From positions 124,001 to 188,000 of the forward strand of contig NZ_AEEC02000003.1 of assembly GCF_000300975.2 (NCBI RefSeq): a stretch of 64,000 bases of DNA. Reading direction: 5' to 3'. The DNA is from Herbaspirillum frisingense GSF30. GTDB taxonomy: Bacteria > Pseudomonadota > Gammaproteobacteria > Burkholderiales > Burkholderiaceae_D. The translations under genes and the position numbers were made by a program. The number at the start of each line of letters is the position of its first letter. The first letter of the stretch is position 1. The notes under the pieces are model-generated. The model saw only the letters and a program-made list of their open reading frames with translations. It searched no databases and was not told the origin of the DNA. Positions 1-64,000 of the stretch are shown one piece after another.

Positions 1-1
1 C

Positions 2-586
2 ACCACCTGGGGCATGCTGTTCGGCTTCATGGGCGTGATCTACATGGTCTGGCTGTACCTGACCTGGCTGCCGGCGTATCTGGAGCATGAGCGTCACCTG
101 TCCATCGCACGTACCGGCTGGGTGGTGGTCATCCCCTACATCTTCGGCACCCTCGGCATGCTGTCCTCCGGCTATATCGCCGATGGCCTGATGAAACGCG
201 GCATGCCCGCCATCCGCAGCCGCAAGTGGCCGATCTGTGCCGGTCTGATCGGCGCCGGTGCCTTCACCATCCCGGCCGCCTACACCCCCAGCACCACCCT
301 GGCGATCGTCTACATCTCGCTGGCCATGGCTTTCGTGAACATGGCCTCGGGCGGTGCCTGGGCACTGGTGTCGGTGGCCATCCCGCGCCGTCTGGTGGCT
401 TCGCTGGGCAGCATGCAGAACTTCGGCGGCTACCTCGGTGGCTCGCTGGCGCCGGTCATCACCGGGGTGGTGGTGGACCAGACCCACTCCTTCGTCAACG
501 CCTTGCTGATCAGCGCGGCGGTGGCCTTTGCAGCAGCACTGGTGTACATGTTCGTGGTCGACAAACCCATCGAATCGCACGCCTGA
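2..586 (+). CDS. MFS transporter, C-terminal part (cut by window start)
   Basis: The reading frame is open from base 2, so the N-terminal half lies outside the window. About 194 residues remain and hold roughly six hydrophobic helices. The inter-helix stretch GYIADGLMKRG is typical of the loop-and-turn motif of the major facilitator superfamily. The look is that of the anion:cation symporter branch (sugar acids, hexuronates and similar organic acids). The next gene, an SDR dehydrogenase, starts 95 bases downstream on the same strand, which fits an uptake-plus-oxidation operon. Family is confident; substrate is inference. Confidence 0.85.
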   Translation, partial: TTWGMLFGFMGVIYMVWLYLTWLPAYLEHERHLSIARTGWVVVIPYIFGTLGMLSSGYIADGLMKRGMPAIRSRKWPICAGLIGAGAFTIPAAYTPSTTLAIVYISLAMAFVNMASGGAWALVSVAIPRRLVASLGSMQNFGGYLGGSLAPVITGVVVDQTHSFVNALLISAAVAFAAALVYMFVVDKPIESHA

Positions 587-612
587 TCCCGCTCTACGCA
601 GTCGCCTGACCC

Positions 613-640
613 GATGCCGCCGCCTGCGGGTAGCGGCATC
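613..640 (+). other. Intercistronic hairpin between MFS and SDR genes
   Basis: GATGCCGC (613-620) pairs with GCGGCATC (633-640) across a 12-base loop. No T-run follows, so it is more likely an mRNA-stabilising or attenuating stem than a full terminator. Confidence 0.4.
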
Positions 641-681
641 CAGCCAGTCCCCTGCCACCCTCGCTATCCACAAGGAACACC

Positions 682-1407
682 ATGAGCTTCATTCCCGATC
701 TTCTGCAGGGCAAGACCGCCCTCGTCACCGGCGGTACCCAGGGCATAGGCGGCGCCGTCGCACGCCAGCTGGCAGCACTCGGCGCCCGCGTCATCGCAGC
801 CGGATTGCCGCCCTTCGCCCACGAGGAATTCGCCGGCACCGACATCACCCTGGTGGAAATGAACGTGGCCAGCGAAGAGAGCGTGCGCACTGCCCTGGCC
901 GGCCTCAAGCAACTGGACATCGTGGTCAACTGTGCCGGCATCATCAAGCGCGGCGCGGAACTGGAGACCGAAGTCTTCGAACAGGTGATCGCCGTCAATC
1001 TCACCGGCACCATGCGCGTGTGCGCGGCTTCCCGTGAATTGCTGCGACAGTCTGGCGGCTGCATCGTCAACACGGCCTCGATGCTCAGCTTCTTCGGTGG
1101 CGGCCTGGTCCCCGGCTATAGCGCCAGCAAGGGCGGCGTAGCGCAGCTGACCAAGTCACTGGCCATTGCATATGCGGCCGACGGCATCCGCGTCAATGCG
1201 GTGGCACCGGGCTGGATCGCCACCCCGCTCACCCAGGCCCTGCAGGACGACCCGACCCGCGCCGGCCCGATCCTGGCGCGCACTCCCTTGAACCGCTGGG
1301 GACGCCCGGAAGACATCGGCAATGTCGTGGCCTTCCTCTGCTCACCCGCCGCTTCTTTCATGACCGGCACCATCATCCCGGTCGACGGCGGCTATCTGAT
1401 TGCCTGA
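682..1407 (+). CDS. SDR-family NAD(P)-dependent dehydrogenase
   Basis: This is a 241-residue classical short-chain dehydrogenase, the usual length. The nucleotide-binding motif TGGTQGIG is at residues 16-23 and NCAG at 83-86. The catalytic set is Ser133, Tyr146 and Lys150 (YSASK). The C-terminal GTIIPVDGGY is the usual end of the fold. A Shine-Dalgarno-like AAGGA lies eight bases before the ATG. It follows an MFS permease and precedes an IclR regulator, so it probably oxidises or reduces a sugar acid or hydroxy acid brought in by that permease. It resembles gluconate 5-dehydrogenase-type enzymes, but the substrate cannot be read from sequence. Confidence 0.9.
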   Translation: MSFIPDLLQGKTALVTGGTQGIGGAVARQLAALGARVIAAGLPPFAHEEFAGTDITLVEMNVASEESVRTALAGLKQLDIVVNCAGIIKRGAELETEVFEQVIAVNLTGTMRVCAASRELLRQSGGCIVNTASMLSFFGGGLVPGYSASKGGVAQLTKSLAIAYAADGIRVNAVAPGWIATPLTQALQDDPTRAGPILARTPLNRWGRPEDIGNVVAFLCSPAASFMTGTIIPVDGGYLIA

Positions 1408-1432
1408 TCACCCCATGCCATGCATGCCTTTT

Positions 1433-1468
1433 CCCGCGTCCGCTGCTCCAGGCGGCGCGGGCTTTTTT
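1433..1468 (+). terminator. Rho-independent terminator after the SDR gene
   Basis: CCCGCG-T-CCGC pairs with GCGG-CGCGGG with one bulged base, followed at once by a run of six T (1463-1468). It closes the MFS-SDR transcript before the IclR gene. Confidence 0.8.
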
Positions 1469-1493
1469 GCGCTGGGGCACTACCAGGCTCCGC

Positions 1494-1499
1494 TATAAT
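1494..1499 (+). promoter_or_regulatory. Candidate -10 box of the IclR gene
   Basis: A perfect TATAAT lies 50 bases before the IclR start codon, just after the upstream terminator. No good -35 hexamer is placed 16-18 bases upstream, so the promoter would be weak or activator-dependent. Confidence 0.4.
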
Positions 1500-1549
1500 C
1501 TGCCCGCTCCCGCTCCCGATTCTGCTCCTGTCTCCTTAAGCCTGCGCCC

Positions 1550-2347
1550 ATGCCAGACCACGACAAACATCCCGACGACCCGAACAAGATTGCCGGCACC
1601 GCCGCCTTCTCCAAGTTCGTCGCCGTGCTGCAATTGATCGCCGACCAGGACGCGCCACTGAACATCGCGCAGCTGGCGGCGCTGTCTGGCTATCCGCGCC
1701 CTACCGTCTATCGCATCCTGGCCGCCTTGATGGCCGAGGGCATGGTGGTGGAAAACCCGCGCAGCAAACAGTTCGAGGTGGGACCGCGCCTGATCAACCT
1801 GGCCAGCCGCGCCTGGGACCGCAGCGATATCCGCACCACTGCCATCGAACCGCTGCGCCAGTTGCGCGACATCACCCGCGAGACCATCCACCTGGCCGTG
1901 CCCAGCGACGTCAGCATGGTCTACATCGAGAAACTGGAAAGCCCGCAAGCCGTGCGCATGGCCTCGCGCATCGGCACCCGCGTGACGCTCTATTCGAGTT
2001 CGGTGGGCAAGGCCTATCTGGCCGGCCTGGAAGAATCGCGCCGCGAAAACCTGATGCGCACGCTGCAGATGGAGCCCTTCACCGAGCACACCCACACCGA
2101 TCTGTCGGCTCTGCGCCAAGACCTGGAACAGACCCGCACCCGCGGCTATGCCGAAGACCGCGAAGAGAACGAAGCCCAGATCTTTTGCTACGGTGCCGCC
2201 ATCGTCGGCGCCGACGGCTTGCCGGTGGCCTGCGTGAGCGTGAGCATCCCGCTGTTCCGGCGCCTGCCCGATCCACAGCAGGCCTATGTGGCGCCGCTGC
2301 TGCAAGCCTGCGCCACCATCTCGCGCAAGCTGGCCGGACCGGGCTGA
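1550..2347 (+). CDS. IclR-family transcriptional regulator
   Basis: This 265-residue protein has the standard IclR length. It has an N-terminal winged helix-turn-helix at about residues 20-75 (LSGYPRPTVYRILAAL is the recognition region) and a C-terminal effector-binding domain (from about residue 95, with RIGTRVTLYSSSVGKAYLA). IclR proteins usually control a neighbouring catabolic operon. The likely target here is the SDR/MFS operon upstream or genes to the left of the window. The ATG has no clear Shine-Dalgarno. The stop codon sits inside the loop of an 11-bp hairpin, and the frame stays open beyond the stop into an ammonium transporter remnant. Confidence 0.92.
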   Translation: MPDHDKHPDDPNKIAGTAAFSKFVAVLQLIADQDAPLNIAQLAALSGYPRPTVYRILAALMAEGMVVENPRSKQFEVGPRLINLASRAWDRSDIRTTAIEPLRQLRDITRETIHLAVPSDVSMVYIEKLESPQAVRMASRIGTRVTLYSSSVGKAYLAGLEESRRENLMRTLQMEPFTEHTHTDLSALRQDLEQTRTRGYAEDREENEAQIFCYGAAIVGADGLPVACVSVSIPLFRRLPDPQQAYVAPLLQACATISRKLAGPG

Positions 2348-2360
2348 AGCCGGTCCGGCC
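2332..2360 (+). terminator. Hairpin spanning the IclR stop codon
   Basis: GGCCGGACCGG (2332-2342) pairs perfectly with CCGGTCCGGCC (2350-2360) around a 7-base loop that contains the TGA stop. No T-run follows, so termination strength is uncertain. Confidence 0.5.
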
Positions 2361-2383
2361 TTCAGCTCAAGGCCGCATCACGC

Positions 2384-3334
2384 ACTGAACATAAGTTCTT
2401 CTTCCTGCTGACCTTCGCCGCCGCCATTCCGGCCATCATCTCGGGCGGCATCGCCGAACGCTCCAAATTCAACCCGCAGCTGCTGGCCACCGCCGTACTG
2501 GTCGGCCTGGTCTATCCCTTCTTCGAGGGCATCGCCTGGAACCAGCACTTCGGCGTACAGGCCTGGCTGGCAGCCACCTTCGGCGCCGAATTCCACGACT
2601 TCGCCGGTTCCATCGTGGTCCACGCCGTCGGCGGCTGGATCGCCTTGCCCGCCGTGCTGCTGCTGGGTGCGCGCCGCGGCCGCTACAGCAAGGAAGGCGC
2701 GGTCGCCGCCCATCCGCCCTCCAACATCCCCTTCCTGGCACTGGGCGCATGGATCCTGACGGTGGGCTGGTTCGGCTTCAACGTGATGAGCGCGCAGACC
2801 CTGGACAAGATGAACGGCCTGGTCGCGATGAACTCCCTCATGGCCATGGCCGGTGGCACCCTGGTCGCACTGCTGATGGGCCGCAACGACCCCGGCTTCG
2901 CCTACAACGGCCCGCTGGCCGGTCTGGTGGCGGTATGTGCCGGCTCCGACCTGATGCACCCGCTGGGCGCGCTGGTCACCGGCGGCATGGCCGGCGCCAT
3001 CTTCGTGTGGATGTTCACCCGCACCCAGAACAAATGGAAGATCGACGACGTGCTGGGTGTCTGGCCCCTGCATGGGCTATGCGGCCTGTGGGGCGGCCTG
3101 GCGGCGGGCATCTTCGGCTTGCAGGCGCTGGGGGGACGCGGTGGCGTGTCGTTCATGTCGCAACTGGTGGGCAGCGTGATGGGCATCGCCATTGCGGCGC
3201 TGGGCGGATGGATCGTGTACGGCCTGCTGAAGAAGACGGTCGGCATCCGCCTTGACCCGGAACAGGAATTCGAAGGCGCCGATCTGGCGATCCACAAGAT
3301 TTCGTCGACGGCGGAGCGGGAGACGAGTTGGTGA
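2384..3334 (+). pseudogene. amt: 5'-truncated ammonium transporter (Amt) remnant
   Basis: From about base 2384 the frame encodes about 316 residues of an Amt/Mep/Rh channel. Recognisable parts are AERSKF at the end of helix 3, the pore aspartate and first pore histidine in DFAGSIVVH, and the second pore histidine in PLHGLCGLWGG. Amt proteins are normally 400 residues or more. The first two helices and most of helix 3, with the periplasmic phenylalanine gate, are missing, and there is no start codon or ribosome site at the break. The remnant begins 24 bases after the IclR hairpin and is in frame with the IclR stop. An internal ATG at 2615 could only give an even shorter protein. Best read as a deletion relic. 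Confidence 0.8.
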
Positions 3335-3454
3335 AGATGACGGTGGAATGAAAATTACCGCCCTATTTTCACAATAAAGTCGGCTGAGCCCTAACATCCG
3401 CCGAGCACCCTGATAGTGGGCTGATAGCGTAGTCAAAGGCGGATCAGCTCCCAT

Positions 3455-3483
3455 GGAAAGACCACCAGTACGGTGGTCTTTCC
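3455..3483. terminator. Bidirectional hairpin between convergent genes
   Basis: GGAAAGACCACC (3455-3466) and GGTGGTCTTTCC (3472-3483) form a perfect 12-bp stem with loop AGTAC. It lies between the plus-strand amt remnant and the end of the minus-strand MFS gene, the expected place for a shared terminator. No insertion-sequence gene is near. Confidence 0.6.
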
Positions 3484-3554
3484 GCTATTGGAGCACGATA
3501 ACCGCCACTGTCCACCTTCGAGTAGTCGCGCACTTAGTGCATCGCCTGAACTTT

Positions 3555-4898
3555 TCAGCCAGTGATTGCGGGTATATGTCGTCGCACAACCGCCAGCGCC
3601 AACAACACCAACGTCATCGCGCCAGCCAGCAACACCAGGTAGGAAAACGCGCCACCGCTGGTGATCACTGATGCGCCGGCGAACGCGCTCAAAATGGAGC
3701 CCAGGCGGCCGAATGAAAATGCCGAGGCAGTGCCTGTGGCACGCACGCTGGTTGGGTATACATGGGCACACAAGGCAACCATGGTCACCTGCACGGCGTT
3801 GACGAACATACCATGTGCGAACAGACCACTCATGGTCGCGGCGACGTTGCTGCTCAGGTTCAGCCTTGTCAGCAACAATACACTCAGCGTCGCACCCAGG
3901 CAGCAGAGCAGCAACGGCACACGTGATCCGAAGCGGGTGATCATCAGGGCACAGAGTAGCGCACCCAGCGCCCCTCCCATGTTGTAGAGCGTCAATCCGA
4001 AACCGGCGCTGGTGATCGAAAAGCCTTCGCTACTCAGCATCGTCGGCAGCCAACTGAATGCGGTGTATACCGACAGCAGGCACATAAAGAAGGCGCACCA
4101 GATCGCAATGGTATCGAGTGCAAGGCCACCTTTGAATAAGGCCGAGAATCCCGCGTGCTGTTCCGCATTCTGTTCGCGACGGTCGACGAACTGGACATCA
4201 CCAGCCTCTGCAGAGAGCGGACGGGACATGCGCGCCAGCAGGACTTTCAGTTCGGGCCAGCGCGCGGGACGTCGCGACAGGAAGCGCGGCGACTCCGGCA
4301 AGGCCATAATCATCACCGCGACCAGCCCCATCGGTAGCACGCCTCCGACCAGGAACAGTGCACGCCATCCAAACATCGGCAACACGAAACTTGCCAGCAA
4401 GCCAGCCACCATCCCGCCCAAGGGGATGCAGAGGATAGTGATGGTGATGGCCAGGGTGCGGAAACGTGCTGGAGAAAACTCCGCCGTGAGGGTCGATGCA
4501 GTTGGCACTGCGCCGCCTATGCCTAGGCCCGCGATGAAGCGCAGCAGCATGATGGTCGTGGTGTCCGGTGCCATACTGATTGCGGCCGTGGCGACAGAAA
4601 ACACCACGACACTGACGATGACTGCCCGGCGACGCCCGAATCGGTCCGCCATCAGTCCTGCCGTGGCGGCGCCAATGGCCATGCCGACCAGACCGGCTGC
4701 TACGACCGGGGCAAAGGCGGCGCGGGTAAGTCCCCATTCCTTGATAAGGATGGGCATGGCAAAGCCGATCAGTTGGGTATCGCAGCCATCGAAGATGACC
4801 GCCAGTGCCGTCAGCAGCACGATGAGTTTCTGAAAGCGAGTGAAGGGACCATCGTCGAGCACCTTACCGATGTCGATGGTCGTGGTGGGGCTGGTCAT
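3555..4898 (-). CDS. MFS transporter, aromatic acid:H+ symporter type
   Basis: This 447-residue protein has twelve predicted helices. Its landmarks fit the aromatic acid:H+ symporter (PcaK/BenK-like) group: FDGCDTQLIGFAMP in helix 1, GLMADRFGRRRAV in the 2-3 loop, RFIAGLGIGGAVPTA in helix 4 and LPESPRFL before the central loop. It is the last gene of a four-gene minus-strand operon behind a decarboxylase and an aldehyde dehydrogenase that act on aryl compounds. It probably imports the aryl acid consumed by that operon. The hairpin at 3455-3483 ends the transcript. The family is clear; the exact aromatic acid is unknown. Confidence 0.9.
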   Translation of the reverse strand: MTSPTTTIDIGKVLDDGPFTRFQKLIVLLTALAVIFDGCDTQLIGFAMPILIKEWGLTRAAFAPVVAAGLVGMAIGAATAGLMADRFGRRRAVIVSVVVFSVATAAISMAPDTTTIMLLRFIAGLGIGGAVPTASTLTAEFSPARFRTLAITITILCIPLGGMVAGLLASFVLPMFGWRALFLVGGVLPMGLVAVMIMALPESPRFLSRRPARWPELKVLLARMSRPLSAEAGDVQFVDRREQNAEQHAGFSALFKGGLALDTIAIWCAFFMCLLSVYTAFSWLPTMLSSEGFSITSAGFGLTLYNMGGALGALLCALMITRFGSRVPLLLCCLGATLSVLLLTRLNLSSNVAATMSGLFAHGMFVNAVQVTMVALCAHVYPTSVRATGTASAFSFGRLGSILSAFAGASVITSGGAFSYLVLLAGAMTLVLLALAVVRRHIPAITG

Positions 4899-4955
4899 GC
4901 GTGTCTCCTCATGTGCGGCTTTTTGCCGCTTGTTTTGAGTGCGGTGTGGGAACGA

Positions 4956-6407
4956 CTAGAAGGGGTAGTGCCTGGGAGTTGTTTGCAGGGTGATCCAGCG
5001 CAGATCGGTGAATTCAGCAATCCCGGCCTTGCCACCGAAACGGCCGATGCCACTGCCCTTGACGCCACCAAAGGGCATCTGTGCTTCGTCATGCACGGTG
5101 GGGCCGTTGATGTGACAGATGCCCGATTCGATGCGGCGCGCCAATTGCATCGCCCTGGCAGCATCGCGACTGAAGATGGCGGACGACAATCCGTACTGGT
5201 TATCATTGGCCAGAGCAATCGCGTGTTCGTCATCATTGGCGCGGATGATCGGCTTGACAGGTCCGAACGACTCCTCATGGAAGATGTGCATCTCCGGCGT
5301 CACATGGTCAAGCAGGGTAGCCGGCATCAGCGTTGTATCGGCACGCCCACCGCATACCAGCGTCGCCCCCTTGACGAGTGCATCCTCGATCAATGCATTA
5401 CAGCGCTGCACCGTAGCCATATCGCACACCGAACCCAGCACCACGGGCCCACGCCGCGGGTCTCCCACGGGCAGCGCCATCGCCTTGAGACGCAGGCGCG
5501 CAACGAAGTCGTCGGCGATACGCGCATCAACGATGATGCGCTCGGTCGACATGCAGACTTGACCTGAGTTGATGAACGCGCCGAATGCAGCGCCATCGAC
5601 GGCGGCATCAAGATCGGCATCATGCAGCACCAGCAGCGGTGCCTTACCGCCCAGTTCAAGTACGGCCGGCGTCAGGTATTCTGCGCAGCGCCGGGCAATC
5701 AGTTTGCCAACCCGAGTCGATCCGGTGAAGTTGACGCGGCGTACAGCCGGTGCGGCGATGATGGCGTCGACGATGGCCGGCGCATCTTGAGGCGCATTGC
5801 TCAGGTAATTCAGTACGCCTGGCGGCAGGCCCGCATCGGCGAAGGCCTCCACAATGAGCCCATGGGTGGCCGGGCAGATCTCCGATCCTTTGAAGATCAC
5901 CGTATTGCCACAGGCCAGTGGCGTGGCCACGGCGCGCACCCCCAGAATCACTGGTGCATTCCATGGTGCGATGCCCAGCACCACGCCGGCGGCCTGGCGC
6001 ACACCCAATGCCAACGAGCCAGGAATATCGGACGGGATGACTTCACCCGCTATCTGGGTGGTCATGGCTGCGGCTTCGCGCAGGGTTTCCACACCCAGGT
6101 GCACATTGAAACGTGCCCAGACTTCGGAGGCGCCAGTCTCAGCCATCATCGCCGCAACCAGGGCATCGGACTTGTCATGCAGTGCACGAGCCGCGTTCTC
6201 AAGCATGTTGCGGCGGACGCCGGGGCCGGTCTGGGACCAGGCCGGGAAGGCGCGTGCCGCACTGTGGACGGCAGCGAGCGCATCCTCGGTAGTGGCTGCG
6301 GCTGCCTCAGTGGCAACGGCGTTGTCGAGAGGATTGCGGCGCTCAAAGCTGGCGCCGGCGGTGGATGGTACACGGGCGCCGTCGATAAACAGTTGAGTCT
6401 GGTTCAT
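4956..6407 (-). CDS. Aldehyde dehydrogenase, aryl-aldehyde type
   Basis: A full-length 483-residue NAD(P)-dependent aldehyde dehydrogenase. Visible motifs are PWN with Asn150, Lys173 in the cofactor site, FTGS at 227-230, the general base Glu251 in ELGGK, and the nucleophile Cys285 in SGQVCMSTERI. The sequence style (LREAAAMTTQIAGEVIPSD, GQVCMSTERIIVD) is that of salicylaldehyde, vanillin and benzaldehyde dehydrogenases. It lies 34 bases downstream of a benzoylformate decarboxylase-like gene, whose product would be a benzaldehyde. This supports a role in oxidising a (substituted) benzaldehyde to the benzoate. Confidence 0.92.
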   Translation of the reverse strand: MNQTQLFIDGARVPSTAGASFERRNPLDNAVATEAAAATTEDALAAVHSAARAFPAWSQTGPGVRRNMLENAARALHDKSDALVAAMMAETGASEVWARFNVHLGVETLREAAAMTTQIAGEVIPSDIPGSLALGVRQAAGVVLGIAPWNAPVILGVRAVATPLACGNTVIFKGSEICPATHGLIVEAFADAGLPPGVLNYLSNAPQDAPAIVDAIIAAPAVRRVNFTGSTRVGKLIARRCAEYLTPAVLELGGKAPLLVLHDADLDAAVDGAAFGAFINSGQVCMSTERIIVDARIADDFVARLRLKAMALPVGDPRRGPVVLGSVCDMATVQRCNALIEDALVKGATLVCGGRADTTLMPATLLDHVTPEMHIFHEESFGPVKPIIRANDDEHAIALANDNQYGLSSAIFSRDAARAMQLARRIESGICHINGPTVHDEAQMPFGGVKGSGIGRFGGKAGIAEFTDLRWITLQTTPRHYPF

Positions 6408-6441
6408 GTCATGAATCTCCTTTTATGGCGAATGAGCAGGA

Positions 6442-8025
6442 TCAGTCCACCACGATCTCGACCAGGTTCGGCCGGTTCTCGGCCAATGCACGGCGCAGGG
6501 TGTCCGCCAGCGTAGCGGCGTCCTCGACGCGCGTGGCAGGGCAGCCCATGGAACCGGCGAGGGCGACGAAATCGATGTCAGGCAGTTGCGTCCCTTGCAC
6601 CGCCTCGTCCTTGCCGAAGCCGAAGTGAAGTGCGAAATCGCATAGCGCTTCATATCGCCGATTGTTGAGGATGATGAAGGTCACCGGCAAACCCAATTGG
6701 CTGGCGCTCCACAAGGACTGGATCGAATACATGCTGGAGCCATCTCCGATGAGGCCGATGACCTTGCGCGCAGGCTCGGCCAAGGCCACGCCAACGGCGG
6801 CGGGCATGCCATAGCCCAGGCCGCCGCTCGCCATCGTAAAGAAGGTGTGCGGCTGCGTGAACGGCAGATAGTGCTGCATGGTGCGACGTGAACTGGGTGA
6901 CTCTTCCACCACGATGTGGCTGGCATCGCGCACCTCGGACAATGTCTGCAGGACGAAGGCAGCCGTCATCACGGGCGATGGCTCGGCACGCGGCACCGGC
7001 GCGCGAGGTGCGGGCGTCGGCCGCTGCGGATCGTCCGTACGCGCCAGCAGATCGGCCAGGCCCATCTTGATGTTGCCCAGCACAGAGATACCCGCTGGTG
7101 CTGACGCGGCGACCGAGATGTCGTCGACCAGTTGGCACAATGTAGCGTCAGGTGGGAGATGCGGACCGCTGCCCTCGACATGGTAGGTGAAGGCAGGCGC
7201 GCCGACCACGAAGACCAGATCGTGTCCGCCCAGCGCTTGTACGATGCGCTCGCGCATCGGCGGCAGAAAGCCCGCGAACAAGGCATGGTTTTCAGGGAAG
7301 CTGCAGCGTGCCGACATCGGCGCGACAAACACACGCGCCCGGTGACGTTCGGCCAACGCGACGATCTCATCCCAGGCATTGGCCTGATCGATGGCAGCAC
7401 CGACCACGAAGGCAGGCCGCCGGCACTGCGCCAGCGCCGCAGCAAGCGGCTCGATGGAGTCCGGCGCCGGACGTACCTGGGTCAATACTTGCAGGGGCTG
7501 CAGCGGTGTGGTGGAACGATCCCAGTCATCCACCGGGATCGACACGAACACCGGGCCGCGCGGCTCTTGCATGGCCACATGATAAGCGCGCACCAGGGCC
7601 AGTGGGACGTCTTCGGCGCGAGCCGGTTCGATGCTCCACTTCACATAGGGCTTGGGTAGTTCGGCCGCGTCACGCGAGCCCAGATAGGGATCGAACGGCA
7701 GGATGGAGCGGGCTTGCTGACCGGCGGTGACGATCATGGGCGTGCGGTTCTTGAAGGCGGTGAAGAGGTTGCCCATCGCATTGCCGACACCAGCGGCCGA
7801 ATGCAGGTTGACGAAGCTGGCCTTACCGGTGGCCTGTGCATAACCGTCCGCCATACCGATCACGACCGCCTCGTGCAAGCCGAGTACATAACGGAAGTCG
7901 GAAGGGAAGTCGCGAAGCAGGGGCAACTCGGTCGAACCAGGATTACCGAATATCTTGTCGATGCCGACCTGACGCAGGAAGTCAAATACGGCATCACGTA
8001 CAGTGAAGGAAGCGGTGGAACTCAT
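6442..8025 (-). CDS. mdlC: Benzoylformate decarboxylase-like ThDP enzyme
   Basis: A 527-residue thiamine diphosphate enzyme, the same length class as Pseudomonas putida MdlC. The four residues that define MdlC chemistry are in place: Ser31 (GNPGSTELP), Glu52 (LHEAVVIG), His75 (NLHSAAG) and His282 (FTYHVE), matching Ser26, Glu47, His70 and His281 of MdlC as I recall them. The cofactor motif runs from GDGSSMYS to ILNN. It would convert an arylglyoxylate to the aryl aldehyde. After the NN pair the sequence reads RRYEAL where MdlC has GTYGAL, which may point to a different substituted substrate. Function class is strong; the exact substrate is inference. Confidence 0.85.
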   Translation of the reverse strand: MSSTASFTVRDAVFDFLRQVGIDKIFGNPGSTELPLLRDFPSDFRYVLGLHEAVVIGMADGYAQATGKASFVNLHSAAGVGNAMGNLFTAFKNRTPMIVTAGQQARSILPFDPYLGSRDAAELPKPYVKWSIEPARAEDVPLALVRAYHVAMQEPRGPVFVSIPVDDWDRSTTPLQPLQVLTQVRPAPDSIEPLAAALAQCRRPAFVVGAAIDQANAWDEIVALAERHRARVFVAPMSARCSFPENHALFAGFLPPMRERIVQALGGHDLVFVVGAPAFTYHVEGSGPHLPPDATLCQLVDDISVAASAPAGISVLGNIKMGLADLLARTDDPQRPTPAPRAPVPRAEPSPVMTAAFVLQTLSEVRDASHIVVEESPSSRRTMQHYLPFTQPHTFFTMASGGLGYGMPAAVGVALAEPARKVIGLIGDGSSMYSIQSLWSASQLGLPVTFIILNNRRYEALCDFALHFGFGKDEAVQGTQLPDIDFVALAGSMGCPATRVEDAATLADTLRRALAENRPNLVEIVVD

Positions 8026-8070
8026 CGTGGGTGTCTCCTTGTCGTTATCACTTATGGGATTGGCCGGACG

Positions 8071-9735
8071 TCAGCCTGGCAGCACATGGCACAGCAGCCG
8101 ATCGATGATGCGTTCGGCATCACTGCAATCGGCGAGACTGCCGCGCCAGGCGACGATCTGATCCGGGCGGATCAGGACCAGCGGTACCTCATAGCCGGCG
8201 ATGACATCGGGGTCATCGAGGTGCAGCACCGTCAGGCTGCCGCGATAGCGCTGCATGGCATGGCTGAACGGTGTGGTGTCGGCATCCGGCTGGCCCAGGC
8301 ACAGCAAGGTCCAACCGAAACCAAAGTGGTCATACAGTGAACTGCCGTCCTGCAGCCAGAAATGCGGGGGGCGTCCGCCAGGGCTGGCCGTCGGCGTATA
8401 GGTATTGGCCGCATCCGCAGGAGCCGGGCTGCCGTCGGCGATGATCGCCGGAGATCCATCGTAGCGACCACCGAAGGTGATACCGGGGATATTGAATTCG
8501 GCTCGACCATGTTGTTCCAGGTAGAGGCCTGCAGCGGCACGCGCGGCGGCGCCCTCTGCGCTGTCCTGCTCCAGTTCGGCTACGGGGGTGAACAGCCCCA
8601 ACGAGTCGGCGAACTTGCGCGCGTAGCTGGTATTGCGCAGCGCCAGCGGTCGGCGTTCTGCCTCATAGGTGTCCAGCAACGCCGGACTGGCCTGGCCGTG
8701 CAGTACGGCCGCCAGCTTCCAGCCGAGATTGACGGCGTCCTCGACAGCGGTGTTATAGCCCAGACCACCGGTGGGGGTGAACAGATGCACCGCATCGCCG
8801 CCAAGGAATACACGTCCACGCCGGAAATGATCAGCGACCAGCGAATGCCCTGCAGTCCAGCCGCCCTTGGACAGTATCTCCACAGGCAAGTCACGTCCTA
8901 CCGCCGCGCAGAACAGTCCGCGCGCATCCGCCTCCGTGATGGCGTCTTCCTTCTCATGAGGCCGCAGCTGCGTATGGAAAGCAAACTCTCCCTTGCCGTC
9001 GACAGCAGCCATGAAGGCACGCCGGTCACCGTTGAAGGTGACATTCATCCATGCTGGCGCATGTGGCATCTGTTCGTAGAAAGTCGGACAGCGTAGGTAG
9101 ACAGCGAACATTCGGCCGCCCATGAAATCGCGCTGCACGCCGGTTTCGCCCGTGTAACTCAATCCCAGCCGCTCTCGCACCGCACTGCGGGGACCGTCGG
9201 CGCCCATCAGGTAATGGCTGCGGACCTCAAAGCGTTCACCGGTATGGCGATGCTCGACGGTCGTGATGACGTGGTCTGAATGCTCGGTGAAATCCAGTAT
9301 CCGATGCGCATAGCACACGTCTACGCCATCAAGCCGTTCAGCCTGGCGGCGCAGCTCGGCTTCGACATACTTTTGCGACACCCGGTGCGGCAGCTCCGCC
9401 GCACTCCACGAGCCCCGCAACTCGCGTGCACGGGTCTTTGCCTGCTGTGCCGACGGTAACCGAAAGCGCGCCAGTTCATGCCCGGCATAGCGCGTGAAAT
9501 AGGCAATGTCGGTGGGGAAATCCGCCGGTAGCCCCTGGGCACGGATCTCATCGGCAAAACCCAGCCGCCGGAAATGTTCCATCGTCCGTGCCTGGGTGGC
9601 ATTGGCCTGCGGGTTGAATGCCGTGCTGTCCTTTTCATCGGCCAGCAGCACACTCACACCGCGTCTTCCCAGTTCGTTGGCCAGCATGAGGCCGCACGGC
9701 CCTCCGCCGCAAATCATTACGTCTACCGCCTTCAT
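8071..9735 (-). CDS. FAD-dependent aromatic ring hydroxylase
   Basis: A 554-residue group A flavoprotein monooxygenase. The FAD/NAD(P)H motifs are visible: GGGPCG at 10-15, DG at 180-181 in GADGPRSAVR, and GD at 313-314 in GGDAVHLFTPTGGLG. The C-terminal thioredoxin-like tail and the length fit the TfdB/MhpA type more than the shorter salicylate and 4-hydroxybenzoate hydroxylases. It is the first gene of the aryl operon, directly downstream of the palindromic operator at 9757-9791. It should hydroxylate an aromatic ring using NAD(P)H and O2. Whether it acts before or after the decarboxylase is not known. Confidence 0.85.
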   Translation of the reverse strand: MKAVDVMICGGGPCGLMLANELGRRGVSVLLADEKDSTAFNPQANATQARTMEHFRRLGFADEIRAQGLPADFPTDIAYFTRYAGHELARFRLPSAQQAKTRARELRGSWSAAELPHRVSQKYVEAELRRQAERLDGVDVCYAHRILDFTEHSDHVITTVEHRHTGERFEVRSHYLMGADGPRSAVRERLGLSYTGETGVQRDFMGGRMFAVYLRCPTFYEQMPHAPAWMNVTFNGDRRAFMAAVDGKGEFAFHTQLRPHEKEDAITEADARGLFCAAVGRDLPVEILSKGGWTAGHSLVADHFRRGRVFLGGDAVHLFTPTGGLGYNTAVEDAVNLGWKLAAVLHGQASPALLDTYEAERRPLALRNTSYARKFADSLGLFTPVAELEQDSAEGAAARAAAGLYLEQHGRAEFNIPGITFGGRYDGSPAIIADGSPAPADAANTYTPTASPGGRPPHFWLQDGSSLYDHFGFGWTLLCLGQPDADTTPFSHAMQRYRGSLTVLHLDDPDVIAGYEVPLVLIRPDQIVAWRGSLADCSDAERIIDRLLCHVLPG

Positions 9736-9756
9736 CTGCTTTCCTTTGTCTCTTGT

Positions 9757-9799
9757 TATAGGCCGACCTATAGTAAGGATGCCTTACTATATTCGTCAA
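9757..9799 (-). promoter_or_regulatory. Promoter and overlapping palindromic operators of the aryl operon
   Basis: TATAGTAAG (9769-9777) and CTTACTATA (9783-9791) form a perfect 9-bp inverted repeat with spacer GATGC. A second palindrome, TATAGG-CCGA-CCTATA (9757-9772), overlaps it. For the leftward operon, a -35 TTGACG (9794-9799) and a -10 TACTAT (9770-9775) with an 18-base spacer fall across the first palindrome, so a protein bound there would block RNA polymerase. The divergent MarR gene at 9893 is the obvious candidate. Confidence 0.7.
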
Positions 9800-9892
9800 G
9801 CTGGATTTTGTAAAAGCAAGGAAAACCGAAGGTGCCGGTATACTTCGCGTAATCTGCCTCATTGACACCACGCCCACCCGGCGGCCAGACGC

Positions 9893-10384
9893 ATGGATGT
9901 GACACCCAAGAAGACCCGAAAGCCGGCCAGGCCGGCAATTCCCGCCAGCAATGATGCCTGGCGTGCAACCAACCTCGGCCGCCTGCTCAACCAGGCCGTG
10001 CAGCGTTTTGAAGAGAGTGTGCTGGCCAAGATGGTCGCGGCCGGCCATGGGCAATTCACCCTGAGCCACATCAGCGTTACACGCAACCTCGACGTCCAAG
10101 GCACCCGCGCCACCGAAATTGCCAAGCGCGCCTCCATCACCAAGCAGTCCCTGGGAGAACTGGTACTACAGTTGGAGAAGCTGGGCATCGTCATGCGCGA
10201 ACCCGATCCTAGCGACGGCCGGGCCAAGATCGTGCGCTTTACGCCGCAAGGCATGTTGTGGCTGGAACAGTTCCACCAGGCGGTAGAAGAGACGGAAGCA
10301 GAGATCGCGGCAGCCCTTGGACCCAAGCTTTACCTGGCCCTCAAGGAAGGGCTACTCGGTTACACCGGACGACATCAGACTTGA
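9893..10384 (+). CDS. MarR-family regulator of the aryl operon
   Basis: A 163-residue MarR-type winged helix protein of usual length. The helix-turn-helix lies around residues 75-100 (RATEIAKRASITKQSLGELVLQLEKLGIV), followed by the wing DPSDGRAKIVRFT and a C-terminal dimerisation helix. The gene diverges from the monooxygenase-decarboxylase-dehydrogenase-MFS operon, with only 157 bases between them and two overlapping palindromes there. A repressor released by an aromatic acid ligand is the expected mode for this family. The link to the operon is inferred from position. Confidence 0.9.
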   Translation: MDVTPKKTRKPARPAIPASNDAWRATNLGRLLNQAVQRFEESVLAKMVAAGHGQFTLSHISVTRNLDVQGTRATEIAKRASITKQSLGELVLQLEKLGIVMREPDPSDGRAKIVRFTPQGMLWLEQFHQAVEETEAEIAAALGPKLYLALKEGLLGYTGRHQT

Positions 10385-10789
10385 TATCCACGCCCGACGG
10401 CTATCCAGCAGTTTGGCAACACGCTTGCTCAGCCTGATGTGTTGATTGCGATGTATCGATAGTGAAGTCGCGCGCCTGGTCGGCAACTTGCGCGATATGA
10501 GAGCGTGCATTGAACAGCGCCAGCGCGACCAGACGTATGGCCAGGCCCACCCAGAACAGGGTGAAGGCAAAGAACACCGGTATCCCTGCACAGAGACCAA
10601 GGCGTGGCTCTTTCGAGTGCTTTGACAGGACTCGCGGCGCGCATAAGCTTGAAAAGTAGCTGTCTTTGCTACAGGCCGCTGGTTGGGCAACAGCGGCAAT
10701 ACGCAAGGCTGCGTGGCTTGCGCGTCACCGATTCCATCGCAGGCGCCGTCCTCCGCCCAGAAGCGAGAGACAGCGCCGAACAGGACCGT
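10385..10789. other. Spacer between the MarR gene and the next MFS gene
   Basis: No convincing full gene. A minus-strand frame (10401-10706, described separately) contains one membrane-like segment. No strong terminator or repeat was seen. Confidence 0.4.
10401..10706 (-). CDS. Possible small membrane protein or gene relic
   Basis: A 101-residue frame contains one strong hydrophobic segment (FFAFTLFWVGLAIRLVALAL) followed by a hydrophilic helix rich in A, Q and D. The first 35 residues look like random translation and no ribosome site decides a start. It could be a short single-pass protein starting further in, a fragment of a decayed gene, or chance. I do not recognise it. Confidence 0.25.
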   Translation of the reverse strand: MRIAAVAQPAACSKDSYFSSLCAPRVLSKHSKEPRLGLCAGIPVFFAFTLFWVGLAIRLVALALFNARSHIAQVADQARDFTIDTSQSTHQAEQACCQTAG

Positions 10790-12112
10790 TCAAGCGTGCG
10801 CCGGCTCGCGAATGGTCAGGATGGTGATGAAGCACAGCACCGAGCACACCGCCAGAAACACCCAGACATAGCTCCAGCTGTAGTTGTCCAGCAGGAGACC
10901 GGCGATCAGCGGCGCACAGGCCCCCCCCAGTTGCCCGAGTGTATTGACCATCGCACTGGCCATCGGATAGACCTTGCGGGAGGTCATGCCCATCGGATAG
11001 ACCATGTACGTGGAATAGCCGATGTTGAGCAGGATCCCCGTCAGCAGCAGCAGCGCGCCATACAGGAAGGGATCGGCCGGCGAGTTGATGAGGATGACCA
11101 TCATGATGGTGGTGAAGAACGCCGAAATCAGCATGGCCGGCTTGCGACGCTTGTCGAGCAGGCGATCGGTCATCATGCCGCCCAGGAGATTGCCGATCAC
11201 CGCGCCCACCCAGGGGGCGGCAGCGACCATGCCCATGTTGGTGACGGAGTAGCCCTTGACGCTGATCAGGTAGGTCGGAATCCAGGCGAGCAGGACGTTC
11301 ACGATCGCGGTCATGAAGAAATAGCCCAGCGCCGCACCCATGATGTTCCATGAACGGAAGATGCCCTTGGTCGTGTCGACCGTGGCGACCTTGCTGGTGC
11401 GGATCAGGCGATCCAGCAGGGCGAAGTCGCGCTTGCTGCTCGGGGCCTGGGCGGTACCGCTGGCGGCCCGATCATCATTGATGTGCTGTAGCTCTTCCTC
11501 GGACACATGACGGCTTTCCGATGGCCGGTTCTTCACCACCAGCAGCCACACCACCGACAGGACGATGCCGGGCAGCGCGAAGATGTAGAAGATATAGCGC
11601 CAGCCCCAGTAATGGATGATGACCGCACAGACCGGCGGCACCAGCACCGGGCCGAACTTGGCGGCGGCCAGGAAGATCCCGGTCATGGTGCCTTTTTCGC
11701 GCGCCGGAAACCAGTTGTTGATGGTCGAGGTGATCCCGATGGGCAGGGGGCCTTCCGCCAATCCCAGTCCGAAGCGGTAGATCTTCAGCATCAGCAGCGA
11801 TGAAGCCGTACCGATCAAGCCGGTGAACAGGGAGGTCGCCAACATGGCGAGCGAAAACACGCGGGGGATACCGAAGCGCGTGTAGGCCAGGCCGGAAGGC
11901 AGCTGTGCGAGGCTATAGGCGAACAGGAAAATACTGGCCAGTGCACCGGCTTCGGTGTTGGACATCACGAATTCCTTGCGCAGGAACGGCAAGGCGACGC
12001 CCAGGTTGGCACGGTCGGCGGCAGCCACCGTGTACACAATGAAAATCAGTGCGCCGATGACCCATCTGAAATGGCTCTTCGACTTCGTACGTTCCATGGC
12101 TACCGCTTCCAT
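10790..12112 (-). CDS. MFS transporter, organic anion symporter type
   Basis: A 440-residue permease with twelve predicted helices. DRANLGVALPFLRKEF in helix 1, SGLAYTRFGIPRVFS in the 2-3 loop and RFGLGLAEGPLPIG in helix 4 are typical of the anion:cation symporter family (glucarate, galactonate, phthalate and similar acids). AAGGAG lies seven bases before the ATG at 12112, supporting this start over a Met five codons in. It is the last gene of a minus-strand group with an RraA-like aldolase and a dehydrogenase, and likely imports their substrate. Confidence 0.9.
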   Translation of the reverse strand: MEAVAMERTKSKSHFRWVIGALIFIVYTVAAADRANLGVALPFLRKEFVMSNTEAGALASIFLFAYSLAQLPSGLAYTRFGIPRVFSLAMLATSLFTGLIGTASSLLMLKIYRFGLGLAEGPLPIGITSTINNWFPAREKGTMTGIFLAAAKFGPVLVPPVCAVIIHYWGWRYIFYIFALPGIVLSVVWLLVVKNRPSESRHVSEEELQHINDDRAASGTAQAPSSKRDFALLDRLIRTSKVATVDTTKGIFRSWNIMGAALGYFFMTAIVNVLLAWIPTYLISVKGYSVTNMGMVAAAPWVGAVIGNLLGGMMTDRLLDKRRKPAMLISAFFTTIMMVILINSPADPFLYGALLLLTGILLNIGYSTYMVYPMGMTSRKVYPMASAMVNTLGQLGGACAPLIAGLLLDNYSWSYVWVFLAVCSVLCFITILTIREPAHA

Positions 12113-12232
12113 TCAAGTCTCCTTCAGCGATTGAAGCATTTTCTGTTTTCATCTGCGCCGCCCCGCGCCATCAGGCCAGGGGCAGGCAGGAAGATGGAGT
12201 CCGGTCTTGCGCCGGCTCTCCCTTTCGGTGGC

Positions 12233-12871
12233 TTACACCAGACCGTAATTCTTGAGGATGTCCTGCAACTTCATGAGCTCGACGGTGGAGGCGCCGTCCT
12301 CGATGGCGCGACGCATCTTTTCTTCCTTTTCTTCGCGCGCGATGCTGCTGGCGATGGTCGCTTCGACTTCGTCTTTTGCCACCACTGCCAGGCCGTCGCG
12401 GTCGCCCACGATGATGTCACCGGGATGGATGACGACATCGCCAATGACCACCGGAACGTTGACCCGGCCCGGCTGGTGCTTGCCGGTGCCCTTGATGGAC
12501 AGGCCGCGGCAGAAGACCGGGAATCCCAGATCGATGATGGTGTTCGCATCGCGTACGCAGCCATTGACCACCAGCCCGGCGATGCCGCGCTTCATTGCCA
12601 GCACGGTCAGCACGTCACCCCACGGACCGGCTTCCATGAAGGCCTTGGCATCGACCACCAGCACGTCGCCCGGTTTGGCCTGCAGGACCGCGTAGTGCAG
12701 CACCAGGTTGTCGCCCGGGCGGGCATCCACTGTCAGGGCCGGACCGGCCAGGCGAGAGGTGGGATCGATCGGTTTCATGCCGTGGTCCAGGGCGCCCTTG
12801 GCACCCTGTGCTTCGTAGACCGTGGCCGAACCGAGCTCACGCAACTGGGTAATCTGTTCTTTGGTGGTCAT
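12233..12871 (-). CDS. RraA-like class II pyruvate aldolase
   Basis: A 212-residue member of the RraA/HMG-aldolase family. Residues GPWGD (82-86) and GCVRD with Arg107 and Asp108 form the site that binds the divalent metal and the pyruvate enolate in 4-hydroxy-4-methyl-2-oxoglutarate aldolases. The C-terminal extension (KDEVEATIASSIAREEKEEKM) is typical of the aldolase branch rather than of the RNase E regulator. It would cleave a 4-hydroxy-2-oxo acid to pyruvate, or decarboxylate oxaloacetate, a common side activity. It lies between the MFS gene and a dehydrogenase under GntR control, which supports catabolism of a branched or hydroxylated dicarboxylate. Confidence 0.85.
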   Translation of the reverse strand: MTTKEQITQLRELGSATVYEAQGAKGALDHGMKPIDPTSRLAGPALTVDARPGDNLVLHYAVLQAKPGDVLVVDAKAFMEAGPWGDVLTVLAMKRGIAGLVVNGCVRDANTIIDLGFPVFCRGLSIKGTGKHQPGRVNVPVVIGDVVIHPGDIIVGDRDGLAVVAKDEVEATIASSIAREEKEEKMRRAIEDGASTVELMKLQDILKNYGLV

Positions 12872-12901
12872 GATGGATATATCCTGGGTTGGAAGTTGAA
12901 G

Positions 12902-13768
12902 TCAGGTTGCGTCGCCAGCGGCGAGCAACCAGGTAAGAGCCTGTCCGACGTCGGGGTTGTCCACGTCCAGTGGACGTCGCTCCAGCAGCGCCGAAGTGGC
13001 ATTGAAACGCTCCTCCACGCCCGGCAGCACCAGCGATGGCAGTCCCTGGCCGTCGAGTTCCCGGCGTGCATCGTGGACTTCATGGGCACGGCGTTTCGCA
13101 TGGATCACGTGAGTGCGCACCAGCATGTCGATGAAGCTGCGCAGTGGGGTCTCGTCGATATCCTTCAACTGGTGATACAGCTCTTCGCGTACGCCCTGCT
13201 TTTCGGCGCTCATCAACAGCTCGACCGCCAGCGCTTCCATGCCTTTGGTAAAAATGCTGCGCAGGATCTTCAGCGAAATCGCAGCACCCGGACTGGCGCC
13301 CTCGATGACCTGCACCCGGCCGTTGGCAGTGAGCAGCACCTCCCTGAAATCGGCAGCCTTGCGGCCGGCCACCAGCAGCGGGGTCTTTTCCCAGTTGAGC
13401 GAAATGGCGCCCATGATGGCCACATCCACGTATTCGAATCCCGCCGCAAGGGCGGTGGCAAAGGCTTGCTTCTTGGTCTCCGGGCTGGCGGTGGTCAGAT
13501 CGGCAAATCCGGTCCCCGCGTCCAGGAACGCTGCCACCTGTTCGACCACGGCCAGGGCCTGTGCCCCGGTCACGCAGGAAAACACCCACTGTACATTTTC
13601 GAAGCAAACGCCTGGCTGCTGGTGTAGCTCCAGGCTCCATTGGCTGGCCAGCTCCCGGGCCGCCGGGGAAGGAAAGGCTTCGCAGAGGATCAGTTCATGC
13701 CCTGCTGCATAGAGGGCTTTGGCATAGCAGCGACCAACTTCGCCCATGCCGACGATTGCGATGCGCAT
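12902..13768 (-). CDS. NAD(P)-dependent hydroxy acid dehydrogenase (6PGDH-like fold)
   Basis: The start is set at 13768, where GGAGA precedes ATG; the frame stays open further upstream but that part does not look coding. The 288-residue protein has a Rossmann motif GMGEVG at 7-12 and an all-helical C-terminal half of the DUF1932/phosphogluconate dehydrogenase type. The conserved DLTTASPETKK block and a lysine-containing KILRSIFTKGMEAL helix fit the beta-hydroxyacid dehydrogenase superfamily. It probably oxidises a hydroxy acid to the 2- or 3-oxo acid later cleaved by the adjacent aldolase. The exact substrate is unknown. Confidence 0.8.
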   Translation of the reverse strand: MRIAIVGMGEVGRCYAKALYAAGHELILCEAFPSPAARELASQWSLELHQQPGVCFENVQWVFSCVTGAQALAVVEQVAAFLDAGTGFADLTTASPETKKQAFATALAAGFEYVDVAIMGAISLNWEKTPLLVAGRKAADFREVLLTANGRVQVIEGASPGAAISLKILRSIFTKGMEALAVELLMSAEKQGVREELYHQLKDIDETPLRSFIDMLVRTHVIHAKRRAHEVHDARRELDGQGLPSLVLPGVEERFNATSALLERRPLDVDNPDVGQALTWLLAAGDAT

Positions 13769-13797
13769 CGGTGTCTCCGGTTTGAATATTTTTACAA

Positions 13798-13826
13798 AGA
13801 ATACAAAAAAAGTACATTTAAGGCAA
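13798..13826 (-). promoter_or_regulatory. Candidate promoter of the dehydrogenase-aldolase-MFS operon
   Basis: Reading leftward, TTGCCT (13821-13826) and TATTCT (13798-13803) are separated by 17 bases, 30 bases before the ATG at 13768. It lies in an AT-rich patch of the divergent intergenic region shared with the GntR gene. Confidence 0.5.
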
Positions 13827-13944
13827 ATCAGTTTCTTACCTAGCTTAAAAAAACCACAAAAAGAACAATATTGGGACATTCAAGCCGAATGAGCCGCCCT
13901 GTTGGACGAGGTCGGGATGGCGCATATAGAATCCGCCATCGGCA

Positions 13945-14634
13945 ATGGAAACGGGAGCATCGAAGGTGGAACGCGGCAAGGACAAGGTCTACGAAGTACT
14001 CCGTCAGCGGGTTGTCGGAGGACGATACAAGCCAGGCACCCAGCTCAAGGAAGAACCGCTTGCGCGTGAATTGGGAGTCAGCCGTACGCCTGTGCGGACC
14101 GCCCTGAGACGTCTTGTCGAGGAGGGCCTGGCCACTGCCGACGCCGGCCAGGGCATCCACGTGGCGGCCTGGAGCGAGTGGGATATCGAAGAAACCTTCC
14201 AGCTGCGCATGTTGCTGGAGCCCTATGCAGCCAGCCTGGCTGCCGAGCGTGGCGACGAGGAAATGCTGAAGATCCTGAAGGACAGCAATGAGAGGATGGC
14301 CTCTGCCATCCGCGATGGCGGCCCCCATTCAGTCGAAAATATCCAGGCGGCCAACAGCACCTTCCACCGGACCATCCTGGATTATTCCGCTTCGCCGCGC
14401 TTGCGTGCGATGCTGGAGACCATCATCGACATGCCCATCATCGTCCGTTCCTTCCACCTCTATGAACCGGCACAACTGGAGCAAAGCCTGCATCACCATC
14501 AGGACCTGGTCCTGGCAATGGAAGCAAAAGATGGCGAACTGGCACGCCAGGTCATGCGCCTGCACCTGCGAATGTCCTACCACCGCTTCATGAAGCGGCG
14601 CAGCGAGTATCAGGGGCTAGGCGCGCCCGGATGA
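13945..14634 (+). CDS. GntR-family regulator with FCD domain
   Basis: A 229-residue FadR-subfamily GntR protein. The winged helix spans residues 8-75 (YKPGTQLKEEPLARELGVSRTPVRTALRRL) and the helical FCD ligand domain follows, with its metal-site histidines in FHRTILDY and LHHHQDLV and near LHLRMSYHRF. The start is uncertain: ATG 13945 has no clear ribosome site and a GTG at 13966 is an alternative. It diverges from the dehydrogenase-aldolase-MFS operon and most likely controls it, with an organic acid as ligand. Confidence 0.9.
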   Translation: METGASKVERGKDKVYEVLRQRVVGGRYKPGTQLKEEPLARELGVSRTPVRTALRRLVEEGLATADAGQGIHVAAWSEWDIEETFQLRMLLEPYAASLAAERGDEEMLKILKDSNERMASAIRDGGPHSVENIQAANSTFHRTILDYSASPRLRAMLETIIDMPIIVRSFHLYEPAQLEQSLHHHQDLVLAMEAKDGELARQVMRLHLRMSYHRFMKRRSEYQGLGAPG

Positions 14635-14732
14635 TTGCGTGCAGACAGGTCCGTAGCATGACACCCGGAAGGGCTTCCGCACGGATTGAGGAGGGAGTCC
14701 GGGCGATGCAGGTAGGGGGGCTACGAGAAGGC

Positions 14733-14753
14733 GCCGGCCCGCAGACGGCCGGC
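14733..14753. terminator. Hairpin between convergent GntR and MarR-like genes
   Basis: GCCGGCC (14733-14739) pairs with GGCCGGC (14747-14753) across a 7-base loop, 14 bases past the end of the minus-strand regulator gene. Only a broken T-tract follows on the plus strand. Confidence 0.5.
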
Positions 14754-14766
14754 CACCCTGTTGTTC

Positions 14767-15324
14767 TTACATCGACGTCGCCGACCGCGCCGCCTGCTCA
14801 TACAAGCCCGACAGCACGCGCAGGAACCGGGCCAGCTCTTCCAGTTCGTAGCTCTCGGTGTTGTCACCGGTGAGGCTGGAGACCAGCAGCTGCTCCCTGA
14901 TCTCGTAGTACCGCTTGCAAAGATCCTGCCCGGCCTCATTGGTCGAATACAGCACTTCCTTGCCGCGCCGCTCGGTGCTCACCAGGCCCAGGGCGTGCAG
15001 TTTCTTGAGCGAGTAGTTGACCACGTGCGTGTCCTCGATATTGAGGATGAAGGCGATGTCGGCCAGCTTCTTCTCGCGTGCGCGATGGTTGATATGGTGC
15101 AATACCAGGACGTCGGTGGCCGTCATGTCCTTCATGCCGGCCGCCGAGATGCAGCGGATCATCCATCGGTTGAAGGCATTGCTGGCGATGATCATGCCGA
15201 ACTCGAATTCGCTCAACTCCTTGCTCCTTCCTGAAGCCAGATGCAGTGACGATACGATCGGCACCTTGCCTGGGGTGTTGGGCTGGGCGAAATTGGCTTT
15301 CGGGGTTTTCTTTTCGGTTGGCAT
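14767..15324 (-). CDS. MarR-like winged helix regulator
   Basis: The start is placed at the ATG at 15324 (MPTEKKTPK); upstream codons do not look coding. The 185-residue protein has a winged helix around residues 60-130 ([58 protein letters not shown]) and a C-terminal helical tail. No effector is evident. It stands alone between a GntR gene and a chemoreceptor gene, and its target is unknown. Confidence 0.8.
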   Translation of the reverse strand: MPTEKKTPKANFAQPNTPGKVPIVSSLHLASGRSKELSEFEFGMIIASNAFNRWMIRCISAAGMKDMTATDVLVLHHINHRAREKKLADIAFILNIEDTHVVNYSLKKLHALGLVSTERRGKEVLYSTNEAGQDLCKRYYEIREQLLVSSLTGDNTESYELEELARFLRVLSGLYEQAARSATSM

Positions 15325-15478
15325 AAAGGTCTTTGGAAAGCAGACAAGATCACTGACCGCCACAGGAAATATCGTCGAGCGATTTTTCCCGCCGCCGGCA
15401 GTCAGTCGAGAAACCCCAATTTTAAACCCCAATTTCCTCGGCAAGGTGAGCCAGATTGGGCTCTGTTGAATCTGCAGT

Positions 15479-17143
15479 CTACTTTTCCACCAGCAACTTC
15501 CTGCCCTCCGGCGTCCATGCCAATGGCGCCTCGGCATGCTCGCCTGACAATTCCCAGTCCGCCGCGCCAGGTTCGTGCGTCGTCTGGCTTGCCTGCGCAC
15601 CCTGTGTCTTGAAGATCGATACCGCGCGCCCCAGCGCCAGCGAGCGGTCATGCATCTGCTGCGCGGCCGCTGCCGCCTGTTCCACCAGGGCCGAATTCTG
15701 CTGCGTCATGTCATCGATCTGCTCGACCGCCTGGTTGATCTGGCGGATGCCTTCGCTCTGTTCGTCGCTGGCGGCCGATATCTCGATCATGATGTCGGCC
15801 ACGTGTTTCACGCTGGAGACGATCTCCTGCATGGTCTGCCCGGCCTGGTCCACCAGCGCGCCACCGGCGTCGACCTTCTTCACCGAGCTCTGGATCAGCC
15901 CGGCGATCTCCTTGGCGGCAGCGGCGCTGCGCTGGGCCAGGGCGCGCACCTCGGCGGCGACCACGGCAAACCCGCGTCCCTGCTCACCGGCGCGGGCTGC
16001 CTCCACGGCAGCGTTCAACGCCAGGATATTGGTCTGAAAGGCGATGCCATCGATCACCCCGATGATGTCGACGATCTGGCGCGAGCTCTCCTTGATTTCC
16101 TTCATCGTGCTGACCACCTGGGTGACCACGTCGCCCCCTTGCGTGGCGACCTGCGAAGCGTTGAGCACCAGATGATTGGCTTCGCGGGCGTTCTCGGCGT
16201 TCTGGTTGACCGCATTGGTCAGCTCCAGCATGGAACTGGCGGTTTCTTCCAGCGTGCTGGCCTGCAGTTCGGTACGGGCCGACAGGTTGGCATTGCCTTC
16301 GGCGATCTCGCGCGCCGCCACGGAAATGGCGTCGGACCCCTCGCGTACCTGCGTCACCGCGCCTACCAGGCCGTCGCGCATGTGTTGCAGTGCCGCCAGC
16401 AGCTTGGCCGTTTCGTCCGAGCCGGTGGCCTCGACCTGAACCGCCAGATCACCACCGGCCACGCGTTCGGCAATATTGATGGCGGCATTGAGCGGGCGCG
16501 TGATGCCGCGCATGACGGAATAGCCCACCAGCGCGGCCAGCAGCGTGGCAATGCTGGCCATGGCAATCATCAGCATGCTGGCCGAGGTGGCCACCTGTTC
16601 GGCGTCACGCCCGCCCTCTTCCATGCGGCTGCCCTGGTAGGCGATCAGATTGTCGAGAGCCTTGAAATAGGCGCTCTGGTAGGGGGCGATCTCGGGCAGG
16701 ATCAGGTCCCGCGCCTGCTCGACCTGTCCATCCTTGACGGCGGCGATGAAATTGTTCAGCACCGGCGTGTACTGGGCACGCGCCGCATTGACCGCCTTGA
16801 GCATGCGCAGCCCGTCTTCCGAACTGGTATTGGCGGCAAACTGCTTGAGCGTGTTGTCGATGGTCTTGCCGGCCCGATCGATGGTGTCGAGCTCGCCCTT
16901 GATCTCGTCGACCGTGCTCATGAAGAGCAGGTTGCGCATGCTGCGCGCCGTCTCGTCCAGCGCACCCTTGACCGAGTTGGCCATCACGGTGCGCGGATAG
17001 TAATCCTTGGCGATCATGGCGATGCTGCCGTTGATCTGGTTCAGGCGCAGTACGCCAATGGCCGTCAGCGCCAGCATCAGGAAAATCACAATGCCGAAGC
17101 CTGCGCTCAGGCGTTGTCCGATGTTCAGATTCTTCAACTTCAT
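15479..17143 (-). CDS. Methyl-accepting chemotaxis protein
   Basis: A 554-residue transmembrane chemoreceptor. The ATG at 17143 is preceded by AAGGAG. Helix 1 is near residues 15-33. A periplasmic four-helix-bundle type ligand domain follows to about residue 187, then helix 2 ([19 protein letters not shown]), a HAMP domain ([20 protein letters not shown]), and the signalling domain with the hairpin tip [33 protein letters not shown] (written here as family hallmark, residues about 365-398). It ends in a short flexible tail without an obvious NWETF-type CheR tether. Ligand unknown; it lies next to a porin gene. Confidence 0.93.
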
Positions 17144-17346
17144 GTGGATGCTCCTTGCAAGTCGAAATGCGGTAACGACGATGGTGTCAGCCTGCATCTC
17201 CTCCGCACCTGGCCGACGACTCCCCTCAAGACATGGAGCCGTCGGCAATCAGGCCCGGCGTCACGCACAGTAAGAAACTGCGTGCCTGAGAAACCTAGGC
17301 ACTACTTACCTTTCCCCCTCAAGACTGCATGCGCCGGAAAAAGCCG

Positions 17347-18423
17347 TTAAAACGTATGGCGGATGCCAAAGTTCCAGGCGCTGTTACCGGAGCCGGTTTC
17401 GATGGAGCTACCCACGGTGTAGGGTGCGCCATTCTTGTTGCTGATGTGTGCATACATCGCATACAGATCGGTGCGCTTGGACATGGAGTAGCGATACCCC
17501 AGCGCGACCTGGTTGGCGTCCTGGTTGCGGGCGGTCTTGTCGTTCTTGTGGATGTACGAGGCCAGCACGGTGTGCTGCACGCCGAACGGTACGGTCACGC
17601 CGATGAGCATGTCGGCGCTGTCGGTGGAAGCGAACACGGGACCGGTGCCATAGGAATTGACGGCGCTGCGCAGCGGCGAGCTGTTGACGCCCTTGTTGAT
17701 GCCATAGGCGCCGTGCAGCTTGAGCACGCCGAAGTCGTACACCGCGCCCAGCAAGGTGCTGCGTCCGCTGCTGGTCTCGGCGGTGGTAGTGTCGTTGTTG
17801 CGACCATGGAAGCCCAGGCGCACATTGAGCGGACCGTTGCTGTACTGCACGGCAGCGCCGACCTGGCTGGCGGCCTTGGTGGAGCCGGCCGTTTCGCCGA
17901 AACCGTAAGCCAGTTCACCGGTGAAACCAGCCACCTTGGGCGAGATGTACTTGACGGTGTTGTCCATGCGGCTGGAGCTGTTGCCGGTGTTGGGCATCAG
18001 GTTGGCTGCATCACCGGCATAGCCGGTACCGAACGGATCCACCATGGCCAGCGTCATGTATTGAGGCGTGTACTGACGTCCCACCAGCACCGAACCCATG
18101 CCGCCATTGAGGCCGACATAGCTTTGGCGACCGAACAGCAGACCGCCCTGACCCAGTGCACCGGTGTCGTTCTGGAAACCCGACTCCAGCAGGAACACCG
18201 CCGACATGCCGCCGCCGAGATCTTCCGTACCCTTGAAGCCGATGCGCGAACCGCCGCTGATACCGCTGGTCAGCTTGTTCACCTTGCCTGCAGCGCCGCC
18301 GGTTTCGATGACGTAACCGGTATCGATCAGACCGTAGATGGTCACCGACGATTGCGCCGATGCGGGCAGAGCGTAGATACCTGCCGCAGCCATGATCGAC
18401 GCAGCCAAAATCCTTTGTTTCAT
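17347..18423 (-). CDS. OmpC-type general porin
   Basis: A 358-residue outer-membrane porin of the betaproteobacterial type. The signal peptide ends at PASA-Q (about residue 23), and QSSVTIYGLIDTGYV is the classic first strand. The eyelet-loop region FGRQSYVGLNG and the terminal FGIRHTF, with the C-terminal Phe needed for outer-membrane assembly, are present. Trimeric 16-strand channels of this family pass small hydrophilic solutes, often anions. It is a single gene; a GTGCCT/AGGCAC hairpin at 17282-17302 may end its transcript. Confidence 0.93.
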   Translation of the reverse strand: MKQRILAASIMAAAGIYALPASAQSSVTIYGLIDTGYVIETGGAAGKVNKLTSGISGGSRIGFKGTEDLGGGMSAVFLLESGFQNDTGALGQGGLLFGRQSYVGLNGGMGSVLVGRQYTPQYMTLAMVDPFGTGYAGDAANLMPNTGNSSSRMDNTVKYISPKVAGFTGELAYGFGETAGSTKAASQVGAAVQYSNGPLNVRLGFHGRNNDTTTAETSSGRSTLLGAVYDFGVLKLHGAYGINKGVNSSPLRSAVNSYGTGPVFASTDSADMLIGVTVPFGVQHTVLASYIHKNDKTARNQDANQVALGYRYSMSKRTDLYAMYAHISNKNGAPYTVGSSIETGSGNSAWNFGIRHTF

Positions 18424-18598
18424 TGTGATTCCCCGTAAATGATTTCCAAAAAATCGCGTATCGGCATGATCGTGCGCGCCCTTCCATGCCGATACGCGCC
18501 AGCCCGCCGCACACCGGAAGCAATTGGCCTTTTTGCCTCCAGCGCTTGAACGGGAACTGCAAAACCACTGCTTTCACGACCCTCTTCGGGGTCCTCGT

Positions 18599-19189
18599 TC
18601 ACGCCGGAGCGAACACGCCCTGCTCCGGCCTTTCAAATTTTTCGGACAGGAATTCCGTCACGAAGCCAAACGCCGGATTGCAGCGGGCCAGCGGTGCCAG
18701 CGCCTCGTCCAGTGCTGCCGGCCGCAACCACGGGTATGGCAGGAAAGATTGCAGCGTCGTCACCAGACCGCCCGCCCGGTCGGGCAGGCTATCCATGCGG
18801 TCGATGCGGATATGCATTTCCGAGATACGCCAGCCTTCACCCTCAGGGACGAATGACCAGCGATAGCTGCCGCGTCCGATGCGCAGCTTGGCCTGGACCT
18901 TGTCGCGCATGATGACCAGCCACGGCAGGTGATCGATCTGGGTACTCGCACCGGCTGGCACGTCGGCCAGGTAATAGGTGCGGCATTGCGAGAACTGACG
19001 ACCAAAATCGGTCACCAGCGTCTGCGCGATCCCTTCGCTGCCCACCACCAGCGGCGGAAACGAAATGCCGTCATCGCACACGGCAATGGTCAACATGGTA
19101 TTGGGCGCGAAGATGTCGTGGATCAGCCCGGGACTGCCTTTGTCTTTTGCATGGACGTACGCTTCCAGCAGGGATTTATGCGTCAACAT
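18599..19189 (-). CDS. SnoaL/NTF2-like hypothetical protein
   Basis: A 196-residue protein whose pattern of helices followed by a curved sheet fits the NTF2/SnoaL fold (HDIFAPNTMLTIAV, GSYRWSFVPEGEGWRISEMHIRIDRMD). Members include small enzymes, dehydrases and binding proteins, so no reaction can be assigned. It lies 151 bases beyond the end of the Liv importer operon on the same strand, separated by a strong hairpin, and may be transcribed at a lower level from the same promoter. Confidence 0.65.
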   Translation of the reverse strand: MLTHKSLLEAYVHAKDKGSPGLIHDIFAPNTMLTIAVCDDGISFPPLVVGSEGIAQTLVTDFGRQFSQCRTYYLADVPAGASTQIDHLPWLVIMRDKVQAKLRIGRGSYRWSFVPEGEGWRISEMHIRIDRMDSLPDRAGGLVTTLQSFLPYPWLRPAALDEALAPLARCNPAFGFVTEFLSEKFERPEQGVFAPA

Positions 19190-19243
19190 AAAAGTCCTTG
19201 GTTCATGACGGCCACAGCCGTCGCTCGCGATGTGGAGGGAAGC

Positions 19244-19265
19244 GGCGTCCCGGGAACGGGACGCC
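19244..19265 (-). other. Strong intercistronic hairpin after livF
   Basis: GGCGTCCCG (19244-19252) pairs perfectly with CGGGACGCC (19257-19265) around a GGAA loop. No T-run follows on the minus strand. It could protect the 3' end of the liv mRNA or partly terminate before the SnoaL-like gene. Confidence 0.55.
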
Positions 19266-19340
19266 GGCTCGGGCCCGATGGGCTACTCGTTCAGGCGGTC
19301 TGTCACGGCTTTCCTCTCGGGCATGGGGTGGGCCTGCATG

Positions 19341-20051
19341 TCACAGGCCGCCCAGATAGGCCTTCTTGATGTCTTCGTTGTGCAGCAGTTCGTCGCCGCT
19401 GCCTTCCATGACGATGCGCCCGGTCTGGATCACATAGCCGTAGTGGGCGATGTCCAGCGCCTTGTGCAGGTTCTGCTCCACCAGCAGGATGGACACGCCC
19501 TTGGCGTTGATCTGCTGGATGGTGTCCAACACCTTGGTCACGAACTTGGGTGCGATGCCCCAGGACGGCTCGTCCAGCAGCAGCAACCTGGGCTTGGCCA
19601 TCAGGCCGCGCCCGATGGCCAGCATCTGCTGTTCGCCGCCGCTCATGGTGCCGGCCAGCTGATGGCGCCGTTCCTTGAGGATGGGGAAGGTGGCATACAT
19701 CTCGTCCAGGGAGGCCGCCACTTCGGTGCTGTCGGTACGGGTGTACGCGCCCAGCTCCAGGTTGCGTTCCACCGTCAGGCGCGGGAACAGCCGACGCCCT
19801 TCCGGCACCAGCGACAGGCCCAGCTTGACGCGGTCGAAGGAAGGGATCTTGCCGATATCCTGGCGCTCGAAGCTGATCTGGCCGGCATCGGGCTTGTTCA
19901 GGCCGGCGATGGCGCGCAGCGTGGTGGACTTGCCGTTGCCGTTGCCACCGACCAGCGCCACGATGCTGCCGGCTTTGACTTCCAGGTCGACCTTGGACAA
20001 GGCCAGCACGCCGTCATAGCTGGCGCGCAGATTGGTTACTTGCAACATCAT
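19341..20051 (-). CDS. livF: Liv-type ABC transporter ATPase, LivF
   Basis: A 236-residue ATPase with Walker A GGNGNGKST (near residue 35), signature SGGEQQML, Walker B RLLLLDEPS and the switch histidine replaced by the usual Liv-type segment after LVEQN. It overlaps the preceding livG by four bases, so the two are translationally coupled. LivF and LivG form the heterodimeric motor of a hydrophobic amino acid-type importer. This set lies divergent to 5-oxoprolinase, which suggests import of 5-oxoproline, a related lactam or its precursor rather than leucine itself. Confidence 0.93.
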   Translation of the reverse strand: MMLQVTNLRASYDGVLALSKVDLEVKAGSIVALVGGNGNGKSTTLRAIAGLNKPDAGQISFERQDIGKIPSFDRVKLGLSLVPEGRRLFPRLTVERNLELGAYTRTDSTEVAASLDEMYATFPILKERRHQLAGTMSGGEQQMLAIGRGLMAKPRLLLLDEPSWGIAPKFVTKVLDTIQQINAKGVSILLVEQNLHKALDIAHYGYVIQTGRIVMEGSGDELLHNEDIKKAYLGGL

Positions 20052-20761
20052 TCATCTCCCAGGTAGGCGGCAATCACGTGCGGGTCGTTGGAAACCTCGG
20101 TGGGGCTTCCATCGGCGATCTTCTTGCCGTAGTCCAGCACCACGATCTGGTTGGCGATGGGCATGATGCCTTCCAGCACGTGCTCCACGATCAGGCAGGA
20201 GATGCCACGGTCGCGGATCTTCAGCACCACCTCCACGGTTTCCTTCACCTCGGTGGGATTGAGGCCGGCCATCACTTCATCCATCAGCAGCAGCTTGGGC
20301 TTGACCGCCAGGGCGCGGGCCACCGCCAGGCGGCGTTGTTCGCTGATGGTCATGCTGCCGGCCGGCTTGTCGGCGAAGCGTCCGAGGTTGACGAACTCCA
20401 GCAGCTGGCGCGCCGTGTCCCGCACCTTGGCGACGCTATGCTCGTTGAGGAAGGCACCGACCATCACGTTCTCCAGCGCGGTCATGCTGGTGAAGGTGCG
20501 CGCCACCTGGAAGGTACGGCCGATGCCGATGCGGGCACACTGCTCCGGGTTCATGCCGGAGATCTTCACGTCTTCCAGCCAGATGTCACCAGTGGTCGGC
20601 GGCGAATAGCCGGCAATGCAATTGAACATGGTGGTCTTGCCGGCGCCGTTGGGCCCGATCAGGCCAACGATCTCGCCGACCTGGACATTGAAGGAGATAT
20701 CCTGGTTGGCGGTCAGGCCGCCGAATTTCTTGTAGACGTTCTCGACACGAAGCAGGCTCAT
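20048..20761 (-). CDS. livG: Liv-type ABC transporter ATPase, LivG
   Basis: A 237-residue ATPase with Walker A GPNGAGKTT, signature SEQRRLAVARAL and Walker B LLLMDEVMAGL. In Walker B the residue after the Asp-Glu pair is Val rather than the usual Pro, a common variant in this subfamily. The C-terminal NDPHVIAAYLGDE is the standard LivG end. It overlaps livM by four bases upstream and livF by four bases downstream. Confidence 0.93.
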   Translation of the reverse strand: MSLLRVENVYKKFGGLTANQDISFNVQVGEIVGLIGPNGAGKTTMFNCIAGYSPPTTGDIWLEDVKISGMNPEQCARIGIGRTFQVARTFTSMTALENVMVGAFLNEHSVAKVRDTARQLLEFVNLGRFADKPAGSMTISEQRRLAVARALAVKPKLLLMDEVMAGLNPTEVKETVEVVLKIRDRGISCLIVEHVLEGIMPIANQIVVLDYGKKIADGSPTEVSNDPHVIAAYLGDE

Positions 20762-21792
20762 TTGCTGCCCTCCTGATGTTGCTTGTTGGCTTTGCGGCGG
20801 GCCAGATAGGTCCGCACGTAACCGACGATGCCGTTCGGGTAATAGACCGCGATGGCGATGATCAGCGCGGCGTAGATGATCAGGTCGGTACCGCGACCGG
20901 TGCCGCCGAAGAGGGTACGCGTGCCTTCCTCGATGGCCGTCAGCAGCCCGGCACCGACGATGGGGCCGAACAGGGTGCCGATACCACCCAGGATGGAGAC
21001 CAGCGCCATCTTGATCGAGATGCCGGTACCGAGTACCGATGCGGGATCGATATAGAGTTCCTTCTGGGCATACAGGCTGCCTCCCATGGCGGTGAAGAAG
21101 CTGCTCACGGCAAAGGCGATCTGCTTGTACTTGGACAGGCTCACCCCCAGGCTGCGGGCGGCATCCGGTTCATCCTTGATGGCCCGGAAGTAATAGCCCA
21201 GATAGCTGCGCTCGATCCAGGCATTGGCCAGCAAGGTCACCAGCAACAAGCCCAGCGCGATGTAGTAGTAGGGCTCCTTGCCGCTGAAGATCATCTTGGA
21301 CCAGCCCTCCTCGCTCATGGGAATGGTCAGGCCCACGGCGGCGCCGGCGAAGTCCCAGTTGGTGAAGACGATCTGGATGATCTCGGCCACGGCAATGGTG
21401 GCCATCGCGAAGTAGTGACCTTTGAGGCGGAAGCAGGACCAGCCGATCACCAGGCTGGTGGCGGCGGCGATCAGTCCGCCGGCCAGCATGGCGATCCAGG
21501 GACTGATGCCCCAGATCGAGAACATGATGGCCGAGGTATAGGCGCCGATACCGTAGAACGCCACGTGACCCAGCGAGACCTGGCCGGCATAGCCGCCGAC
21601 GATATTCCAGGACACGCCGATCTGGGCCGCCATCAGGATCAGGATCGCCAGGTTGAGGTGGGTGGGAGAGGTGACGAACGTGGGCAGGGCCACCGCCACC
21701 ACCAGCAGGATCGCCAGGGCGATGCGCATCTTGTTGGCCAGCGCGCCCGACGGCGGCGCTGTGATGATCAGGCCGGAGGTATTCTTGGACAT
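20758..21792 (-). CDS. livM: Liv-type ABC permease, LivM
   Basis: A 344-residue inner-membrane permease with about nine to ten hydrophobic helices. The LivM landmarks are NIVGGYAGQVSLGHVAFYGIGAYT and the coupling-loop region FRAIKDEPDAARSLGVSLSKYK. It partners with LivH and is overlapped by livG. Confidence 0.93.
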   Translation of the reverse strand: MSKNTSGLIITAPPSGALANKMRIALAILLVVAVALPTFVTSPTHLNLAILILMAAQIGVSWNIVGGYAGQVSLGHVAFYGIGAYTSAIMFSIWGISPWIAMLAGGLIAAATSLVIGWSCFRLKGHYFAMATIAVAEIIQIVFTNWDFAGAAVGLTIPMSEEGWSKMIFSGKEPYYYIALGLLLVTLLANAWIERSYLGYYFRAIKDEPDAARSLGVSLSKYKQIAFAVSSFFTAMGGSLYAQKELYIDPASVLGTGISIKMALVSILGGIGTLFGPIVGAGLLTAIEEGTRTLFGGTGRGTDLIIYAALIIAIAVYYPNGIVGYVRTYLARRKANKQHQEGSK

Positions 21793-21825
21793 GGATTTTC
21801 CTTCTTGACTGTATCGGTGGCGTAC

Positions 21826-22692
21826 TCAGGCTTTGCCCATCAGGCCCTGCGGACGGAACATCAGCATCCCCAGGAACAAGGCCAGCACGATCAGCATCTT
21901 GTATTGCGGTCCCAGGAGGAAACCGCCCATCACTTCAATCAGGCCTACCAGCACGCCGGCGATGAGGGCACCGACCACGCTGCCGAAGCCACCCAGGTTG
22001 ACCACCACGAAGGCGATCAGGATGAAGTTGGCGCCCACTTCCGGGAAGATCGGGAAGAAGGTCGACAGCAGCACGCCGGCCACGCCCGCGCAGGCCGCGC
22101 CGATACCCCAGGCCAGGGCAAACATCTTCTGCGAATCGATACCCATCAGCTGGGCGGCTTCCTTGTCGGCGGCAGTCGCCTCCAGGGCCGCGCCCAGGCG
22201 GGTACGGGTGAGGAAGGTATAGATCACGCCGGTGACGATGATGGCGCCCAGGCCTGCGGTCAGCTGGGGCGTGCCGATCTGGATGCCGGCGATGGACACC
22301 TGGCCGCTGACCATCGAGTTCTCGATGGTGCGGAAGTCGGCCTTCCAGAAGAATTGCGCGATACCACGGAACAGGATCATCAGACCGAAGGTCGTAAAGA
22401 TCTGCGACACCATCGGTGCATTGGTGATCTTTCGGATGACCAGTTTGTAGAGCAGTGCACCCAGCGCAAAGAGGAACAATGCCGTCAGCGGCAGGGTGAA
22501 GATGGGGTCGAGCGCGAACAGGGCGAACAACCAGAAACTGGAGTACATCCCGAACATCAGGAATTCGCCATGCGAGAAGTTGACGATATCCATGACGCCA
22601 AAGATCAGGGTCAGGCCGATAGCAACGAGCGCATAGATCAGTCCGATCAGCAAACCGGACGCAAGGGTCTGCGCCAAAATATCCCAAGACAT
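21826..22692 (-). CDS. livH: Liv-type ABC permease, LivH
   Basis: The start at 22692 (MSWDILAQ) is chosen because GGAGG lies seven bases upstream; an ATG nine codons earlier has no such site. The 288-residue protein has LivH landmarks: ALVAIGLTLIFGVMDIVNFSHGEFLMFG near the N-terminus and LGAALEATAADKEAAQLMGID in the coupling loop. A GC-rich stem-loop separates it from the binding-protein gene, the usual way to make more binding protein than permease. Confidence 0.92.
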   Translation of the reverse strand: MSWDILAQTLASGLLIGLIYALVAIGLTLIFGVMDIVNFSHGEFLMFGMYSSFWLFALFALDPIFTLPLTALFLFALGALLYKLVIRKITNAPMVSQIFTTFGLMILFRGIAQFFWKADFRTIENSMVSGQVSIAGIQIGTPQLTAGLGAIIVTGVIYTFLTRTRLGAALEATAADKEAAQLMGIDSQKMFALAWGIGAACAGVAGVLLSTFFPIFPEVGANFILIAFVVVNLGGFGSVVGALIAGVLVGLIEVMGGFLLGPQYKMLIVLALFLGMLMFRPQGLMGKA

Positions 22693-22754
22693 AATTTTTC
22701 CCTCCAACGAACTATTCACGCACCGTCTTATCAGCCGCCTGCGATGAAGATTTT

Positions 22755-22801
22755 TCCGCGGGGAGGCCGGCCCGGCCTACGTCGCCGGCCTGCCGCCCCG
22801 T
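22755..22801 (-). other. Stem-loop between binding-protein gene and livH
   Basis: AGGCCGGC (22764-22771) pairs with GCCGGCCT (22784-22791), extended by outer CGGGG/CCCCG pairing with a bulge. It has no T-run, which fits partial termination or mRNA protection between an abundant binding protein and its permeases. Confidence 0.5.
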
Positions 22802-22825
22802 GGCACCATGAGTGCTATCGCCTGC

Positions 22826-24112
22826 TTACTTGCGTTGATCCCACTTCGGCATCGGCCAGACCACGTCGCGGGTGGCCATGTCGAACGGCCACACGGTGTA
22901 GTACTTGCCGTTGATGATCTGCAGCAGAATGCCCGAGCTCAGGGTGTTCTGGCCGTGCTCGTCGAACTTGATGCCCTTCCACGGCATGATCAGCTTGTCG
23001 CCCGGGATGTTGGTCTCGGCCAGTGCCTTGCGGATGGCTTCGGCATCGGTCGAACCGGCGCGGTTGATGGCATCGGCCAGGGTCATGAGACCCGTGAAGG
23101 TGCGCGACGAGTTACCAGTGAAGTTGATCTTGTAACGGTTGTAGAACAGATCGTTGACCTGCTTGATCAGCGGGTTCTTGGCAGCCAGGTCGAGCGACCA
23201 GACATCGCGGGTGATGATGTAGTCGGCGTCCTTGCCCAGGGTCTTGATGAACTCGGTATCGATGAAGCCGGCGTCATTGGCCAGGATCATGTCGGGGTTG
23301 AAGCCCAGTTCCTTATAGGTCTTCATCGACAGGATGGCGTCACCCAGGTAGGACGACTGCAGCACCACCTGCGGTGCGGCTGCCTTGAGCTGCTGCACTT
23401 CCGAGGTCAGCTGGGTGCTCTTGGCCGGGTAGACCACGGTCTTGACCAGGTCGAAGCCACGGTCCTTGGACAGCTTGGTCTCCAGCTTGGTGGTCTCGTT
23501 GCCCCACAGGGTGTTTTCGTTGAAGGCGCCGAGCTTGTTGACCTTGATGCCCTTCTTGGCTTCCAGCTCCTTGAAGAACTCATAGAAGTTGGTCACGAAC
23601 AGGTCATCGTGGGCCGTGGTGCGGAAGAACCACTTGAAGCCGCGCTGGGTCAGCGATGCCGAGGACGATTCCGGGTTCAGGTAAGGCACCTTGTAGCGTT
23701 CTGCCACCTGGCTGGTGGTGGCGGTGACGTTGCTGAAATAGCTGCCGACCAGGGCCACGACCTTCTCCTGGCTGATCAGGCGTTCGGCTTCGGTAGCACC
23801 GACCTGCGGGTTGCCCTGGGAATCGGCGAACACCAGCTTGATCTTGGCGCCCTTCAGGTTGGGCAGGCCGCCACCGGCCGAAAACGGCAGGTTGGGTACG
23901 CCCTTGGCGCCGTTGTTGATGATGTCGGCAGCCAGTTCCAGCGCGTCCTTCATCTCGGCGCCGGTGGAGGCGGCAGCACCGCTCAGAGGATAGATGACAC
24001 CGATCTTGATTTCTTGCTGTTGCGCGTGTGCCGCAAACGCGACCAGGGAAAACGAGACCGCTACCCCTGCCGTGCGGACCGCTTTGACGCTGTTGGAGAT
24101 GAGACCTAGCAT
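22826..24112 (-). CDS. Liv-type periplasmic substrate-binding protein
   Basis: The start at 24112 (MLGLISNSVKAV) follows GGAG at nine bases, and a signal peptide ends at AFAAHA-QQQ; the frame is open further upstream but looks non-coding. The 428-residue precursor is a type I periplasmic binding protein with the usual opening IKIGVIYPLSGAAASTG. It is longer than LivJ, as is common for homologues that bind amides, aromatic or heterocyclic acids. It heads the operon binding protein-livH-livM-livG-livF and diverges from 5-oxoprolinase across a 693-base region. Confidence 0.9.
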   Translation of the reverse strand: MLGLISNSVKAVRTAGVAVSFSLVAFAAHAQQQEIKIGVIYPLSGAAASTGAEMKDALELAADIINNGAKGVPNLPFSAGGGLPNLKGAKIKLVFADSQGNPQVGATEAERLISQEKVVALVGSYFSNVTATTSQVAERYKVPYLNPESSSASLTQRGFKWFFRTTAHDDLFVTNFYEFFKELEAKKGIKVNKLGAFNENTLWGNETTKLETKLSKDRGFDLVKTVVYPAKSTQLTSEVQQLKAAAPQVVLQSSYLGDAILSMKTYKELGFNPDMILANDAGFIDTEFIKTLGKDADYIITRDVWSLDLAAKNPLIKQVNDLFYNRYKINFTGNSSRTFTGLMTLADAINRAGSTDAEAIRKALAETNIPGDKLIMPWKGIKFDEHGQNTLSSGILLQIINGKYYTVWPFDMATRDVVWPMPKWDQRK

Positions 24113-24805
24113 GATGAGACGCTCCTTGTTGTATTGAATGACACCCAAAATCCCCCACCGCATGAAGCCTTTAGCGGGAGCTACCCCAAATAACCGGCGC
24201 ACATTGCAAGCTCTTCCCTGAAGAAGCTTGCACGACGCCCTCCTCGCCGGCGGACCGGCAAGGCTTACTGCCATCTTCGGAACCTGCGCGACATGGCTGC
24301 CCTGGCGGAACAGCCCGGCCATCGCGGCCCAGGTGATGCGGTTCTTTCTGCTGACTATCGACTGACGGATTCGGACTGCTGGAATGTCGCTGTGCTGGTT
24401 GACAGGGCTCCCCGTCAACAAAGCGTCACTCCCCAAATGGCGACGTGCATTGATGCCACGTCCTTATTGCTTTGCTTCTTTTTCCATTTTTTGTCTCTGC
24501 TTGTTTTTTTTGTTGAATCCTATATTTTTCATCGATAATATGTCAATAAATTATTTTTAAATAAAAAACTAAATACCGACATTTTCCTCGTCGTGTTATT
24601 AGCAAAGCGCGTGCCAGAATTTGTAGTCGAGTGGGGACAAGGTGGAAAACACAGGCGCAGAAAGGGTTTCAGGCCTGTTCATGATTTTCGGCGGGGGATC
24701 GGCCGACTCAGGAAGCAGCATTTAATCGCACGTTTTGAGTGCACTATCTCAATAATTCATCAATAAACTGCACTAATAAAGTTAATTCAGAAAGGTTGGG
24801 CGTCC
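24113..24805. promoter_or_regulatory. Long divergent intergenic region with an AT-rich core
   Basis: No gene is supported here. A near-palindrome (TGCAAGCT-CTTC ... GAAG-A-AGCTTGCA, 24205-24232) lies in the leader of the binding-protein gene. From about 24465 to 24600 and again at 24720-24790 the base composition falls sharply, with T-tracts and A-tracts, unlike the GC-rich genes around. This probably carries both divergent promoters. GAAAGG lies before the oxoprolinase ATG. Confidence 0.5.
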
Positions 24806-27800
24806 ATGGAACAAGGTCAGAATTTGTTGGGGGAGCAGCGTTGGCAGTTTTGGATCGACCGCGGTGGCACCTTCACCGACATCGTCGCGCGCAAGCCGGA
24901 TGGCACGCTGTTGACGCACAAGCTGCTGTCGGAAAATCCCGAGCAATACAAGGATGCGGCCGTGGCCGGCATCAAGCGTCTGCTAGGACTCAAACCCGGT
25001 GAGGCGATTTCGCCACAGGTGGTCGAAGCGGTGAAGATGGGCACCACCGTCGCCACCAATGCCCTGCTCGAACGCAAGGGTGATCCGACCGTGCTGTTGA
25101 TCACCCGGGGCTTCCGCGATGCCTTGCGCATCGCCTACCAGAACCGCCCGCGCCTGTTCGATCGCCACATCGTCCTGCCTGAACTGCTGTTTGAAAAAGT
25201 CGTGGAAGTCGACGAGCGCCTGGGCGCCCACGGCGAAGTGATCACGCCCCTGGACACCACTTCGGTGCGCGAGCAACTGGCGGCGTTGCACCAGGAGGGC
25301 TATCGCGCCGTGGCCATCGTGCTGATGCACGGCTATCGCTTCACCGAACATGAAAAGAAGCTGGCCGACATCGCCACCGAACTGGGCTACACCCAGGTCT
25401 CGGTCTCCCACGAGGTGAGCCCGATGATGAAGCTGGTCTCGCGTGGCGACACCACCGTGGTCGATGCTTACCTCTCCCCCATCCTGCGCCGCTACGTGGA
25501 CCAGGTCGCCAGCGAGATGGATGGCGTGCGCCTGCTCTTCATGCAGAGCAACGGCGGCCTGACCGACGCCCACCGCTTCCAGGGCAAGGACTCCATCCTC
25601 TCCGGCCCGGCCGGCGGCATCGTCGGCATGGTGCGTACCGCCGAGACGGCCGGCTTCAACAAGATCATCGGCTTCGACATGGGCGGCACCTCGACCGACG
25701 TGTCGCACTATGCCGGTGAATTCGAGCGCGAGTTCGAAACCCAGGTCGCCGGCGTACGCATGCGCGCCCCCATGATGAGCATCCACACCGTGGCTGCCGG
25801 CGGTGGCTCCATCCTGCATTTCGACGGCACCCGTTATCGTGTCGGCCCGGACAGTGCCGGTGCCAACCCCGGCCCGACCAGCTACCGCCGTGGTGGTCAG
25901 CTGGCGGTGACCGACTGCAACGTCATGCTGGGCAAGATCCAGCCGGCCTATTTCCCCAAGGTCTTCGGCCCGGCTGCCGACGAAGCCCTGGATCGCGACG
26001 CCGTGGTTACCAAGTTCAGCGAACTGGCTGAACAGATCCATCAACAGACCGGCAATCGCCGTACGCCGGAAGAAGTGGCCGAAGGCTTCATCGAGATCGC
26101 CGTCGGCAACATGGCCAACGCCATCAAGTTCATCTCGGTGCAGCGCGGTCACGACGTCACCGACTACACCCTCACCACCTTCGGCGGCGCCGGTGGCCAG
26201 CACGCCTGCCTGGTGGCCGATGCGCTGGGCATGACGCGCGTCTTCGCGCACCCCTTCGCCGGCGTGCTGTCGGCCTACGGCATGGGTCTGGCCGACCAGA
26301 CCGCCATGCGCGAACAGGCCATGGAACTGCCCCTGTCCGGGCAGTCGCTAGGCCAACTCGACGCCGAACTCGGCAAGCTCTCCGACGAGGCCAGGAACGA
26401 CCTCCTCACCCAAGGCGTGGCAGCACAGCAGATCAACGTCATCCAGCGCGCCCACCTGCGCTATGACGGCACCGATTCGGTGATCGTGGTCAACTTCGGC
26501 GACCTGGCCGGCATGGTGGAGCAGTTCGAGTCCGCCTACAAGAAGCGCTATTCCTTCCTGATGCCGGAAAAGACCATGATCGTCGAGGCCATCTCGGTGG
26601 AAGCCATCGGCATCTCGACCGACCGTGAAGAAAAGCCCGAACACCTGCCTCCGCGCCAGGGACCGTTGACCGTCACCGAAACGGTGCGCCTGTTCTCCGG
26701 CGGCCAGTGGCACGACACCGCCCTGTACCGTCGCGAAGACATGCGCCCCGGCGACATCGTCCACGGCCCGGCCATCGTGGCCGAGAAGAACGCGACCAAC
26801 ATCGTCGAACCCGGCTGGCTGGCCGAAGTCACGCCGCTGAACCATCTGATGATGCAACGCTACCAGGCCCGCCCGCAACGCAAGGCCATCGGCACCGACG
26901 CCGACCCGGTCATGCTGGAGGTGTTCAACAATCTCTTCATGAGCATTGCCGAACAGATGGGCCTGCGCCTGCAGAACACTGCCTTCTCGGTCAACATCAA
27001 GGAACGCCTGGACTTCTCCTGCGCCCTCTTCGATGCCCAGGGCAACCTCATCGCCAATGCGCCGCACATCCCGGTGCACCTGGGTTCCATGGGCGAGAGC
27101 ATCCGCACCATCATCCGCGAGAACGCCGGCAAGATGCGGCCGGGCGATGTGTTCATGCTCAACGACCCCTACCATGGCGGCACCCACCTGCCCGACATCA
27201 CCGTGATCACGCCGGCCTTCGACAAGGATGGCCGCGAGATCCTGTTCTATGTCGGCTCGCGCGGCCACCACTCCGACATCGGCGGCATCACCCCCGGCTC
27301 CATGCCGGCCAACAGCACCGTGGTGGAGGAAGAAGGCATCCTCATCAACAACTTCCAGCTGGTACGCGGCGGCCGCTTCCTGGAACAGGAGACCGTGGCC
27401 CTGCTCGGCTCCGGCCCCTACCCGGCGCGCAACATCGCCCAGAACCTGGCCGACCTGCAAGCCCAGATCGCGGCCAACCAGAAGGGCGTGGAAGAATTGC
27501 TGAAGATGGTGGATCACTTCGGCCTGGACGTGGTGAAGGCCTACATGGAACACGTCCAGAACAATGCGGAAGAAGCAGTGCGGCGTGTCATCACCCTGTT
27601 GAAGGACGGCAGCTACGACTATCCGCTGGACAATGGCGCCGTGATCAAGGTCGCCATCCGCGTGAACCACGAACAGCGTACCGCCGACATCGATTTCACC
27701 GGCACCTCGCCGCAGCTGAACAACAACTTCAACGCGCCCAGCGCCATCTGCATGGCCGCGGTGCTGTATGTCTTCCGCACGCTGGTGGATGACGAGATTC

Positions 27801-28432
27801 CGCTCAATGCCGGTTGCCTGAAGCCCCTGAACGTCATCATCCCGGAAGGCTCGATGCTCAATCCGCGCTATCCCGCAGCCGTGGTCTCGGGCAACGTGGA
27901 AACCTCCAGCTGCATCACCAATGCCCTGTACGGCGCACTTGGCGTGCTGGCGTCGGCACCGGGCACGATGAACAACTTCACCTTCGGCAACGGCCGTTAC
28001 CAGTATTACGAAACCATTTCCGGTGGCTCGGGGGCCGGCAAGGGTTTCAACGGTACCGACGTGGTGCAGACCCACATGACCAATTCACGCCTGACCGATC
28101 CGGAAATCCTGGAATGGCGTTATCCGGTCCGTCTGGAGAGCTATGAAATCCGTGATGGCTCCGGTGGTGCAGGCGCCTGGCACGGCGGCAACGGCGGCAT
28201 CCGCAAGATCCGCTTCCTGGAGCCGATGACGGCATCGATCCTCTCCAACAACCGCATCGTGCCGCCTTTCGGTGCCGATGGTGGCGATCCTGGCAAATGC
28301 GGCCGCAACTATGTGATCCGTAACGATGGTCGGGAAGAGGATGTCGGCTTTGTCGCCAGCACCGAGATGCAGGCCGGCGAAGTGTTCGTCATCGAGACGC
28401 CGGGTGGCGGCGGTTATGGAAAGCCCGTCTGA
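24806..28432 (+). CDS. oplA: 5-oxoprolinase (fused HyuA-HyuB type)
   Basis: A 1208-residue protein of the length expected for ATP-dependent 5-oxoprolinase. The HyuA-like half (about 14-690) has the phosphate-binding loop DRGGTFTD at 18-25 and [16 protein letters not shown] of the actin-like ATPase fold. The HyuB-like half begins near residue 700 ([24 protein letters not shown] starts it) and runs to [14 protein letters not shown]. It hydrolyses 5-oxo-L-proline to glutamate with ATP; related enzymes open hydantoins. It faces a Liv importer across a shared promoter region, which suggests uptake plus hydrolysis of a five-membered lactam. A strong terminator follows at 28558. Confidence 0.88.
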
Positions 28433-28480
28433 GACTGCCTCGGGCGAGTGGAAGTAGAGAGTAGTGGTTTGTAAGTGCAG

Positions 28481-28520
28481 TAGCAGTACCAAGTAGTACC
28501 GAGCAGTACCGTGTAGTGCC
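28481..28520 (+). repeat. Four tandem 10-bp repeats downstream of oxoprolinase
   Basis: TAGCAGTACC, AAGTAGTACC, GAGCAGTACC and GTGTAGTGCC lie head to tail, with further AGTAGTAC echoes on both sides (28455-28535). No gene covers it. Function unknown; it sits between the oplA stop and its terminator. Confidence 0.7.
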
Positions 28521-28557
28521 GTAGCAAGTAGTACTTCTGGTGGTAGTGTGTCTCTTT

Positions 28558-28597
28558 GCGGCGTCCTCTTCGATATCGAAGGCGACGCCGCTTTTTT
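28558..28597 (+). terminator. Rho-independent terminator of oplA
   Basis: GCGGCGTC (28558-28565) pairs with GACGCCGC (28584-28591), with an inner palindrome CTTCGATATCGAAG, followed by six T. The convergent gene at 28644 ends just beyond. Confidence 0.88.
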
Positions 28598-28643
28598 CTG
28601 AAGCTGCCGATCCCTCGGGCTTCAGATTCGTTGGCCACCCTGC

Positions 28644-28946
28644 TTAGCTATTCTTGTGGCTTTGCTGGCCGGCCTTGACGTGTTGCTCGTGTGAGCCACC
28701 ACGCGACGAATCACCTTGCTGCTGACCCGAACCGCTGCTGCTCTGGTTCTGCTGATCGTTCTTGTGGCTCTGCTGACCGGCTTGCGAGTGCTGCTCGCTC
28801 GAACCGCCCCGCGTGCCACCGCCTTGCTGCTGTCCCGCCTGGTTGCTGCTCTGGTTCTGTTGATCGTTCTTGTGACTCTGCTGACCGGCTTGCACATGCT
28901 GCTCGTGGGAACCGCCGCGGGTTCCGCCTTGATTCTGGTTCGACAT
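28644..28946 (-). CDS. Low-complexity repeat protein with KGG-like motifs
   Basis: A 100-residue, very hydrophilic protein built from a 36-residue unit repeated two and a half times: RGGSHEQHVQAGQQSHKN begins at residues 10, 46 and 82 with small changes, joined by Q/N/S/G linkers. The RGG...AGQQSHKN element resembles the KGG motif of YciG/con-10-like stress proteins, a full example of which is at 62257. AGGAG lies seven bases before the ATG. It has no hydrophobic core and is probably disordered. A role in stress or desiccation tolerance is inference by likeness. Confidence 0.75.
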   Translation of the reverse strand: MSNQNQGGTRGGSHEQHVQAGQQSHKNDQQNQSSNQAGQQQGGGTRGGSSEQHSQAGQQSHKNDQQNQSSSGSGQQQGDSSRGGSHEQHVKAGQQSHKNS

Positions 28947-29093
28947 GTCTTCGCTCCTGGTTTGATGCTGCGCTCATGCGCAGTAACTGCATAATCAATC
29001 TGCAGCCTCTTCGCGCGTATCGGTCAATGGCTTCTGCTGGCGTAGGCGCCCGCTGTCGGAGACGTCATCGAAATCCGCTGGCTTGCCCAAGTG

Positions 29094-30242
29094 CTACCGG
29101 CCACTGCGCGGCAGGCGAAGGGCAAACGTCGTGCCCTCGCCAGCCGATGAGCTGGCCGTGGCAGAGCCGCCGTGTGCGATCGCCACCTCGCGCACGATGT
29201 AGAGACCCAGCCCCATGCTGCCTGGCCGGTCCCCCTCCTTGCTGTCGGAGGCCACCAGACGCACCAATGGCTCGAAGATGGCCTGGCGCTGCTCTTCCGG
29301 AATCACAGGTCCGCGGTTATTGACGGAAACGACCACCTCCTCATCGCCGGCGTCGATCGCGATGAGGATGCGTTCAGCAGGCAGACCGTGTTGTATGGCG
29401 TTGCCAAGCAGATTGGACAAGGCCTGTGCAATACGGCCAGCGTCCCAATGACCGTCCAGCCTTCCCGAACTCTTCAATACGATCTCCCGGTCCGGGTAGG
29501 CGCTGCCGATTTCGTCGATCACGCGTCTTGCGATCTCGCCCATGTTGGCGGACTTCACGTCCAGCGGCAGGCCGGCTCCGAGGTGGGTCCTGGTATAGTC
29601 GAGCAGGTCGCTGACGAGCTTGCTCATGCGATGACCGCTGTTGTAGATGCGCGCGGCAATCTTGCGGTGCTGATCGTTGATATCGTCCGCCAGCAGCAAT
29701 ATCTGCGCCCCCTGGATGGTCGCACCCAGCGGATTGCGCAGATCGTGGCCCAGGATGGCCAGGAACAGATTGCGCGACTGTTCGAACAGTCTGGTGTAGC
29801 GTGCCAGCGATTCGGCCAGCGCCTGATCAATGGCCTCGTTGAAGCGTGTGATGTCGTCCACATTGGTTTCATACCCCTCCTTCCATTCCCGCGCCCAGAG
29901 CCGCAAAACACTGGAGCGCAGGGCACGGTATTCGGAAGCCAGCTGCTCCACATTGAAGCCCGACAAGAGCCTGGCGATAGCGTGGGTCTCGGCCGCGGTG
30001 TCATCGGCGGCGCGTGGCGCACGCCCTTCCGATTTGACGATGCCCTCGGCCTCGGTCTGGGTATTGTCCAGATCATCGGCAATGGCCCGCAGCATCACTG
30101 AGGCGTGGTTCCTCAGTGCTTTCGAATCCATGGTCAAGGCGGGCGGGGTGATCGTTTTGGCAAATTGCTCCCAGGCTTCCAGGATCAGCTCCATGCGGGA
30201 GCGGATGAAGTCGGACAAGCGCAGCACAGGTCTGTTTGACAT
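29094..30242 (-). CDS. Sensor histidine kinase with RsbRD-like N-terminal domain
   Basis: A 382-residue soluble kinase. The first 120 residues resemble the RsbRD N-terminal helical domain (RMELILEAWEQFA, LLSGFNVEQLASEYRALRSSVLRLW). His166 in ILGHDLRNPLG is the phospho-acceptor; N-box NLLGNAIQHG and G-box MGLGLYIVREVAIAHGG complete the ATPase. No membrane segment is seen, so it senses inside the cell or through partners. It is transcribed after a single-domain response regulator gene 184 bases upstream on the same strand. Confidence 0.9.
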   Translation of the reverse strand: MSNRPVLRLSDFIRSRMELILEAWEQFAKTITPPALTMDSKALRNHASVMLRAIADDLDNTQTEAEGIVKSEGRAPRAADDTAAETHAIARLLSGFNVEQLASEYRALRSSVLRLWAREWKEGYETNVDDITRFNEAIDQALAESLARYTRLFEQSRNLFLAILGHDLRNPLGATIQGAQILLLADDINDQHRKIAARIYNSGHRMSKLVSDLLDYTRTHLGAGLPLDVKSANMGEIARRVIDEIGSAYPDREIVLKSSGRLDGHWDAGRIAQALSNLLGNAIQHGLPAERILIAIDAGDEEVVVSVNNRGPVIPEEQRQAIFEPLVRLVASDSKEGDRPGSMGLGLYIVREVAIAHGGSATASSSAGEGTTFALRLPRSGR

Positions 30243-30426
30243 TTTTTTTCTTCCTCCGGATCAGACTTCCAGTTATTAGAGCTTAGGGAAATGAGAACGG
30301 AAAAGCCAATGTATTGTTCCTGATGAGCGGAAAGATTCCTCGCAGAAACCAAGGATCATGCGTCGATACCGCGTCGGTGTACAAACCTTTCCCCGATGCA
30401 AGCAGATATCTGGACAGCCTGTTCCT

Positions 30427-30804
30427 TTACAGGACCGCCTCAATGGTGGAGAGCAACAAGGTAAAGGCACACGGCTTGGTGAGCAGAGCGGCAAAGTTTT
30501 CGCGTGCCTGCCAGGAGTTCTTCATCGGCGTGGCACTTAGCAGGACCACGGGAATGGCCGCGAATTGGGCCTCAGATTTAAGTTTGGTCGCCAGCTCCAA
30601 CCCATCCATGACGGGCATGCGCAGGTCGGTAAGGACGACATCCACCCTCTGCTGTGGGTCAAGCAGCAACTCATAGGCCTGCGCGCCGTTGGCAGCCTCC
30701 AGGACCAAATAGCCTTCAGTGCGCAGCACTTCACAAAAAAGTGCGCGGACATCGGTGTTGTCTTCCACCACCAGAATGGTGCGGGCAATTTCCGTTCGTT
30801 GCAT
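30427..30804 (-). CDS. Single-domain response regulator
   Basis: A 125-residue CheY-like receiver with no output domain. The acidic pair Glu14-Asp15, phospho-acceptor Asp60 (VVLTDLRMP), Ser90 and Lys110 (LLTKPC) are all in place. It lies upstream of the histidine kinase at 29094-30242 and probably forms a pair with it. With no DNA-binding part it must act by protein contact, as part of a phosphorelay or as a phosphate sink. Confidence 0.92.
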   Translation of the reverse strand: MQRTEIARTILVVEDNTDVRALFCEVLRTEGYLVLEAANGAQAYELLLDPQQRVDVVLTDLRMPVMDGLELATKLKSEAQFAAIPVVLLSATPMKNSWQARENFAALLTKPCAFTLLLSTIEAVL

Positions 30805-30904
30805 GGATGAGTCCGCTCTCTCGTACAGCGCCCGAGGTGGGCGTCAATATCGATTATGAGGCGCCCTGATCGCCACCGGGATCAGGGAATCACTCAAAAC
30901 TCGC

Positions 30905-30929
30905 AAAAAATCGCCTACGCCGACGTAGG
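30905..30929 (-). terminator. Terminator of the autotransporter gene
   Basis: On the minus strand CCTACG-TCGG-CGTAGG is followed by CGA and a run of six T (complement of 30905-30910). It lies about 50 bases past the autotransporter stop. A second, T-less stem (30864-30887) lies further on. Confidence 0.7.
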
Positions 30930-30977
30930 AAAAATCGCACAAAGCGCGGCCATGGCATGGCCTGCCGTGCACAAGGA

Positions 30978-33900
30978 TCAGAAACGCCAGTTCGCAGAGA
31001 CGGCCGCCGTCAGCTCTGCATCACCGCCGCGCCAGAGCGTGCTGGACAAGGATGCGTCGACCACCATGTCCTGCCGTACCCGGTAGGAGGCGCCGGCCTG
31101 CAGGTCCAGGCTGTCGCGCTGGATCACTTCACTGCTTGCCGCAAATGCGACGTCGGGATATCCCGCCAGGCGCGCTGTCTGCGTGGTCGTACGCGCCAGC
31201 ATGTCGCGGCTGACGCCGGCACGCAGATTGGCACGGACCTGCCGCCCCGAGGCCAGCGACAGGTCGCTGCGCCATTCACCCCCCAGGCGTGCACGCATGG
31301 AACGCAAGGAATTGCTGTCCAGTTGCAGGCCCGGCCCGTCCGTATTGTTTTCCGTGATCGCAGGCCGCGACAGCACCGTATAGTCAAGACCGGCCAGCGG
31401 CCCGGCGCTGCTACCCTCGCCGATGCGCCAGCGCCAGCCACCACCCAGCGTGGCGCTGGCGACGGTCCCAGTCCAGGTGCCACGCGGCGCGCTCTGATAT
31501 CCGTTGAAATCGATCTTGCGTTCCAGGCGCCCGTCTTCCACGCCCACGCGGGCCTGGGCAAAGGCATGCGGTCCGGCCAGGGGATCGGCAGCATAGGCCA
31601 GGTGTGCGCCCACATCCAGCGCCGAGGTCTCGCCGGATGCCGGGGTGCGGCCATCGACCCGGGTCGACTGCCCACTGACCGCGCCATGCAGGCCCACCGT
31701 CCAGCCATCCATGGCCAGGCCACTGCGCTCCACCCCCAGCACCACGCCATAGGTATTGCCGTTGGCGCCCACGGCACGCCCGGACCGGTCGCGCCAGTAG
31801 GCACTACCGAAAGGCATGGCGAACGCCGTCCAATCGCTGCCCGCCGGCACCTGTCCGTCCAGCATCGTGACAGCCGGTGCGCGGGCGGCCACCAGATCAC
31901 CGATGTGCCGCTCACGCAGCAAGGCGCCCGAGAACATTTCGCCATAGGCCACCGGCGACAGCTGCCGCAATGCCGGTGCGATGCCACTGCCGTCGGCCGC
32001 CGAAAAGTCCAGCGCGGCCACCAGCGAACGCATGTCGCCCCGGGCATTGCCCGCTGCCACGTCAAGCGAACGCGCGACCTGCAGCGTCACGTCATCGTTG
32101 GCGTAGCGCGAATAGGCTGCATCGCGGCGCTGCACCGAAACGGTATAGCTCAGGCCACCTGCTGCGGTGACATCGGCCACCAGGGTGGGCGAAGCCAGCA
32201 GGGCGCTGGCCGACGCAAATGCGCCGCTGATGCTGCCAGCCTGCAGCCATTGATCGCTGGTGAGCGCGAAACGGTTTGCGTACCAGCTGCGTTGCGGCGC
32301 GATGCTCAGACTGCCATCCAGCGCCGCGTTGCCGCTGACGACCAGGGAACTGATATTGCCGCTGCCGTCCACGCTGGTCTGCAACCGGCCGTCGGCCCCC
32401 TGCGCGTAATTGCCGACCACCGTGATGCTGCTGCCCGGCGTGGGGGCCAGCGTGCCATGGTTGGTGAACAGGCCGGCGCTATTCAAGGTATAGCGGCTGC
32501 TGCCACCCAGCAGGGCACCGTGGGCGATATTGACCTGGTAGATCTGGTGGTCGCCGGTCAGGAAGGTGGCGCCGCCCTCGAAGGCCAGTGACAGATTGTT
32601 GATGCCCACGATATTGCCGTCATAGCGTAATGCGAAGCCAGGATCGGCCAAAGCGGTGGCGCGTCCATCGGCGTCTGGCAGGTAACCGAAGCTCAGGGTG
32701 GTCAGGCGTGGCGCACTGCCGTCGAGCTCGGCATAGTCGGAACGGATATCGCCCTGCAGCGAAGCGCCGCGCATGACGTTGATCTGGCCCACATAGGCGT
32801 TGCTGGAGATATAGATGGCGGCACTGCGGCCGGCCAGGCGCCCGGTCAGGTCGAAGCGGCTGACCAGCGGGCCATCCAGCTCCGCCAGCAGGGAGCCGGT
32901 GGCCTTCGATCCCCGGTAGATGTAGGAGCCACGGTAGTCGCTGTCATTGCCCAGGATATTGTTGCCGAAGTCGAAACTCACTGCGATACCGTCCTCGCCC
33001 AGGGCCTGTACGTCACCGCGCTGGGTGAGGGTGTGGTCCTTGCCATAGGTGAACATCACCCCGCGCCCATAGGCGCCATCGGCATAGACCCGGGTACCGG
33101 GCAGGATGATGATATGGTTGCCGGCGCCGTCGATGCGCATGCCCGCGCCACCTGCGCCAGCCGAGAGCAGGTCGGCGCGCTGGTAGATGGTATTGTTGCT
33201 GCCGTAGACATGCAGGCCCAGGCCCAGCGCGGCCAGGTTATAGGTATTGGGCAGGTAGGCGCTGCCTTCTGCATTGCGCTGGAAAAAACCGTCGTCGTTG
33301 AGGATCACCTGGCCGTCGGCGTAGACGGAACGCCCGAAGAAATTGCGACGGTCGATGTCATAGCCCAGGTCCTGCAGGATCGCCAGTTCGGCTTCCATGA
33401 AGGTGGTGTAGTTGCGGTAGCTCTGATGGCTCATCAGGCTGTTCTTGAGCTCCAGATGCGACATGAATGGCGGATCGGAATCGGTCTCGGTGCCGGTGCT
33501 GAGCGGTATGCCGCGCATGCCGGAGCCGGCCAGCACCTGCGCCACGTTCGGACCGATGAAATATCCCGAGTTCTTGCTGACGTCGAACACATCGGCACCG
33601 CTCACCTTGCTGCATGTCATGCACCAGATCACCTGGCCGGGCTGGGCCGCCTTGCCGTTGTCGTCGCGCAGGTAGGAGGTCCACTGGCTGATTCCGTCGC
33701 TGAAGCGATACACGGAAGGGCCGGAGGGCTGCTCGGCTTCGTCAATAGAAGAGCCGATCCCCAGTGCATGCCCGATCTCGTGAAAGGCGACCGCCGGCAG
33801 ATCCCAGCCGGTGACATTGCGTGGCAGCTGTGAAGGGATGTAGACATTGGTGCTCGCCGGGATGTCCTGAATCCCCACGAAGCCATGCGCGCCCAGTGTC

Positions 33901-34304
33901 AACGGGCCGGCCTGCAGATTCTGCAGCGCCGCCTGCACCTGGGTCGGTGCAATGATCAGACCCGGCACCGACGGACTGTAGGCATGGGCGTTGTCGTTGC
34001 CAGGCTCGCTACCGATATTGATCACCGCCGGGGACGTACCGGGGATCACCTTGATATAGTTGGCCCACTGTCGAAGCCCCGCCAGGGTCTGCTGCTTGAA
34101 CATGTCCGAGAGCGCAAACGGCGAGGATTGGAACGTGTCGCCCTCTTTCTGGAAGGCGCCGTCAGCAGGCCCGTAGAAACGGGCCTCGAAGATCGGCACC
34201 TGATTGCTGTCGAGAATCGTGTGTGGTTCATAGGTCTGCGCCTGTGTCTGCGCGCAGGCCAACATCGCCGCTGCGGCGACGGCCTTCAATACCAAGCCCT
34301 TCAT
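30978..34304 (-). CDS. Autotransporter with a zincin-like metalloprotease passenger
   Basis: A 1108-residue secreted protein. The signal peptide ends near TQAQ (residue 23). The passenger carries the zinc-binding motif HEIGHALG with His175, Glu176 and His179, and then Ser185 where metzincins have the third ligand. LMSHQSYRNYTTFMEAELAILQDLGYDID closes the protease-like domain near residue 325. Repetitive beta-rich sequence follows to about 780, then a translocator beta-barrel from about 840 ending in the C-terminal Phe (SANWRF). AGGGGGG precedes the ATG. It should be displayed on or released from the cell surface; target proteins are unknown. Confidence 0.85.
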   Translation of the reverse strand: MKGLVLKAVAAAAMLACAQTQAQTYEPHTILDSNQVPIFEARFYGPADGAFQKEGDTFQSSPFALSDMFKQQTLAGLRQWANYIKVIPGTSPAVINIGSEPGNDNAHAYSPSVPGLIIAPTQVQAALQNLQAGPLTLGAHGFVGIQDIPASTNVYIPSQLPRNVTGWDLPAVAFHEIGHALGIGSSIDEAEQPSGPSVYRFSDGISQWTSYLRDDNGKAAQPGQVIWCMTCSKVSGADVFDVSKNSGYFIGPNVAQVLAGSGMRGIPLSTGTETDSDPPFMSHLELKNSLMSHQSYRNYTTFMEAELAILQDLGYDIDRRNFFGRSVYADGQVILNDDGFFQRNAEGSAYLPNTYNLAALGLGLHVYGSNNTIYQRADLLSAGAGGAGMRIDGAGNHIIILPGTRVYADGAYGRGVMFTYGKDHTLTQRGDVQALGEDGIAVSFDFGNNILGNDSDYRGSYIYRGSKATGSLLAELDGPLVSRFDLTGRLAGRSAAIYISSNAYVGQINVMRGASLQGDIRSDYAELDGSAPRLTTLSFGYLPDADGRATALADPGFALRYDGNIVGINNLSLAFEGGATFLTGDHQIYQVNIAHGALLGGSSRYTLNSAGLFTNHGTLAPTPGSSITVVGNYAQGADGRLQTSVDGSGNISSLVVSGNAALDGSLSIAPQRSWYANRFALTSDQWLQAGSISGAFASASALLASPTLVADVTAAGGLSYTVSVQRRDAAYSRYANDDVTLQVARSLDVAAGNARGDMRSLVAALDFSAADGSGIAPALRQLSPVAYGEMFSGALLRERHIGDLVAARAPAVTMLDGQVPAGSDWTAFAMPFGSAYWRDRSGRAVGANGNTYGVVLGVERSGLAMDGWTVGLHGAVSGQSTRVDGRTPASGETSALDVGAHLAYAADPLAGPHAFAQARVGVEDGRLERKIDFNGYQSAPRGTWTGTVASATLGGGWRWRIGEGSSAGPLAGLDYTVLSRPAITENNTDGPGLQLDSNSLRSMRARLGGEWRSDLSLASGRQVRANLRAGVSRDMLARTTTQTARLAGYPDVAFAASSEVIQRDSLDLQAGASYRVRQDMVVDASLSSTLWRGGDAELTAAVSANWRF

Positions 34305-34756
34305 GCTACCCCCCTGATGGCGCCGGCCGTTCCGGCCTCTGACGCATTTCTTAACGTTTTACGTGTTTTTGTTAAGGCGCCACCGTACAGCAGCCAGAGA
34401 AGGGGCAAAGCCGGCAAATAGGACGGTTTTCCACCCCTGATTGCGCGGTTCACCACCGGCGTTGCCCCCAGCCCGATCTATTGGCTGCACGCAATTACTG
34501 CTGAGCATCATTTTTGCGACAGTGGCGATGAATGGCCAGCGGTCACGACTTCGCTTGCTTCCTTGTTACGTCGTTTTTACGTCCCGTGGACGTCGCTGTT
34601 ACGCGTCTGTCACAGGTCTGTCATGCCGCGGTCATGTGCCTGTCACATGCCTGTCCCGGCAGGCGGGAACACGCTTCCAGCCAGACGAAAAGCGTTCTCA
34701 TTGGCGCGCAACTTGCTTAGTGTCAATGGGGGTTTCAACGGGTAGTTCACAAGATC
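34305..34756. other. Divergent intergenic region, 452 bases
   Basis: It separates the autotransporter and Cache-CheW genes. It holds the phased repeat array described at 34563-34657; no gene is supported. Confidence 0.6.
34563..34657 (+). promoter_or_regulatory. Phased array of Pho-box-like direct repeats
   Basis: Nine 7-bp units start exactly every 11 bases: TTGTTAC (34563), TTTTTAC, CGTGGAC, CTGTTAC (34596), CTGTCAC (34607), CTGTCAT (34618), CGGTCAT (34629), CTGTCAC (34640) and CTGTCCC (34651), each with a 4-base spacer. The last six match the PhoB box rule (CTGTCAT repeats, 11-bp period) well; the first three are decayed. The array reads toward the Cache-CheW gene, ending 100 bases before its ATG. 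Control by PhoB or a similar OmpR-type regulator is inference. Confidence 0.75.
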
Positions 34757-37327
34757 ATGCATGACAATCAACAGACCGAAGAATTTTTGCGGCATATGCC
34801 TGCCGTCGTCGACTGCGAACGTTCGCTCAGGGAGCTCAGCGTTGCCTGGCGCCTGATCGAGTCGACTGCCAAGATGGTATGTCCCACCGAAGCCAAGAGC
34901 ATCCTGCCCACCATCAAGGTGACGCGCGAGGGCTTCAACCAGTTGGAAAAGAGGCTCATCGCCAATCTGGTGCAACAGAACGTGTCGAAAGTGGTGCAGG
35001 AGTTCGATTTCAAGGCCCGGGTCATCATCGACATCGTGGTCCGCAACCTGTTCGAGCGCACCGCCGATGTTGGCTTCCTGGCCATGGACGAGGCCATCCG
35101 CCAGTTCATCCTGGCCGGAGCGGACGGCGAGCGCCACCAGATCGTGGCGCGACTCAATGCCTACCGGCAAAAGTACACGGTCTATGACGAGATCTTCATT
35201 CTCGATCCACAGGGACAGGTGCTGGCCAATCTCGACCCTGCCAATACCGTCACGCAATCGCGCGACCCGCTGGTAGCGCGCACCCTGGCCGCCAACGGTT
35301 ATCTGGAGACCTTTGCCGTCACCGATCTGCGCGGCGGCAGCGAACGCTCCCTGATCTACTCCCACAAGATCGTCAACCCCGAGGATGGCAAGACCATCGG
35401 CGTGCTGTGCCTGTGCTTCCCGGTGGCGGTGGAGATGGACGACGTCTTCGGCGGGTTGCGCAAGCCCAACGACCGCAGCGTCATGCTCATGCTGGACCAG
35501 GACGGACGCGTCATCGCCAGCAGCGATGCCGAACATGTGCCGGTCGGTCGCACCGTGCCGCTGGCGCTGGAAGGCCCCTACCAGTTGGTGACCCATGCCG
35601 GACGCGACTACCTGGCGCGTACCTGCGCCGCGCGCAACTACCAGGGCTACAGTGGCCCCGGCTGGTACGGCCATGTGATGGTGGCCTGCGATGTGGCCTT
35701 CCGCCAGCCGGGCCAGGACATGCTCTCGCAATACGACGCGGACCTGCTGGCCGGCGTGATGTCGCACGCCCGCTCCTTCTGCCCGCCTCTGCATGACGTC
35801 ACGCTGCTGGCCGACTCCATCAACCACTCGCTGCGGCGCGTGGTGTGGAACGGCAAGATCATGGCCTCGGGCGACGCTGGCGACCTGCTGCGGCTCAAGG
35901 CCATCCTGCAGGAAATCAGCCAGACCGGAGACGAGACCAACGAAGTCTTCCGCGAATCCATCCTGGACCTGTACGCCACGGCGCTGTCGTCTAGCCTGCA
36001 GGACCTGCAGTACATCTCGCGCCTGATGGTCGACATCATGGACCGCAACCTCTACGAACGCGCCAACGATTGCCGCTGGTGGGCACTGACCCCGCGCCTG
36101 CGCCAGCTGCTGGCCCAGGAGACGCGGCGGCCCGCCGAACTGGCCGAGCTCCAGAAAATCCTGGCCTCCATCAATGCGCTCTATACCGTCTACACCAGGC
36201 TGGTGGTGTTCGACAGCCACGGCCACATCGTCGCGATGAGCAAGCCCCTCGCCGAAGCCAGCGAGGGCAGCAATCCCGGCGCCTCCGGCGGCAACCTGCG
36301 GGTGGACGAACAGCTGCTGCGCAATACCATGCGCCTGAGCGATCCAGGCCAATACTGCGTGTCGCCCTTCGAAGCGACGGCCCTCTACGATGGTGCGGCC
36401 ACCTATCTCTACAGCGCAGCCATCTTCCCCCCTGAGCGCAGCGGTCCTCCGGTCGGCGGCATTGCCATCGTGTTCGACGCCACGCCCGAGTTCGCCAACA
36501 TGCTGGGCTCTGCCCTGCCCGAGCAGGAAGGCGCCTTCGCCGCCTATACCGACCGCCAGGGACAGGTCATTTCCAGCACCCACCCGGATTACCCGCCCGG
36601 CAGCGTGCTGCCGCTGGGCGCGGCCACCAGCAGCAGCGCCAACGGCAGCAGCGCAGCTGAAATCCGCATCCATGACGGCCACTACATGGTGGTCGGCCAC
36701 ACCACCTCATTCGGCTATCGCGAGTACAAGAACAGCGACGATTACGTCAACGATGTGATTGCCATGGTCTTCACGCCCATCGGCCAACAGAGCGACGCCG
36801 TGCGTGCGCTCGACGGCGCCGATATCGAAGTCGCCAGCAGCGGCGGCAAGCTGCGCGAATTCGCCACCGTCACCATCGACGGCGCTGTCTTCGCACTGCC
36901 GGCCGGTAACGTGATCGAAGCCATCGAAGCCTCGCGCATGCTTTCCACCTCCACCTTCAAACCGGTGCTGGCGGGTGCGCTGGACTATCACGAAGGAGGC
37001 GCGGCGAAATCGGTGTTCGTACCGGTGGTGGATATGCGCCAGCTGTTGCTGTCGACCGCATCGACCACCGCCGACAGCCGCGAGATCGTCATCGTGCGCC
37101 ATGCCGGGCGCCTGGTCGGACTGCTGGTCGATGGTCTGCATGACGTACTGGAATTCGGCGAAAGCCACATCGATGCGCCGCTGATCATGTTCGGCGGTGG
37201 CGTCAATTACATCGGCAACCTGATCCGGACCGCCAAGCCTGGCGACACCATCCAGGTAGTGGATGTGGAACGCATCGTCATGAATTTCTTCGGGCCGCGC
37301 AAGGAGGCCTACCTGGCCGCATCCTGA
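34757..37327 (+). CDS. Cytoplasmic double-Cache sensor with C-terminal CheW domain
   Basis: An 856-residue protein. Two related sensor-like segments can be seen (about 55-300 and 380-640), each with a helical lead-in containing a DxxxRNL(F/Y)ER pattern (IIDIVVRNLFERTADVGF; MVDIMDRNLYERANDCRW) and then a PAS/Cache-like fold. The last 160 residues (from about 690, REFATVTIDGAVFALPAGNVIEAI, to GDTIQVVDVERIV) form a CheW-like domain. No membrane segment and no methyl-accepting signalling hairpin are present. It would plug a soluble ligand signal into a chemoreceptor-CheA array. Upstream Pho-box-like repeats suggest phosphate-starvation control. Confidence 0.8.
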   Translation: MHDNQQTEEFLRHMPAVVDCERSLRELSVAWRLIESTAKMVCPTEAKSILPTIKVTREGFNQLEKRLIANLVQQNVSKVVQEFDFKARVIIDIVVRNLFERTADVGFLAMDEAIRQFILAGADGERHQIVARLNAYRQKYTVYDEIFILDPQGQVLANLDPANTVTQSRDPLVARTLAANGYLETFAVTDLRGGSERSLIYSHKIVNPEDGKTIGVLCLCFPVAVEMDDVFGGLRKPNDRSVMLMLDQDGRVIASSDAEHVPVGRTVPLALEGPYQLVTHAGRDYLARTCAARNYQGYSGPGWYGHVMVACDVAFRQPGQDMLSQYDADLLAGVMSHARSFCPPLHDVTLLADSINHSLRRVVWNGKIMASGDAGDLLRLKAILQEISQTGDETNEVFRESILDLYATALSSSLQDLQYISRLMVDIMDRNLYERANDCRWWALTPRLRQLLAQETRRPAELAELQKILASINALYTVYTRLVVFDSHGHIVAMSKPLAEASEGSNPGASGGNLRVDEQLLRNTMRLSDPGQYCVSPFEATALYDGAATYLYSAAIFPPERSGPPVGGIAIVFDATPEFANMLGSALPEQEGAFAAYTDRQGQVISSTHPDYPPGSVLPLGAATSSSANGSSAAEIRIHDGHYMVVGHTTSFGYREYKNSDDYVNDVIAMVFTPIGQQSDAVRALDGADIEVASSGGKLREFATVTIDGAVFALPAGNVIEAIEASRMLSTSTFKPVLAGALDYHEGGAAKSVFVPVVDMRQLLLSTASTTADSREIVIVRHAGRLVGLLVDGLHDVLEFGESHIDAPLIMFGGGVNYIGNLIRTAKPGDTIQVVDVERIVMNFFGPRKEAYLAAS

Positions 37328-37410
37328 TGCGAGTGGTGGATAGCAGCGGGTGACCGACGGCATCTGTCATCGGTCACCCGCCCTCAGTTACCTTCCTCAA
37401 TTGCCCGCCC

Positions 37411-38385
37411 TCAGCCGTCACCGCCGGATAGACCCGCGGCATTCCTGACGGCTGTCATCTGCGCCAGGATGGAGACGGCGATTTCAGCCGGCCTGTGACT
37501 ATCGATAGGCAGACCGATCGGCGCATGCAGTCGCGCAATCTGCGCCGCGCCGAGATCGAACAAGGCCAGCCGCTCGCGACGGCGCTGGCTGCTGGCACGC
37601 GAACCCAGGGCGCCGACATAGAAGGCCGAAGAAGTCAGCGCCTCCAGCAGGGCCATGTCATCCAGCTTGGGATCGTGGGTCAGTGCCACGATGGCAGTGT
37701 GGGAATCGGGCTTCATCTCCAGCACCACATCATCGGGCATGCCGGCGACCAGCCGGGTACCGGCGATATGCCAGCCCGCCGCATACTCCTCGCGCGGATC
37801 GCAGACCAGGACCTCGTAGTCGAGCATCATCGCCATCCTGGCCAGCGCCTGTGACAGCTGTCCGGCGCCGATGATCAAGAGGCGCCAGCGCGGCCCGTAG
37901 CATACGGTGAAATCAGGCTGCGCCAGCACTGGCCCGGGCAAGGCACCGTCGGCATGGCCCAGCCGCGTGCAGCGGGACAGGCCGCTGGCCAGATCGAGCT
38001 GGCGCCGGATGCGCCCCTGCGCGGCGGTGACCTGCAGCACTTCGTCGAGCCAGCCGGAGCCCGGCAGCGATTCGCGTACCAGGACCAGGGTTCCTCCACA
38101 GGGCAAGCCAAACCTTGCGGCCTGCTCCCGCGTGGTGCCATATTCCAGAACAGCGGGGCGCACAGATGTCGCACCCTCCTGACGCACGCGCTCGATGAGG
38201 TCATCCTCGACGCATCCGCCGGAGACCGATCCCACCACGCAACCATCGTCCCGGATGGCCAGCATCGCCCCGGGACTGCGGGGCGCGCTGCCCCAGGTAC
38301 GCGCCAACGTGAACAGGTGTACCTGGTATGCTTGCCGCCGCCAGTCGCGGGCCGTGCGCAAGACCTCCAGATCCAGGCTTTCCAT
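37411..38385 (-). CDS. xdhC: XdhC/CoxF-family molybdenum hydroxylase maturation protein
   Basis: A 324-residue protein with the XdhC N-terminal block (TWGSAPRSPGAMLAIRDDG, GSVSGGCVEDDLIERV, GLPCGGTLVL) and a Rossmann-like C-terminal half (LLIIGAGQLSQALARMA, ALTHDPKLDDMAL). XdhC proteins bind the molybdenum cofactor, help sulfurate it and insert it in xanthine dehydrogenase-type enzymes. The likely client is the CoxL-like enzyme at 41812-44223. It lies 16 bases after the Aer-like receptor gene and is cotranscribed from the promoter at 40024-40053, which shares its operator with the large catabolic array. Confidence 0.9.
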   Translation of the reverse strand: MESLDLEVLRTARDWRRQAYQVHLFTLARTWGSAPRSPGAMLAIRDDGCVVGSVSGGCVEDDLIERVRQEGATSVRPAVLEYGTTREQAARFGLPCGGTLVLVRESLPGSGWLDEVLQVTAAQGRIRRQLDLASGLSRCTRLGHADGALPGPVLAQPDFTVCYGPRWRLLIIGAGQLSQALARMAMMLDYEVLVCDPREEYAAGWHIAGTRLVAGMPDDVVLEMKPDSHTAIVALTHDPKLDDMALLEALTSSAFYVGALGSRASSQRRRERLALFDLGAAQIARLHAPIGLPIDSHRPAEIAVSILAQMTAVRNAAGLSGGDG

Positions 38386-38401
38386 GTCTGTCCGCCCTGC
38401 C

Positions 38402-39955
38402 TCAGACCGCGGCCAGACGAAATACGCCCATCGACAGCTTCACCGCCCCGGCCTGCTCCACCAGCGACGCCGACGAGGCCGCAGCCTGCTCCACCAACGC
38501 CGCATTCTGCTGGGTAATGCGATCCAGCGAAGACAATGCCGCCGCCACCTGCTGCACGCCCTCGCGCTGCTCGATGCTGGCGCGGGAGATCTCGTCGATC
38601 AGGCCGCTCACGCCACCGATGGATGAGACAACCTCAGTGATGGTGGTCGCCGAGGTCTTCACCTGCGCCTGTCCCTGGCTCACGCTGCGTAGCGATGCGG
38701 TGATCAGCTCGGCGATTTCGCGTGCTGCCGTAGTGCTGCGCTGGGCCAGCGTACGCACCTCGCTGGCCACCACCGCAAAGCCACGTCCGTTCTCACCGGC
38801 GCGGGCCGCCTCCACTGCAGCATTGAGCGCCAGGATATTGGTCTGGAAGGCGATGGCCTCGACCACCTTGACGATCTGCCCGATCTGCGCGGCATCGTCG
38901 GCCATGGCCTGCATGGTCTGAACGATGCGATCGAAGGCCTGCCCACCGCGTTGCGCCACATCCGCAGCCGCCACCGCATTGGCCGCCGCAGAGACGGCGT
39001 GATCGGCATTGTTCTGGATGGTGGCGGCCAGTTCCTCCATGCTGGAGGCAATCTCCTGCAGCGACGATGCCTGGCTCTCGGTGCGCTGGGACAGGTCCAT
39101 GTTGCCGGCCGCGATGTCCGAACAGGCCCGCGTCACGCCATGCACATCACGACCGACTTCGCCGATCAGGCTGACCAGGCTGCTCCTCATCAGCAGAAGC
39201 GCCCGTACCAGATCGGCGGCATGTGGCTGGGCGGTCTGATCAAGGGGCGCATCGAGATCACCGGCAGCCATCCGATATGCAAAGTCGGTGGCCTGCTCCA
39301 GCGGCCGCATCAACTGTCGTCGCTGCCAGAGACTGCCCAGCACCAGCATGGCCAACGCCACCGCCAGCATGACCAGTGCCGGCACCCGGCTTGCTGCAGA
39401 CCACAGCAGGCCGGCTGCCAGTGCGCTCGCCAACGGCAAGGCCTGCCACAGCACGATCCGCTTGAGCAACCCCGGTCGCCACAGCCGCTGCACCATCCCC
39501 GGCATACCGGTGCGCAGGAACTGGCCGCCGCGCACGGTCCAGCCACGGGCGCGCCGCTCCTTGAAGCGGCGCAACATGGCAGCGGCGAAACTGACCTGCT
39601 CCGCTGGCGCATGGGTGCGCACCGAGGTCGATCCGATCACGCGCCCGCCTTCCCGCACCAGCGAGACATTGGTCATGGCCCAGATACGCTGCCCATCGCT
39701 GCCCCGGATGCAGGTCAGTCCGGCCCACCGGCGTCCCTGCTCGATCGTGGTACGGCGCATGTCCTTGACGGCTTCGGCCGGCACGTCGGGATCGATCAGG
39801 CGCGTGTAGGGCATGCCCACCAGCTCCTGCATGGGGATACCTACCTCGTCGGCGAACGCCTGGTTGGCATAGGTGATGATGCCCTCCGAGCTGGTCCGGC
39901 TGATCAGATACTGTCCCGGCCGCAGTGCGCGACCATCTTGCTGCTGGCTCACCAT
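38402..39955 (-). CDS. Aer-like chemoreceptor with N-terminal PAS domain
   Basis: A 517-residue receptor. The N-terminal PAS domain (about 12-125; ISRTSSEGIITYANQAFADEVGI) faces the cytoplasm. Two close hydrophobic helices lie at about 170-215, then a HAMP-like segment and the signalling domain with the usual tip [20 protein letters not shown]. This layout is that of Aer energy taxis receptors. The start is taken as ATG 39955 behind AGGAGG; a GTG one codon later is possible. Placed before xdhC and under the shared operator, it may guide cells to the substrate or to the redox state its oxidation creates. Confidence 0.88.
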   Translation of the reverse strand: MVSQQQDGRALRPGQYLISRTSSEGIITYANQAFADEVGIPMQELVGMPYTRLIDPDVPAEAVKDMRRTTIEQGRRWAGLTCIRGSDGQRIWAMTNVSLVREGGRVIGSTSVRTHAPAEQVSFAAAMLRRFKERRARGWTVRGGQFLRTGMPGMVQRLWRPGLLKRIVLWQALPLASALAAGLLWSAASRVPALVMLAVALAMLVLGSLWQRRQLMRPLEQATDFAYRMAAGDLDAPLDQTAQPHAADLVRALLLMRSSLVSLIGEVGRDVHGVTRACSDIAAGNMDLSQRTESQASSLQEIASSMEELAATIQNNADHAVSAAANAVAAADVAQRGGQAFDRIVQTMQAMADDAAQIGQIVKVVEAIAFQTNILALNAAVEAARAGENGRGFAVVASEVRTLAQRSTTAAREIAELITASLRSVSQGQAQVKTSATTITEVVSSIGGVSGLIDEISRASIEQREGVQQVAAALSSLDRITQQNAALVEQAAASSASLVEQAGAVKLSMGVFRLAAV

Positions 39956-40010
39956 CCCCCTCCTCAGCACCGTCCGGCCAACCCTCCGGCGGCGATAGTT
40001 TCCCGCGATT

Positions 40011-40053
40011 AATAACGAACATCATTCTGTTATTTTGCATCCTTCGATGTCAA
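40011..40053 (-). promoter_or_regulatory. Promoter and operator of the Aer-like receptor/xdhC operon
   Basis: On the minus strand TTGACA (40048-40053) and CAGAAT (40024-40029) are 18 bases apart. The downstream 16-mer AATGATGTTCGTTATT (complement of 40011-40026) matches 14 of 16 bases of the element before the Rieske operon. Outer arms AATAAC/GTTATT make it an imperfect palindrome. Confidence 0.7.
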
Positions 40054-40387
40054 GAAGAATTCCGCGATCGAGATCATCATCAGGTGGCGCAGCAGCGCGT
40101 CGAACTATCCGCGTCACGGCATCGGCAACGCAGCGTCGCACACGAACAACGACGGAACGCAGAGGTGTGCGATAGCGAGCATTTCCTCACATCGCCCCAC
40201 AATCCACTACGCATATGGCTTCCATGAGCATGAAGAATAAAAAACGCACCAAAAACGCGAATATGGACAGCTGAACTTCTTTTTTAAGTGCATGTGACGG
40301 AACGACTGCACCATTTGTTTCCCCTGCCATCCTGCCCTGCCTTCCCCGGCAAGGACGCGTGAAGAAAAAACTTTCGCCTCACACGAC

Positions 40388-40439
40388 AATAACGATTGAC
40401 ATTCATTTTATTGAGATTAAATAATGTCATTCATTATTT
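40388..40439 (+). promoter_or_regulatory. Promoter and operator of the second porin gene
   Basis: TTGACA (40396-40401) is followed after 16 bases by TAAATA (40418-40423). AAATAATG (40419-40426) and CATTATTT (40432-40439) form a perfect palindrome over the -10. The 16-mer AATGTCATTCATTATT matches 14 of 16 bases of the Rieske operon element, and the 14-mer TTGACATTCATTTT around the -35 is identical to the one there. Confidence 0.75.
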
Positions 40440-40569
40440 GACGCACATCAAAGCAGGCGCCGCGCCGCCCACTCGTTCAGATCCATTGCAGTCCGATTCA
40501 TCCGTAGCGCCACCGCCAGCGGTGGTTTTCAACGCTGTCTTGATTGTTCAACCTGAAGGGGAAATAAAA

Positions 40570-41667
40570 GTGAAGAAACGTCTGTTAGCCGCCGTCTCCG
40601 CCGGCCTGTGCCTGGGGGGGCTGGGTACCGAAGCGATGGCCCAGAGCAGTGTCACCATCTACGGCATCATCGATACCGGGGTCGAATATCTCAATCACAC
40701 CAATGCCGCCGGCCAGGGCAAGCTGCGTACGCTGCCGCTGACCGGACTGCTGCCCTCGCGCATCGGTTTCAAGGGAGTCGAGGACCTGGGCGGTGGCTTG
40801 CGCGCCTTCTTCAATCTGGAAAGCGGCTTCGTGCCGACCACCGGCGGCATGGGCCAGGGTAACCGCCTGTTCGGACGACAATCCAATGTCGGCCTGATGG
40901 ACCCGACCTGGGGTACCTTCACGCTGGGTCGCCAGTACAACATGACGGCCATCTCGCTGATCGCCGCCGACATCATGGGGCCGGCCAACCACGGCCTGTC
41001 CAACATGGACTCCTACCTGCCCAACACGCGCAGCGACAATGCGCTGGGCTACATGAACAAGATCGGCAACACCACCGTGGGCGCCACCTATAGCTTCGGT
41101 CGCGACACCTCCACGGCGGGCGGGCCTGCGGCCACCAATTGCGCTGGCGAGAACGCCGCCGATGCGCAAGCCTGTCGCCAGTGGACGGCGTTGATCAAGT
41201 ACGACACTGCCACCTGGGGCGTGGCCACCGCCTACGACACCCTGCGCGGCGGCGCCGGGGCGGGCAACCTGCTCACCAGCAGCAACTACAAGGACAACCG
41301 CGCCTCGTTCAATGGCTGGTTCAAGGTCGGCGATCTGAAGATCGGTGGTGGCCTGATTGCCCGCCACCTGCAACGTGCGGTCGATATCAACTACAACCTC
41401 TGGTATCTCGGCGCCAGCTACGCGCTCACGCCACAGTGGCAGGTCGAAGGCCAGGTGGCCCATCTGGATACCCGCAACTCACCCGACGACAGCACGCTGG
41501 GAACGGCACGGGCGATCTACTTCCTGTCCAAGCGCACCAGCCTCTACGCGTCGTATGCGTACATCAAGAATCGCGGCAACGCCGCCATTGCCGTCAGCTC
41601 CGGCAGCACGGTCGGTGTCGGCCAGAACCAGTCCAGCGTGATGGCCGGCATCCGGCATACCTTCTGA
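40570..41667 (+). CDS. OmpC-type porin of the catabolic regulon
   Basis: The start is the GTG at 40570, behind AAGGGGAA; upstream in-frame Met codons would place a non-signal-like extension before the signal peptide. The 365-residue precursor has a signal peptide ending at EAMA-Q, the first strand QSSVTIYGIIDTGVEY, the eyelet region LFGRQSNVGLMDPTWG and the terminal Phe (GIRHTF). It is a second trimeric porin, distinct from that at 17347. Its promoter shares the operator of the Rieske/molybdenum hydroxylase array, so it probably gives outer-membrane entry for the same compound. Confidence 0.92.
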   Translation: MKKRLLAAVSAGLCLGGLGTEAMAQSSVTIYGIIDTGVEYLNHTNAAGQGKLRTLPLTGLLPSRIGFKGVEDLGGGLRAFFNLESGFVPTTGGMGQGNRLFGRQSNVGLMDPTWGTFTLGRQYNMTAISLIAADIMGPANHGLSNMDSYLPNTRSDNALGYMNKIGNTTVGATYSFGRDTSTAGGPAATNCAGENAADAQACRQWTALIKYDTATWGVATAYDTLRGGAGAGNLLTSSNYKDNRASFNGWFKVGDLKIGGGLIARHLQRAVDINYNLWYLGASYALTPQWQVEGQVAHLDTRNSPDDSTLGTARAIYFLSKRTSLYASYAYIKNRGNAAIAVSSGSTVGVGQNQSSVMAGIRHTF

Positions 41668-41704
41668 AGCAGCTTTACTCCTGAGGATCCCTTTGTAGGA
41701 CTTG

Positions 41705-41736
41705 GCGGAACGCATCGAGGCGTTCCGCTTTTTTTT
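41705..41736 (+). terminator. Terminator of the second porin gene
   Basis: GCGGAACGC (41705-41713) pairs perfectly with GCGTTCCGC (41720-41728), followed by eight T. Confidence 0.9.
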
Positions 41737-41764
41737 GGGCGTCCCGGAGGGCCGGAGAGGGACG

Positions 41765-41790
41765 AAAAAAGGCGCCGTCGCGACGGCGCC
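41765..41790 (-). terminator. Terminator of the large minus-strand array
   Basis: The 20-base perfect palindrome at 41771-41790 (GGCGCCGTCG and its complement) is followed, on the minus strand, by six T. It lies 22 bases past the coxL stop and closes the array that begins at 58533. Confidence 0.85.
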
Positions 41791-41811
41791 TGCTCTTCCA
41801 TCTGGTCGGCC

Positions 41812-44223
41812 TCAGAAGGGAGGCAGTCTTGCCTCGCCCTGACGCATCTCGGGATGATGCAGCACGTCCAGCACATGTGCCGGCGTAAACGGCTGCTGCC
41901 ATACACCCTGCCCAAGCGGGCGCAAGGCGTCGTTGACGGCGCACCAGATGGCGCCAATGGCCCCCACCGTCCCGGCCTCGCCCACCCCCTTGGCACCGAG
42001 ACTGGTTTCGCGCTCGGGCGTGGTCACATGGCCCACATGGATCTGGGGCATCTCTGAGGCCATCGGAATCAGATAGTCCGCCAGCGAGGCATTGCTCATC
42101 TGCCCGTTCTCGGAATAGATGCACTGCTCGAACAGGGCCGCGCCTATCCCCTGCACCACGCCACCTCGGATCTGCTCATCGGTCAGCAGCGGGTTGACGA
42201 TACGTCCGCAATCTTCCACCACCCATACGTCCAGCACGCGGATCATGCCGGTCTCGATATCGACCTCGACCTGCGCCGCCTGCACCCCATTGGCGGCGAA
42301 GTAGGGCTTGCCGGTCGGCGCATAACTGCGCTCCATCGTCAGTTCCGGGATGACGTCCAGCTTGATGGCGGTCGAATCGTAATGCGCCTTGAGCGCCACC
42401 TCCGCCAGGCTCATCAAGGCTTCGCCGTCACGCCCGATGATCATGCCATCGACGATATCGAGCCCGTCCTGCGATTGCTCGCCAAGGGCCGCTGCGATCG
42501 ACAGGATATTGGCGCGCAGCTGCGCTGCGGCCAGCAGGGCAGCTTCCCCGGCCAGGGAGATGCCGCGCGAGGCCCAGGCACCGCCCCCCAGTGGATCGCG
42601 GGAGGTATCGCCGGCCGCCACCGCCACCGTCTCCAGCGGACTACCCATGGCCTGGGCCACGATCTGGGTCAGGCCGGTGCGCGTGCCCTGCCCCTGGTCG
42701 GTCGCGCTCGTGCGGCACTGGATGTGACCAGAGGGCAGCAGGCTCAGGCGCACTCCCTCCTTGCCGGCCACCCTGACCTGATTGGGTCCGTAAAGGCCCG
42801 CGCCCACGCCGGTCAGCTCGACGAAGGTGCACAAGCCGATGCCACGATAGACGCCGCGCTGGCGCAGCGCCTCCTGCGTGGCGCGCAGCTGGCGGTAATC
42901 CATGTTCTCCAGCAACTGATCCATGCAGGCGTCCAATGACAGCGGCCCCAGCGGGATGCCGCCGGCAGCAGGCAGCATCGGCGCCTCGGCCGGACGCGCC
43001 GGCAGATGATTGCGGCGGCGCATGGTGACCGGATCCATGCCGATGGCCGCCGCCGCGTCATCGATCAGTTGTTCGATGACGGCGCAGGCGATGGGCTGGC
43101 CCACGGCACGATAGGCACCGGTCGGTACCTTGTTGACGAAGGCCCCGCGCACCCGCCCGCGGAAGGCGTCGATGCGGTAGGCCGAGCCGCACAGGTCGAG
43201 CGCCTGCAAGGCTTCGCCGATACTGGAACGCGGGTAGGCGGACACCGCCCCGAAGCAGAACAGCAGATCCACGTCCAGCCCCAGCAGGTGTCCTTCGGCA
43301 TCCACCGCCAGTTGCGCCTCGACGCTGGCGTCCCGGGCGTGGACATCGGAGACGAAGGATTCCAGGCGGTCCGCCTGGAATTTGACGGGCCGGCCCAGCA
43401 GCATCGCAATGGCGACCACCGCGATCTCGTCGGCATAGGCGTGCAGCTTGATGCCGAAAGCGCCCCCCACGTCGGGGCTGGCGACCCTGACCCGCTCCAG
43501 CGGCAGGCCCAGCAGGCTGGCGTAGATCTCCTGCATCTGGAAGGGCGCCTGATGGGATTGCTGGATATCCAGCTCGCCGGTGCGCCGGTCAAAGCTGGCC
43601 AGGATGCCACGTGGCTCCAGCGGCACACCGGTCTGGCGACCGAAGCTGAAACGGCGTCGTACCACCTGGGCAGCGCCGGCAAATGCGGCGGCCACATCAC
43701 CCTTGCCGATCTTGCGCTCCAGCGCCAGGTTGTGCTCGATGGCCGGGTGGCAGGGTGGACAGCCGGGTTCCAGTGCGGTGGTCGGGTCGACCACGGGCTC
43801 GCCCTCCTCCCAGTCGATCTCGATCAGTTCGAGCGCGTCCTCGGCCTGCGCGCGCGTAGCGGCCACCACCGCCGCCACCGCTTCGCCCTGCCAGAACACT
43901 TCGTCGATGGCCAGCGGATTCTGCGGTGCCGAGACATGCTCCGGCCACATGGCAAAGCGGGTGGTCCAGCCAGCGCAGACGGTCGCCAGGTCGGCGCCGG
44001 TGACGACCGCACTCACCCCGGGCATGGCCGCAGCGGCGTCGACATTGATCGCGTGCAAACGCGCACGCGCGAACGGACTGCGGTAGAACACCACATGCTG
44101 CATATCGGCCAGCACCAGGTCGTCGAGATAGCGTCCGCGTCCGGCCACGAAACGCTCGGCATCCGCGCGGGCGACGCTACGGCCGATCAGGCCAGCGGCC
44201 GCGGTCTGGGCGGCGGCGCTCAT
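41812..44223 (-). CDS. coxL: Molybdenum hydroxylase large subunit (CoxL-like)
   Basis: An 803-residue molybdopterin subunit of the xanthine dehydrogenase family. The start at 44223 overlaps the coxS stop by four bases. GGAFGIK binds the cofactor; the base-catalyst glutamate is Glu749 in GAKGVGEAG. Where true CO dehydrogenase has the loop AYRCSFR, this protein has AYRAVGQP, so it is not a CO oxidiser. With CoxS and CoxM it would hydroxylate a carbon, often next to a ring nitrogen, using water, and pass electrons to FAD. Nicotinate, quinoline, purine or aldehyde type substrates are possible. Confidence 0.9.
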   Translation of the reverse strand: MSAAAQTAAAGLIGRSVARADAERFVAGRGRYLDDLVLADMQHVVFYRSPFARARLHAINVDAAAAMPGVSAVVTGADLATVCAGWTTRFAMWPEHVSAPQNPLAIDEVFWQGEAVAAVVAATRAQAEDALELIEIDWEEGEPVVDPTTALEPGCPPCHPAIEHNLALERKIGKGDVAAAFAGAAQVVRRRFSFGRQTGVPLEPRGILASFDRRTGELDIQQSHQAPFQMQEIYASLLGLPLERVRVASPDVGGAFGIKLHAYADEIAVVAIAMLLGRPVKFQADRLESFVSDVHARDASVEAQLAVDAEGHLLGLDVDLLFCFGAVSAYPRSSIGEALQALDLCGSAYRIDAFRGRVRGAFVNKVPTGAYRAVGQPIACAVIEQLIDDAAAAIGMDPVTMRRRNHLPARPAEAPMLPAAGGIPLGPLSLDACMDQLLENMDYRQLRATQEALRQRGVYRGIGLCTFVELTGVGAGLYGPNQVRVAGKEGVRLSLLPSGHIQCRTSATDQGQGTRTGLTQIVAQAMGSPLETVAVAAGDTSRDPLGGGAWASRGISLAGEAALLAAAQLRANILSIAAALGEQSQDGLDIVDGMIIGRDGEALMSLAEVALKAHYDSTAIKLDVIPELTMERSYAPTGKPYFAANGVQAAQVEVDIETGMIRVLDVWVVEDCGRIVNPLLTDEQIRGGVVQGIGAALFEQCIYSENGQMSNASLADYLIPMASEMPQIHVGHVTTPERETSLGAKGVGEAGTVGAIGAIWCAVNDALRPLGQGVWQQPFTPAHVLDVLHHPEMRQGEARLPPF

Positions 44224-44714
44224 GCATCCTCCCCGGCGGCCATTTCGATGGCATCGACGATGGCCTGGTAACCGGTGCAACGGCAGTAATTGCCCGAGAT
44301 GGCATCGCGGATCTCCAGGCGGCTGGGGCAGGCCTTGGCCTGCAGCAGTTCGTTGGCCGTCATCAGCATGCCCGGCGTACAGAATCCGCATTGCATGGCA
44401 TTGCGCGTCACGAAGGCGCGTTGCAGGGCGGCGATCTCGCCGCTTTCGGCCAGCCCCTCCAGGGTCTCCACGCTCAGGCCGTCGACCTGCACCGCCAGCA
44501 TCAGGCAACCGCGCACCACCGCGCCATCGACGCGCACATTGCAGGCACCGCAGACGCCGACCTCGCAGCCGACGTGAGCTGCCGTCAATCCCATGTCCTG
44601 GCGCAGGAAGTCCACCAGGTTGCGGCGCACCGGCACCAGGCAATTGACGTCCTTGCCGTTGAGGGTGAATTGGATGTTGGCGTGTTCCACGCAACGGACG
44701 GACAGGTCATCCAT
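44220..44714 (-). CDS. coxS: Molybdenum hydroxylase [2Fe-2S] subunit (CoxS-like)
   Basis: A 164-residue iron-sulfur subunit with eight ligands: Cys50, 55, 58 and 70 for the plant-type cluster (GCEVGVCGAC) and Cys109, 112, 144 and 146 for the helical-domain cluster (CGFCTPG, NYCRCTGY). It moves electrons from the molybdenum centre to FAD. It overlaps coxM upstream by eight bases and coxL downstream by four. Confidence 0.95.
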   Translation of the reverse strand: MDDLSVRCVEHANIQFTLNGKDVNCLVPVRRNLVDFLRQDMGLTAAHVGCEVGVCGACNVRVDGAVVRGCLMLAVQVDGLSVETLEGLAESGEIAALQRAFVTRNAMQCGFCTPGMLMTANELLQAKACPSRLEIRDAISGNYCRCTGYQAIVDAIEMAAGEDA

Positions 44715-45612
44715 GGCTGGCTCCGTAAGGAATGGTTGAATCGGCCGGCGCGCCGAAGGTCGCCGCCAGCACGCGACGTATCAGGGCGGCCGCCTGCAGG
44801 CGCTTGACCTCGGGGCTGCCGAAGTGGTTGTGATCGGGATTGAGCTCGGCCACGGCAGCCCTGGCGATCTCCTCGCCCAGCGCAACGGACCACGCCTGCC
44901 CCTGCGCCAGTGCAGCGGCCGCGGTGGACAGGATGGGCATGGGATCGGTGCCGAAGGTGGTCAGCCGCAGGTCGCCGATGATGCCCTCGGCATAGCTGGC
45001 CCGCAGCGCGACGCCGACCATCGCGAAGTCCCCATGGCGGCGCGCCAGCTCGTCGAAGCCGAAGACCTCCTGCGGCTGGCAGGCCGGATAGAGTGCTTCG
45101 ATCAGGATTTCGTCATCCTGGCGGGCCGTCTCGTACAGACCGAAGAAATAATCCACTGCCGGCACCTCGCGCACGCCGCCGTCACGGCTCTGCAGCACCA
45201 GCAAGGCATCCAGGGTGATGGCGCAGGCCGGCATCTCCGCCGACGGATCGGCCAGCGCCAGACTGCCGCAGGTGGTACCGCGGTTGCGCACCGCCGGATG
45301 GGCCACATGGCGCATGGCCATGTGCAGCAAGGGCAGATGTTGTTCCACCAGCGGTGAGCTGGCGGTCTCGGCATGACGCACCAGGGCACCGATGCGCACA
45401 TGGCTGGCATCCTCGGCCAGCACGATGCCCTTGAGCTCCTCGATGCGATTGATGTCGATGAGCAGGCTCGGCGCCGACAGGCGCAGATTGAGGGTGGCGA
45501 ACATGCTCTGGCCGCCGGCCAGGATGCGCGCATCGCTGCCGTGTTCAGCCAGCAGCGCGCACGCCTCTTCCAGCGAACTCGGGCGGGCGTATTGGAAACC
45601 TGATGCCTTCAT
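44707..45612 (-). CDS. coxM: Molybdenum hydroxylase FAD subunit (CoxM-like)
   Basis: A 301-residue flavoprotein. ILAGGQSMFATLNLRL (near 31-46) and TTCGSLALADPSAEMP (near 113-128) are the two FAD-binding loops of the CoxM family, and the C-terminal CO-dehydrogenase flavoprotein domain follows. It completes the CoxMSL trimer. The gene follows livF of the second importer by 54 bases, so transport and oxidation are co-transcribed. Confidence 0.93.
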   Translation of the reverse strand: MKASGFQYARPSSLEEACALLAEHGSDARILAGGQSMFATLNLRLSAPSLLIDINRIEELKGIVLAEDASHVRIGALVRHAETASSPLVEQHLPLLHMAMRHVAHPAVRNRGTTCGSLALADPSAEMPACAITLDALLVLQSRDGGVREVPAVDYFFGLYETARQDDEILIEALYPACQPQEVFGFDELARRHGDFAMVGVALRASYAEGIIGDLRLTTFGTDPMPILSTAAAALAQGQAWSVALGEEIARAAVAELNPDHNHFGSPEVKRLQAAALIRRVLAATFGAPADSTIPYGASHG

Positions 45613-45666
45613 GCAATATCCGATAAGTTGTGACAGGCCGGGTGGGCGCAGCCGGGATGCGCACGC

Positions 45667-46386
45667 TCACACGCCCATGTAACGATGCACCAGGGAGGGG
45701 TCCTGCTGCAACTGTTGTGAGCTTCCACTCCAGGCGATACGTCCCTTCTCGACCACATAATGGCGGTCAGCCAGTCCCATGAGCGACTGGATGTTCTTGT
45801 CGATGACGATCATCGACAACCCTTCTTTCTTCAGTTCGTGCAGGGCGCGCCAGATATCGGCACGCGCCACCGGCGCCAGGCCTTCGGTGGCCTCGTCCAG
45901 CACCAGCAGGGAGGGATTGGTCATCAGCGCACGCGAGATGGCCAGCATCTGCTGCTCGCCGCCGGACAACTGCGAACCCATGTTCTGACGCCGTTCCGCC
46001 AGCCGTGGAAAGAATTCATAGGCGCGTCGCAAGGTCCAGGGACGACTGTCGGCCTGCCCGGCGCGCGCCGGACGGGCGGTGGCGATCAGGTTTTCTTCCA
46101 CGGTCAGGTCGGCGAAGATCTGGCGCCCTTCGGGCACCAGCCCCAGGCCACGGCGCGCCACTTCGTGACAAGGCAGGGTATCGATGCGCTGGCCGCCAAA
46201 GCTGATGCTGCCGGCACTCGGACGCAGCAGACCGAACAGGCATTTGACGGTGGTGGATCGGCCCATGCCATTGCGACCGAGCAAGGTGATCACCTCACCG
46301 CGCTGCAGGTCCAGCGAGATGTCGAACAGGGCCTGCGCCCGACCGTAGGAGGCCTGCAGCCCGCGGATGGATAACTGTTCAGCCAT
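45667..46386 (-). CDS. livF: Liv-type ABC ATPase, LivF, with Arg in Walker A
   Basis: A 239-residue ATPase; start 46386 (MAEQLSI) chosen because upstream codons only extend into livG. The signature SGGEQQML and Walker B LLVLDEATEGL are normal, but the P-loop reads GRNGMGRST: Arg43 takes the place of the Walker A lysine. Also the residues after Walker B read IDKN where VEQN is usual. It is the partner of LivG (46379-47146), which has a normal P-loop. This could be a degenerate ATP site in an asymmetric motor, or a tolerated variant of the subfamily. Confidence 0.9.
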   Translation of the reverse strand: MAEQLSIRGLQASYGRAQALFDISLDLQRGEVITLLGRNGMGRSTTVKCLFGLLRPSAGSISFGGQRIDTLPCHEVARRGLGLVPEGRQIFADLTVEENLIATARPARAGQADSRPWTLRRAYEFFPRLAERRQNMGSQLSGGEQQMLAISRALMTNPSLLVLDEATEGLAPVARADIWRALHELKKEGLSMIVIDKNIQSLMGLADRHYVVEKGRIAWSGSSQQLQQDPSLVHRYMGV

Positions 46387-47146
46387 GAGCGGCTCCAGAA
46401 AAAGTCCCTGCCTCATCACCCAGGTAGATGGCGCGGACCTCGGGGTGATTGCGAATTTCATCGGGCGTGCCACAGAAGGCGGCACGACCCGATACCAGCA
46501 CCGTGATGCGATCGGCCAGGGCGAAGACCGCATCCATGTCGTGTTCGATGAGCAGCATCGAGTAACGGCCCTTGAGGGATTGCAAGAGTTGTACCACCGA
46601 TGCCGATTCTTCGATGCTCATGCCGGCCATGGGCTCGTCGAGCAACAGCAGGCGCGGCTGCGCGGCCAATGCCATGGCCAGCTCAAGCTGGCGTCGCTCG
46701 CCGTAGCCCAGTTCTCCTGCCAGCGTATCGCGGCGGGCTTCCAGGCGGGTGGCAAGCAGTGCCTGCTGCGCGTCCTGGCAGGCCTGCTCACGGGCCATCA
46801 TCGGACGCCAGAAACCGTAGCCGCCAGTCGCGCCGACCGCCGCCAGCACGGCGTTTTCCATCACGGTGAACTCTTCGAAGATGGAGGTGATCTGGTAGGA
46901 GCGCAGCAAGCCCCGGCAGGCGCGCTGATGCAGCGGCAGCGTGGTCACCTCCTCATCGCCGAACCAGACCTGGCCGCTGTCGGGCCGCAGCTCTCCGGAG
47001 AGCTGGTTGATCAGGGTGGTCTTGCCGGCCCCATTGGGGCCGATGATGGCGTGCAGTTCGCCGGGACGGATGTCCAGGCTGACGTCGTCGGTCACCAACA
47101 GGCCGCCGAAGCGCTTGGTCAATCCCTGGGTACGCAGGCCGTTCAT
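46379..47146 (-). CDS. livG: Liv-type ABC ATPase, LivG
   Basis: A 255-residue ATPase; start 47146 (MNGLRTQGLTKRFGG) overlaps livM by four bases. Walker A is GPNGAGKTT, the signature is YGERRQLELAMAL and Walker B is LLLLDEPMAGM. The C-terminal HPEVRAIYLGDEAG is typical of LivG. It forms the second importer with livH, livM, livF and the binding protein at 49082. Confidence 0.93.
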   Translation of the reverse strand: MNGLRTQGLTKRFGGLLVTDDVSLDIRPGELHAIIGPNGAGKTTLINQLSGELRPDSGQVWFGDEEVTTLPLHQRACRGLLRSYQITSIFEEFTVMENAVLAAVGATGGYGFWRPMMAREQACQDAQQALLATRLEARRDTLAGELGYGERRQLELAMALAAQPRLLLLDEPMAGMSIEESASVVQLLQSLKGRYSMLLIEHDMDAVFALADRITVLVSGRAAFCGTPDEIRNHPEVRAIYLGDEAGTFSGAAHG

Positions 47147-48165
47147 TGCTTGGCTCCATTGGCGACGATGGCAGTCGCATCGATACGGCCGGATGCGCCG
47201 CGTTGGCAGCACCGCACATCCAGCCAGTGCAAGGCACCCATGAGTCCGTCACGACCGGTGAGCGCGATGAGGATGATCATCGGCCCGAAGATGAGCATCC
47301 AGTGCTCGGTATACGACTTCATCACCTCCTCCAGGCAGATAAACGCCAGTGCACCCAGCAACGGACCGAATACGCTGCCCATGCCGCCCAGCACGACCAT
47401 GACGATCAGCTCGCCGGACACCTGCCAGCTCATCAGCCCCGGCGAGGCATAGGCATTCAGATTGGCCAGCAGGAAACCAGCCAGGCCGCACAGGATGGCG
47501 GAGAGCACATAGGCGATCAGTTGCAGACGGCGGGCCGGGAAGCCCAGTGCGCTGATGCGCGCGAGGTTCTGGCGCGAGCCGCGCAGGGCCATGCCGAAGG
47601 GCGCGTGCCGCAACCGGTGCATCCACAGCAGGGTCACCGCCAGCACGCCCCAGGCGGCATAGAACAAGGGCAGCACCGAGCCGAGGTCGATCCCCGCGCC
47701 CAGCCGGCTGGTGGCGATGATGGACATGCCATCGTCACCCCCATACTGCTTGAGGCTGACGAAGACGAAATAGCCCATCTGGGAAAACGCCAGGGTGATC
47801 ATGATGAAGCCGATGCCACGGGTGCGCAGGCTGATGGCACCGGTGAGCGCCCCGATACAGCCGCACGAAACCAGCACCAGCAGCAGCTGCGGCCACGCCG
47901 ATTCCAGCCCGGCCAGCGAGGACAGGGAGACGCAATACGCCCCCAGGCCAATGAAGAGTGCGTGTCCGAAGCCGATCAGGCCGGCATAGCCCAGCACCAG
48001 GTTGAGCGCACTGGCGGCCAGCGCATAGATCAGCACACGCGCCAGAAAGCCCACGTAGAACTGTGCACCCAGTGCAGCGGCCACCGGTGGCACGGCCAGT
48101 AGCGCCAGCAACAGCAGCAGGGGAATGCCCAGGCTGGGACGGAACAGGGAGGAAGTCGTCTTCAT
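47143..48165 (-). CDS. livM: Liv-type ABC permease, LivM
   Basis: A 340-residue membrane protein with about nine to ten helices. NLVLGYAGLIGFGHALFIGLGAY near the N-terminus and the coupling-loop LRGSRQNLARISALGFPARRLQ are LivM landmarks. It is coupled by four-base overlaps to livH and livG. Confidence 0.93.
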   Translation of the reverse strand: MKTTSSLFRPSLGIPLLLLLALLAVPPVAAALGAQFYVGFLARVLIYALAASALNLVLGYAGLIGFGHALFIGLGAYCVSLSSLAGLESAWPQLLLVLVSCGCIGALTGAISLRTRGIGFIMITLAFSQMGYFVFVSLKQYGGDDGMSIIATSRLGAGIDLGSVLPLFYAAWGVLAVTLLWMHRLRHAPFGMALRGSRQNLARISALGFPARRLQLIAYVLSAILCGLAGFLLANLNAYASPGLMSWQVSGELIVMVVLGGMGSVFGPLLGALAFICLEEVMKSYTEHWMLIFGPMIILIALTGRDGLMGALHWLDVRCCQRGASGRIDATAIVANGAKQ

Positions 48166-49070
48166 CGTCTTGCCACGAAAAGGCCTTGCGGACGCAGCGC
48201 CAGGACGGCCGCCATCAGCAGGTAGATCAATAGGGAAGCCAGTGCCGGACCAGCCGCATCGGCCAGCTGGCGGCTGACCATCTCACGCAACAGCATGGGC
48301 AGGAAGGCCCGTCCCATGGTATCGACGACACCGACGATCAGGGCCGAATAGAACGCGCCCTTGACCGAACCGATGCCGCCGATGACGATCACCACGAAGG
48401 TGGCGATCAGGACCGGCTCACCCATGCCGGCCTGGACCGACAGGATGGGGCCGGCCACGGCACCCGCCAGTCCGGCCAGGGCGGCACCGACGGCAAACAG
48501 CAGGGCATTGAGGAAGCGGATGTTGATCCCCAGCGCGCCCACCATGGCCGCATTGTTGGCGCCGGCACGGATGAGCATGCCCAGGCGGGTGCGGTGGATC
48601 ATCCAGTAGCACCCGACGGCCACGGCCAGACCGACCACGATGACCGCAAAGCGGTACAGCGGATAGGGCAGGCCGAACAGGTTGATGACACCGTCCAGCA
48701 TCGGTGGCACCGAGACGAACAGGGGCTGCTTGCCCCACAACATCGAGGCCAGTTCATTGAAGAACATGATCATGCCGAACGTGGCCAGGACATGGTTCAG
48801 GTGGTTCTTGTCGTACAGCCGCACCACCGCCACCCGCTCCAGCAGCACACCGATGGCCAGGCAGCCCAGCAGCGCGGCCAGCAGCCCCAGCAGGAAGCTG
48901 CCGGTGGCATTGGCGACCGAGGCCGCAATGTAGGCCCCCATCATGTACAGCGAACCGTGCGCCAGGTTGACGAAGCTCATGATGCCGAACACCAGGGTCA
49001 GGCCGGCCGCCAGCAGGAACAGCAAGACCCCGTACTGGAGACCGTTGAGCAGTTGCGCAAACAGTAGCAT
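48162..49070 (-). CDS. livH: Liv-type ABC permease, LivH
   Basis: A 302-residue permease. The ATG at 49070 follows GAGAGG at a good distance; a GTG at 49085 that overlaps the preceding stop is less likely. LLAAGLTLVFGIMSFVNLAHGSLYMMG and RLGMLIRAGANNAAMVGALGIN are LivH landmarks. It is the first permease after the binding-protein gene, 11 bases downstream. Confidence 0.92.
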   Translation of the reverse strand: MLLFAQLLNGLQYGVLLFLLAAGLTLVFGIMSFVNLAHGSLYMMGAYIAASVANATGSFLLGLLAALLGCLAIGVLLERVAVVRLYDKNHLNHVLATFGMIMFFNELASMLWGKQPLFVSVPPMLDGVINLFGLPYPLYRFAVIVVGLAVAVGCYWMIHRTRLGMLIRAGANNAAMVGALGINIRFLNALLFAVGAALAGLAGAVAGPILSVQAGMGEPVLIATFVVIVIGGIGSVKGAFYSALIVGVVDTMGRAFLPMLLREMVSRQLADAAGPALASLLIYLLMAAVLALRPQGLFVARR

Positions 49071-49081
49071 GATGGCCTCTC

Positions 49082-50281
49082 TCACTTCAGGGGACAGGCC
49101 GCCACGTAGGCATCCTTGTGGTCCACCAGCGGGGTGGCGACCAGCTTGCCCTTGATCTGATCGCCTTCCTTGACGATCTCGAAGGCATAGTAGTTCTGGA
49201 TCGGCATGTTATTGGTGTTGAAGCGGAAGGGACCGCGTACCGATTTGAACTCCGCACCGGCCGCCTTGACGGCAGCGGCGAAGGCCACCTTGTTGGAGGT
49301 GTCGCCCTTGAGCTTGCGCACTGCCGTATCAAGCAGGAAGGCCGCGTCATAGGCATTGGCGGCATAGGTACTCGGAACACGCTTGTAGCGGGATTCGAAG
49401 GCTTTGACGAACTTCTGGTTTTCCGGATTCTCCAGCGCCGGATTCCAGGTATTGCCGCTGATCACGCCCACGGCGGCCTCGCGCAGGGCCGGCAGATTGG
49501 TACCATCGACGGTGAAGGTGGAATACACCGGTACCTTGCCGATCACCCCGGCCTGCTTGAGCTGCTTGGTAAAGTTCACGCCCATGCTGCCGGGGTAGAA
49601 CATGAAGACCGCATCCATCTTGCTCAGCTGCAGCTGGGTGATCTCGGCCGAATAGTCGGTCTGGTTAATCTGCGTATAGACCTCGGCGGCCACGCCTCCC
49701 TTGTACCAGCGCTTGAAGCCGGCCAGCATGTCCTTGCCGGCCTGGTAGTTGGGAGCCATCAGATAGACATTCTTGTAGCCCTTGTCCTGCACCAGCTTGC
49801 CGATGGCTTCGCCCGAACCGTCATTGGGGTAGGCGATGGAAAACACATTGGCGCCGCACTCCGCACCGGCCATCGGCGAGGGGCCGCCGGCCACGGCGAT
49901 GGAAACCACACCGGATTCCTTGAGTCGTCGCAGATTGGCCATGATGATGTTGGAGTAGCCCAGGCCGACGATGGCATCGACCTTGTCCAGTTCGATGAAC
50001 TTGCGCATGACCTGCGAGCCCACATCCGGCTTCATCTGGTCGTCCCCCTGCAGCACCTGCACCTTCTGTCCGCCAAGCTGGTTGCCAAGCTGCTCCAGGG
50101 CCAGGCCGAAGCCGTCGATATATTCCTGGCCGTCGGCAGCCATCGGCCCGGAGAAGGGGCCGGACAGGCCAATCTTGATATCGGCCATGGCCTGCTGCGG
50201 AAACGCCAGCACTGCCAGCCCCGCCAACGCCCCCAGGGCACTCACCATCGACTTCACTACCGCAGATCTTTTCATTTTCAT
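49082..50281 (-). CDS. Periplasmic binding protein of the second Liv importer
   Basis: A 399-residue type I binding protein precursor. The signal peptide ends at QQAMA-D and the mature protein opens with IKIGLSGPFSGPMAADG. The two lobes and the hinge regions are full length. In this array it follows coxG and precedes livH. Homologues of this size class bind many acids and ring compounds besides branched-chain amino acids, so the ligand is presumably the substrate of the array. Confidence 0.92.
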   Translation of the reverse strand: MKMKRSAVVKSMVSALGALAGLAVLAFPQQAMADIKIGLSGPFSGPMAADGQEYIDGFGLALEQLGNQLGGQKVQVLQGDDQMKPDVGSQVMRKFIELDKVDAIVGLGYSNIIMANLRRLKESGVVSIAVAGGPSPMAGAECGANVFSIAYPNDGSGEAIGKLVQDKGYKNVYLMAPNYQAGKDMLAGFKRWYKGGVAAEVYTQINQTDYSAEITQLQLSKMDAVFMFYPGSMGVNFTKQLKQAGVIGKVPVYSTFTVDGTNLPALREAAVGVISGNTWNPALENPENQKFVKAFESRYKRVPSTYAANAYDAAFLLDTAVRKLKGDTSNKVAFAAAVKAAGAEFKSVRGPFRFNTNNMPIQNYYAFEIVKEGDQIKGKLVATPLVDHKDAYVAACPLK

Positions 50282-50363
50282 TCCTGTTCGTGGCTAAGGT
50301 TGAACTACGAATGCTGCTTGCTGCGTGCGGGAAAACTTGAACGTGGGCGACCGTGCTGCCCCA

Positions 50364-50912
50364 CTAGCGTGCTACGCGTGACCACATGCTGCGCAGGGCG
50401 CCCTGACGCGGCTGCTCCTGCGCCGGCTGATCGCCCGGGCCATCGGCCGCGGGTGCGGCGGCGGCCTCCGGTTCGAACAGCTTGACGAAGCGAGCAAAGA
50501 AATCATCGGCCATCTTGCGGGCCGAACTGTCGATCAGGCGTGCACCGAGCTGCGCCAGCTTGCCGCCGACCTGGGCCTGTACCTCGTATTGCAACAGCGT
50601 GCCCTCGCCTTCTTCCGGTGCCACCAGCCGCACTGCGGCGCTGCCCTTGGCAAAGCCGGCCATGCCGCCCTGGCCTTCGAAGGTAATCGCATAGGACTGC
50701 GGCGCCACGATGTCGGTCAGGCTCATGCGTCCCTTGAACTTGGCCGAGACCGGACCGATCCTGATCGACATGCCCACTTCGTACTCATGCTCGCCGACCT
50801 GCTCCAGCCGGTCGCAGCCGGCGATGCAATCGCGCAGGCTGGCCGGATCGTTGAGGGCTTCCCATACCGCCTGCCGGGAGGCGGGTACCAGACGTTCGCT
50901 GATCATTTCCAT
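50364..50912 (-). CDS. coxG: CoxG-like SRPBCC protein
   Basis: A 182-residue protein. The first 145 residues fit the CoxG family (ASRQAVWEALNDPASLRDCIAGCDRLEQVG, IRIGPVSAKFKGRMSL, AQVGGKLAQLGARLIDSSARKMADDFFARF); the tail is rich in A, P and Q. CoxG proteins accompany molybdenum hydroxylases and are thought to help recruit or assemble them at the membrane. Placed between asparaginase-like and binding-protein genes, it supports one functional unit with CoxMSL further down. Confidence 0.9.
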   Translation of the reverse strand: MEMISERLVPASRQAVWEALNDPASLRDCIAGCDRLEQVGEHEYEVGMSIRIGPVSAKFKGRMSLTDIVAPQSYAITFEGQGGMAGFAKGSAAVRLVAPEEGEGTLLQYEVQAQVGGKLAQLGARLIDSSARKMADDFFARFVKLFEPEAAAAPAADGPGDQPAQEQPRQGALRSMWSRVAR

Positions 50913-51010
50913 GCTTGATTCGCTCCTCTTTCAATTGCCTGTCATTCGTATAGTCCGCCCGCTCCGTGGGCGCTGCGCTGCGTGCGGCGTGCTCCTGGCT
51001 GCCGGCGCCC

Positions 51011-52045
51011 TCAATGCGCCAGCAGCAGCGCCTGTATCGCGGCCGCATCCGGCAATGGCGACTGCGCCAGAATCAGCATGAGCAGGATGCGCAGTTTGGG
51101 GGCGGCCAGATCGCCTCCCGCCAACACCCCGTCACGTTGCAGGAAGGCCTGCGGCGGTACCACGCCACGCGCAGCGCGTGCGGCCTGCACCACCACCACA
51201 CCCTGCGCCACTGCACGCTGCAGGGCGGCGCGTTCACCATTGGCCGGGCGGCCGGGTGCCAGTCCGATGCTGATGATTCCCCGGGCGCCTGCCGCCAGCA
51301 CGCCATCGATGGCCGCACCGTCGGCACCGGCATAGGACACCACCATATCCACGCGTGGCAAGGTCCGGCTCGACGACATGTCGAGCGCCGGCAGCATGCT
51401 GTGCGATATCGATGAAGTCACGCGGCGGCGCAGCACCACGCTGCCATCAGCGTCCACCCGACCGAGCGGGCCATAGGGCGTGGCCTCGAATGCGTGCAGC
51501 TCGAAACTGGCGGCCTTGCTGACATCGCGTGCCGCAAAAACCATGCCATCCATCACCACCAGAACGCCCTGCCCCTGGGCCTGTGGGGCAGCCGCCACCG
51601 CCAGTGCTGCGCGCAGATTGGCCATGGCATCGCTGCCCGACGTGTTCAGCGGACGCTGTGCTCCGGTGAGCACGATCGGTTGGCGGATATCGGTGGCCAG
51701 CTGCAGAAACCATGCGGTCTCTTCCATCGTCGCCGTGCCATGGGTAACGACGATGCCGGTCAGGCCGGGGTCGTCCTGCACCGTGCGCCTGATCAGCTGC
51801 GCCAGCTCCATCCAGTCCTGCGGCAGGATGCCGGTGCTGCCGATCATGCGGAAGGACTGCGGCAGGATCTCGATATCCAGGTCGACCTGGTCCAGTTGTT
51901 CCACCAGATCGTCGATGGGATGCACCACGCCGCTCTCGCTGTACTCGACCCAGTCGAAGGCATGCCGCGCATGCATGGCGAAGGTGCCACCGGTGCCGAT
52001 GACAGCAACCCGTGGCTTACCCGATGCGCGGGACAGGCCGCTCAT
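51011..52045 (-). CDS. Asparaginase-like amidohydrolase with altered active site
   Basis: A 344-residue type I/II asparaginase fold protein. The nucleophile threonine is present in TGGTFA (Thr21), the second threonine is Thr104 in HGTATMEET, and the triad lysine is Lys177 in RDVSK. The triad aspartate, which normally follows that second threonine (HGTD), is Ala105 here. It overlaps the Rieske ferredoxin gene by four bases, so it belongs to the array. It probably hydrolyses an amide or lactam-derived intermediate instead of asparagine, or works with changed chemistry. Confidence 0.85.
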   Translation of the reverse strand: MSGLSRASGKPRVAVIGTGGTFAMHARHAFDWVEYSESGVVHPIDDLVEQLDQVDLDIEILPQSFRMIGSTGILPQDWMELAQLIRRTVQDDPGLTGIVVTHGTATMEETAWFLQLATDIRQPIVLTGAQRPLNTSGSDAMANLRAALAVAAAPQAQGQGVLVVMDGMVFAARDVSKAASFELHAFEATPYGPLGRVDADGSVVLRRRVTSSISHSMLPALDMSSSRTLPRVDMVVSYAGADGAAIDGVLAAGARGIISIGLAPGRPANGERAALQRAVAQGVVVVQAARAARGVVPPQAFLQRDGVLAGGDLAAPKLRILLMLILAQSPLPDAAAIQALLLAH

Positions 52046-52422
52046 GCAGCCACCAGACGCAGGTACAGCACACCCTCTTCGAGACGGATCTCGTGGCTGC
52101 GTACATCACGTGTCAAGGGCGCCGACAAGGCCTTGCCGGAACGGATGTCGAACAGTCCGGCATGCAGGGGGCATTCGACCTCGAAGCCGTCGATCTCGCC
52201 TTCCGACAAGCGCGCATTGCCATGGCTGCAGATGTCGTCGATGGCATATACCTCGCCATCCACCAGGAACAGGCCGACCTGCGCACCGCCCAGCTTCAGC
52301 GAGCGACAGGCGCGATCACCAAACACCTCGGCCAGCGGCCCCAGCGTCAACCAGCCCTGGGCATCGGGCGACGGCGGGGACGCCTGGGCGTCTGCCGCCA
52401 CGATAGGCAGGATGCCATTCAC
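52042..52422 (-). CDS. Rieske-type [2Fe-2S] ferredoxin
   Basis: A 126-residue ferredoxin. Cys65 and His67 (CSHGNA) and Cys84 and His87 (CPLHAG) are the four ligands. About 20 extra residues precede the usual start of the fold. It most likely shuttles electrons from the FAD reductase (54792-56057) to the Rieske oxygenase (57256-58533). It overlaps the PyrD-like gene and the asparaginase-like gene by four bases each. Confidence 0.93.
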   Translation of the reverse strand: MNGILPIVAADAQASPPSPDAQGWLTLGPLAEVFGDRACRSLKLGGAQVGLFLVDGEVYAIDDICSHGNARLSEGEIDGFEVECPLHAGLFDIRSGKALSAPLTRDVRSHEIRLEEGVLYLRLVAA

Positions 52423-53357
52423 AGGCCGGCCCTCGCTTCCAGCAATTTGGCCTCATGCACCTTCATGGCACCGACCAGGTCGCGGATGCGGGTGATGCCA
52501 CGACGTACACAATAGGCCTGGAGGTCGTCGATGACGCGCGGCATGGCGCTGGTGCTGATGAAATTGGCCGTGCCCACCTGTACTGCCGTGCAACCGGCCA
52601 GCAGGTATTCAATGGCGTCCTCGGCGGTGGCGATGCCACCGCAACCGATGACCGGAATGCTGACCGCCTGCGCCGCCTGGTAAGCCATGCGCAACAGGAT
52701 GGGCTTGGTGGCACTGCCGGTGATCCCGCCCATCAGGTTGGCGACCTTGGGTTGATGACTTTCGATATCGATGGCCATGGCCAGGATGGCGTTGGAACTG
52801 ACCAGGGCGTCTGCGCCCCCCTGCTCGGCGGCACGGGCGATCACGGCGATGCTGCCGACATTGGGCGAGAGCTTGGCCCAGACCTGCAGGTCGGTGTTGC
52901 GCTTCATCGCCTTGATCACCGCTTCGGTGGCCTGTGGGTCCATGCCGAAGGCCTGGCCATCCTTCTTCAGGTTGGGGCAGGAGATATTGGCCTCGATGGC
53001 GGCCACGCCCGGCACGCTCAGGCGTGCGGCCAGCTCGCCGAACTCTTCCACGGTATTGGCTGAAATGCTGGCCACCAGAGGGGGCGTGTAATTCCGGTAG
53101 AACGGCACCAGCTCTTCCAGATAGTGCTCCGGCCCCTTGCTGGGGATACCGATGGAGAACAAGGTCGAATTGCGCAGCTCGGCCACGCGTGGCGGGGTGT
53201 TGCCCTCGCGCAGGTCGCTGGTGATGGTCTTGGTGACGATGGCACCCAGACGATTGAGATCGATCACCTTGGCCATGCCCTCGGCAAAGGTCCCGGAGCC
53301 GGGCATGACCGGATTCTGCAAGGTCAGCTTACCGATGGATACGCTCATGTCTACCAT
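52419..53357 (-). CDS. PyrD-like flavoenzyme (class 1B dihydroorotate dehydrogenase family)
   Basis: A 312-residue FMN enzyme. The start at 53357 is chosen because AGGAG lies eight bases upstream and it overlaps the partner gene by seven bases. PGSGTFAEG, ITKT-like IVTKTITSD, NISCPN, WAKLSPNV and IGCGGIATAEDAIEYLLAGCTAVQVG are the FMN-barrel landmarks of class 1B PyrD. Its partner at 53351-54235 looks like PyrK. In a catabolic array this pair more likely oxidises or reduces a dihydro-ring intermediate than makes pyrimidines; it could also be a dihydropyrimidine dehydrogenase relative. Confidence 0.85.
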   Translation of the reverse strand: MVDMSVSIGKLTLQNPVMPGSGTFAEGMAKVIDLNRLGAIVTKTITSDLREGNTPPRVAELRNSTLFSIGIPSKGPEHYLEELVPFYRNYTPPLVASISANTVEEFGELAARLSVPGVAAIEANISCPNLKKDGQAFGMDPQATEAVIKAMKRNTDLQVWAKLSPNVGSIAVIARAAEQGGADALVSSNAILAMAIDIESHQPKVANLMGGITGSATKPILLRMAYQAAQAVSIPVIGCGGIATAEDAIEYLLAGCTAVQVGTANFISTSAMPRVIDDLQAYCVRRGITRIRDLVGAMKVHEAKLLEARAGL

Positions 53358-54235
53358 GTCACTGTCTCCTGCGCGTCGAACACCGGGCCATCCCAGCACA
53401 CGCGTCTGTAACTCATCGTTTCCGAACCAGGGCTCTTGCGGAATGGCCGCACGCAGGCAAAGCACATGCCCAGCGCACATCCCATCAATTGCTCCAGCGC
53501 CACCTGGGCCGGCACGTCCAGCTCCTGGCCCAGTCGCTGCAACGCCAGCAGGAAGCGGTTGGAGCCGCAGGTGGTCAGCAGGTCGAAGGGCAGCTGCGCA
53601 TGCCGTTCACGTACCAATTTTTCGATGTGGGCGATGTCACTGCTGCCATCCTGGTCATGCACCACGATGACATCTGCCCCCACCGAGCGCAGGTATTGCT
53701 GCGACATCACCAAGGCCGGCGAACGCGCCGAGAGGATGGCCGTCACCCTTGCTCCGCGCTGCACCGCGTGCTGGGCCAGCGGGGCCATGGTGGCCAGGCC
53801 CACGCCGCGCGCCAGCACCAGCACATGGCGGGCCTGCGGCGGCAGAGTGAAGCCCTGGCCGACCGGCCCGAAGGCGTCCAGCGTGGCGCCCGGCTCCAGG
53901 GTGGCCAGGCCACGGGTACCGGCGCCCTGCACCTTGTAGAGAAATTCGATGGTGCAGTCCTGCGGCGAAACGCGGTACAGGCTCATCGGTCGGCGCAGGT
54001 AAGGCACGTCGTTGCCGGAGGGCGGGCAGTTGAGGTGGAAGAACTGACCCGGCAGCACCGCCAGCGCAATTGGCGGCGCCTTCAGGACCAGGTGCTTGTA
54101 CTCGGCGTTGACCCACGCATTGCTCAGTACCTGGCACAGGTTCTCGGCGATGGTGAAATCTGCGCAGTGGCCGCCGCAGGACGAGGCCGCTGTACTCGGC
54201 GCTGGCTGCAGCGGGATAGGGACGCTATTGGTCAT
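53351..54235 (-). CDS. PyrK-like FAD/[2Fe-2S] electron transfer subunit
   Basis: A 294-residue protein; start 54235 (MTNSVPIPLQ). It has the ferredoxin reductase-type layout: FAD-binding RRPMSLYR, nucleotide-binding VLVLARGVGLATMAPLAQHA and a C-terminal cluster site Cys253, Cys258, Cys261 and Cys280 (CALGMCFAC...RVC) as in PyrK. It couples the PyrD-like flavin to NAD(P). A Cys-rich CGGHC motif near the N-terminus (about residue 20) is extra. It follows the SnoaL-like gene by five bases. Confidence 0.87.
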   Translation of the reverse strand: MTNSVPIPLQPAPSTAASSCGGHCADFTIAENLCQVLSNAWVNAEYKHLVLKAPPIALAVLPGQFFHLNCPPSGNDVPYLRRPMSLYRVSPQDCTIEFLYKVQGAGTRGLATLEPGATLDAFGPVGQGFTLPPQARHVLVLARGVGLATMAPLAQHAVQRGARVTAILSARSPALVMSQQYLRSVGADVIVVHDQDGSSDIAHIEKLVRERHAQLPFDLLTTCGSNRFLLALQRLGQELDVPAQVALEQLMGCALGMCFACVRPFRKSPGSETMSYRRVCWDGPVFDAQETVTW

Positions 54236-54240
54236 GATCT

Positions 54241-54795
54241 CTAGAGGTGGGTGGAAGAGGATGCACGCACGGCGGCATCGGTAATCTGCTCGAAGGACGT
54301 CACCAGCGGGAAGGCTCCTGCATCGATGGGCAGCATCTGGGTCTGCTCGAAGCGCATGCGTGAACAGAGCCACTGTCCCTGCTGGTCGCGGGCATATTCT
54401 TCGTAGGTCAGCGCGCCCAGCAGCACCGCCTTCTTGGTCTGCTCACGCAGCGCGATCTGCCACAGTCGCCAGCGTGCCGAGGCGACGTCGCCTTCCACGC
54501 TGATCTCCGGGCTGCCGTAGTAATGCAGCGCATAGCACCAGGGCGAGCGCATGAACCATTGCGCCAGCGCATCGCGCCCGACCAGGCTGGCACCGAACTC
54601 CGCGCCGCCTTCCCAGATGGCGTCCTCGGTAAAACAGGCGGCCTGGGCAAGCGCGATCTTCTCCATGCGCAGCGGCGGCTGCCGCTGGTAGTTGGTCGTA
54701 TATTTCTGATCGGCCAGGCTGGCATAGCGTGCCTTGAGCTGGCGGATCGCTTCGGCTGCTTCCAGTGCGGCCACACGTTGTTCCAGGTTGCTCAT
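54241..54795 (-). CDS. SnoaL/NTF2-like protein of the Rieske array
   Basis: A 184-residue cone-fold protein. It opens with a helix EQRVAALEAAEAIRQLKARYASLAD, followed by a loop and sheet (YGSPEISVEGDVASARWRLWQIALRE). The fold is the same as that of small (beta) subunits of ring-hydroxylating dioxygenases, and also of dehydratases and isomerases. Since the array has no standard beta-subunit gene, this is a candidate partner for the oxygenase, or an enzyme acting on its product. It overlaps the FAD reductase gene by four bases. Confidence 0.7.
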   Translation of the reverse strand: MSNLEQRVAALEAAEAIRQLKARYASLADQKYTTNYQRQPPLRMEKIALAQAACFTEDAIWEGGAEFGASLVGRDALAQWFMRSPWCYALHYYGSPEISVEGDVASARWRLWQIALREQTKKAVLLGALTYEEYARDQQGQWLCSRMRFEQTQMLPIDAGAFPLVTSFEQITDAAVRASSSTHL

Positions 54796-56057
54796 GAGCG
54801 CACCAGTTCCTTGAGCGAAATGGCAGGATCGCGCAGCACCGCTGCATCGATGGTGGAGCCGCGGCGTACCAGTTCTTCAAGCTGGCGGCGCTCCCGGCCA
54901 CTGTCGACCAGCATGCCGCCGGCCACCCTGCCCTCATGCAGCCAGAGCAGCACGCCGGCCCGCTCCCCTGGCGGAATGCGCGATATCACCAGGTCGCCCG
55001 GCGTATAGATGCCGACCACCTGGATATTGCGATCGAGCTGGTCGGTCCACATCCACGGCACTTCGATATACGGCTCCGGCCGGCCGACGATAGCGGCCGA
55101 TACCGCACGCGCCTGATTCTCGGCATTGCGCCAGGTCTCCTGGCGCAATGCCCGCCCATACAAGGGGCTGAAGCTGTTGGCCACGTCGCCCACGGCATAG
55201 CACCATGGCGCATCCGGATTGCGGCACCAGGCATCGGTCAGCACGCCGTTATCCAGGCGTACCGGGCTGCCTTCCAGGAAGTCCGTGTTGAGCGAAATGC
55301 CCACCGCCACCAGCACCAGGTCGGCCTCCAGCGCCATTTCCTGTCCGGCGCACTGGGCGTCGATGCGCAATCCTTCGGCCGTCTTCGCGATGCCCGATAC
55401 GCTCACCCCGGTCAGCACCTTGATGCCGCGCTGTTCGTGCAGCGCCTGCAGCCACTGCGACCCTTCCGGCGGCAGGCAACGCGCCATCACCCGGGCGCCG
55501 CCTTCGACCACGGTCACTTCCATGCCCAGGGCAGCCGCCGAGGACGCCGCCTCCATGCCGATCACGCCACCACCGATCACCAGCAGACGACGCTGCTGGG
55601 CCATGGCCGGGCGCAACGCGAGGCAGTCTTCGATGGTGCGCAGGACCCTGACTTCGGGCAGATCCGCACCGGGGATCGTCAGGCCACGAGCCTGACCACC
55701 GGATGCCACGACCAGAATGTCGAAGGGGATGACCTCGCCGCTCTCCAGATGGGCCTGACGCAAGTCGTCGATACGGGCGACCACACCCTGGCGATGCTCG
55801 ACCATGGCGGGGTCCTCCCAGAAACTGCGTGGCCCCAGCATCAGTTCGTCCACGGTCTTGCTGCCCAGCAGCAGTTCCTTGGACAGGGCCGGCCGTTCAT
55901 AGGGGGTGTGCGGCTCCGCACCCAGCAGCAGGATGCGGCCACCGAACCCATCCGAGCGCAGGGCTTGCGCCACGCGCCCACCGGCATGCCCGGCACCGAC
56001 GATCAACACACGCTGATCCTGCGGCGCACCCTGCGCTTGCGGCTGATGGTGGTTCAT
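54792..56057 (-). CDS. FAD-dependent ferredoxin reductase
   Basis: A 421-residue two-dinucleotide-domain flavoprotein. FAD motif GAGHAG is at 21-26, the second (NAD) motif is LLVIGGGVIGMEAA near 160-172, and AVGDVA near 290 is the second FAD contact. TPYERPALSKELL is the hallmark of ferredoxin/rhodocoxin/putidaredoxin reductases. It should feed electrons from NAD(P)H to the Rieske ferredoxin and thence to the oxygenase. It overlaps neighbours by four bases at both ends. Confidence 0.92.
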   Translation of the reverse strand: MNHHQPQAQGAPQDQRVLIVGAGHAGGRVAQALRSDGFGGRILLLGAEPHTPYERPALSKELLLGSKTVDELMLGPRSFWEDPAMVEHRQGVVARIDDLRQAHLESGEVIPFDILVVASGGQARGLTIPGADLPEVRVLRTIEDCLALRPAMAQQRRLLVIGGGVIGMEAASSAAALGMEVTVVEGGARVMARCLPPEGSQWLQALHEQRGIKVLTGVSVSGIAKTAEGLRIDAQCAGQEMALEADLVLVAVGISLNTDFLEGSPVRLDNGVLTDAWCRNPDAPWCYAVGDVANSFSPLYGRALRQETWRNAENQARAVSAAIVGRPEPYIEVPWMWTDQLDRNIQVVGIYTPGDLVISRIPPGERAGVLLWLHEGRVAGGMLVDSGRERRQLEELVRRGSTIDAAVLRDPAISLKELVRS

Positions 56058-56422
56058 GACACCGACTCCTCGACCGGCGGCAGCTGGTCCAGGCGGGTGA
56101 TGACGCGATAGAGCGCGCCTCGCTCACTCTGACAGGTCCAGCGCCGCGGCTCATTGGGTGGAATGATGATGCCCTCGCCCGGGGACAGTTCGTAGCGCTC
56201 GCCAGCGGCTTCGACCAGGAACATGCCCTCCAGTACGGTTGCCACTTCCTCCCCTTGCGGTTGCGGCGGCACCTCGCTGTGCTGGCCACGACGGAAGACG
56301 CCGATGCCGATATTCAGGTGCTGGCCCTCGACGGTGTGCATGCCGGGCGCTGCCTGCGGATTCTGCCAGTCGGTTTGCAGCGGCTGGCAATGCGGATCGG
56401 TCGGGTTCGACAGGCTGGACAT
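56054..56422 (-). CDS. Cupin-domain protein 1
   Basis: A 122-residue single-domain cupin (GVFRRGQHSEVPPQPQGEEVATVLEGMF, YELSPGEGIIIPPNEPRRW). The first metal-binding motif has His48 and Glu59-Glu60-like positions but lacks the usual second His of the HxH pair, so metal binding is uncertain. It overlaps the FAD reductase by four bases and lies one base from the second cupin gene. It may bind or convert an oxygenase product, or be a regulatory binding protein. Confidence 0.8.
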   Translation of the reverse strand: MSSLSNPTDPHCQPLQTDWQNPQAAPGMHTVEGQHLNIGIGVFRRGQHSEVPPQPQGEEVATVLEGMFLVEAAGERYELSPGEGIIIPPNEPRRWTCQSERGALYRVITRLDQLPPVEESVS

Positions 56423-56423
56423 C

Positions 56424-56837
56424 TCAGCGGCTCCTGTTCTTGAGGGGGTAATACGGCGTCGAATCCTCCGGGCCGTACTCCTTGCGCGCCGGGGTCACCA
56501 CGTTCAGGCGCAGCGACACGCCCTCGGCACCGAAGCGGTTGCTGCCGTAATGCAAAACCCCGGCGGGAATGATGAGCGCATCACCGCTCTCCATCACCGA
56601 TTCGAGGTCGGTCTCTTCGCTGTCACTGCTTTCGAAAACGGAGCAGCCACCCAGCAGCTGCAAGGACGCTTCCTCGCCGTGGCTATGCGACTTGGCAGGC
56701 AGGTCATGCCCCTGCGCGGCGACGAACTTGACCACCGCCACGCTGACGGACGCGCCGAACATGTGCTTGCCATACAAGCCATCGGCCACGATCTCCTTGA
56801 GGTTATCGTCGATGGCGAACACTCTGCATTTGGGCAT
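56424..56837 (-). CDS. Cupin-domain protein 2
   Basis: A 137-residue cupin. SHSHGEEASLQLLGGCSVF supplies the HxH...E pattern of motif 1, and SGDALIIPAGVLHYG supplies the motif 2 histidine, so a metal site looks complete, unlike cupin 1. Small metal cupins in catabolic operons act as dioxygenases, isomerases or epimerases. Its position straight after the oxygenase and a small unknown gene suggests action on the first oxidation product. Confidence 0.82.
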   Translation of the reverse strand: MPKCRVFAIDDNLKEIVADGLYGKHMFGASVSVAVVKFVAAQGHDLPAKSHSHGEEASLQLLGGCSVFESSDSEETDLESVMESGDALIIPAGVLHYGSNRFGAEGVSLRLNVVTPARKEYGPEDSTPYYPLKNRSR

Positions 56838-56867
56838 GAAAGCTCCTTGGTTGATGACAGCGTCGGC

Positions 56868-57242
56868 TCAGATCGGCGGACGCATGACGAACTTCTCATC
56901 GGCCACGAAGCGCGAGAACTCGTAGCCATCGATCACGCCCGGCTGCTGGTAGGCTTCCACCGCCGGCGCGACCTCGGCCAGGGACAGCAGCATGTACATC
57001 AGCGCTGCTTCCGGCGGCGGCATGGCATCCAGTTCGAAGCCGTTGAGGTAGGCGACGATGGCATCGACATCGGCCAGCATGGCGTCCTTGAAGGCCACGA
57101 TGTCGGCGAACGCGCTGGTATTGCGCATACGGGTGCGCTCGGTCTCGGTGGCCAGGCTCCAATGGCTGAACGGCATCAGATGGGCAAAACCGGCCGGAAG
57201 CGTGATGGCACTTTGCGGGCTTGCTGGTTGCGGCGAATTCAT
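56868..57242 (-). CDS. Hypothetical protein of the Rieske array
   Basis: A 124-residue protein I do not recognise. The start at 57242 follows GGAG. It is mainly helical (TSAFADIVAFKDAMLADVDAIVAYLNGFEL, PPEAALMYMLLSLAEVAPAVEAY) and has a short C-terminal segment ending RPPI. It lies 13 bases after the oxygenase gene, the place where a small partner or assembly protein of the oxygenase could be expected. Confidence 0.75.
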   Translation of the reverse strand: MNSPQPASPQSAITLPAGFAHLMPFSHWSLATETERTRMRNTSAFADIVAFKDAMLADVDAIVAYLNGFELDAMPPPEAALMYMLLSLAEVAPAVEAYQQPGVIDGYEFSRFVADEKFVMRPPI

Positions 57243-57255
57243 GGCGGGCGACTCC

Positions 57256-58533
57256 TCAGGCCTTGGTTTCTTCATTGACGATGCGATCGACTACGTGGGC
57301 GCCGTGGCGCACCAGCAGCTCATAGTCCTGCAGGATCATTTCCTTCTTCACGCCGGTCTGCACCGCGCTCTGGGTGCGTTCCAAGGTGCTCAGGTCTTCC
57401 AGCAGGACATCGCGCAGGGCGACCTTCATGTATTCGAGATAGAAGCGACCGCCGGCAGTCTTCATTTCCGGGTAGTACACGCGCGCCTCCAGCAGGGTCT
57501 TGCCCTGGGAGATCGGCCGGAAGTTGTAGGCCTGGAAGTAGTTCGGACGCAGCGACAGGTAGAAGTCCGGAAACACGACATTGATGTCGAAGAGCCAGTT
57601 CTCGTGGCCGGTCCAGTTCATGCCCTTGGGCAGGTCTTCCTTGCGGAAGTGGTAGCTGGCCGCCCCCATGCCGGCACGCAGTGCAGCGGCAGCAATGGGC
57701 TTCTTCACGGCCGAGTCGGCGATGGCCTTGCTGGCCTCCGCGCCACCTGCGGTCACCGCATTGGGATTGCCGTAGACCGACTTGGGATTGCCGGCGATGG
57801 ACAGGCGTCGATGGAATTGTCCGCACAGTGCATCCAGGGGCGGCATGGCGCCGTCTTCGGCGGTATCGATGGCATCGGCGATCGAATGGCCGTGCACATA
57901 GGCCACGTGGTAGGCCTCCTGGAATGCGTCCAGCGCCAGCTTCCAGTTGCAATTGACCACCGTGGTCCACTGGAAGCCGGTGGTGATCTTGTCGAAGGGA
58001 TAGCCTTCGATATCACCGAACATGGGTTGCAGGAACTGCGCCAGCGACAGTTCCGGGGAGGGATCGAGGTTGATGAAGATGAAGCCTTGCCAGACTTCGC
58101 AGGCCACGCGCGACAGACCGTGGTCGCACTTGTCCAGATCGAAGAAGGAGCCCTCTTCCGGCACGCCGGTCAGGTTGCCCTGCAGATCATAGGCCCAGCC
58201 GTGGAACTTGCAGAAGAACTTGCGCGCCTGGCCGCGCTTCTCGTAGACGATCTGGTTCATGCGGTGCGAGCAGACGTTATGCATGGCATTGATTGCGCCC
58301 TGCTTGTCGCGTACCACGATGATGGAAGCTTCGCAGGCTTCCAGGTCCTTGACGAAGTAGTCGCCGGCGGCGGGAATCTCTTCCACGCGCCCCACGTGCA
58401 GCCAGGTCTTCTTGAAGATCCTGGCCTGCTCCTTGTCGTAGTAGGCGGTGGAGATGTACGGCTCGACAGGAACAGGCCCCTTGCCCAGTTCCGGATAGCG
58501 ATCGTGCAGATGCAGCTTGATGACCTTGTTCAT
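57256..58533 (-). CDS. Rieske non-heme iron oxygenase, large subunit
   Basis: A 425-residue oxygenase; start 58533 has GGGAG just upstream. Cys88, His90, Cys108 and His111 (CSHRMN, CKFHGW) bind the Rieske cluster. His209 and His214 (EAYHVAYVH) bind the mononuclear iron, with the third ligand probably in the later segment FDINVVFPDFY. The residue that bridges the two centres, normally Asp, is Glu206. An insertion rich in Ala and Gly around 235-275 is unusual. It is the first gene of the long array. With the ferredoxin and FAD reductase it forms a three-component oxygenase; ring dihydroxylation or N/O-demethylation are both possible. Confidence 0.92.
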   Translation of the reverse strand: MNKVIKLHLHDRYPELGKGPVPVEPYISTAYYDKEQARIFKKTWLHVGRVEEIPAAGDYFVKDLEACEASIIVVRDKQGAINAMHNVCSHRMNQIVYEKRGQARKFFCKFHGWAYDLQGNLTGVPEEGSFFDLDKCDHGLSRVACEVWQGFIFINLDPSPELSLAQFLQPMFGDIEGYPFDKITTGFQWTTVVNCNWKLALDAFQEAYHVAYVHGHSIADAIDTAEDGAMPPLDALCGQFHRRLSIAGNPKSVYGNPNAVTAGGAEASKAIADSAVKKPIAAAALRAGMGAASYHFRKEDLPKGMNWTGHENWLFDINVVFPDFYLSLRPNYFQAYNFRPISQGKTLLEARVYYPEMKTAGGRFYLEYMKVALRDVLLEDLSTLERTQSAVQTGVKKEMILQDYELLVRHGAHVVDRIVNEETKA

Positions 58534-58915
58534 GAGCTCCCTCACTCGTGGATGGCAGGCCCGATCAGAGAGGGGCCTGAGAACCGATGCGTCCTAATAA
58601 CGAATGTCATTCTGTATTCCGCAAAAATGAATGTCAAGCGTTTTTGATCGATTTCAAGGACAGGTGAAAAAGGGCCTGGCGACACGTCTTCAGCATGCTG
58701 CACCACAACACGACAGCGGCCTGCAGCGACGCACGCCGGGGTAGCGGATTCGCCCTCTTAGCGCACCGGCATCGCACCAATATCGCGCTCAAAAGCGAAT
58801 ATTGTTTAAAGGATTCACCGTTGTGGGGAAGAGAGAAGATCCGGGGACAGGGACAGCAGGAAAGGGCTTGCGTGCTAGAATCCACGCCATTCATTACCAG
58901 CACGCAAGAGGAATC
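58534..58915. other. Divergent region between the array and its TetR gene
   Basis: It carries the shared promoter/operator (58596-58637). It also holds an inverted repeat with one bulge, CAATATCGC (58778-58786) and GCGAATATTG (58795-58804), about 110 bases before the TetR start, which may serve TetR autoregulation. No gene is supported. Confidence 0.55.
58596..58637 (-). promoter_or_regulatory. Promoter and operator of the Rieske/molybdenum hydroxylase array
   Basis: On the minus strand TTGACA (58632-58637) and CAGAAT (58609-58614) are 17 bases apart, about 75 bases before the first ATG. The 16-mer AATGACATTCGTTATT (complement of 58596-58611) overlaps the -10 and start point and recurs with 14 of 16 matches before the Aer-like gene and the porin gene. 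The -35 context TTGACATTCATTTT is identical to that of the porin promoter. Confidence 0.75.
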
Positions 58916-59560
58916 GTGGCGCAAATCAAGAAGAGCGGCATGCGCGAGGCCATCCTGGAATCGGCCTTCGATCTGTTTTCCCGCAAGGGCTATACGCCGA
59001 CCACCATGGCCGAGATCGCACGGGCGTCGAACATGACCGTGGCCAATCTCTATGTGTACTTCGATTCCAAGCTGGCCATCCTCTATGAGATCTACCAGCC
59101 CTGGCTGGAACAGCAGCTGCAGGCGCTGGCCGAGTCGGTCCGCAAGTTCCGCACGCCGCGCTCACGCCTGCGCCGGGTCTTCACGGGGATCTGGGGCGAC
59201 ATACCAGCCAGCGATCATTCCTTCGCCAACGCGCTGATCGAAGCCCTGGCCGTGTCGCCCCAGGGCATGACCAAGCCCAATACGTTGCTGATGGATGTGG
59301 AAACCTTCCTGACGGCCCTCATCAGCGAGTCGCTCCCCCCGGAGCGTGCTCACCTGGTGCGCAACGACCTGCTGGCCCATGTCATCTGGATGGCGTTCGA
59401 CGGCTTCACCATCAACCAGCATCTCGGCGACGTGCGCGATGTCAGTGCCATCGCCGACATCATGACCAATCTGCTGCTGGGCGAGACAGAGGCGCCGGCA
59501 GCGGCCCCGGAAACTCCGGCCGCTCCCAAGCGAACCGCCCGCAAGGCGCGGGCGGAATAA
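58916..59560 (+). CDS. TetR-family regulator, divergent to the catabolic array
   Basis: A 214-residue TetR protein. GTG 58916 is chosen as start, preceded by AGAGGAA; the frame upstream does not look coding. The helix-turn-helix is at about residues 9-55 (REAILESAFDLFSRKGYTPTTMAEIARASNMTVANLYVYF), followed by a helical ligand domain and an Ala/Pro/Lys-rich tail. It diverges from the Rieske-led array and is the best candidate for the protein that binds the operator shared by three promoters. The ligand would be a substrate or intermediate of the pathway. Confidence 0.9.
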   Translation: MAQIKKSGMREAILESAFDLFSRKGYTPTTMAEIARASNMTVANLYVYFDSKLAILYEIYQPWLEQQLQALAESVRKFRTPRSRLRRVFTGIWGDIPASDHSFANALIEALAVSPQGMTKPNTLLMDVETFLTALISESLPPERAHLVRNDLLAHVIWMAFDGFTINQHLGDVRDVSAIADIMTNLLLGETEAPAAAPETPAAPKRTARKARAE

Positions 59561-59606
59561 CAAGACAAAAAGGAATGCGCGCCCCATGCGCGCGTCCACC
59601 CGGCGT

Positions 59607-60767
59607 TCAGGCCACCAGCACCACCTTGCGGCATTCCTCGCGCTTTTCATTGAAGATACGGTAGCCCTCGGCCGCCTGTTCCAGCGGGAGACGATGGGTG
59701 ATCAGCGCTTCCGGGCGCAGCCAGCCATCCTCGATGCTGTTGAGCAATTCCGGCATGTAATGTTGTACGTGGGTCTGGCCGGTCTTGACGGTGACGCCTT
59801 TCTCGAAGATGTCGCCGAACAGGAAGCCATGGATGAACCCGGCGTAGACGCCAGGCACGCTCAGCGTCCCGCCCCGTCGTACCGAAGCGATGCAGTGGCG
59901 CAGGGCCTGACCGCTGCTGCCTTCCAGCTTGAGGGTGGTCAACGCCGTCTCCAGTACACTGCCCTTGGCCTCGAAACCGACCGCGTCGATCACCCCGTCG
60001 ACGCCGCGCCCGGCGGTATTGGCGATGATGTATTCGCCTGGATCGACATGATCGAAATTCACCGGAATGACGTCGTACTGCTCCACCGCGAAGCGCAGAC
60101 GATAGTCATGATGGTCCACCATGAAAATCTTTTCCGCCCCCAGCATGCGCGCACACGCGGCAGCCATCTGGCCGACCGGGCCGGCGCCGTAGATGGCCAC
60201 GCTGCTGCCCTCGCGCACGCCGGCATTCTTCACCGCCTGATAACCGGTGGGCAGGATATCGCTCAGGAATAGCACCTGCTCATCGGCCAGGGCGGAGTCG
60301 ATGCGGATCGGGCCGACATCGGCCTTCGGTACCCGCACGTATTCCGCCTGTCCGCCCGGCATGCCGCCATACAGATGGCTGTAGCCGAACAGGGCAGCTC
60401 CCGGGCGTATGCCCTTGGCATTCATGATGGCGCCACGGTCGGGGTTGGTGGTCTCGCACGCGGCGTAGAGATGCTGGTCGCAGAAAAAACATTGTCCGCA
60501 GGCGATCACGAAGGGCACCACCACGCGGTCGCCCTTCTTGAGTCGCTGTACGGCCGGCCCCGCTTCCACCACCACGCCCATGAATTCATGGCCGAGGATG
60601 TCGCCGGACTTCATGGCCGGTATCTTGCCGCGATAGAGGTGCAGGTCGGAGCCGCAGATGGCGGTGGCAGTGACCTTGAGGATGATGTCATCAGCTTCCT
60701 GGATGATGGGGTCGGCGACCGTCTCCACTCGTACGTCGTGGGCCGCGTGATAAAGCAATGCGCGCAT
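59607..60767 (-). CDS. Zinc-dependent alcohol dehydrogenase (MDR)
   Basis: A 386-residue medium-chain dehydrogenase. The catalytic zinc ligands Cys38 and His60 (GHE with Glu61) and the four structural zinc cysteines 90, 93, 96 and 104 are present; [11 protein letters not shown] is the NAD-binding turn. The length and the loop near 110-125 resemble glutathione-independent formaldehyde dehydrogenase-like enzymes. It converges with the TetR gene, so it is not part of the catabolic array. It is followed by a small hydrophilic protein, which suggests a detoxification or stress role. Confidence 0.9.
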
Positions 60768-60805
60768 GGAATCTCCTTGTTCTGGTGGGCTGGTCTGGAA
60801 CGGGC

Positions 60806-60994
60806 TCAGCGCGGAGCGCGGGCGTCGTCCTGCACGATGTCGAACTCGGGCTTGGCGATTTCCTTGTTGGCGTTGTCGGTGCTGGTCTCGCGATTCTCGA
60901 TGTGATCGCCACGCGCCGGCTGCGCAGTGGCCTGGTCACTGGATTGGGCGGGGCTGGGGTTGGCGCGGGTGGGCAATTTCGATTCGATGGCCAT
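60806..60994 (-). CDS. Small hydrophilic protein, unknown
   Basis: A 62-residue protein starting at 60994 behind GAGGAG. It is rich in Ala, Pro, Asn, Asp and Glu with no hydrophobic core and is probably disordered. It lies 38 bases upstream of the alcohol dehydrogenase gene on the same strand and may be cotranscribed with it. No family recognised. Confidence 0.6.
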
Positions 60995-61343
60995 GGCGTT
61001 CTCCTCAAGAGTGATGGGGGGATGGTCCCTGCTATCTCGACTAATGGTCTGCCGGACTGGAAACCAGACTAGGCCATGCCACTCGGACCGGACCATCAGC
61101 GAGTCCCGCCAAGGCATGTGGGTGGCTGCCGTCGGACATGTCAGCCGGGCTTGATGAGTCGGCTGCGGGAGCAGCACCTTCGATGATTCCGTCGCGCCTG
61201 TCGGCGTGAAGATGCACGTAATCGCGGCGTGCGCCGACATACGCCGCGGCGTGGCTCGGCTAGGATCAATATTCCTCAAAGCAGCTAAAGCAGGCAGCGC
61301 AGCCGGCCTGCACCGACATCCGCAAAGGAAAAGGAGACGCATC
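60995..61343. other. Divergent intergenic region between two small genes
   Basis: 349 bases with no supported gene. One GC-rich inverted repeat is visible: GCGGCGT (61224-61230) and ACGCCGC (61241-61247). Confidence 0.4.
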
Positions 61344-61565
61344 ATGACCGACGCCCTGAACAAGCACCACCATCCGGCCGACACCTCTGGCCCCAAGGAT
61401 CTGGAACAGAAAGGCAATCCCCCCACCGGGACCAACGAGCGCGACATGCTCGACGGTGGCGAGCGCCACGTGCCGGGGGACAGCGACAAATACGGCTCCA
61501 AAAACAAACCGGAGGGCGGCAACTATTCCGACCAGGACATGCGGGAAAACAGCCCGCAACTGTAA
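61344..61565 (+). CDS. Small hydrophilic protein, probably stress-related
   Basis: A 73-residue protein; ATG 61344 follows AAGGAG. It is extremely polar (Asp, Asn, Gly, Lys, His, Pro) with blocks such as GERHVPGDSDKYGSKNKPEGG, and looks disordered. Similar tiny proteins are often found near KGG and DUF892 genes in stress clusters, as here, but no function can be given. Confidence 0.65.
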   Translation: MTDALNKHHHPADTSGPKDLEQKGNPPTGTNERDMLDGGERHVPGDSDKYGSKNKPEGGNYSDQDMRENSPQL

Positions 61566-61671
61566 TCTGGCAAGTCAGCCGATGAGTCCAGGCCACCGTG
61601 GCGTCGCGCTGCGAGCGGCGGAGCCCGCATTACAGGCATTACAGCGCTGACAGGGCGGGCCGGGATGGTGC

Positions 61672-61902
61672 TCAGTCGTCCCGATCAAATTCCGCCAGCA
61701 CCATTTCCACCTGCAGGCACTGCAGCTTGAGGTCCTTGATCGCCCGCCGGTAACGGCGAAAATCCTTCCGGTCGGGGAGCTCATCCCCGCCTTTGCTCAT
61801 CCTTACCGCATCATGCACGATGCACTGGAGGATGCCCGCCGCCTGCTCGTGCGAGGCCTTGAGCCGATTCACGCTTTCGATCAGTGCCTGTCTTTTCTTC
61901 AT
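61672..61902 (-). CDS. Small helical protein, unknown
   Basis: A 76-residue charged protein of two long helices (QALIESVNRLKASHEQAAGILQCIVHDAVRM and RRYRRAIKDLKLQCLQVEMVLAEF), suggesting a small coiled coil. GGAA lies before the ATG. Three tandem 10-bp repeats lie directly upstream. No family recognised. Confidence 0.6.
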   Translation of the reverse strand: MKKRQALIESVNRLKASHEQAAGILQCIVHDAVRMSKGGDELPDRKDFRRYRRAIKDLKLQCLQVEMVLAEFDRDD

Positions 61903-62256
61903 TTCGTGTTCCTGTTACTTGCTTGTACTTGCTTGCGCTTGCTTGTCGTCCGTGCAGGTTTCCCCTGACTGGACAGGCAATGGAGTTTGCCGTCCGGCAG
62001 TTTGTTCCACGAAGGTCCAAGCCAATGCTCATCCATAGTGGATCGCGCCGCCTTGGCGGCTTCCTACTGCGGCCCATTGGCGCTACGGCCGGGCATCTGC
62101 TCTTCTTCAATCCCGCTGGCATTACTGACAGTCCATACCGACCTCTCGTCGTCCGGTACGCCGATATCACCGATCAAGCCCTCGGCCTAAGATGAGGACT
62201 CGTAGGGAAACAAAGCCCTGCGATTCATCCCCCTCATCATCACAAGGAGATACATC
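61903..62256. other. Intergenic region before the KGG gene
   Basis: 354 bases with no supported gene. It holds the tandem repeat at 61916-61945 and, on the other side, the leader of the KGG-repeat gene. Confidence 0.4.
61916..61945 (-). repeat. Three tandem 10-bp repeats upstream of a small gene
   Basis: TACTTGCTTG, TACTTGCTTG and CGCTTGCTTG lie head to tail, 14 bases before the start of the minus-strand gene at 61902. One helical turn per unit suggests either repeat slippage or a phased binding site. Confidence 0.7.
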
Positions 62257-62463
62257 ATGGCAAATCAGAACCAAGGATCGACCAGCAACCGTGGCTTCGC
62301 TTCGATGGATGAAAGCAAGCAGCGCGAGATCGCCAGCCAGGGCGGCAAGGCTGCCCATGAAAAGGGAACCGCGCACGAATTCAGTTCCGATGAAGCACGC
62401 GAAGCGGGCCGCAAGGGTGGTCAGAACAGCCACAGCGGCGGCAACCAGAGCAACAACCGTTAG
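62257..62463 (+). CDS. KGG-repeat (YciG/con-10-like) stress protein
   Basis: A 68-residue protein with the full family pattern: RGFASMDESKQREIASQGGKAAHEKG followed by a second EAREAGRKGGQNSH copy (residues 12-38 and 46-60). AAGGAG lies eight bases before ATG. Members of this family are induced in stationary phase and by osmotic or oxidative stress and often lie next to YciF-type genes, as here (62660). Their molecular action is not known. Confidence 0.9.
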   Translation: MANQNQGSTSNRGFASMDESKQREIASQGGKAAHEKGTAHEFSSDEAREAGRKGGQNSHSGGNQSNNR

Positions 62464-62659
62464 TGTTAGTCGTAGCGACTCCCGGGAGTCATACGACTGC
62501 GGCTGTGCTCGCCAGTACCGCCAGGGCAGTACCAGCAGCATAGGCAGCGGGCCTTCCTCGGGCCCGCTCTCCTGCCTTGCTGCCTTGCTGTCTTGCCTTG
62601 CCTTCCCGCCGGGGTCACACAATGCTCGCTTTCCCCCTACCTTCAACCAGGAGACCAGC

Positions 62660-63151
62660 ATGACCGTCAAGACCTTGAAAGACCTCTTCATCCACAGCCT
62701 CTCCGACGTCTATAGCGCGGAAAAGCAATTGACCCGCGCGCTCCCCCGGCTGGCCCGGGCAGCTACTACGCCCGAGCTGCGCCAGGCCTTCGAACAACAT
62801 CTGGAAGAGACTCAGGGACAGATCGAACGTATCGACAGGCTAATGGAAAACAGCGAATTGCGGCTCAAGCGCGTGAAGTGCGTGGCCATGGAAGGGCTGG
62901 TGGAAGAAGGTCGCGAGCAGATCGATGAAATCGAAAAAGGAGCAGTGCTCGACGCCGCTCTGATCGGCGCTGCGCAAAAAGTGGAGCATTACGAGATTGC
63001 CACCTATGGGACCTTGTGCGCCCTGGCCAAGCAACTCGGGCTGGACGAGGCCGCCAAGTTGCTCGACGAAACCCTGCAGGAAGAAAAGGCGACCGACCAG
63101 AAGCTCAGCAAGCTCGCGCTGCAGCAGGTCAACGAGAAGCTGGCCGCGTGA
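62660..63151 (+). CDS. DUF892 ferritin-like protein (YciF type)
   Basis: A 163-residue four-helix protein. LKDLFIHSLSDVYSAEKQL at the start, EQHLEETQGQIERID in the middle and KVEHYEIATYG, LLDETLQEEKATDQKLSKLA in the last half carry the Glu/His positions of the ferritin-like DUF892 family. AGGAGA precedes the ATG. The pairing with a KGG protein copies the yciG-yciF arrangement. A di-metal site and a stress role are known or presumed for the family; no reaction is established. A strong terminator follows. Confidence 0.92.
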   Translation: MTVKTLKDLFIHSLSDVYSAEKQLTRALPRLARAATTPELRQAFEQHLEETQGQIERIDRLMENSELRLKRVKCVAMEGLVEEGREQIDEIEKGAVLDAALIGAAQKVEHYEIATYGTLCALAKQLGLDEAAKLLDETLQEEKATDQKLSKLALQQVNEKLAA

Positions 63152-63218
63152 TCACCCCATAAGGCGTCCGCCGGGGTCACCGCCGGCCCGGAGCGCGGAC
63201 CGCCTTCCGAGCCGATTC

Positions 63219-63254
63219 AACAGGTCGCTTCCGAAAGGGAGCGACCTGTTTTTT
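63219..63254 (+). terminator. Terminator of the DUF892 gene
   Basis: AACAGGTCGCT (63219-63229) pairs perfectly with AGCGACCTGTT (63240-63250), ending in six T. It can also serve the convergent gene at 63268. Confidence 0.9.
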
Positions 63255-63267
63255 CTGTGCGCCCAGA

Positions 63268-63714
63268 TCAGGGTGCCTTGACGGTGATGTTGATTCCATG
63301 GGCCATCATGTGACCGTAGGAATGGTCTTCTCCATCGGCGAACTGAGCGGTGAGCTTGTATTTGCCGGGCGGGAGGGTGAGCATGGTTTCGCTCTGCCCC
63401 TGGTCCAGATGCAGATGGGTGTCGTCATGCGGGATGGTCTCGCCCTTGCCGATGGGCGAATGGTTGATCAGGATGTGGTGATGACCGGTACCCTCGACCA
63501 GCTTGCCGGCCGGACGGGTGGTCATCGAGTGGGCTGCCAGGCGGACGCGGAAAGGACTGGTCACCGTCTGACCGCTCTTGGGTTCGAGAATGCTGAGGGT
63601 AGGTTCATCGGCGTGGGCCATCTCGCCCCCGAGCGAAAACAGGAGAAGGGCCAGGCAGGGAGCAGTGAAGAACCGGCCTTTGTGGTGCGGAGATTTACGT
63701 ACAGATAGGAACAT
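63268..63714 (-). CDS. DUF4399 secreted protein
   Basis: A 148-residue protein; start 63714 follows AAGGAG. A signal peptide ends at GEMAHA-D (about residue 36). The mature part fits DUF4399: LEPKSGQTVTSPFRVRLAAHSM, GHHHILINHSPI, HDDTHLHLDQGQSE and LPPGKYKLTAQFADGEDHSYG. The many conserved histidines suggest metal binding in the periplasm. Function of the family is unknown. Confidence 0.88.
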   Translation of the reverse strand: MFLSVRKSPHHKGRFFTAPCLALLLFSLGGEMAHADEPTLSILEPKSGQTVTSPFRVRLAAHSMTTRPAGKLVEGTGHHHILINHSPIGKGETIPHDDTHLHLDQGQSETMLTLPPGKYKLTAQFADGEDHSYGHMMAHGINITVKAP

Positions 63715-63787
63715 AGCGGACTCCTTGATGAGTTGAAATTGTCGAGTTCGGGACGAGCCGTTGCTCACCGTAGCCGTACTGCACAGC

Positions 63788-64000
63788 TCACAGCGAGAGC
63801 GGCCCGCGCTCGGCCGCCGGCAAACCGGCGTGCAGCTTTCCGAGCAGGATGCGCAGTTGCGCACGATAGTCGAGCACCACATTGCGACGGCAATACGGCG
63901 CCCATGCCGGGTCGGGCGGCGCCTCCCTTCTGGCCGGCTGCGATTGCGGCAGGCGCATCTGGGTGGCCTGTGTAAGGCTGGCGCGCAGTTCCAGCAAGGT
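63788..64000 (-). CDS. C-terminal end of an unrecognised gene (cut by window end)
   Basis: The minus-strand frame is open to the window edge, so only the last 70 or so residues are seen (ending in ERGPLSL). Visible parts are a Pro/Arg-rich linker and a helix DYRAQLRILLGKLHAGL. I do not recognise the family. It lies 73 bases upstream of the DUF4399 gene on the same strand. Confidence 0.5.
   Translation of the reverse strand, partial: TLLELRASLTQATQMRLPQSQPARREAPPDPAWAPYCRRNVVLDYRAQLRILLGKLHAGLPAAERGPLSL

Follow-up and report, generated by a model that had tools for sequence, protein, structure and literature searches.

Aerobic breakdown of indole-3-acetate (IAA) to catechol is known from the iac pathway of Pseudomonas putida 1290 and Caballeronia glathei which, in the cited portions of the published accounts, comprises a Rieske oxygenase, an amidase and a SnoaL-type protein, as does the locus studied here (PMC7225977, PMC11373566). 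The first enzymes of the iac pathway are an acyl-CoA-dehydrogenase-like monooxygenase and an SDR, whereas the present cluster has a molybdenum hydroxylase and a PyrK/PyrD pair (PyrKD). An Acinetobacter plasmid carries a Rieske alpha subunit 37% identical to ours together with a small partner, a SnoaL protein, a ferredoxin, an amide hydrolase and cat genes, and its gene order matches that of the skatole-induced genes of A. piscicola p38 as given in part of PMC11434297. For the Rhodococcus ska cluster, a three-component ring-hydroxylating oxygenase has been proposed for ring cleavage (PMC13101512, in part). These skatole-type and ska clusters contain a styrene/indole-type flavin monooxygenase, an SDR and an acetamidase, in contrast to the CoxMSL, PyrKD and asparaginase found here. 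In the quinoline and 2-oxoquinoline pathways, quinoline 2-oxidoreductase is followed by a Rieske 8-monooxygenase acting on the benzo-fused lactam, and this order of molybdenum hydroxylase then Rieske enzyme is shared with the pathway proposed below; to our knowledge, neither PyrKD nor an asparaginase-type amidase takes part in them.

Two other types of loci are related in part. A plasmid locus of Alicycliphilus (pDP3), with a tricarballylate dehydrogenase and an amidase, encodes relatives of CoxL (50% identical), CoxG (49%) and XdhC (47-48%) and a Liv-type importer, in which no match to LivK was detected. In Arthrobacter pLDW-10, a locus with a similar gene set carries an asparaginase 42% identical to ours with a molybdenum hydroxylase and XdhC, but its CoxL is only 30% identical. 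Both tricarballylate-type loci, which we take to be isonicotinate-type, encode a CoA ligase along with a hydrolase of the deacetylase type and neither a Rieske system nor PyrKD. Orotate-type catabolic operons (PyrK, PyrD, Zn-dependent hydrolase and phosphoribosyltransferase or dihydroorotase) contain a related pair (PyrK about 48-51% identical, PyrD 51-59%) but differ in the PyrD pocket residues and hold none of the other genes of the cluster.

The window analysed is a stretch of 64,000 nucleotides from the soil- and plant-associated bacterium Herbaspirillum frisingense GSF30 (GCF_000300975.2, NZ_AEEC02000003.1, positions 124,001-188,000 of the forward strand), and the cluster lies within 37411..59560 of it. 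Its combination of enzymes is unusual, and one jointly controlled gene set appears to sense, import and dismantle an N-containing aromatic acid down to catechol. The features are as follows.

37411..38385, minus: XdhC-like maturation factor, below curated cut-offs
38402..39970, minus: chemoreceptor with PAS and MCP domains
40011..40053, minus: promoter/operator before receptor and xdhC, same composite site as the operon
40396..40438, plus: promoter/operator before the porin, same composite site as the operon
40570..41667, plus: porin (PF13609)
41770..41791, minus: intrinsic terminator of the operon, just past coxL
41812..44223, minus: CoxL, molybdopterin subunit, 803 aa, ATG start (PF02738, PF20256, PF01315)
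44220..44714, minus: CoxS, 2Fe-2S subunit (PF01799, PF00111)
44707..45612, minus: CoxM, FAD subunit of the molybdenum hydroxylase (PF00941, PF03450)
45667..49085, minus: importer subunits LivH, LivM, LivG and LivF (PF02653 twice, PF00005 twice; overlaps of 4-8 bases)
49082..50281, minus: Liv-type solute-binding protein (PF13458; nearest solved chain 4evq)
50364..50912, minus: CoxG-like protein (PF06240)
51011..52045, minus: asparaginase-family amidase with HGTATMEE for HGTDTMEE (PF00710, PF17763)
52042..52422, minus: Rieske ferredoxin (PF00355), AndAb/HcaC-like, below cut-off
52419..53357, minus: PyrD-like class 1B enzyme with altered substrate pocket (passes NF005574 and TIGR01037)
53351..54235, minus: PyrK-like flavin/Fe-S electron-transfer subunit (PF10418)
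54241..54795, minus: SnoaL-like protein (PF13577)
54792..56057, minus: FAD ferredoxin reductase (PF07992, PF14759), HcaD/AndAa-like, below cut-off
56054..56422, minus: cupin protein 2 (PF07883)
56424..56837, minus: cupin-like protein 1, with HxHGEE and a PA...H.G.N pattern
56868..57275, minus: small helical partner protein, 135 aa, adjoining the alpha gene in relatives
57256..58533, minus: Rieske oxygenase alpha subunit, 425 aa (PF00355, PF00848)
58596..58637, minus: promoter/operator of the 19-gene operon, conserved in four lineages
58788..58800, minus: second half-box copy, at the tetR start
58802..59560, plus: TetR-family regulator, coordinates of the listed ORF; divergent to the operon in 4/4 relatives

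An earlier note on this DNA had described 19 minus-strand genes from 58533 to 41812, most overlapping by four bases, between a promoter and a strong terminator. All 19 reading frames are present, open and in that order, starting with the ATG of the Rieske alpha gene at 58533. Most junctions do overlap (12/18), but the four-base figure was overstated since only 8 overlap by exactly four bases; the six junctions that do not overlap have gaps of 1, 5, 30, 54, 82 and 98 bases. The terminator was recovered as a 9-bp stem followed by a T run (41791-41770). Alone, the -35/-10 match upstream of the operon is not significant (2 matches found against 3.1 expected in shuffles), yet four lineages conserve its bases. 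Profile searches identified the Rieske alpha subunit, Rieske ferredoxin, FAD ferredoxin reductase, SnoaL_4 protein, DHODB Fe-S subunit, PyrD, asparaginase, CoxG, Liv importer, CoxM/S/L and porin, and likewise the neighbouring XdhC-like protein and PAS-MCP receptor. As to the two cupins, the second was recognised by PF07883, and its metal-binding histidines are not kept (alignment read by eye); the first had no Pfam match, yet the cupin-type HxHGEE and PxxxxH pattern is visible in 7/7 aligned copies (motif read by eye), suggesting that it likely binds metal.

The composite site TTGACA-N17/18-AGAAT(or TAAAT)-TTCRTTATT precedes three units: the 19-gene operon, the porin gene and the receptor-xdhC pair. 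It is kept before the operon in 4/4 lineages, before the porin in 4/4, also in G662, whose porin is found on the opposite side of the cluster, and before the receptor in the three of three lineages where the latter adjoins the cluster. A strict pattern derived from the operon and porin sites had no third copy in the genome and its reversed control had none; a looser 10-base box has four copies in the window, where 0.27 would be expected. Since the three units share this promoter/operator, operon, porin and receptor-xdhC pair are, as judged from the DNA, a real regulon, and there is good support for the proposal of a single regulated pathway with dedicated sensing and entry. A TetR-controlled regulon should display one conserved operator at its target promoters, as seen here, and the divergent TetR-family protein probably controls the regulon via the predicted ATTCRTTATT boxes. 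Its scores with TetR-family models are below cut-off, and its true start is probably downstream of that of the listed frame. The half-box at the tetR start is exact in the window, AP02 and G662 and altered in RV1423 and alder98. Reading of the DNA also suggests a probable GTG start of the porin, before a signal-peptide-like stretch.

The same gene order, with all 19 genes and tetR, recurs beyond chance in four relatives of two genera: Herbaspirillum AP02, RV1423 and alder98, and G662, from another genus of the same family. The Rieske alpha subunit was detected in 4/34 genomes of the genus, own included, at E 1e-40, in 1/399 genomes sampled from the order at E 1e-60 and in 1/397 sampled from the phylum at E 1e-70 (own only in both); these sets are samples, and plasmids from other orders also carry relatives. 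At three of the seven loci (RV1423, G662 and Azospirillum) cat genes adjoin the cluster, pointing to catechol, and none occur in the stretch searched at the four others. CatA scores above the catechol 1,2-dioxygenase cut-off in RV1423 and G662 and below it in Azospirillum. A hairpin and the T's that follow it (read by eye) separate the porin from catB in G662, so the operator box may not drive cat there.

The alpha subunit scores below every NCBIfam cut-off but keeps the Rieske CxH..CxxH, HxxxxH and distal Asp motifs (alignment, read by eye) and, with the ferredoxin and the reductase, forms a Rieske ring-hydroxylating oxygenase system. Instead of a classical beta subunit (PF00866), the candidate gives SnoaL-type matches only; this SnoaL-like protein is a possible beta-like subunit, and its predicted structure (pLDDT 48.6) is too low for use. 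The small partner protein has neither a Pfam match nor a significant PDB match, and its AlphaFold model (pLDDT 67) displays a helical core. Next to the Rieske relatives, an amide hydrolase is present in 5 of 10 annotated loci opened and absent in 5, the annotation of the plasmids being incomplete.

CoxMSL has the three subunits and domains of a xanthine-oxidase-type molybdenum hydroxylase, with GVGE in CoxL providing the GxGE glutamate of these enzymes. CoxL does not fit aerobic CO dehydrogenase: it scores 449.8 against 991 (TIGR02416) and 487.5 against 950 (NF040766), and GAYRAVGQ stands where AYxCSFR, the CO dehydrogenase active-site loop, would be. The best match of CoxL among solved structures other than CO dehydrogenases is quinoline 2-oxidoreductase.

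PyrD passes the class 1B dihydroorotate dehydrogenase cut-offs (326.1 against 269 for NF005574; 290.6 against 270 for TIGR01037). The residue equivalent to Asn67 is however Phe in 6/6 aligned cluster copies and Asn in 5/5 orotate-type operons, and the Ser/Thr equivalent to Ser194 is Ala in all five cluster copies spanning the site and unchanged in the five operons. Where the alignment spans them, the Lys, the Cys of the loop and the three further Asn are kept in the cluster copies. These positions, with that of Asn67, are listed as orotate-ligand contacts in part of PMC12060061. The amidase falls short of the type II L-asparaginase cut-off (199.7 against 314.3, TIGR00520), and the Asp of HGTDTMEE is replaced by Ala in 6/6 copies. 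This Asp is the amino-group contact of type II L-asparaginase, and the catalytic Thr and Lys of asparaginases are kept. The change is not specific to such clusters, since it also occurs in two Roseomonas enzymes and one Terrarubrum enzyme outside them.

On this sequence evidence, the cluster is best read as an inducible regulon that would break down an N-heteroaromatic carboxylic acid, with the nitrogen on a benzene ring, to catechol (probability about 0.5). The compound would enter through the porin and the Liv importer, and CoxMSL, matured by XdhC, would hydroxylate the carbon next to the nitrogen to give a lactam. PyrK/PyrD would perform a redox step on the C-C bond beside the lactam carbonyl, like that of their relatives on orotate. 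The Rieske components (alpha subunit, small partner, SnoaL protein, ferredoxin and reductase) would then oxygenate the N-bearing ring carbon and open the lactam to an amide, from which the asparaginase-like amidase would release ammonia. The ring would exit as catechol towards the cat genes, with the TetR-type protein at the candidate ATTCRTTATT boxes as the probable switch. The earlier note had suggested a nitrogen heterocycle, indole, pyridine or pyrimidine-type compound: an N-heteroaromatic substrate is supported but not proven by enzyme kinship, and a pyrimidine is unlikely because the orotate-contact positions of PyrD are changed in every aligned cluster copy.

We tentatively propose, at somewhat under even odds, that this is an undescribed aerobic breakdown of benzo-fused N-heteroaromatic acids, involving a molybdenum hydroxylase, a PyrKD related to the orotate-reducing pair but with a rebuilt pocket, a Rieske enzyme lacking a classical beta subunit that opens the aryl-N bond, and a former asparaginase that hydrolyses the amide. 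The hydroxylase product would be an orotate-like lactam, and porin, importer and chemoreceptor would all be wired with these enzymes under one operator box. If true, relatives of two textbook enzymes, dihydroorotate dehydrogenase from nucleotide and asparaginase from amino-acid metabolism, would be re-used for aromatic catabolism in a new N-heterocycle route, and the first name would likely be wrong where Phe stands at the Asn67 position, the second where HGTA replaces HGTD. The common operator lends itself directly to a reporter with which to find the inducer, hence the compound sensed and eaten.

Within the N-heteroaromatic-acid reading, a quinoline-4-carboxylate-type substrate, and the route it implies, is possible but doubtful. 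PyrKD would reduce 2-oxo-1,2-dihydroquinoline-4-carboxylate, a benzo-fused orotate look-alike, which would explain why PyrD keeps its Lys, Cys and ring Asn but has hydrophobic replacements. The Rieske enzyme would open the ring to dihydroxyphenyl-succinamate, an asparagine look-alike with an aryl in place of the amino group, and its hydrolysis would explain the lost Asp of the amidase. Relatives of CoxL and of the amidase lie in loci read as pyridine-4-carboxylate loci. 2,3-Dihydroxyphenylsuccinate is a known intermediate of quinoline-4-carboxylate; a literature search did not find it in this role. The ring would however leave as a 3-substituted catechol and not catechol, a poor fit to the cat genes, and at E 1e-30 an MhpB-type enzyme was detected in 1/34 genomes of the genus (RV1423) and not in the own genome.

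An indolic acid, IAA included, is an unlikely substrate, and a third aerobic auxin-type route from IAA to catechol, a special case of the N-heteroaromatic-acid reading, is more doubtful still. CoxMSL would form 2-oxindole-3-acetate, PyrKD dehydrogenation and addition of water 3-hydroxy-2-oxindole-3-acetate, the Rieske enzyme catechol and a four-carbon keto-amide, and the amidase oxaloacetate and ammonia. This directly yields unsubstituted catechol, matching the cat neighbours; the hosts of the cluster are plant-associated genera, and 4evq, the solved protein nearest to the solute-binding protein, is an aromatic-acid binder. The route parallels Iac, by which IAA is converted via Ox-IAA and DOAA to catechol (PMC7225977, in part), and IadK2, which binds IAA, falls in an aromatic-acid class of solute-binding proteins according to part of PMC10374108. 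The cluster itself lacks an IacA-type flavin monooxygenase and SDR, and the IAA reading is weakened because the same genome has, elsewhere, an iac-like locus that encodes an acyl-CoA-dehydrogenase-like monooxygenase, an amidase, the two Rieske subunits alpha and beta and a reductase. The iac-like alpha subunit occurs in all four cluster-bearing Herbaspirillum genomes and in 17/34 of the genus, and that of the own genome is only 34% identical to the cluster alpha subunit, over residues 29-224.

It is improbable that an aldehyde/CO-type CoxMSL and a Rieske pathway are two modules merely adjacent and co-transcribed. The top solved match of CoxL is a CoxL, and the finding of each part alone elsewhere, which the earlier note named as contrary evidence, was partly encountered: within the 41 kb read from Azospirillum, the Rieske core and the amidase are present, CoxMSL is absent and pyrD is reduced to a 75-residue remnant, and relatives of CoxL are found at other loci. 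On the other hand, the alphaproteobacterium Paroceanicella unites CoxM, CoxS and CoxL with the core and PyrKD in a different order, with TRAP instead of Liv genes, and CoxL stays at 487 against the CO dehydrogenase cut-off of 950 and lacks the CO dehydrogenase active-site motif. That PyrKD acts on orotate, the remainder being accessory, is hardly credible given the two PyrD replacements (Asn to Phe, Thr to Ala) and 19 genes with neither a Zn-dependent hydrolase of that kind nor a phosphoribosyltransferase, even though PyrD passes the family cut-offs and the five PyrK relatives of about 50% identity that were opened all lie in orotate-type loci, with a Zn-dependent hydrolase and an orotate phosphoribosyltransferase or dihydroorotase.

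The nineteen genes from 58533 to 41812, all open and read on the minus strand, were found in the order Rieske alpha subunit, 135-aa protein, cupin-like protein 1, cupin 2, FAD ferredoxin reductase, SnoaL, PyrK-like, PyrD-like, Rieske ferredoxin, asparaginase-like, CoxG, LivK, LivH, LivM, LivG, LivF, CoxM, CoxS and CoxL. The earlier note described most of them as overlapping by four bases: 12 of the 18 junctions do overlap, but the four-base form accounts for just 8 of those 12. The strong terminator that it placed at the end of the operon is present directly 3' of coxL. The proposed search for conserved synteny has been carried out and revealed the 19-gene order, with the divergent tetR, in three other Herbaspirillum genomes (AP02, RV1423 and alder98) and in a genome of another genus of the same family (G662). 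Protein identities to the window cluster are 95-100% for AP02, 61-92% for RV1423 and alder98, and 67-92% for G662. The window PyrD has three close named relatives, 84-98% identical and all from Herbaspirillum, and two further PyrD loci are distant (41% and 46% identity). The PyrK-like protein was detected in 5 of 294 genomes of the family and Rieske alpha in 4 of 34 of the genus, both counts including the own genome; Rieske alpha was found in the own genome only among samples of 399 order genomes (E 1e-60) and 397 phylum genomes (E 1e-70). The cluster is a real, conserved and jointly controlled catabolic regulon.

The single sigma-70 match before the operon is not significant alone. When the sequence preceding the operon was aligned across four lineages, TTGACATTCA, a TACAGAATG element and TTCGTTATT stood out as conserved. 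The composite scan of the window located this box at three places:

58596-58637, minus strand, composite box of the operon
40396-40438, plus strand, composite box of the porin gene
40011-40053, minus strand, composite box of the receptor-xdhC pair

The scan also placed the box at matching positions in the relatives: at the operon promoter in 4/4 lineages, at the porin in 4/4 (the first hexamer differing by one base in RV1423) and at the receptor in all three Herbaspirillum relatives; no receptor was present in the stretches read from G662, where the porin sits on the opposite flank of the cluster and has the box all the same. The strict composite was built from the operon and porin sites, so that only the absence of further matches is informative: the own genome contains those two and no third, and the reversed control gave nothing. 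For a looser 10-base box, the window has 4 occurrences vs 0.27 expected in shuffles. The exact form of a 13-base half-box is restricted, in the whole own genome, to the operon and tetR; the tetR copy matches this form in AP02 and G662 as well and departs from it in RV1423 and alder98. The composite box was absent from the other stretches scanned (L019 of Paroceanicella, L020 of Azospirillum, L046-L048 and L061-L064). The TetR-type protein is the putative switch of the regulon.

The earlier note had joined the oxygenase and the CoxMSL part in one pathway, and more distant loci bear this out in part. Some parts stand alone elsewhere, the Rieske core without CoxMSL in Azospirillum and CoxL relatives in other loci, but in the alphaproteobacterium Paroceanicella CoxM, CoxS, CoxL, the Rieske core, PyrKD, ferredoxin and asparaginase are grouped together, with TRAP genes nearby and Liv genes absent within the block. 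The Paroceanicella ferredoxin reductase (L019:3164-4389) is annotated as two overlapping ORFs, each matching the window reductase. In Azospirillum, the core and the asparaginase are present and CoxMSL is absent from the 41 kb read; a 75-residue pyrD remnant annotated as hypothetical (L020:23011-23236) suggests that PyrKD was lost there. A Cupriavidus necator plasmid carries the end of an alpha gene, the 135-aa protein and cupin 1 at one site, and a piece of the asparaginase about 84 kb off; these pieces (L037:13618-14364 and L059) are likely a decayed copy of the cluster. A Sphingobium indicum plasmid (L055:6968-7330) encodes a relative of the 135-aa partner, flanked by IS6100 copies and next to lin genes, with no Rieske alpha annotated adjacent.

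The conversion of a lactam into an amide is proposed from the enzyme families and from a recurring Rieske/amide-hydrolase pairing. An amide hydrolase lies near Rieske alpha in 5 of the 10 annotated loci opened and is missing from the other 5, a count that includes an isochorismatase-family gene in Variovorax, sets aside an eleventh, unannotated locus and relies on incomplete plasmid gene tables; a general rule tying this Rieske family to an amide hydrolase in every case was abandoned on that count. Neither the predicted structure of the 135-aa protein (pLDDT 67) nor that of the SnoaL protein (pLDDT 48.6) was good enough to support a fold search. According to the excerpt available, skatole raises genes 1684 (Rieske alpha), 1687 (styrene monooxygenase) and 1690 (ferredoxin) in Acinetobacter piscicola p38 (PMC11434297). 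An Acinetobacter plasmid locus has the same kinds of genes and the same spacing, the p38 side being known through the paper alone. By this parallel locus, the p38 induction would be, indirectly, the closest expression evidence.

The cluster PyrD still scores as a dihydroorotate dehydrogenase, and its pocket differs from that of the orotate enzymes. In an alignment leaving out AP02 (99.7% identical to the window PyrD), the position of Asn67 of Lactococcus A is Phe in 6/6 cluster copies, the Azospirillum fragment included, whereas the five relatives taken from orotate-type operons have Asn there, as does Lactococcus B; at the Ser/Thr194 position, all five cluster copies spanning it carry Ala. 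Wherever the copies span them, the Lys43, Asn127, Asn132 and Asn193 positions and the loop Cys are unchanged. In the Trypanosoma enzyme, these Asn and Lys positions are among the residues hydrogen-bonding orotate-type ligands, as stated in the part of the paper available (PMC12060061). True orotate use by the cluster was rejected on these pocket residues. Of 92 matching plasmid records, five loci of PyrKD kin were opened, and in 5/5 the pair adjoins a Zn-dependent hydrolase and an orotate phosphoribosyltransferase or dihydroorotase. These operons (L033, L034, L035, L036 and L038), on plasmids of several genera, also encode a small unnamed protein.

In the amidase, the HGTDTMEE-type motif of the two solved asparaginases shown, whose Asp we take to be a contact residue, has become HGTA in 6/6 clusters. 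Since HGTA is also found in the Terrarubrum and two Roseomonas enzymes, and HGTN in Arthrobacter, the Asp loss is, as judged by these motifs, a mark of a wider asparaginase subfamily and not of the cluster alone. On the Roseomonas plasmids (L060:5995-7002 and L072:8995-10002), the HGTA asparaginase gene immediately follows those for 3-oxoacid CoA-transferase and 3-oxoadipyl-CoA thiolase.

Concerning the ring product, cat genes accompany 3/7 cluster-bearing loci searched. In RV1423 they adjoin the cluster past xdhC and in G662 past the porin, in both cases as catB, catC, catA and catD; the Azospirillum cluster has catA, catB, catC and a catD-like gene nearby. None were found at the other four loci, AP02, alder98, Paroceanicella and the window together with 20 kb flanking it at either end. 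Scored against the catechol 1,2-dioxygenase model, CatA of RV1423 and that of G662 lie above the cut-off and that of Azospirillum below it. Elsewhere in the own genome, two catechol 1,2-dioxygenases score above cut-off, one beside an anthranilate dioxygenase gene passing its own and the other beside a benzoate-dioxygenase-like gene just under its own. An MhpB-type extradiol dioxygenase (E 1e-30) was detected in RV1423 (L050) only, 1/34 Herbaspirillum genomes and not the own one, which weakens 2,3-dihydroxyphenylpropionate as end point. Because of the cat neighbours, the CatA cut-offs and this distribution, catechol is the best-supported product. Against the link stands a hairpin followed by T's, on our reading of the DNA, between the porin and catB of G662.

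Within the proposed route from an N-heteroaromatic acid, two competing substrates have been considered. A quinoline-4-carboxylate-type acid, a tentative candidate, gives the best account of the PyrD and amidase pockets, because its 2-oxo form resembles orotate and its opened form asparagine, although plain catechol would not result. 2,3-Dihydroxyphenylsuccinate is a known intermediate of quinoline-4-carboxylate degradation; no description of quinoline-4-carboxylic acid breakdown was found in the open-access literature, judged by title and abstract. An indolic acid, indole-3-acetic acid (IAA) included, is somewhat less probable still and would yield catechol directly, like the Iac pathway, which ends in catechol in the excerpt available (PMC7225977). 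IAA itself is weakened because the own genome also carries an iac-like locus, whose Rieske alpha occurs in 17/34 Herbaspirillum genomes, all four cluster carriers among them. This locus (G000:C83, L062:580-10775), named iac-like from gene content only, encodes an acyl-CoA-dehydrogenase-like monooxygenase, a 123-aa protein, an amidase, Rieske alpha and beta and a reductase. The solved chain nearest to the window's solute-binding protein LivK, 4evq, is an aromatic-acid binder.

The regulon is a new version of already known N-heterocycle pathways; in agreement with the earlier note, the open-access literature searched yielded no description of a pathway with this gene set, which is weak evidence of absence. 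CO oxidation was rejected, as CoxL misses the family cut-offs and what we take to be the CO dehydrogenase active-site motif. Among solved relatives, a CoxL came first (414 bits) and quinoline 2-oxidoreductase next (401 bits). Four plasmid relatives of CoxL were opened (47-52% identity). The neighbours of one, on an Alicycliphilus plasmid, include tricarballylate dehydrogenase, amidase, CoxG, XdhC and a Liv-type importer; a second is next to genes for urate breakdown, and the other two lack a clear role. Isonicotinate breakdown passes through tricarballylate. The tricarballylate dehydrogenase loci on Alicycliphilus and Arthrobacter plasmids (L069 and L075), presumably pyridine-4-carboxylate (isonicotinate-type) loci, combine this gene with a Mo hydroxylase, an adenylate-forming enzyme and a deacetylase-family hydrolase. 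The Arthrobacter locus carries an asparaginase of the window's subfamily, and its CoxL is just 30% identical.
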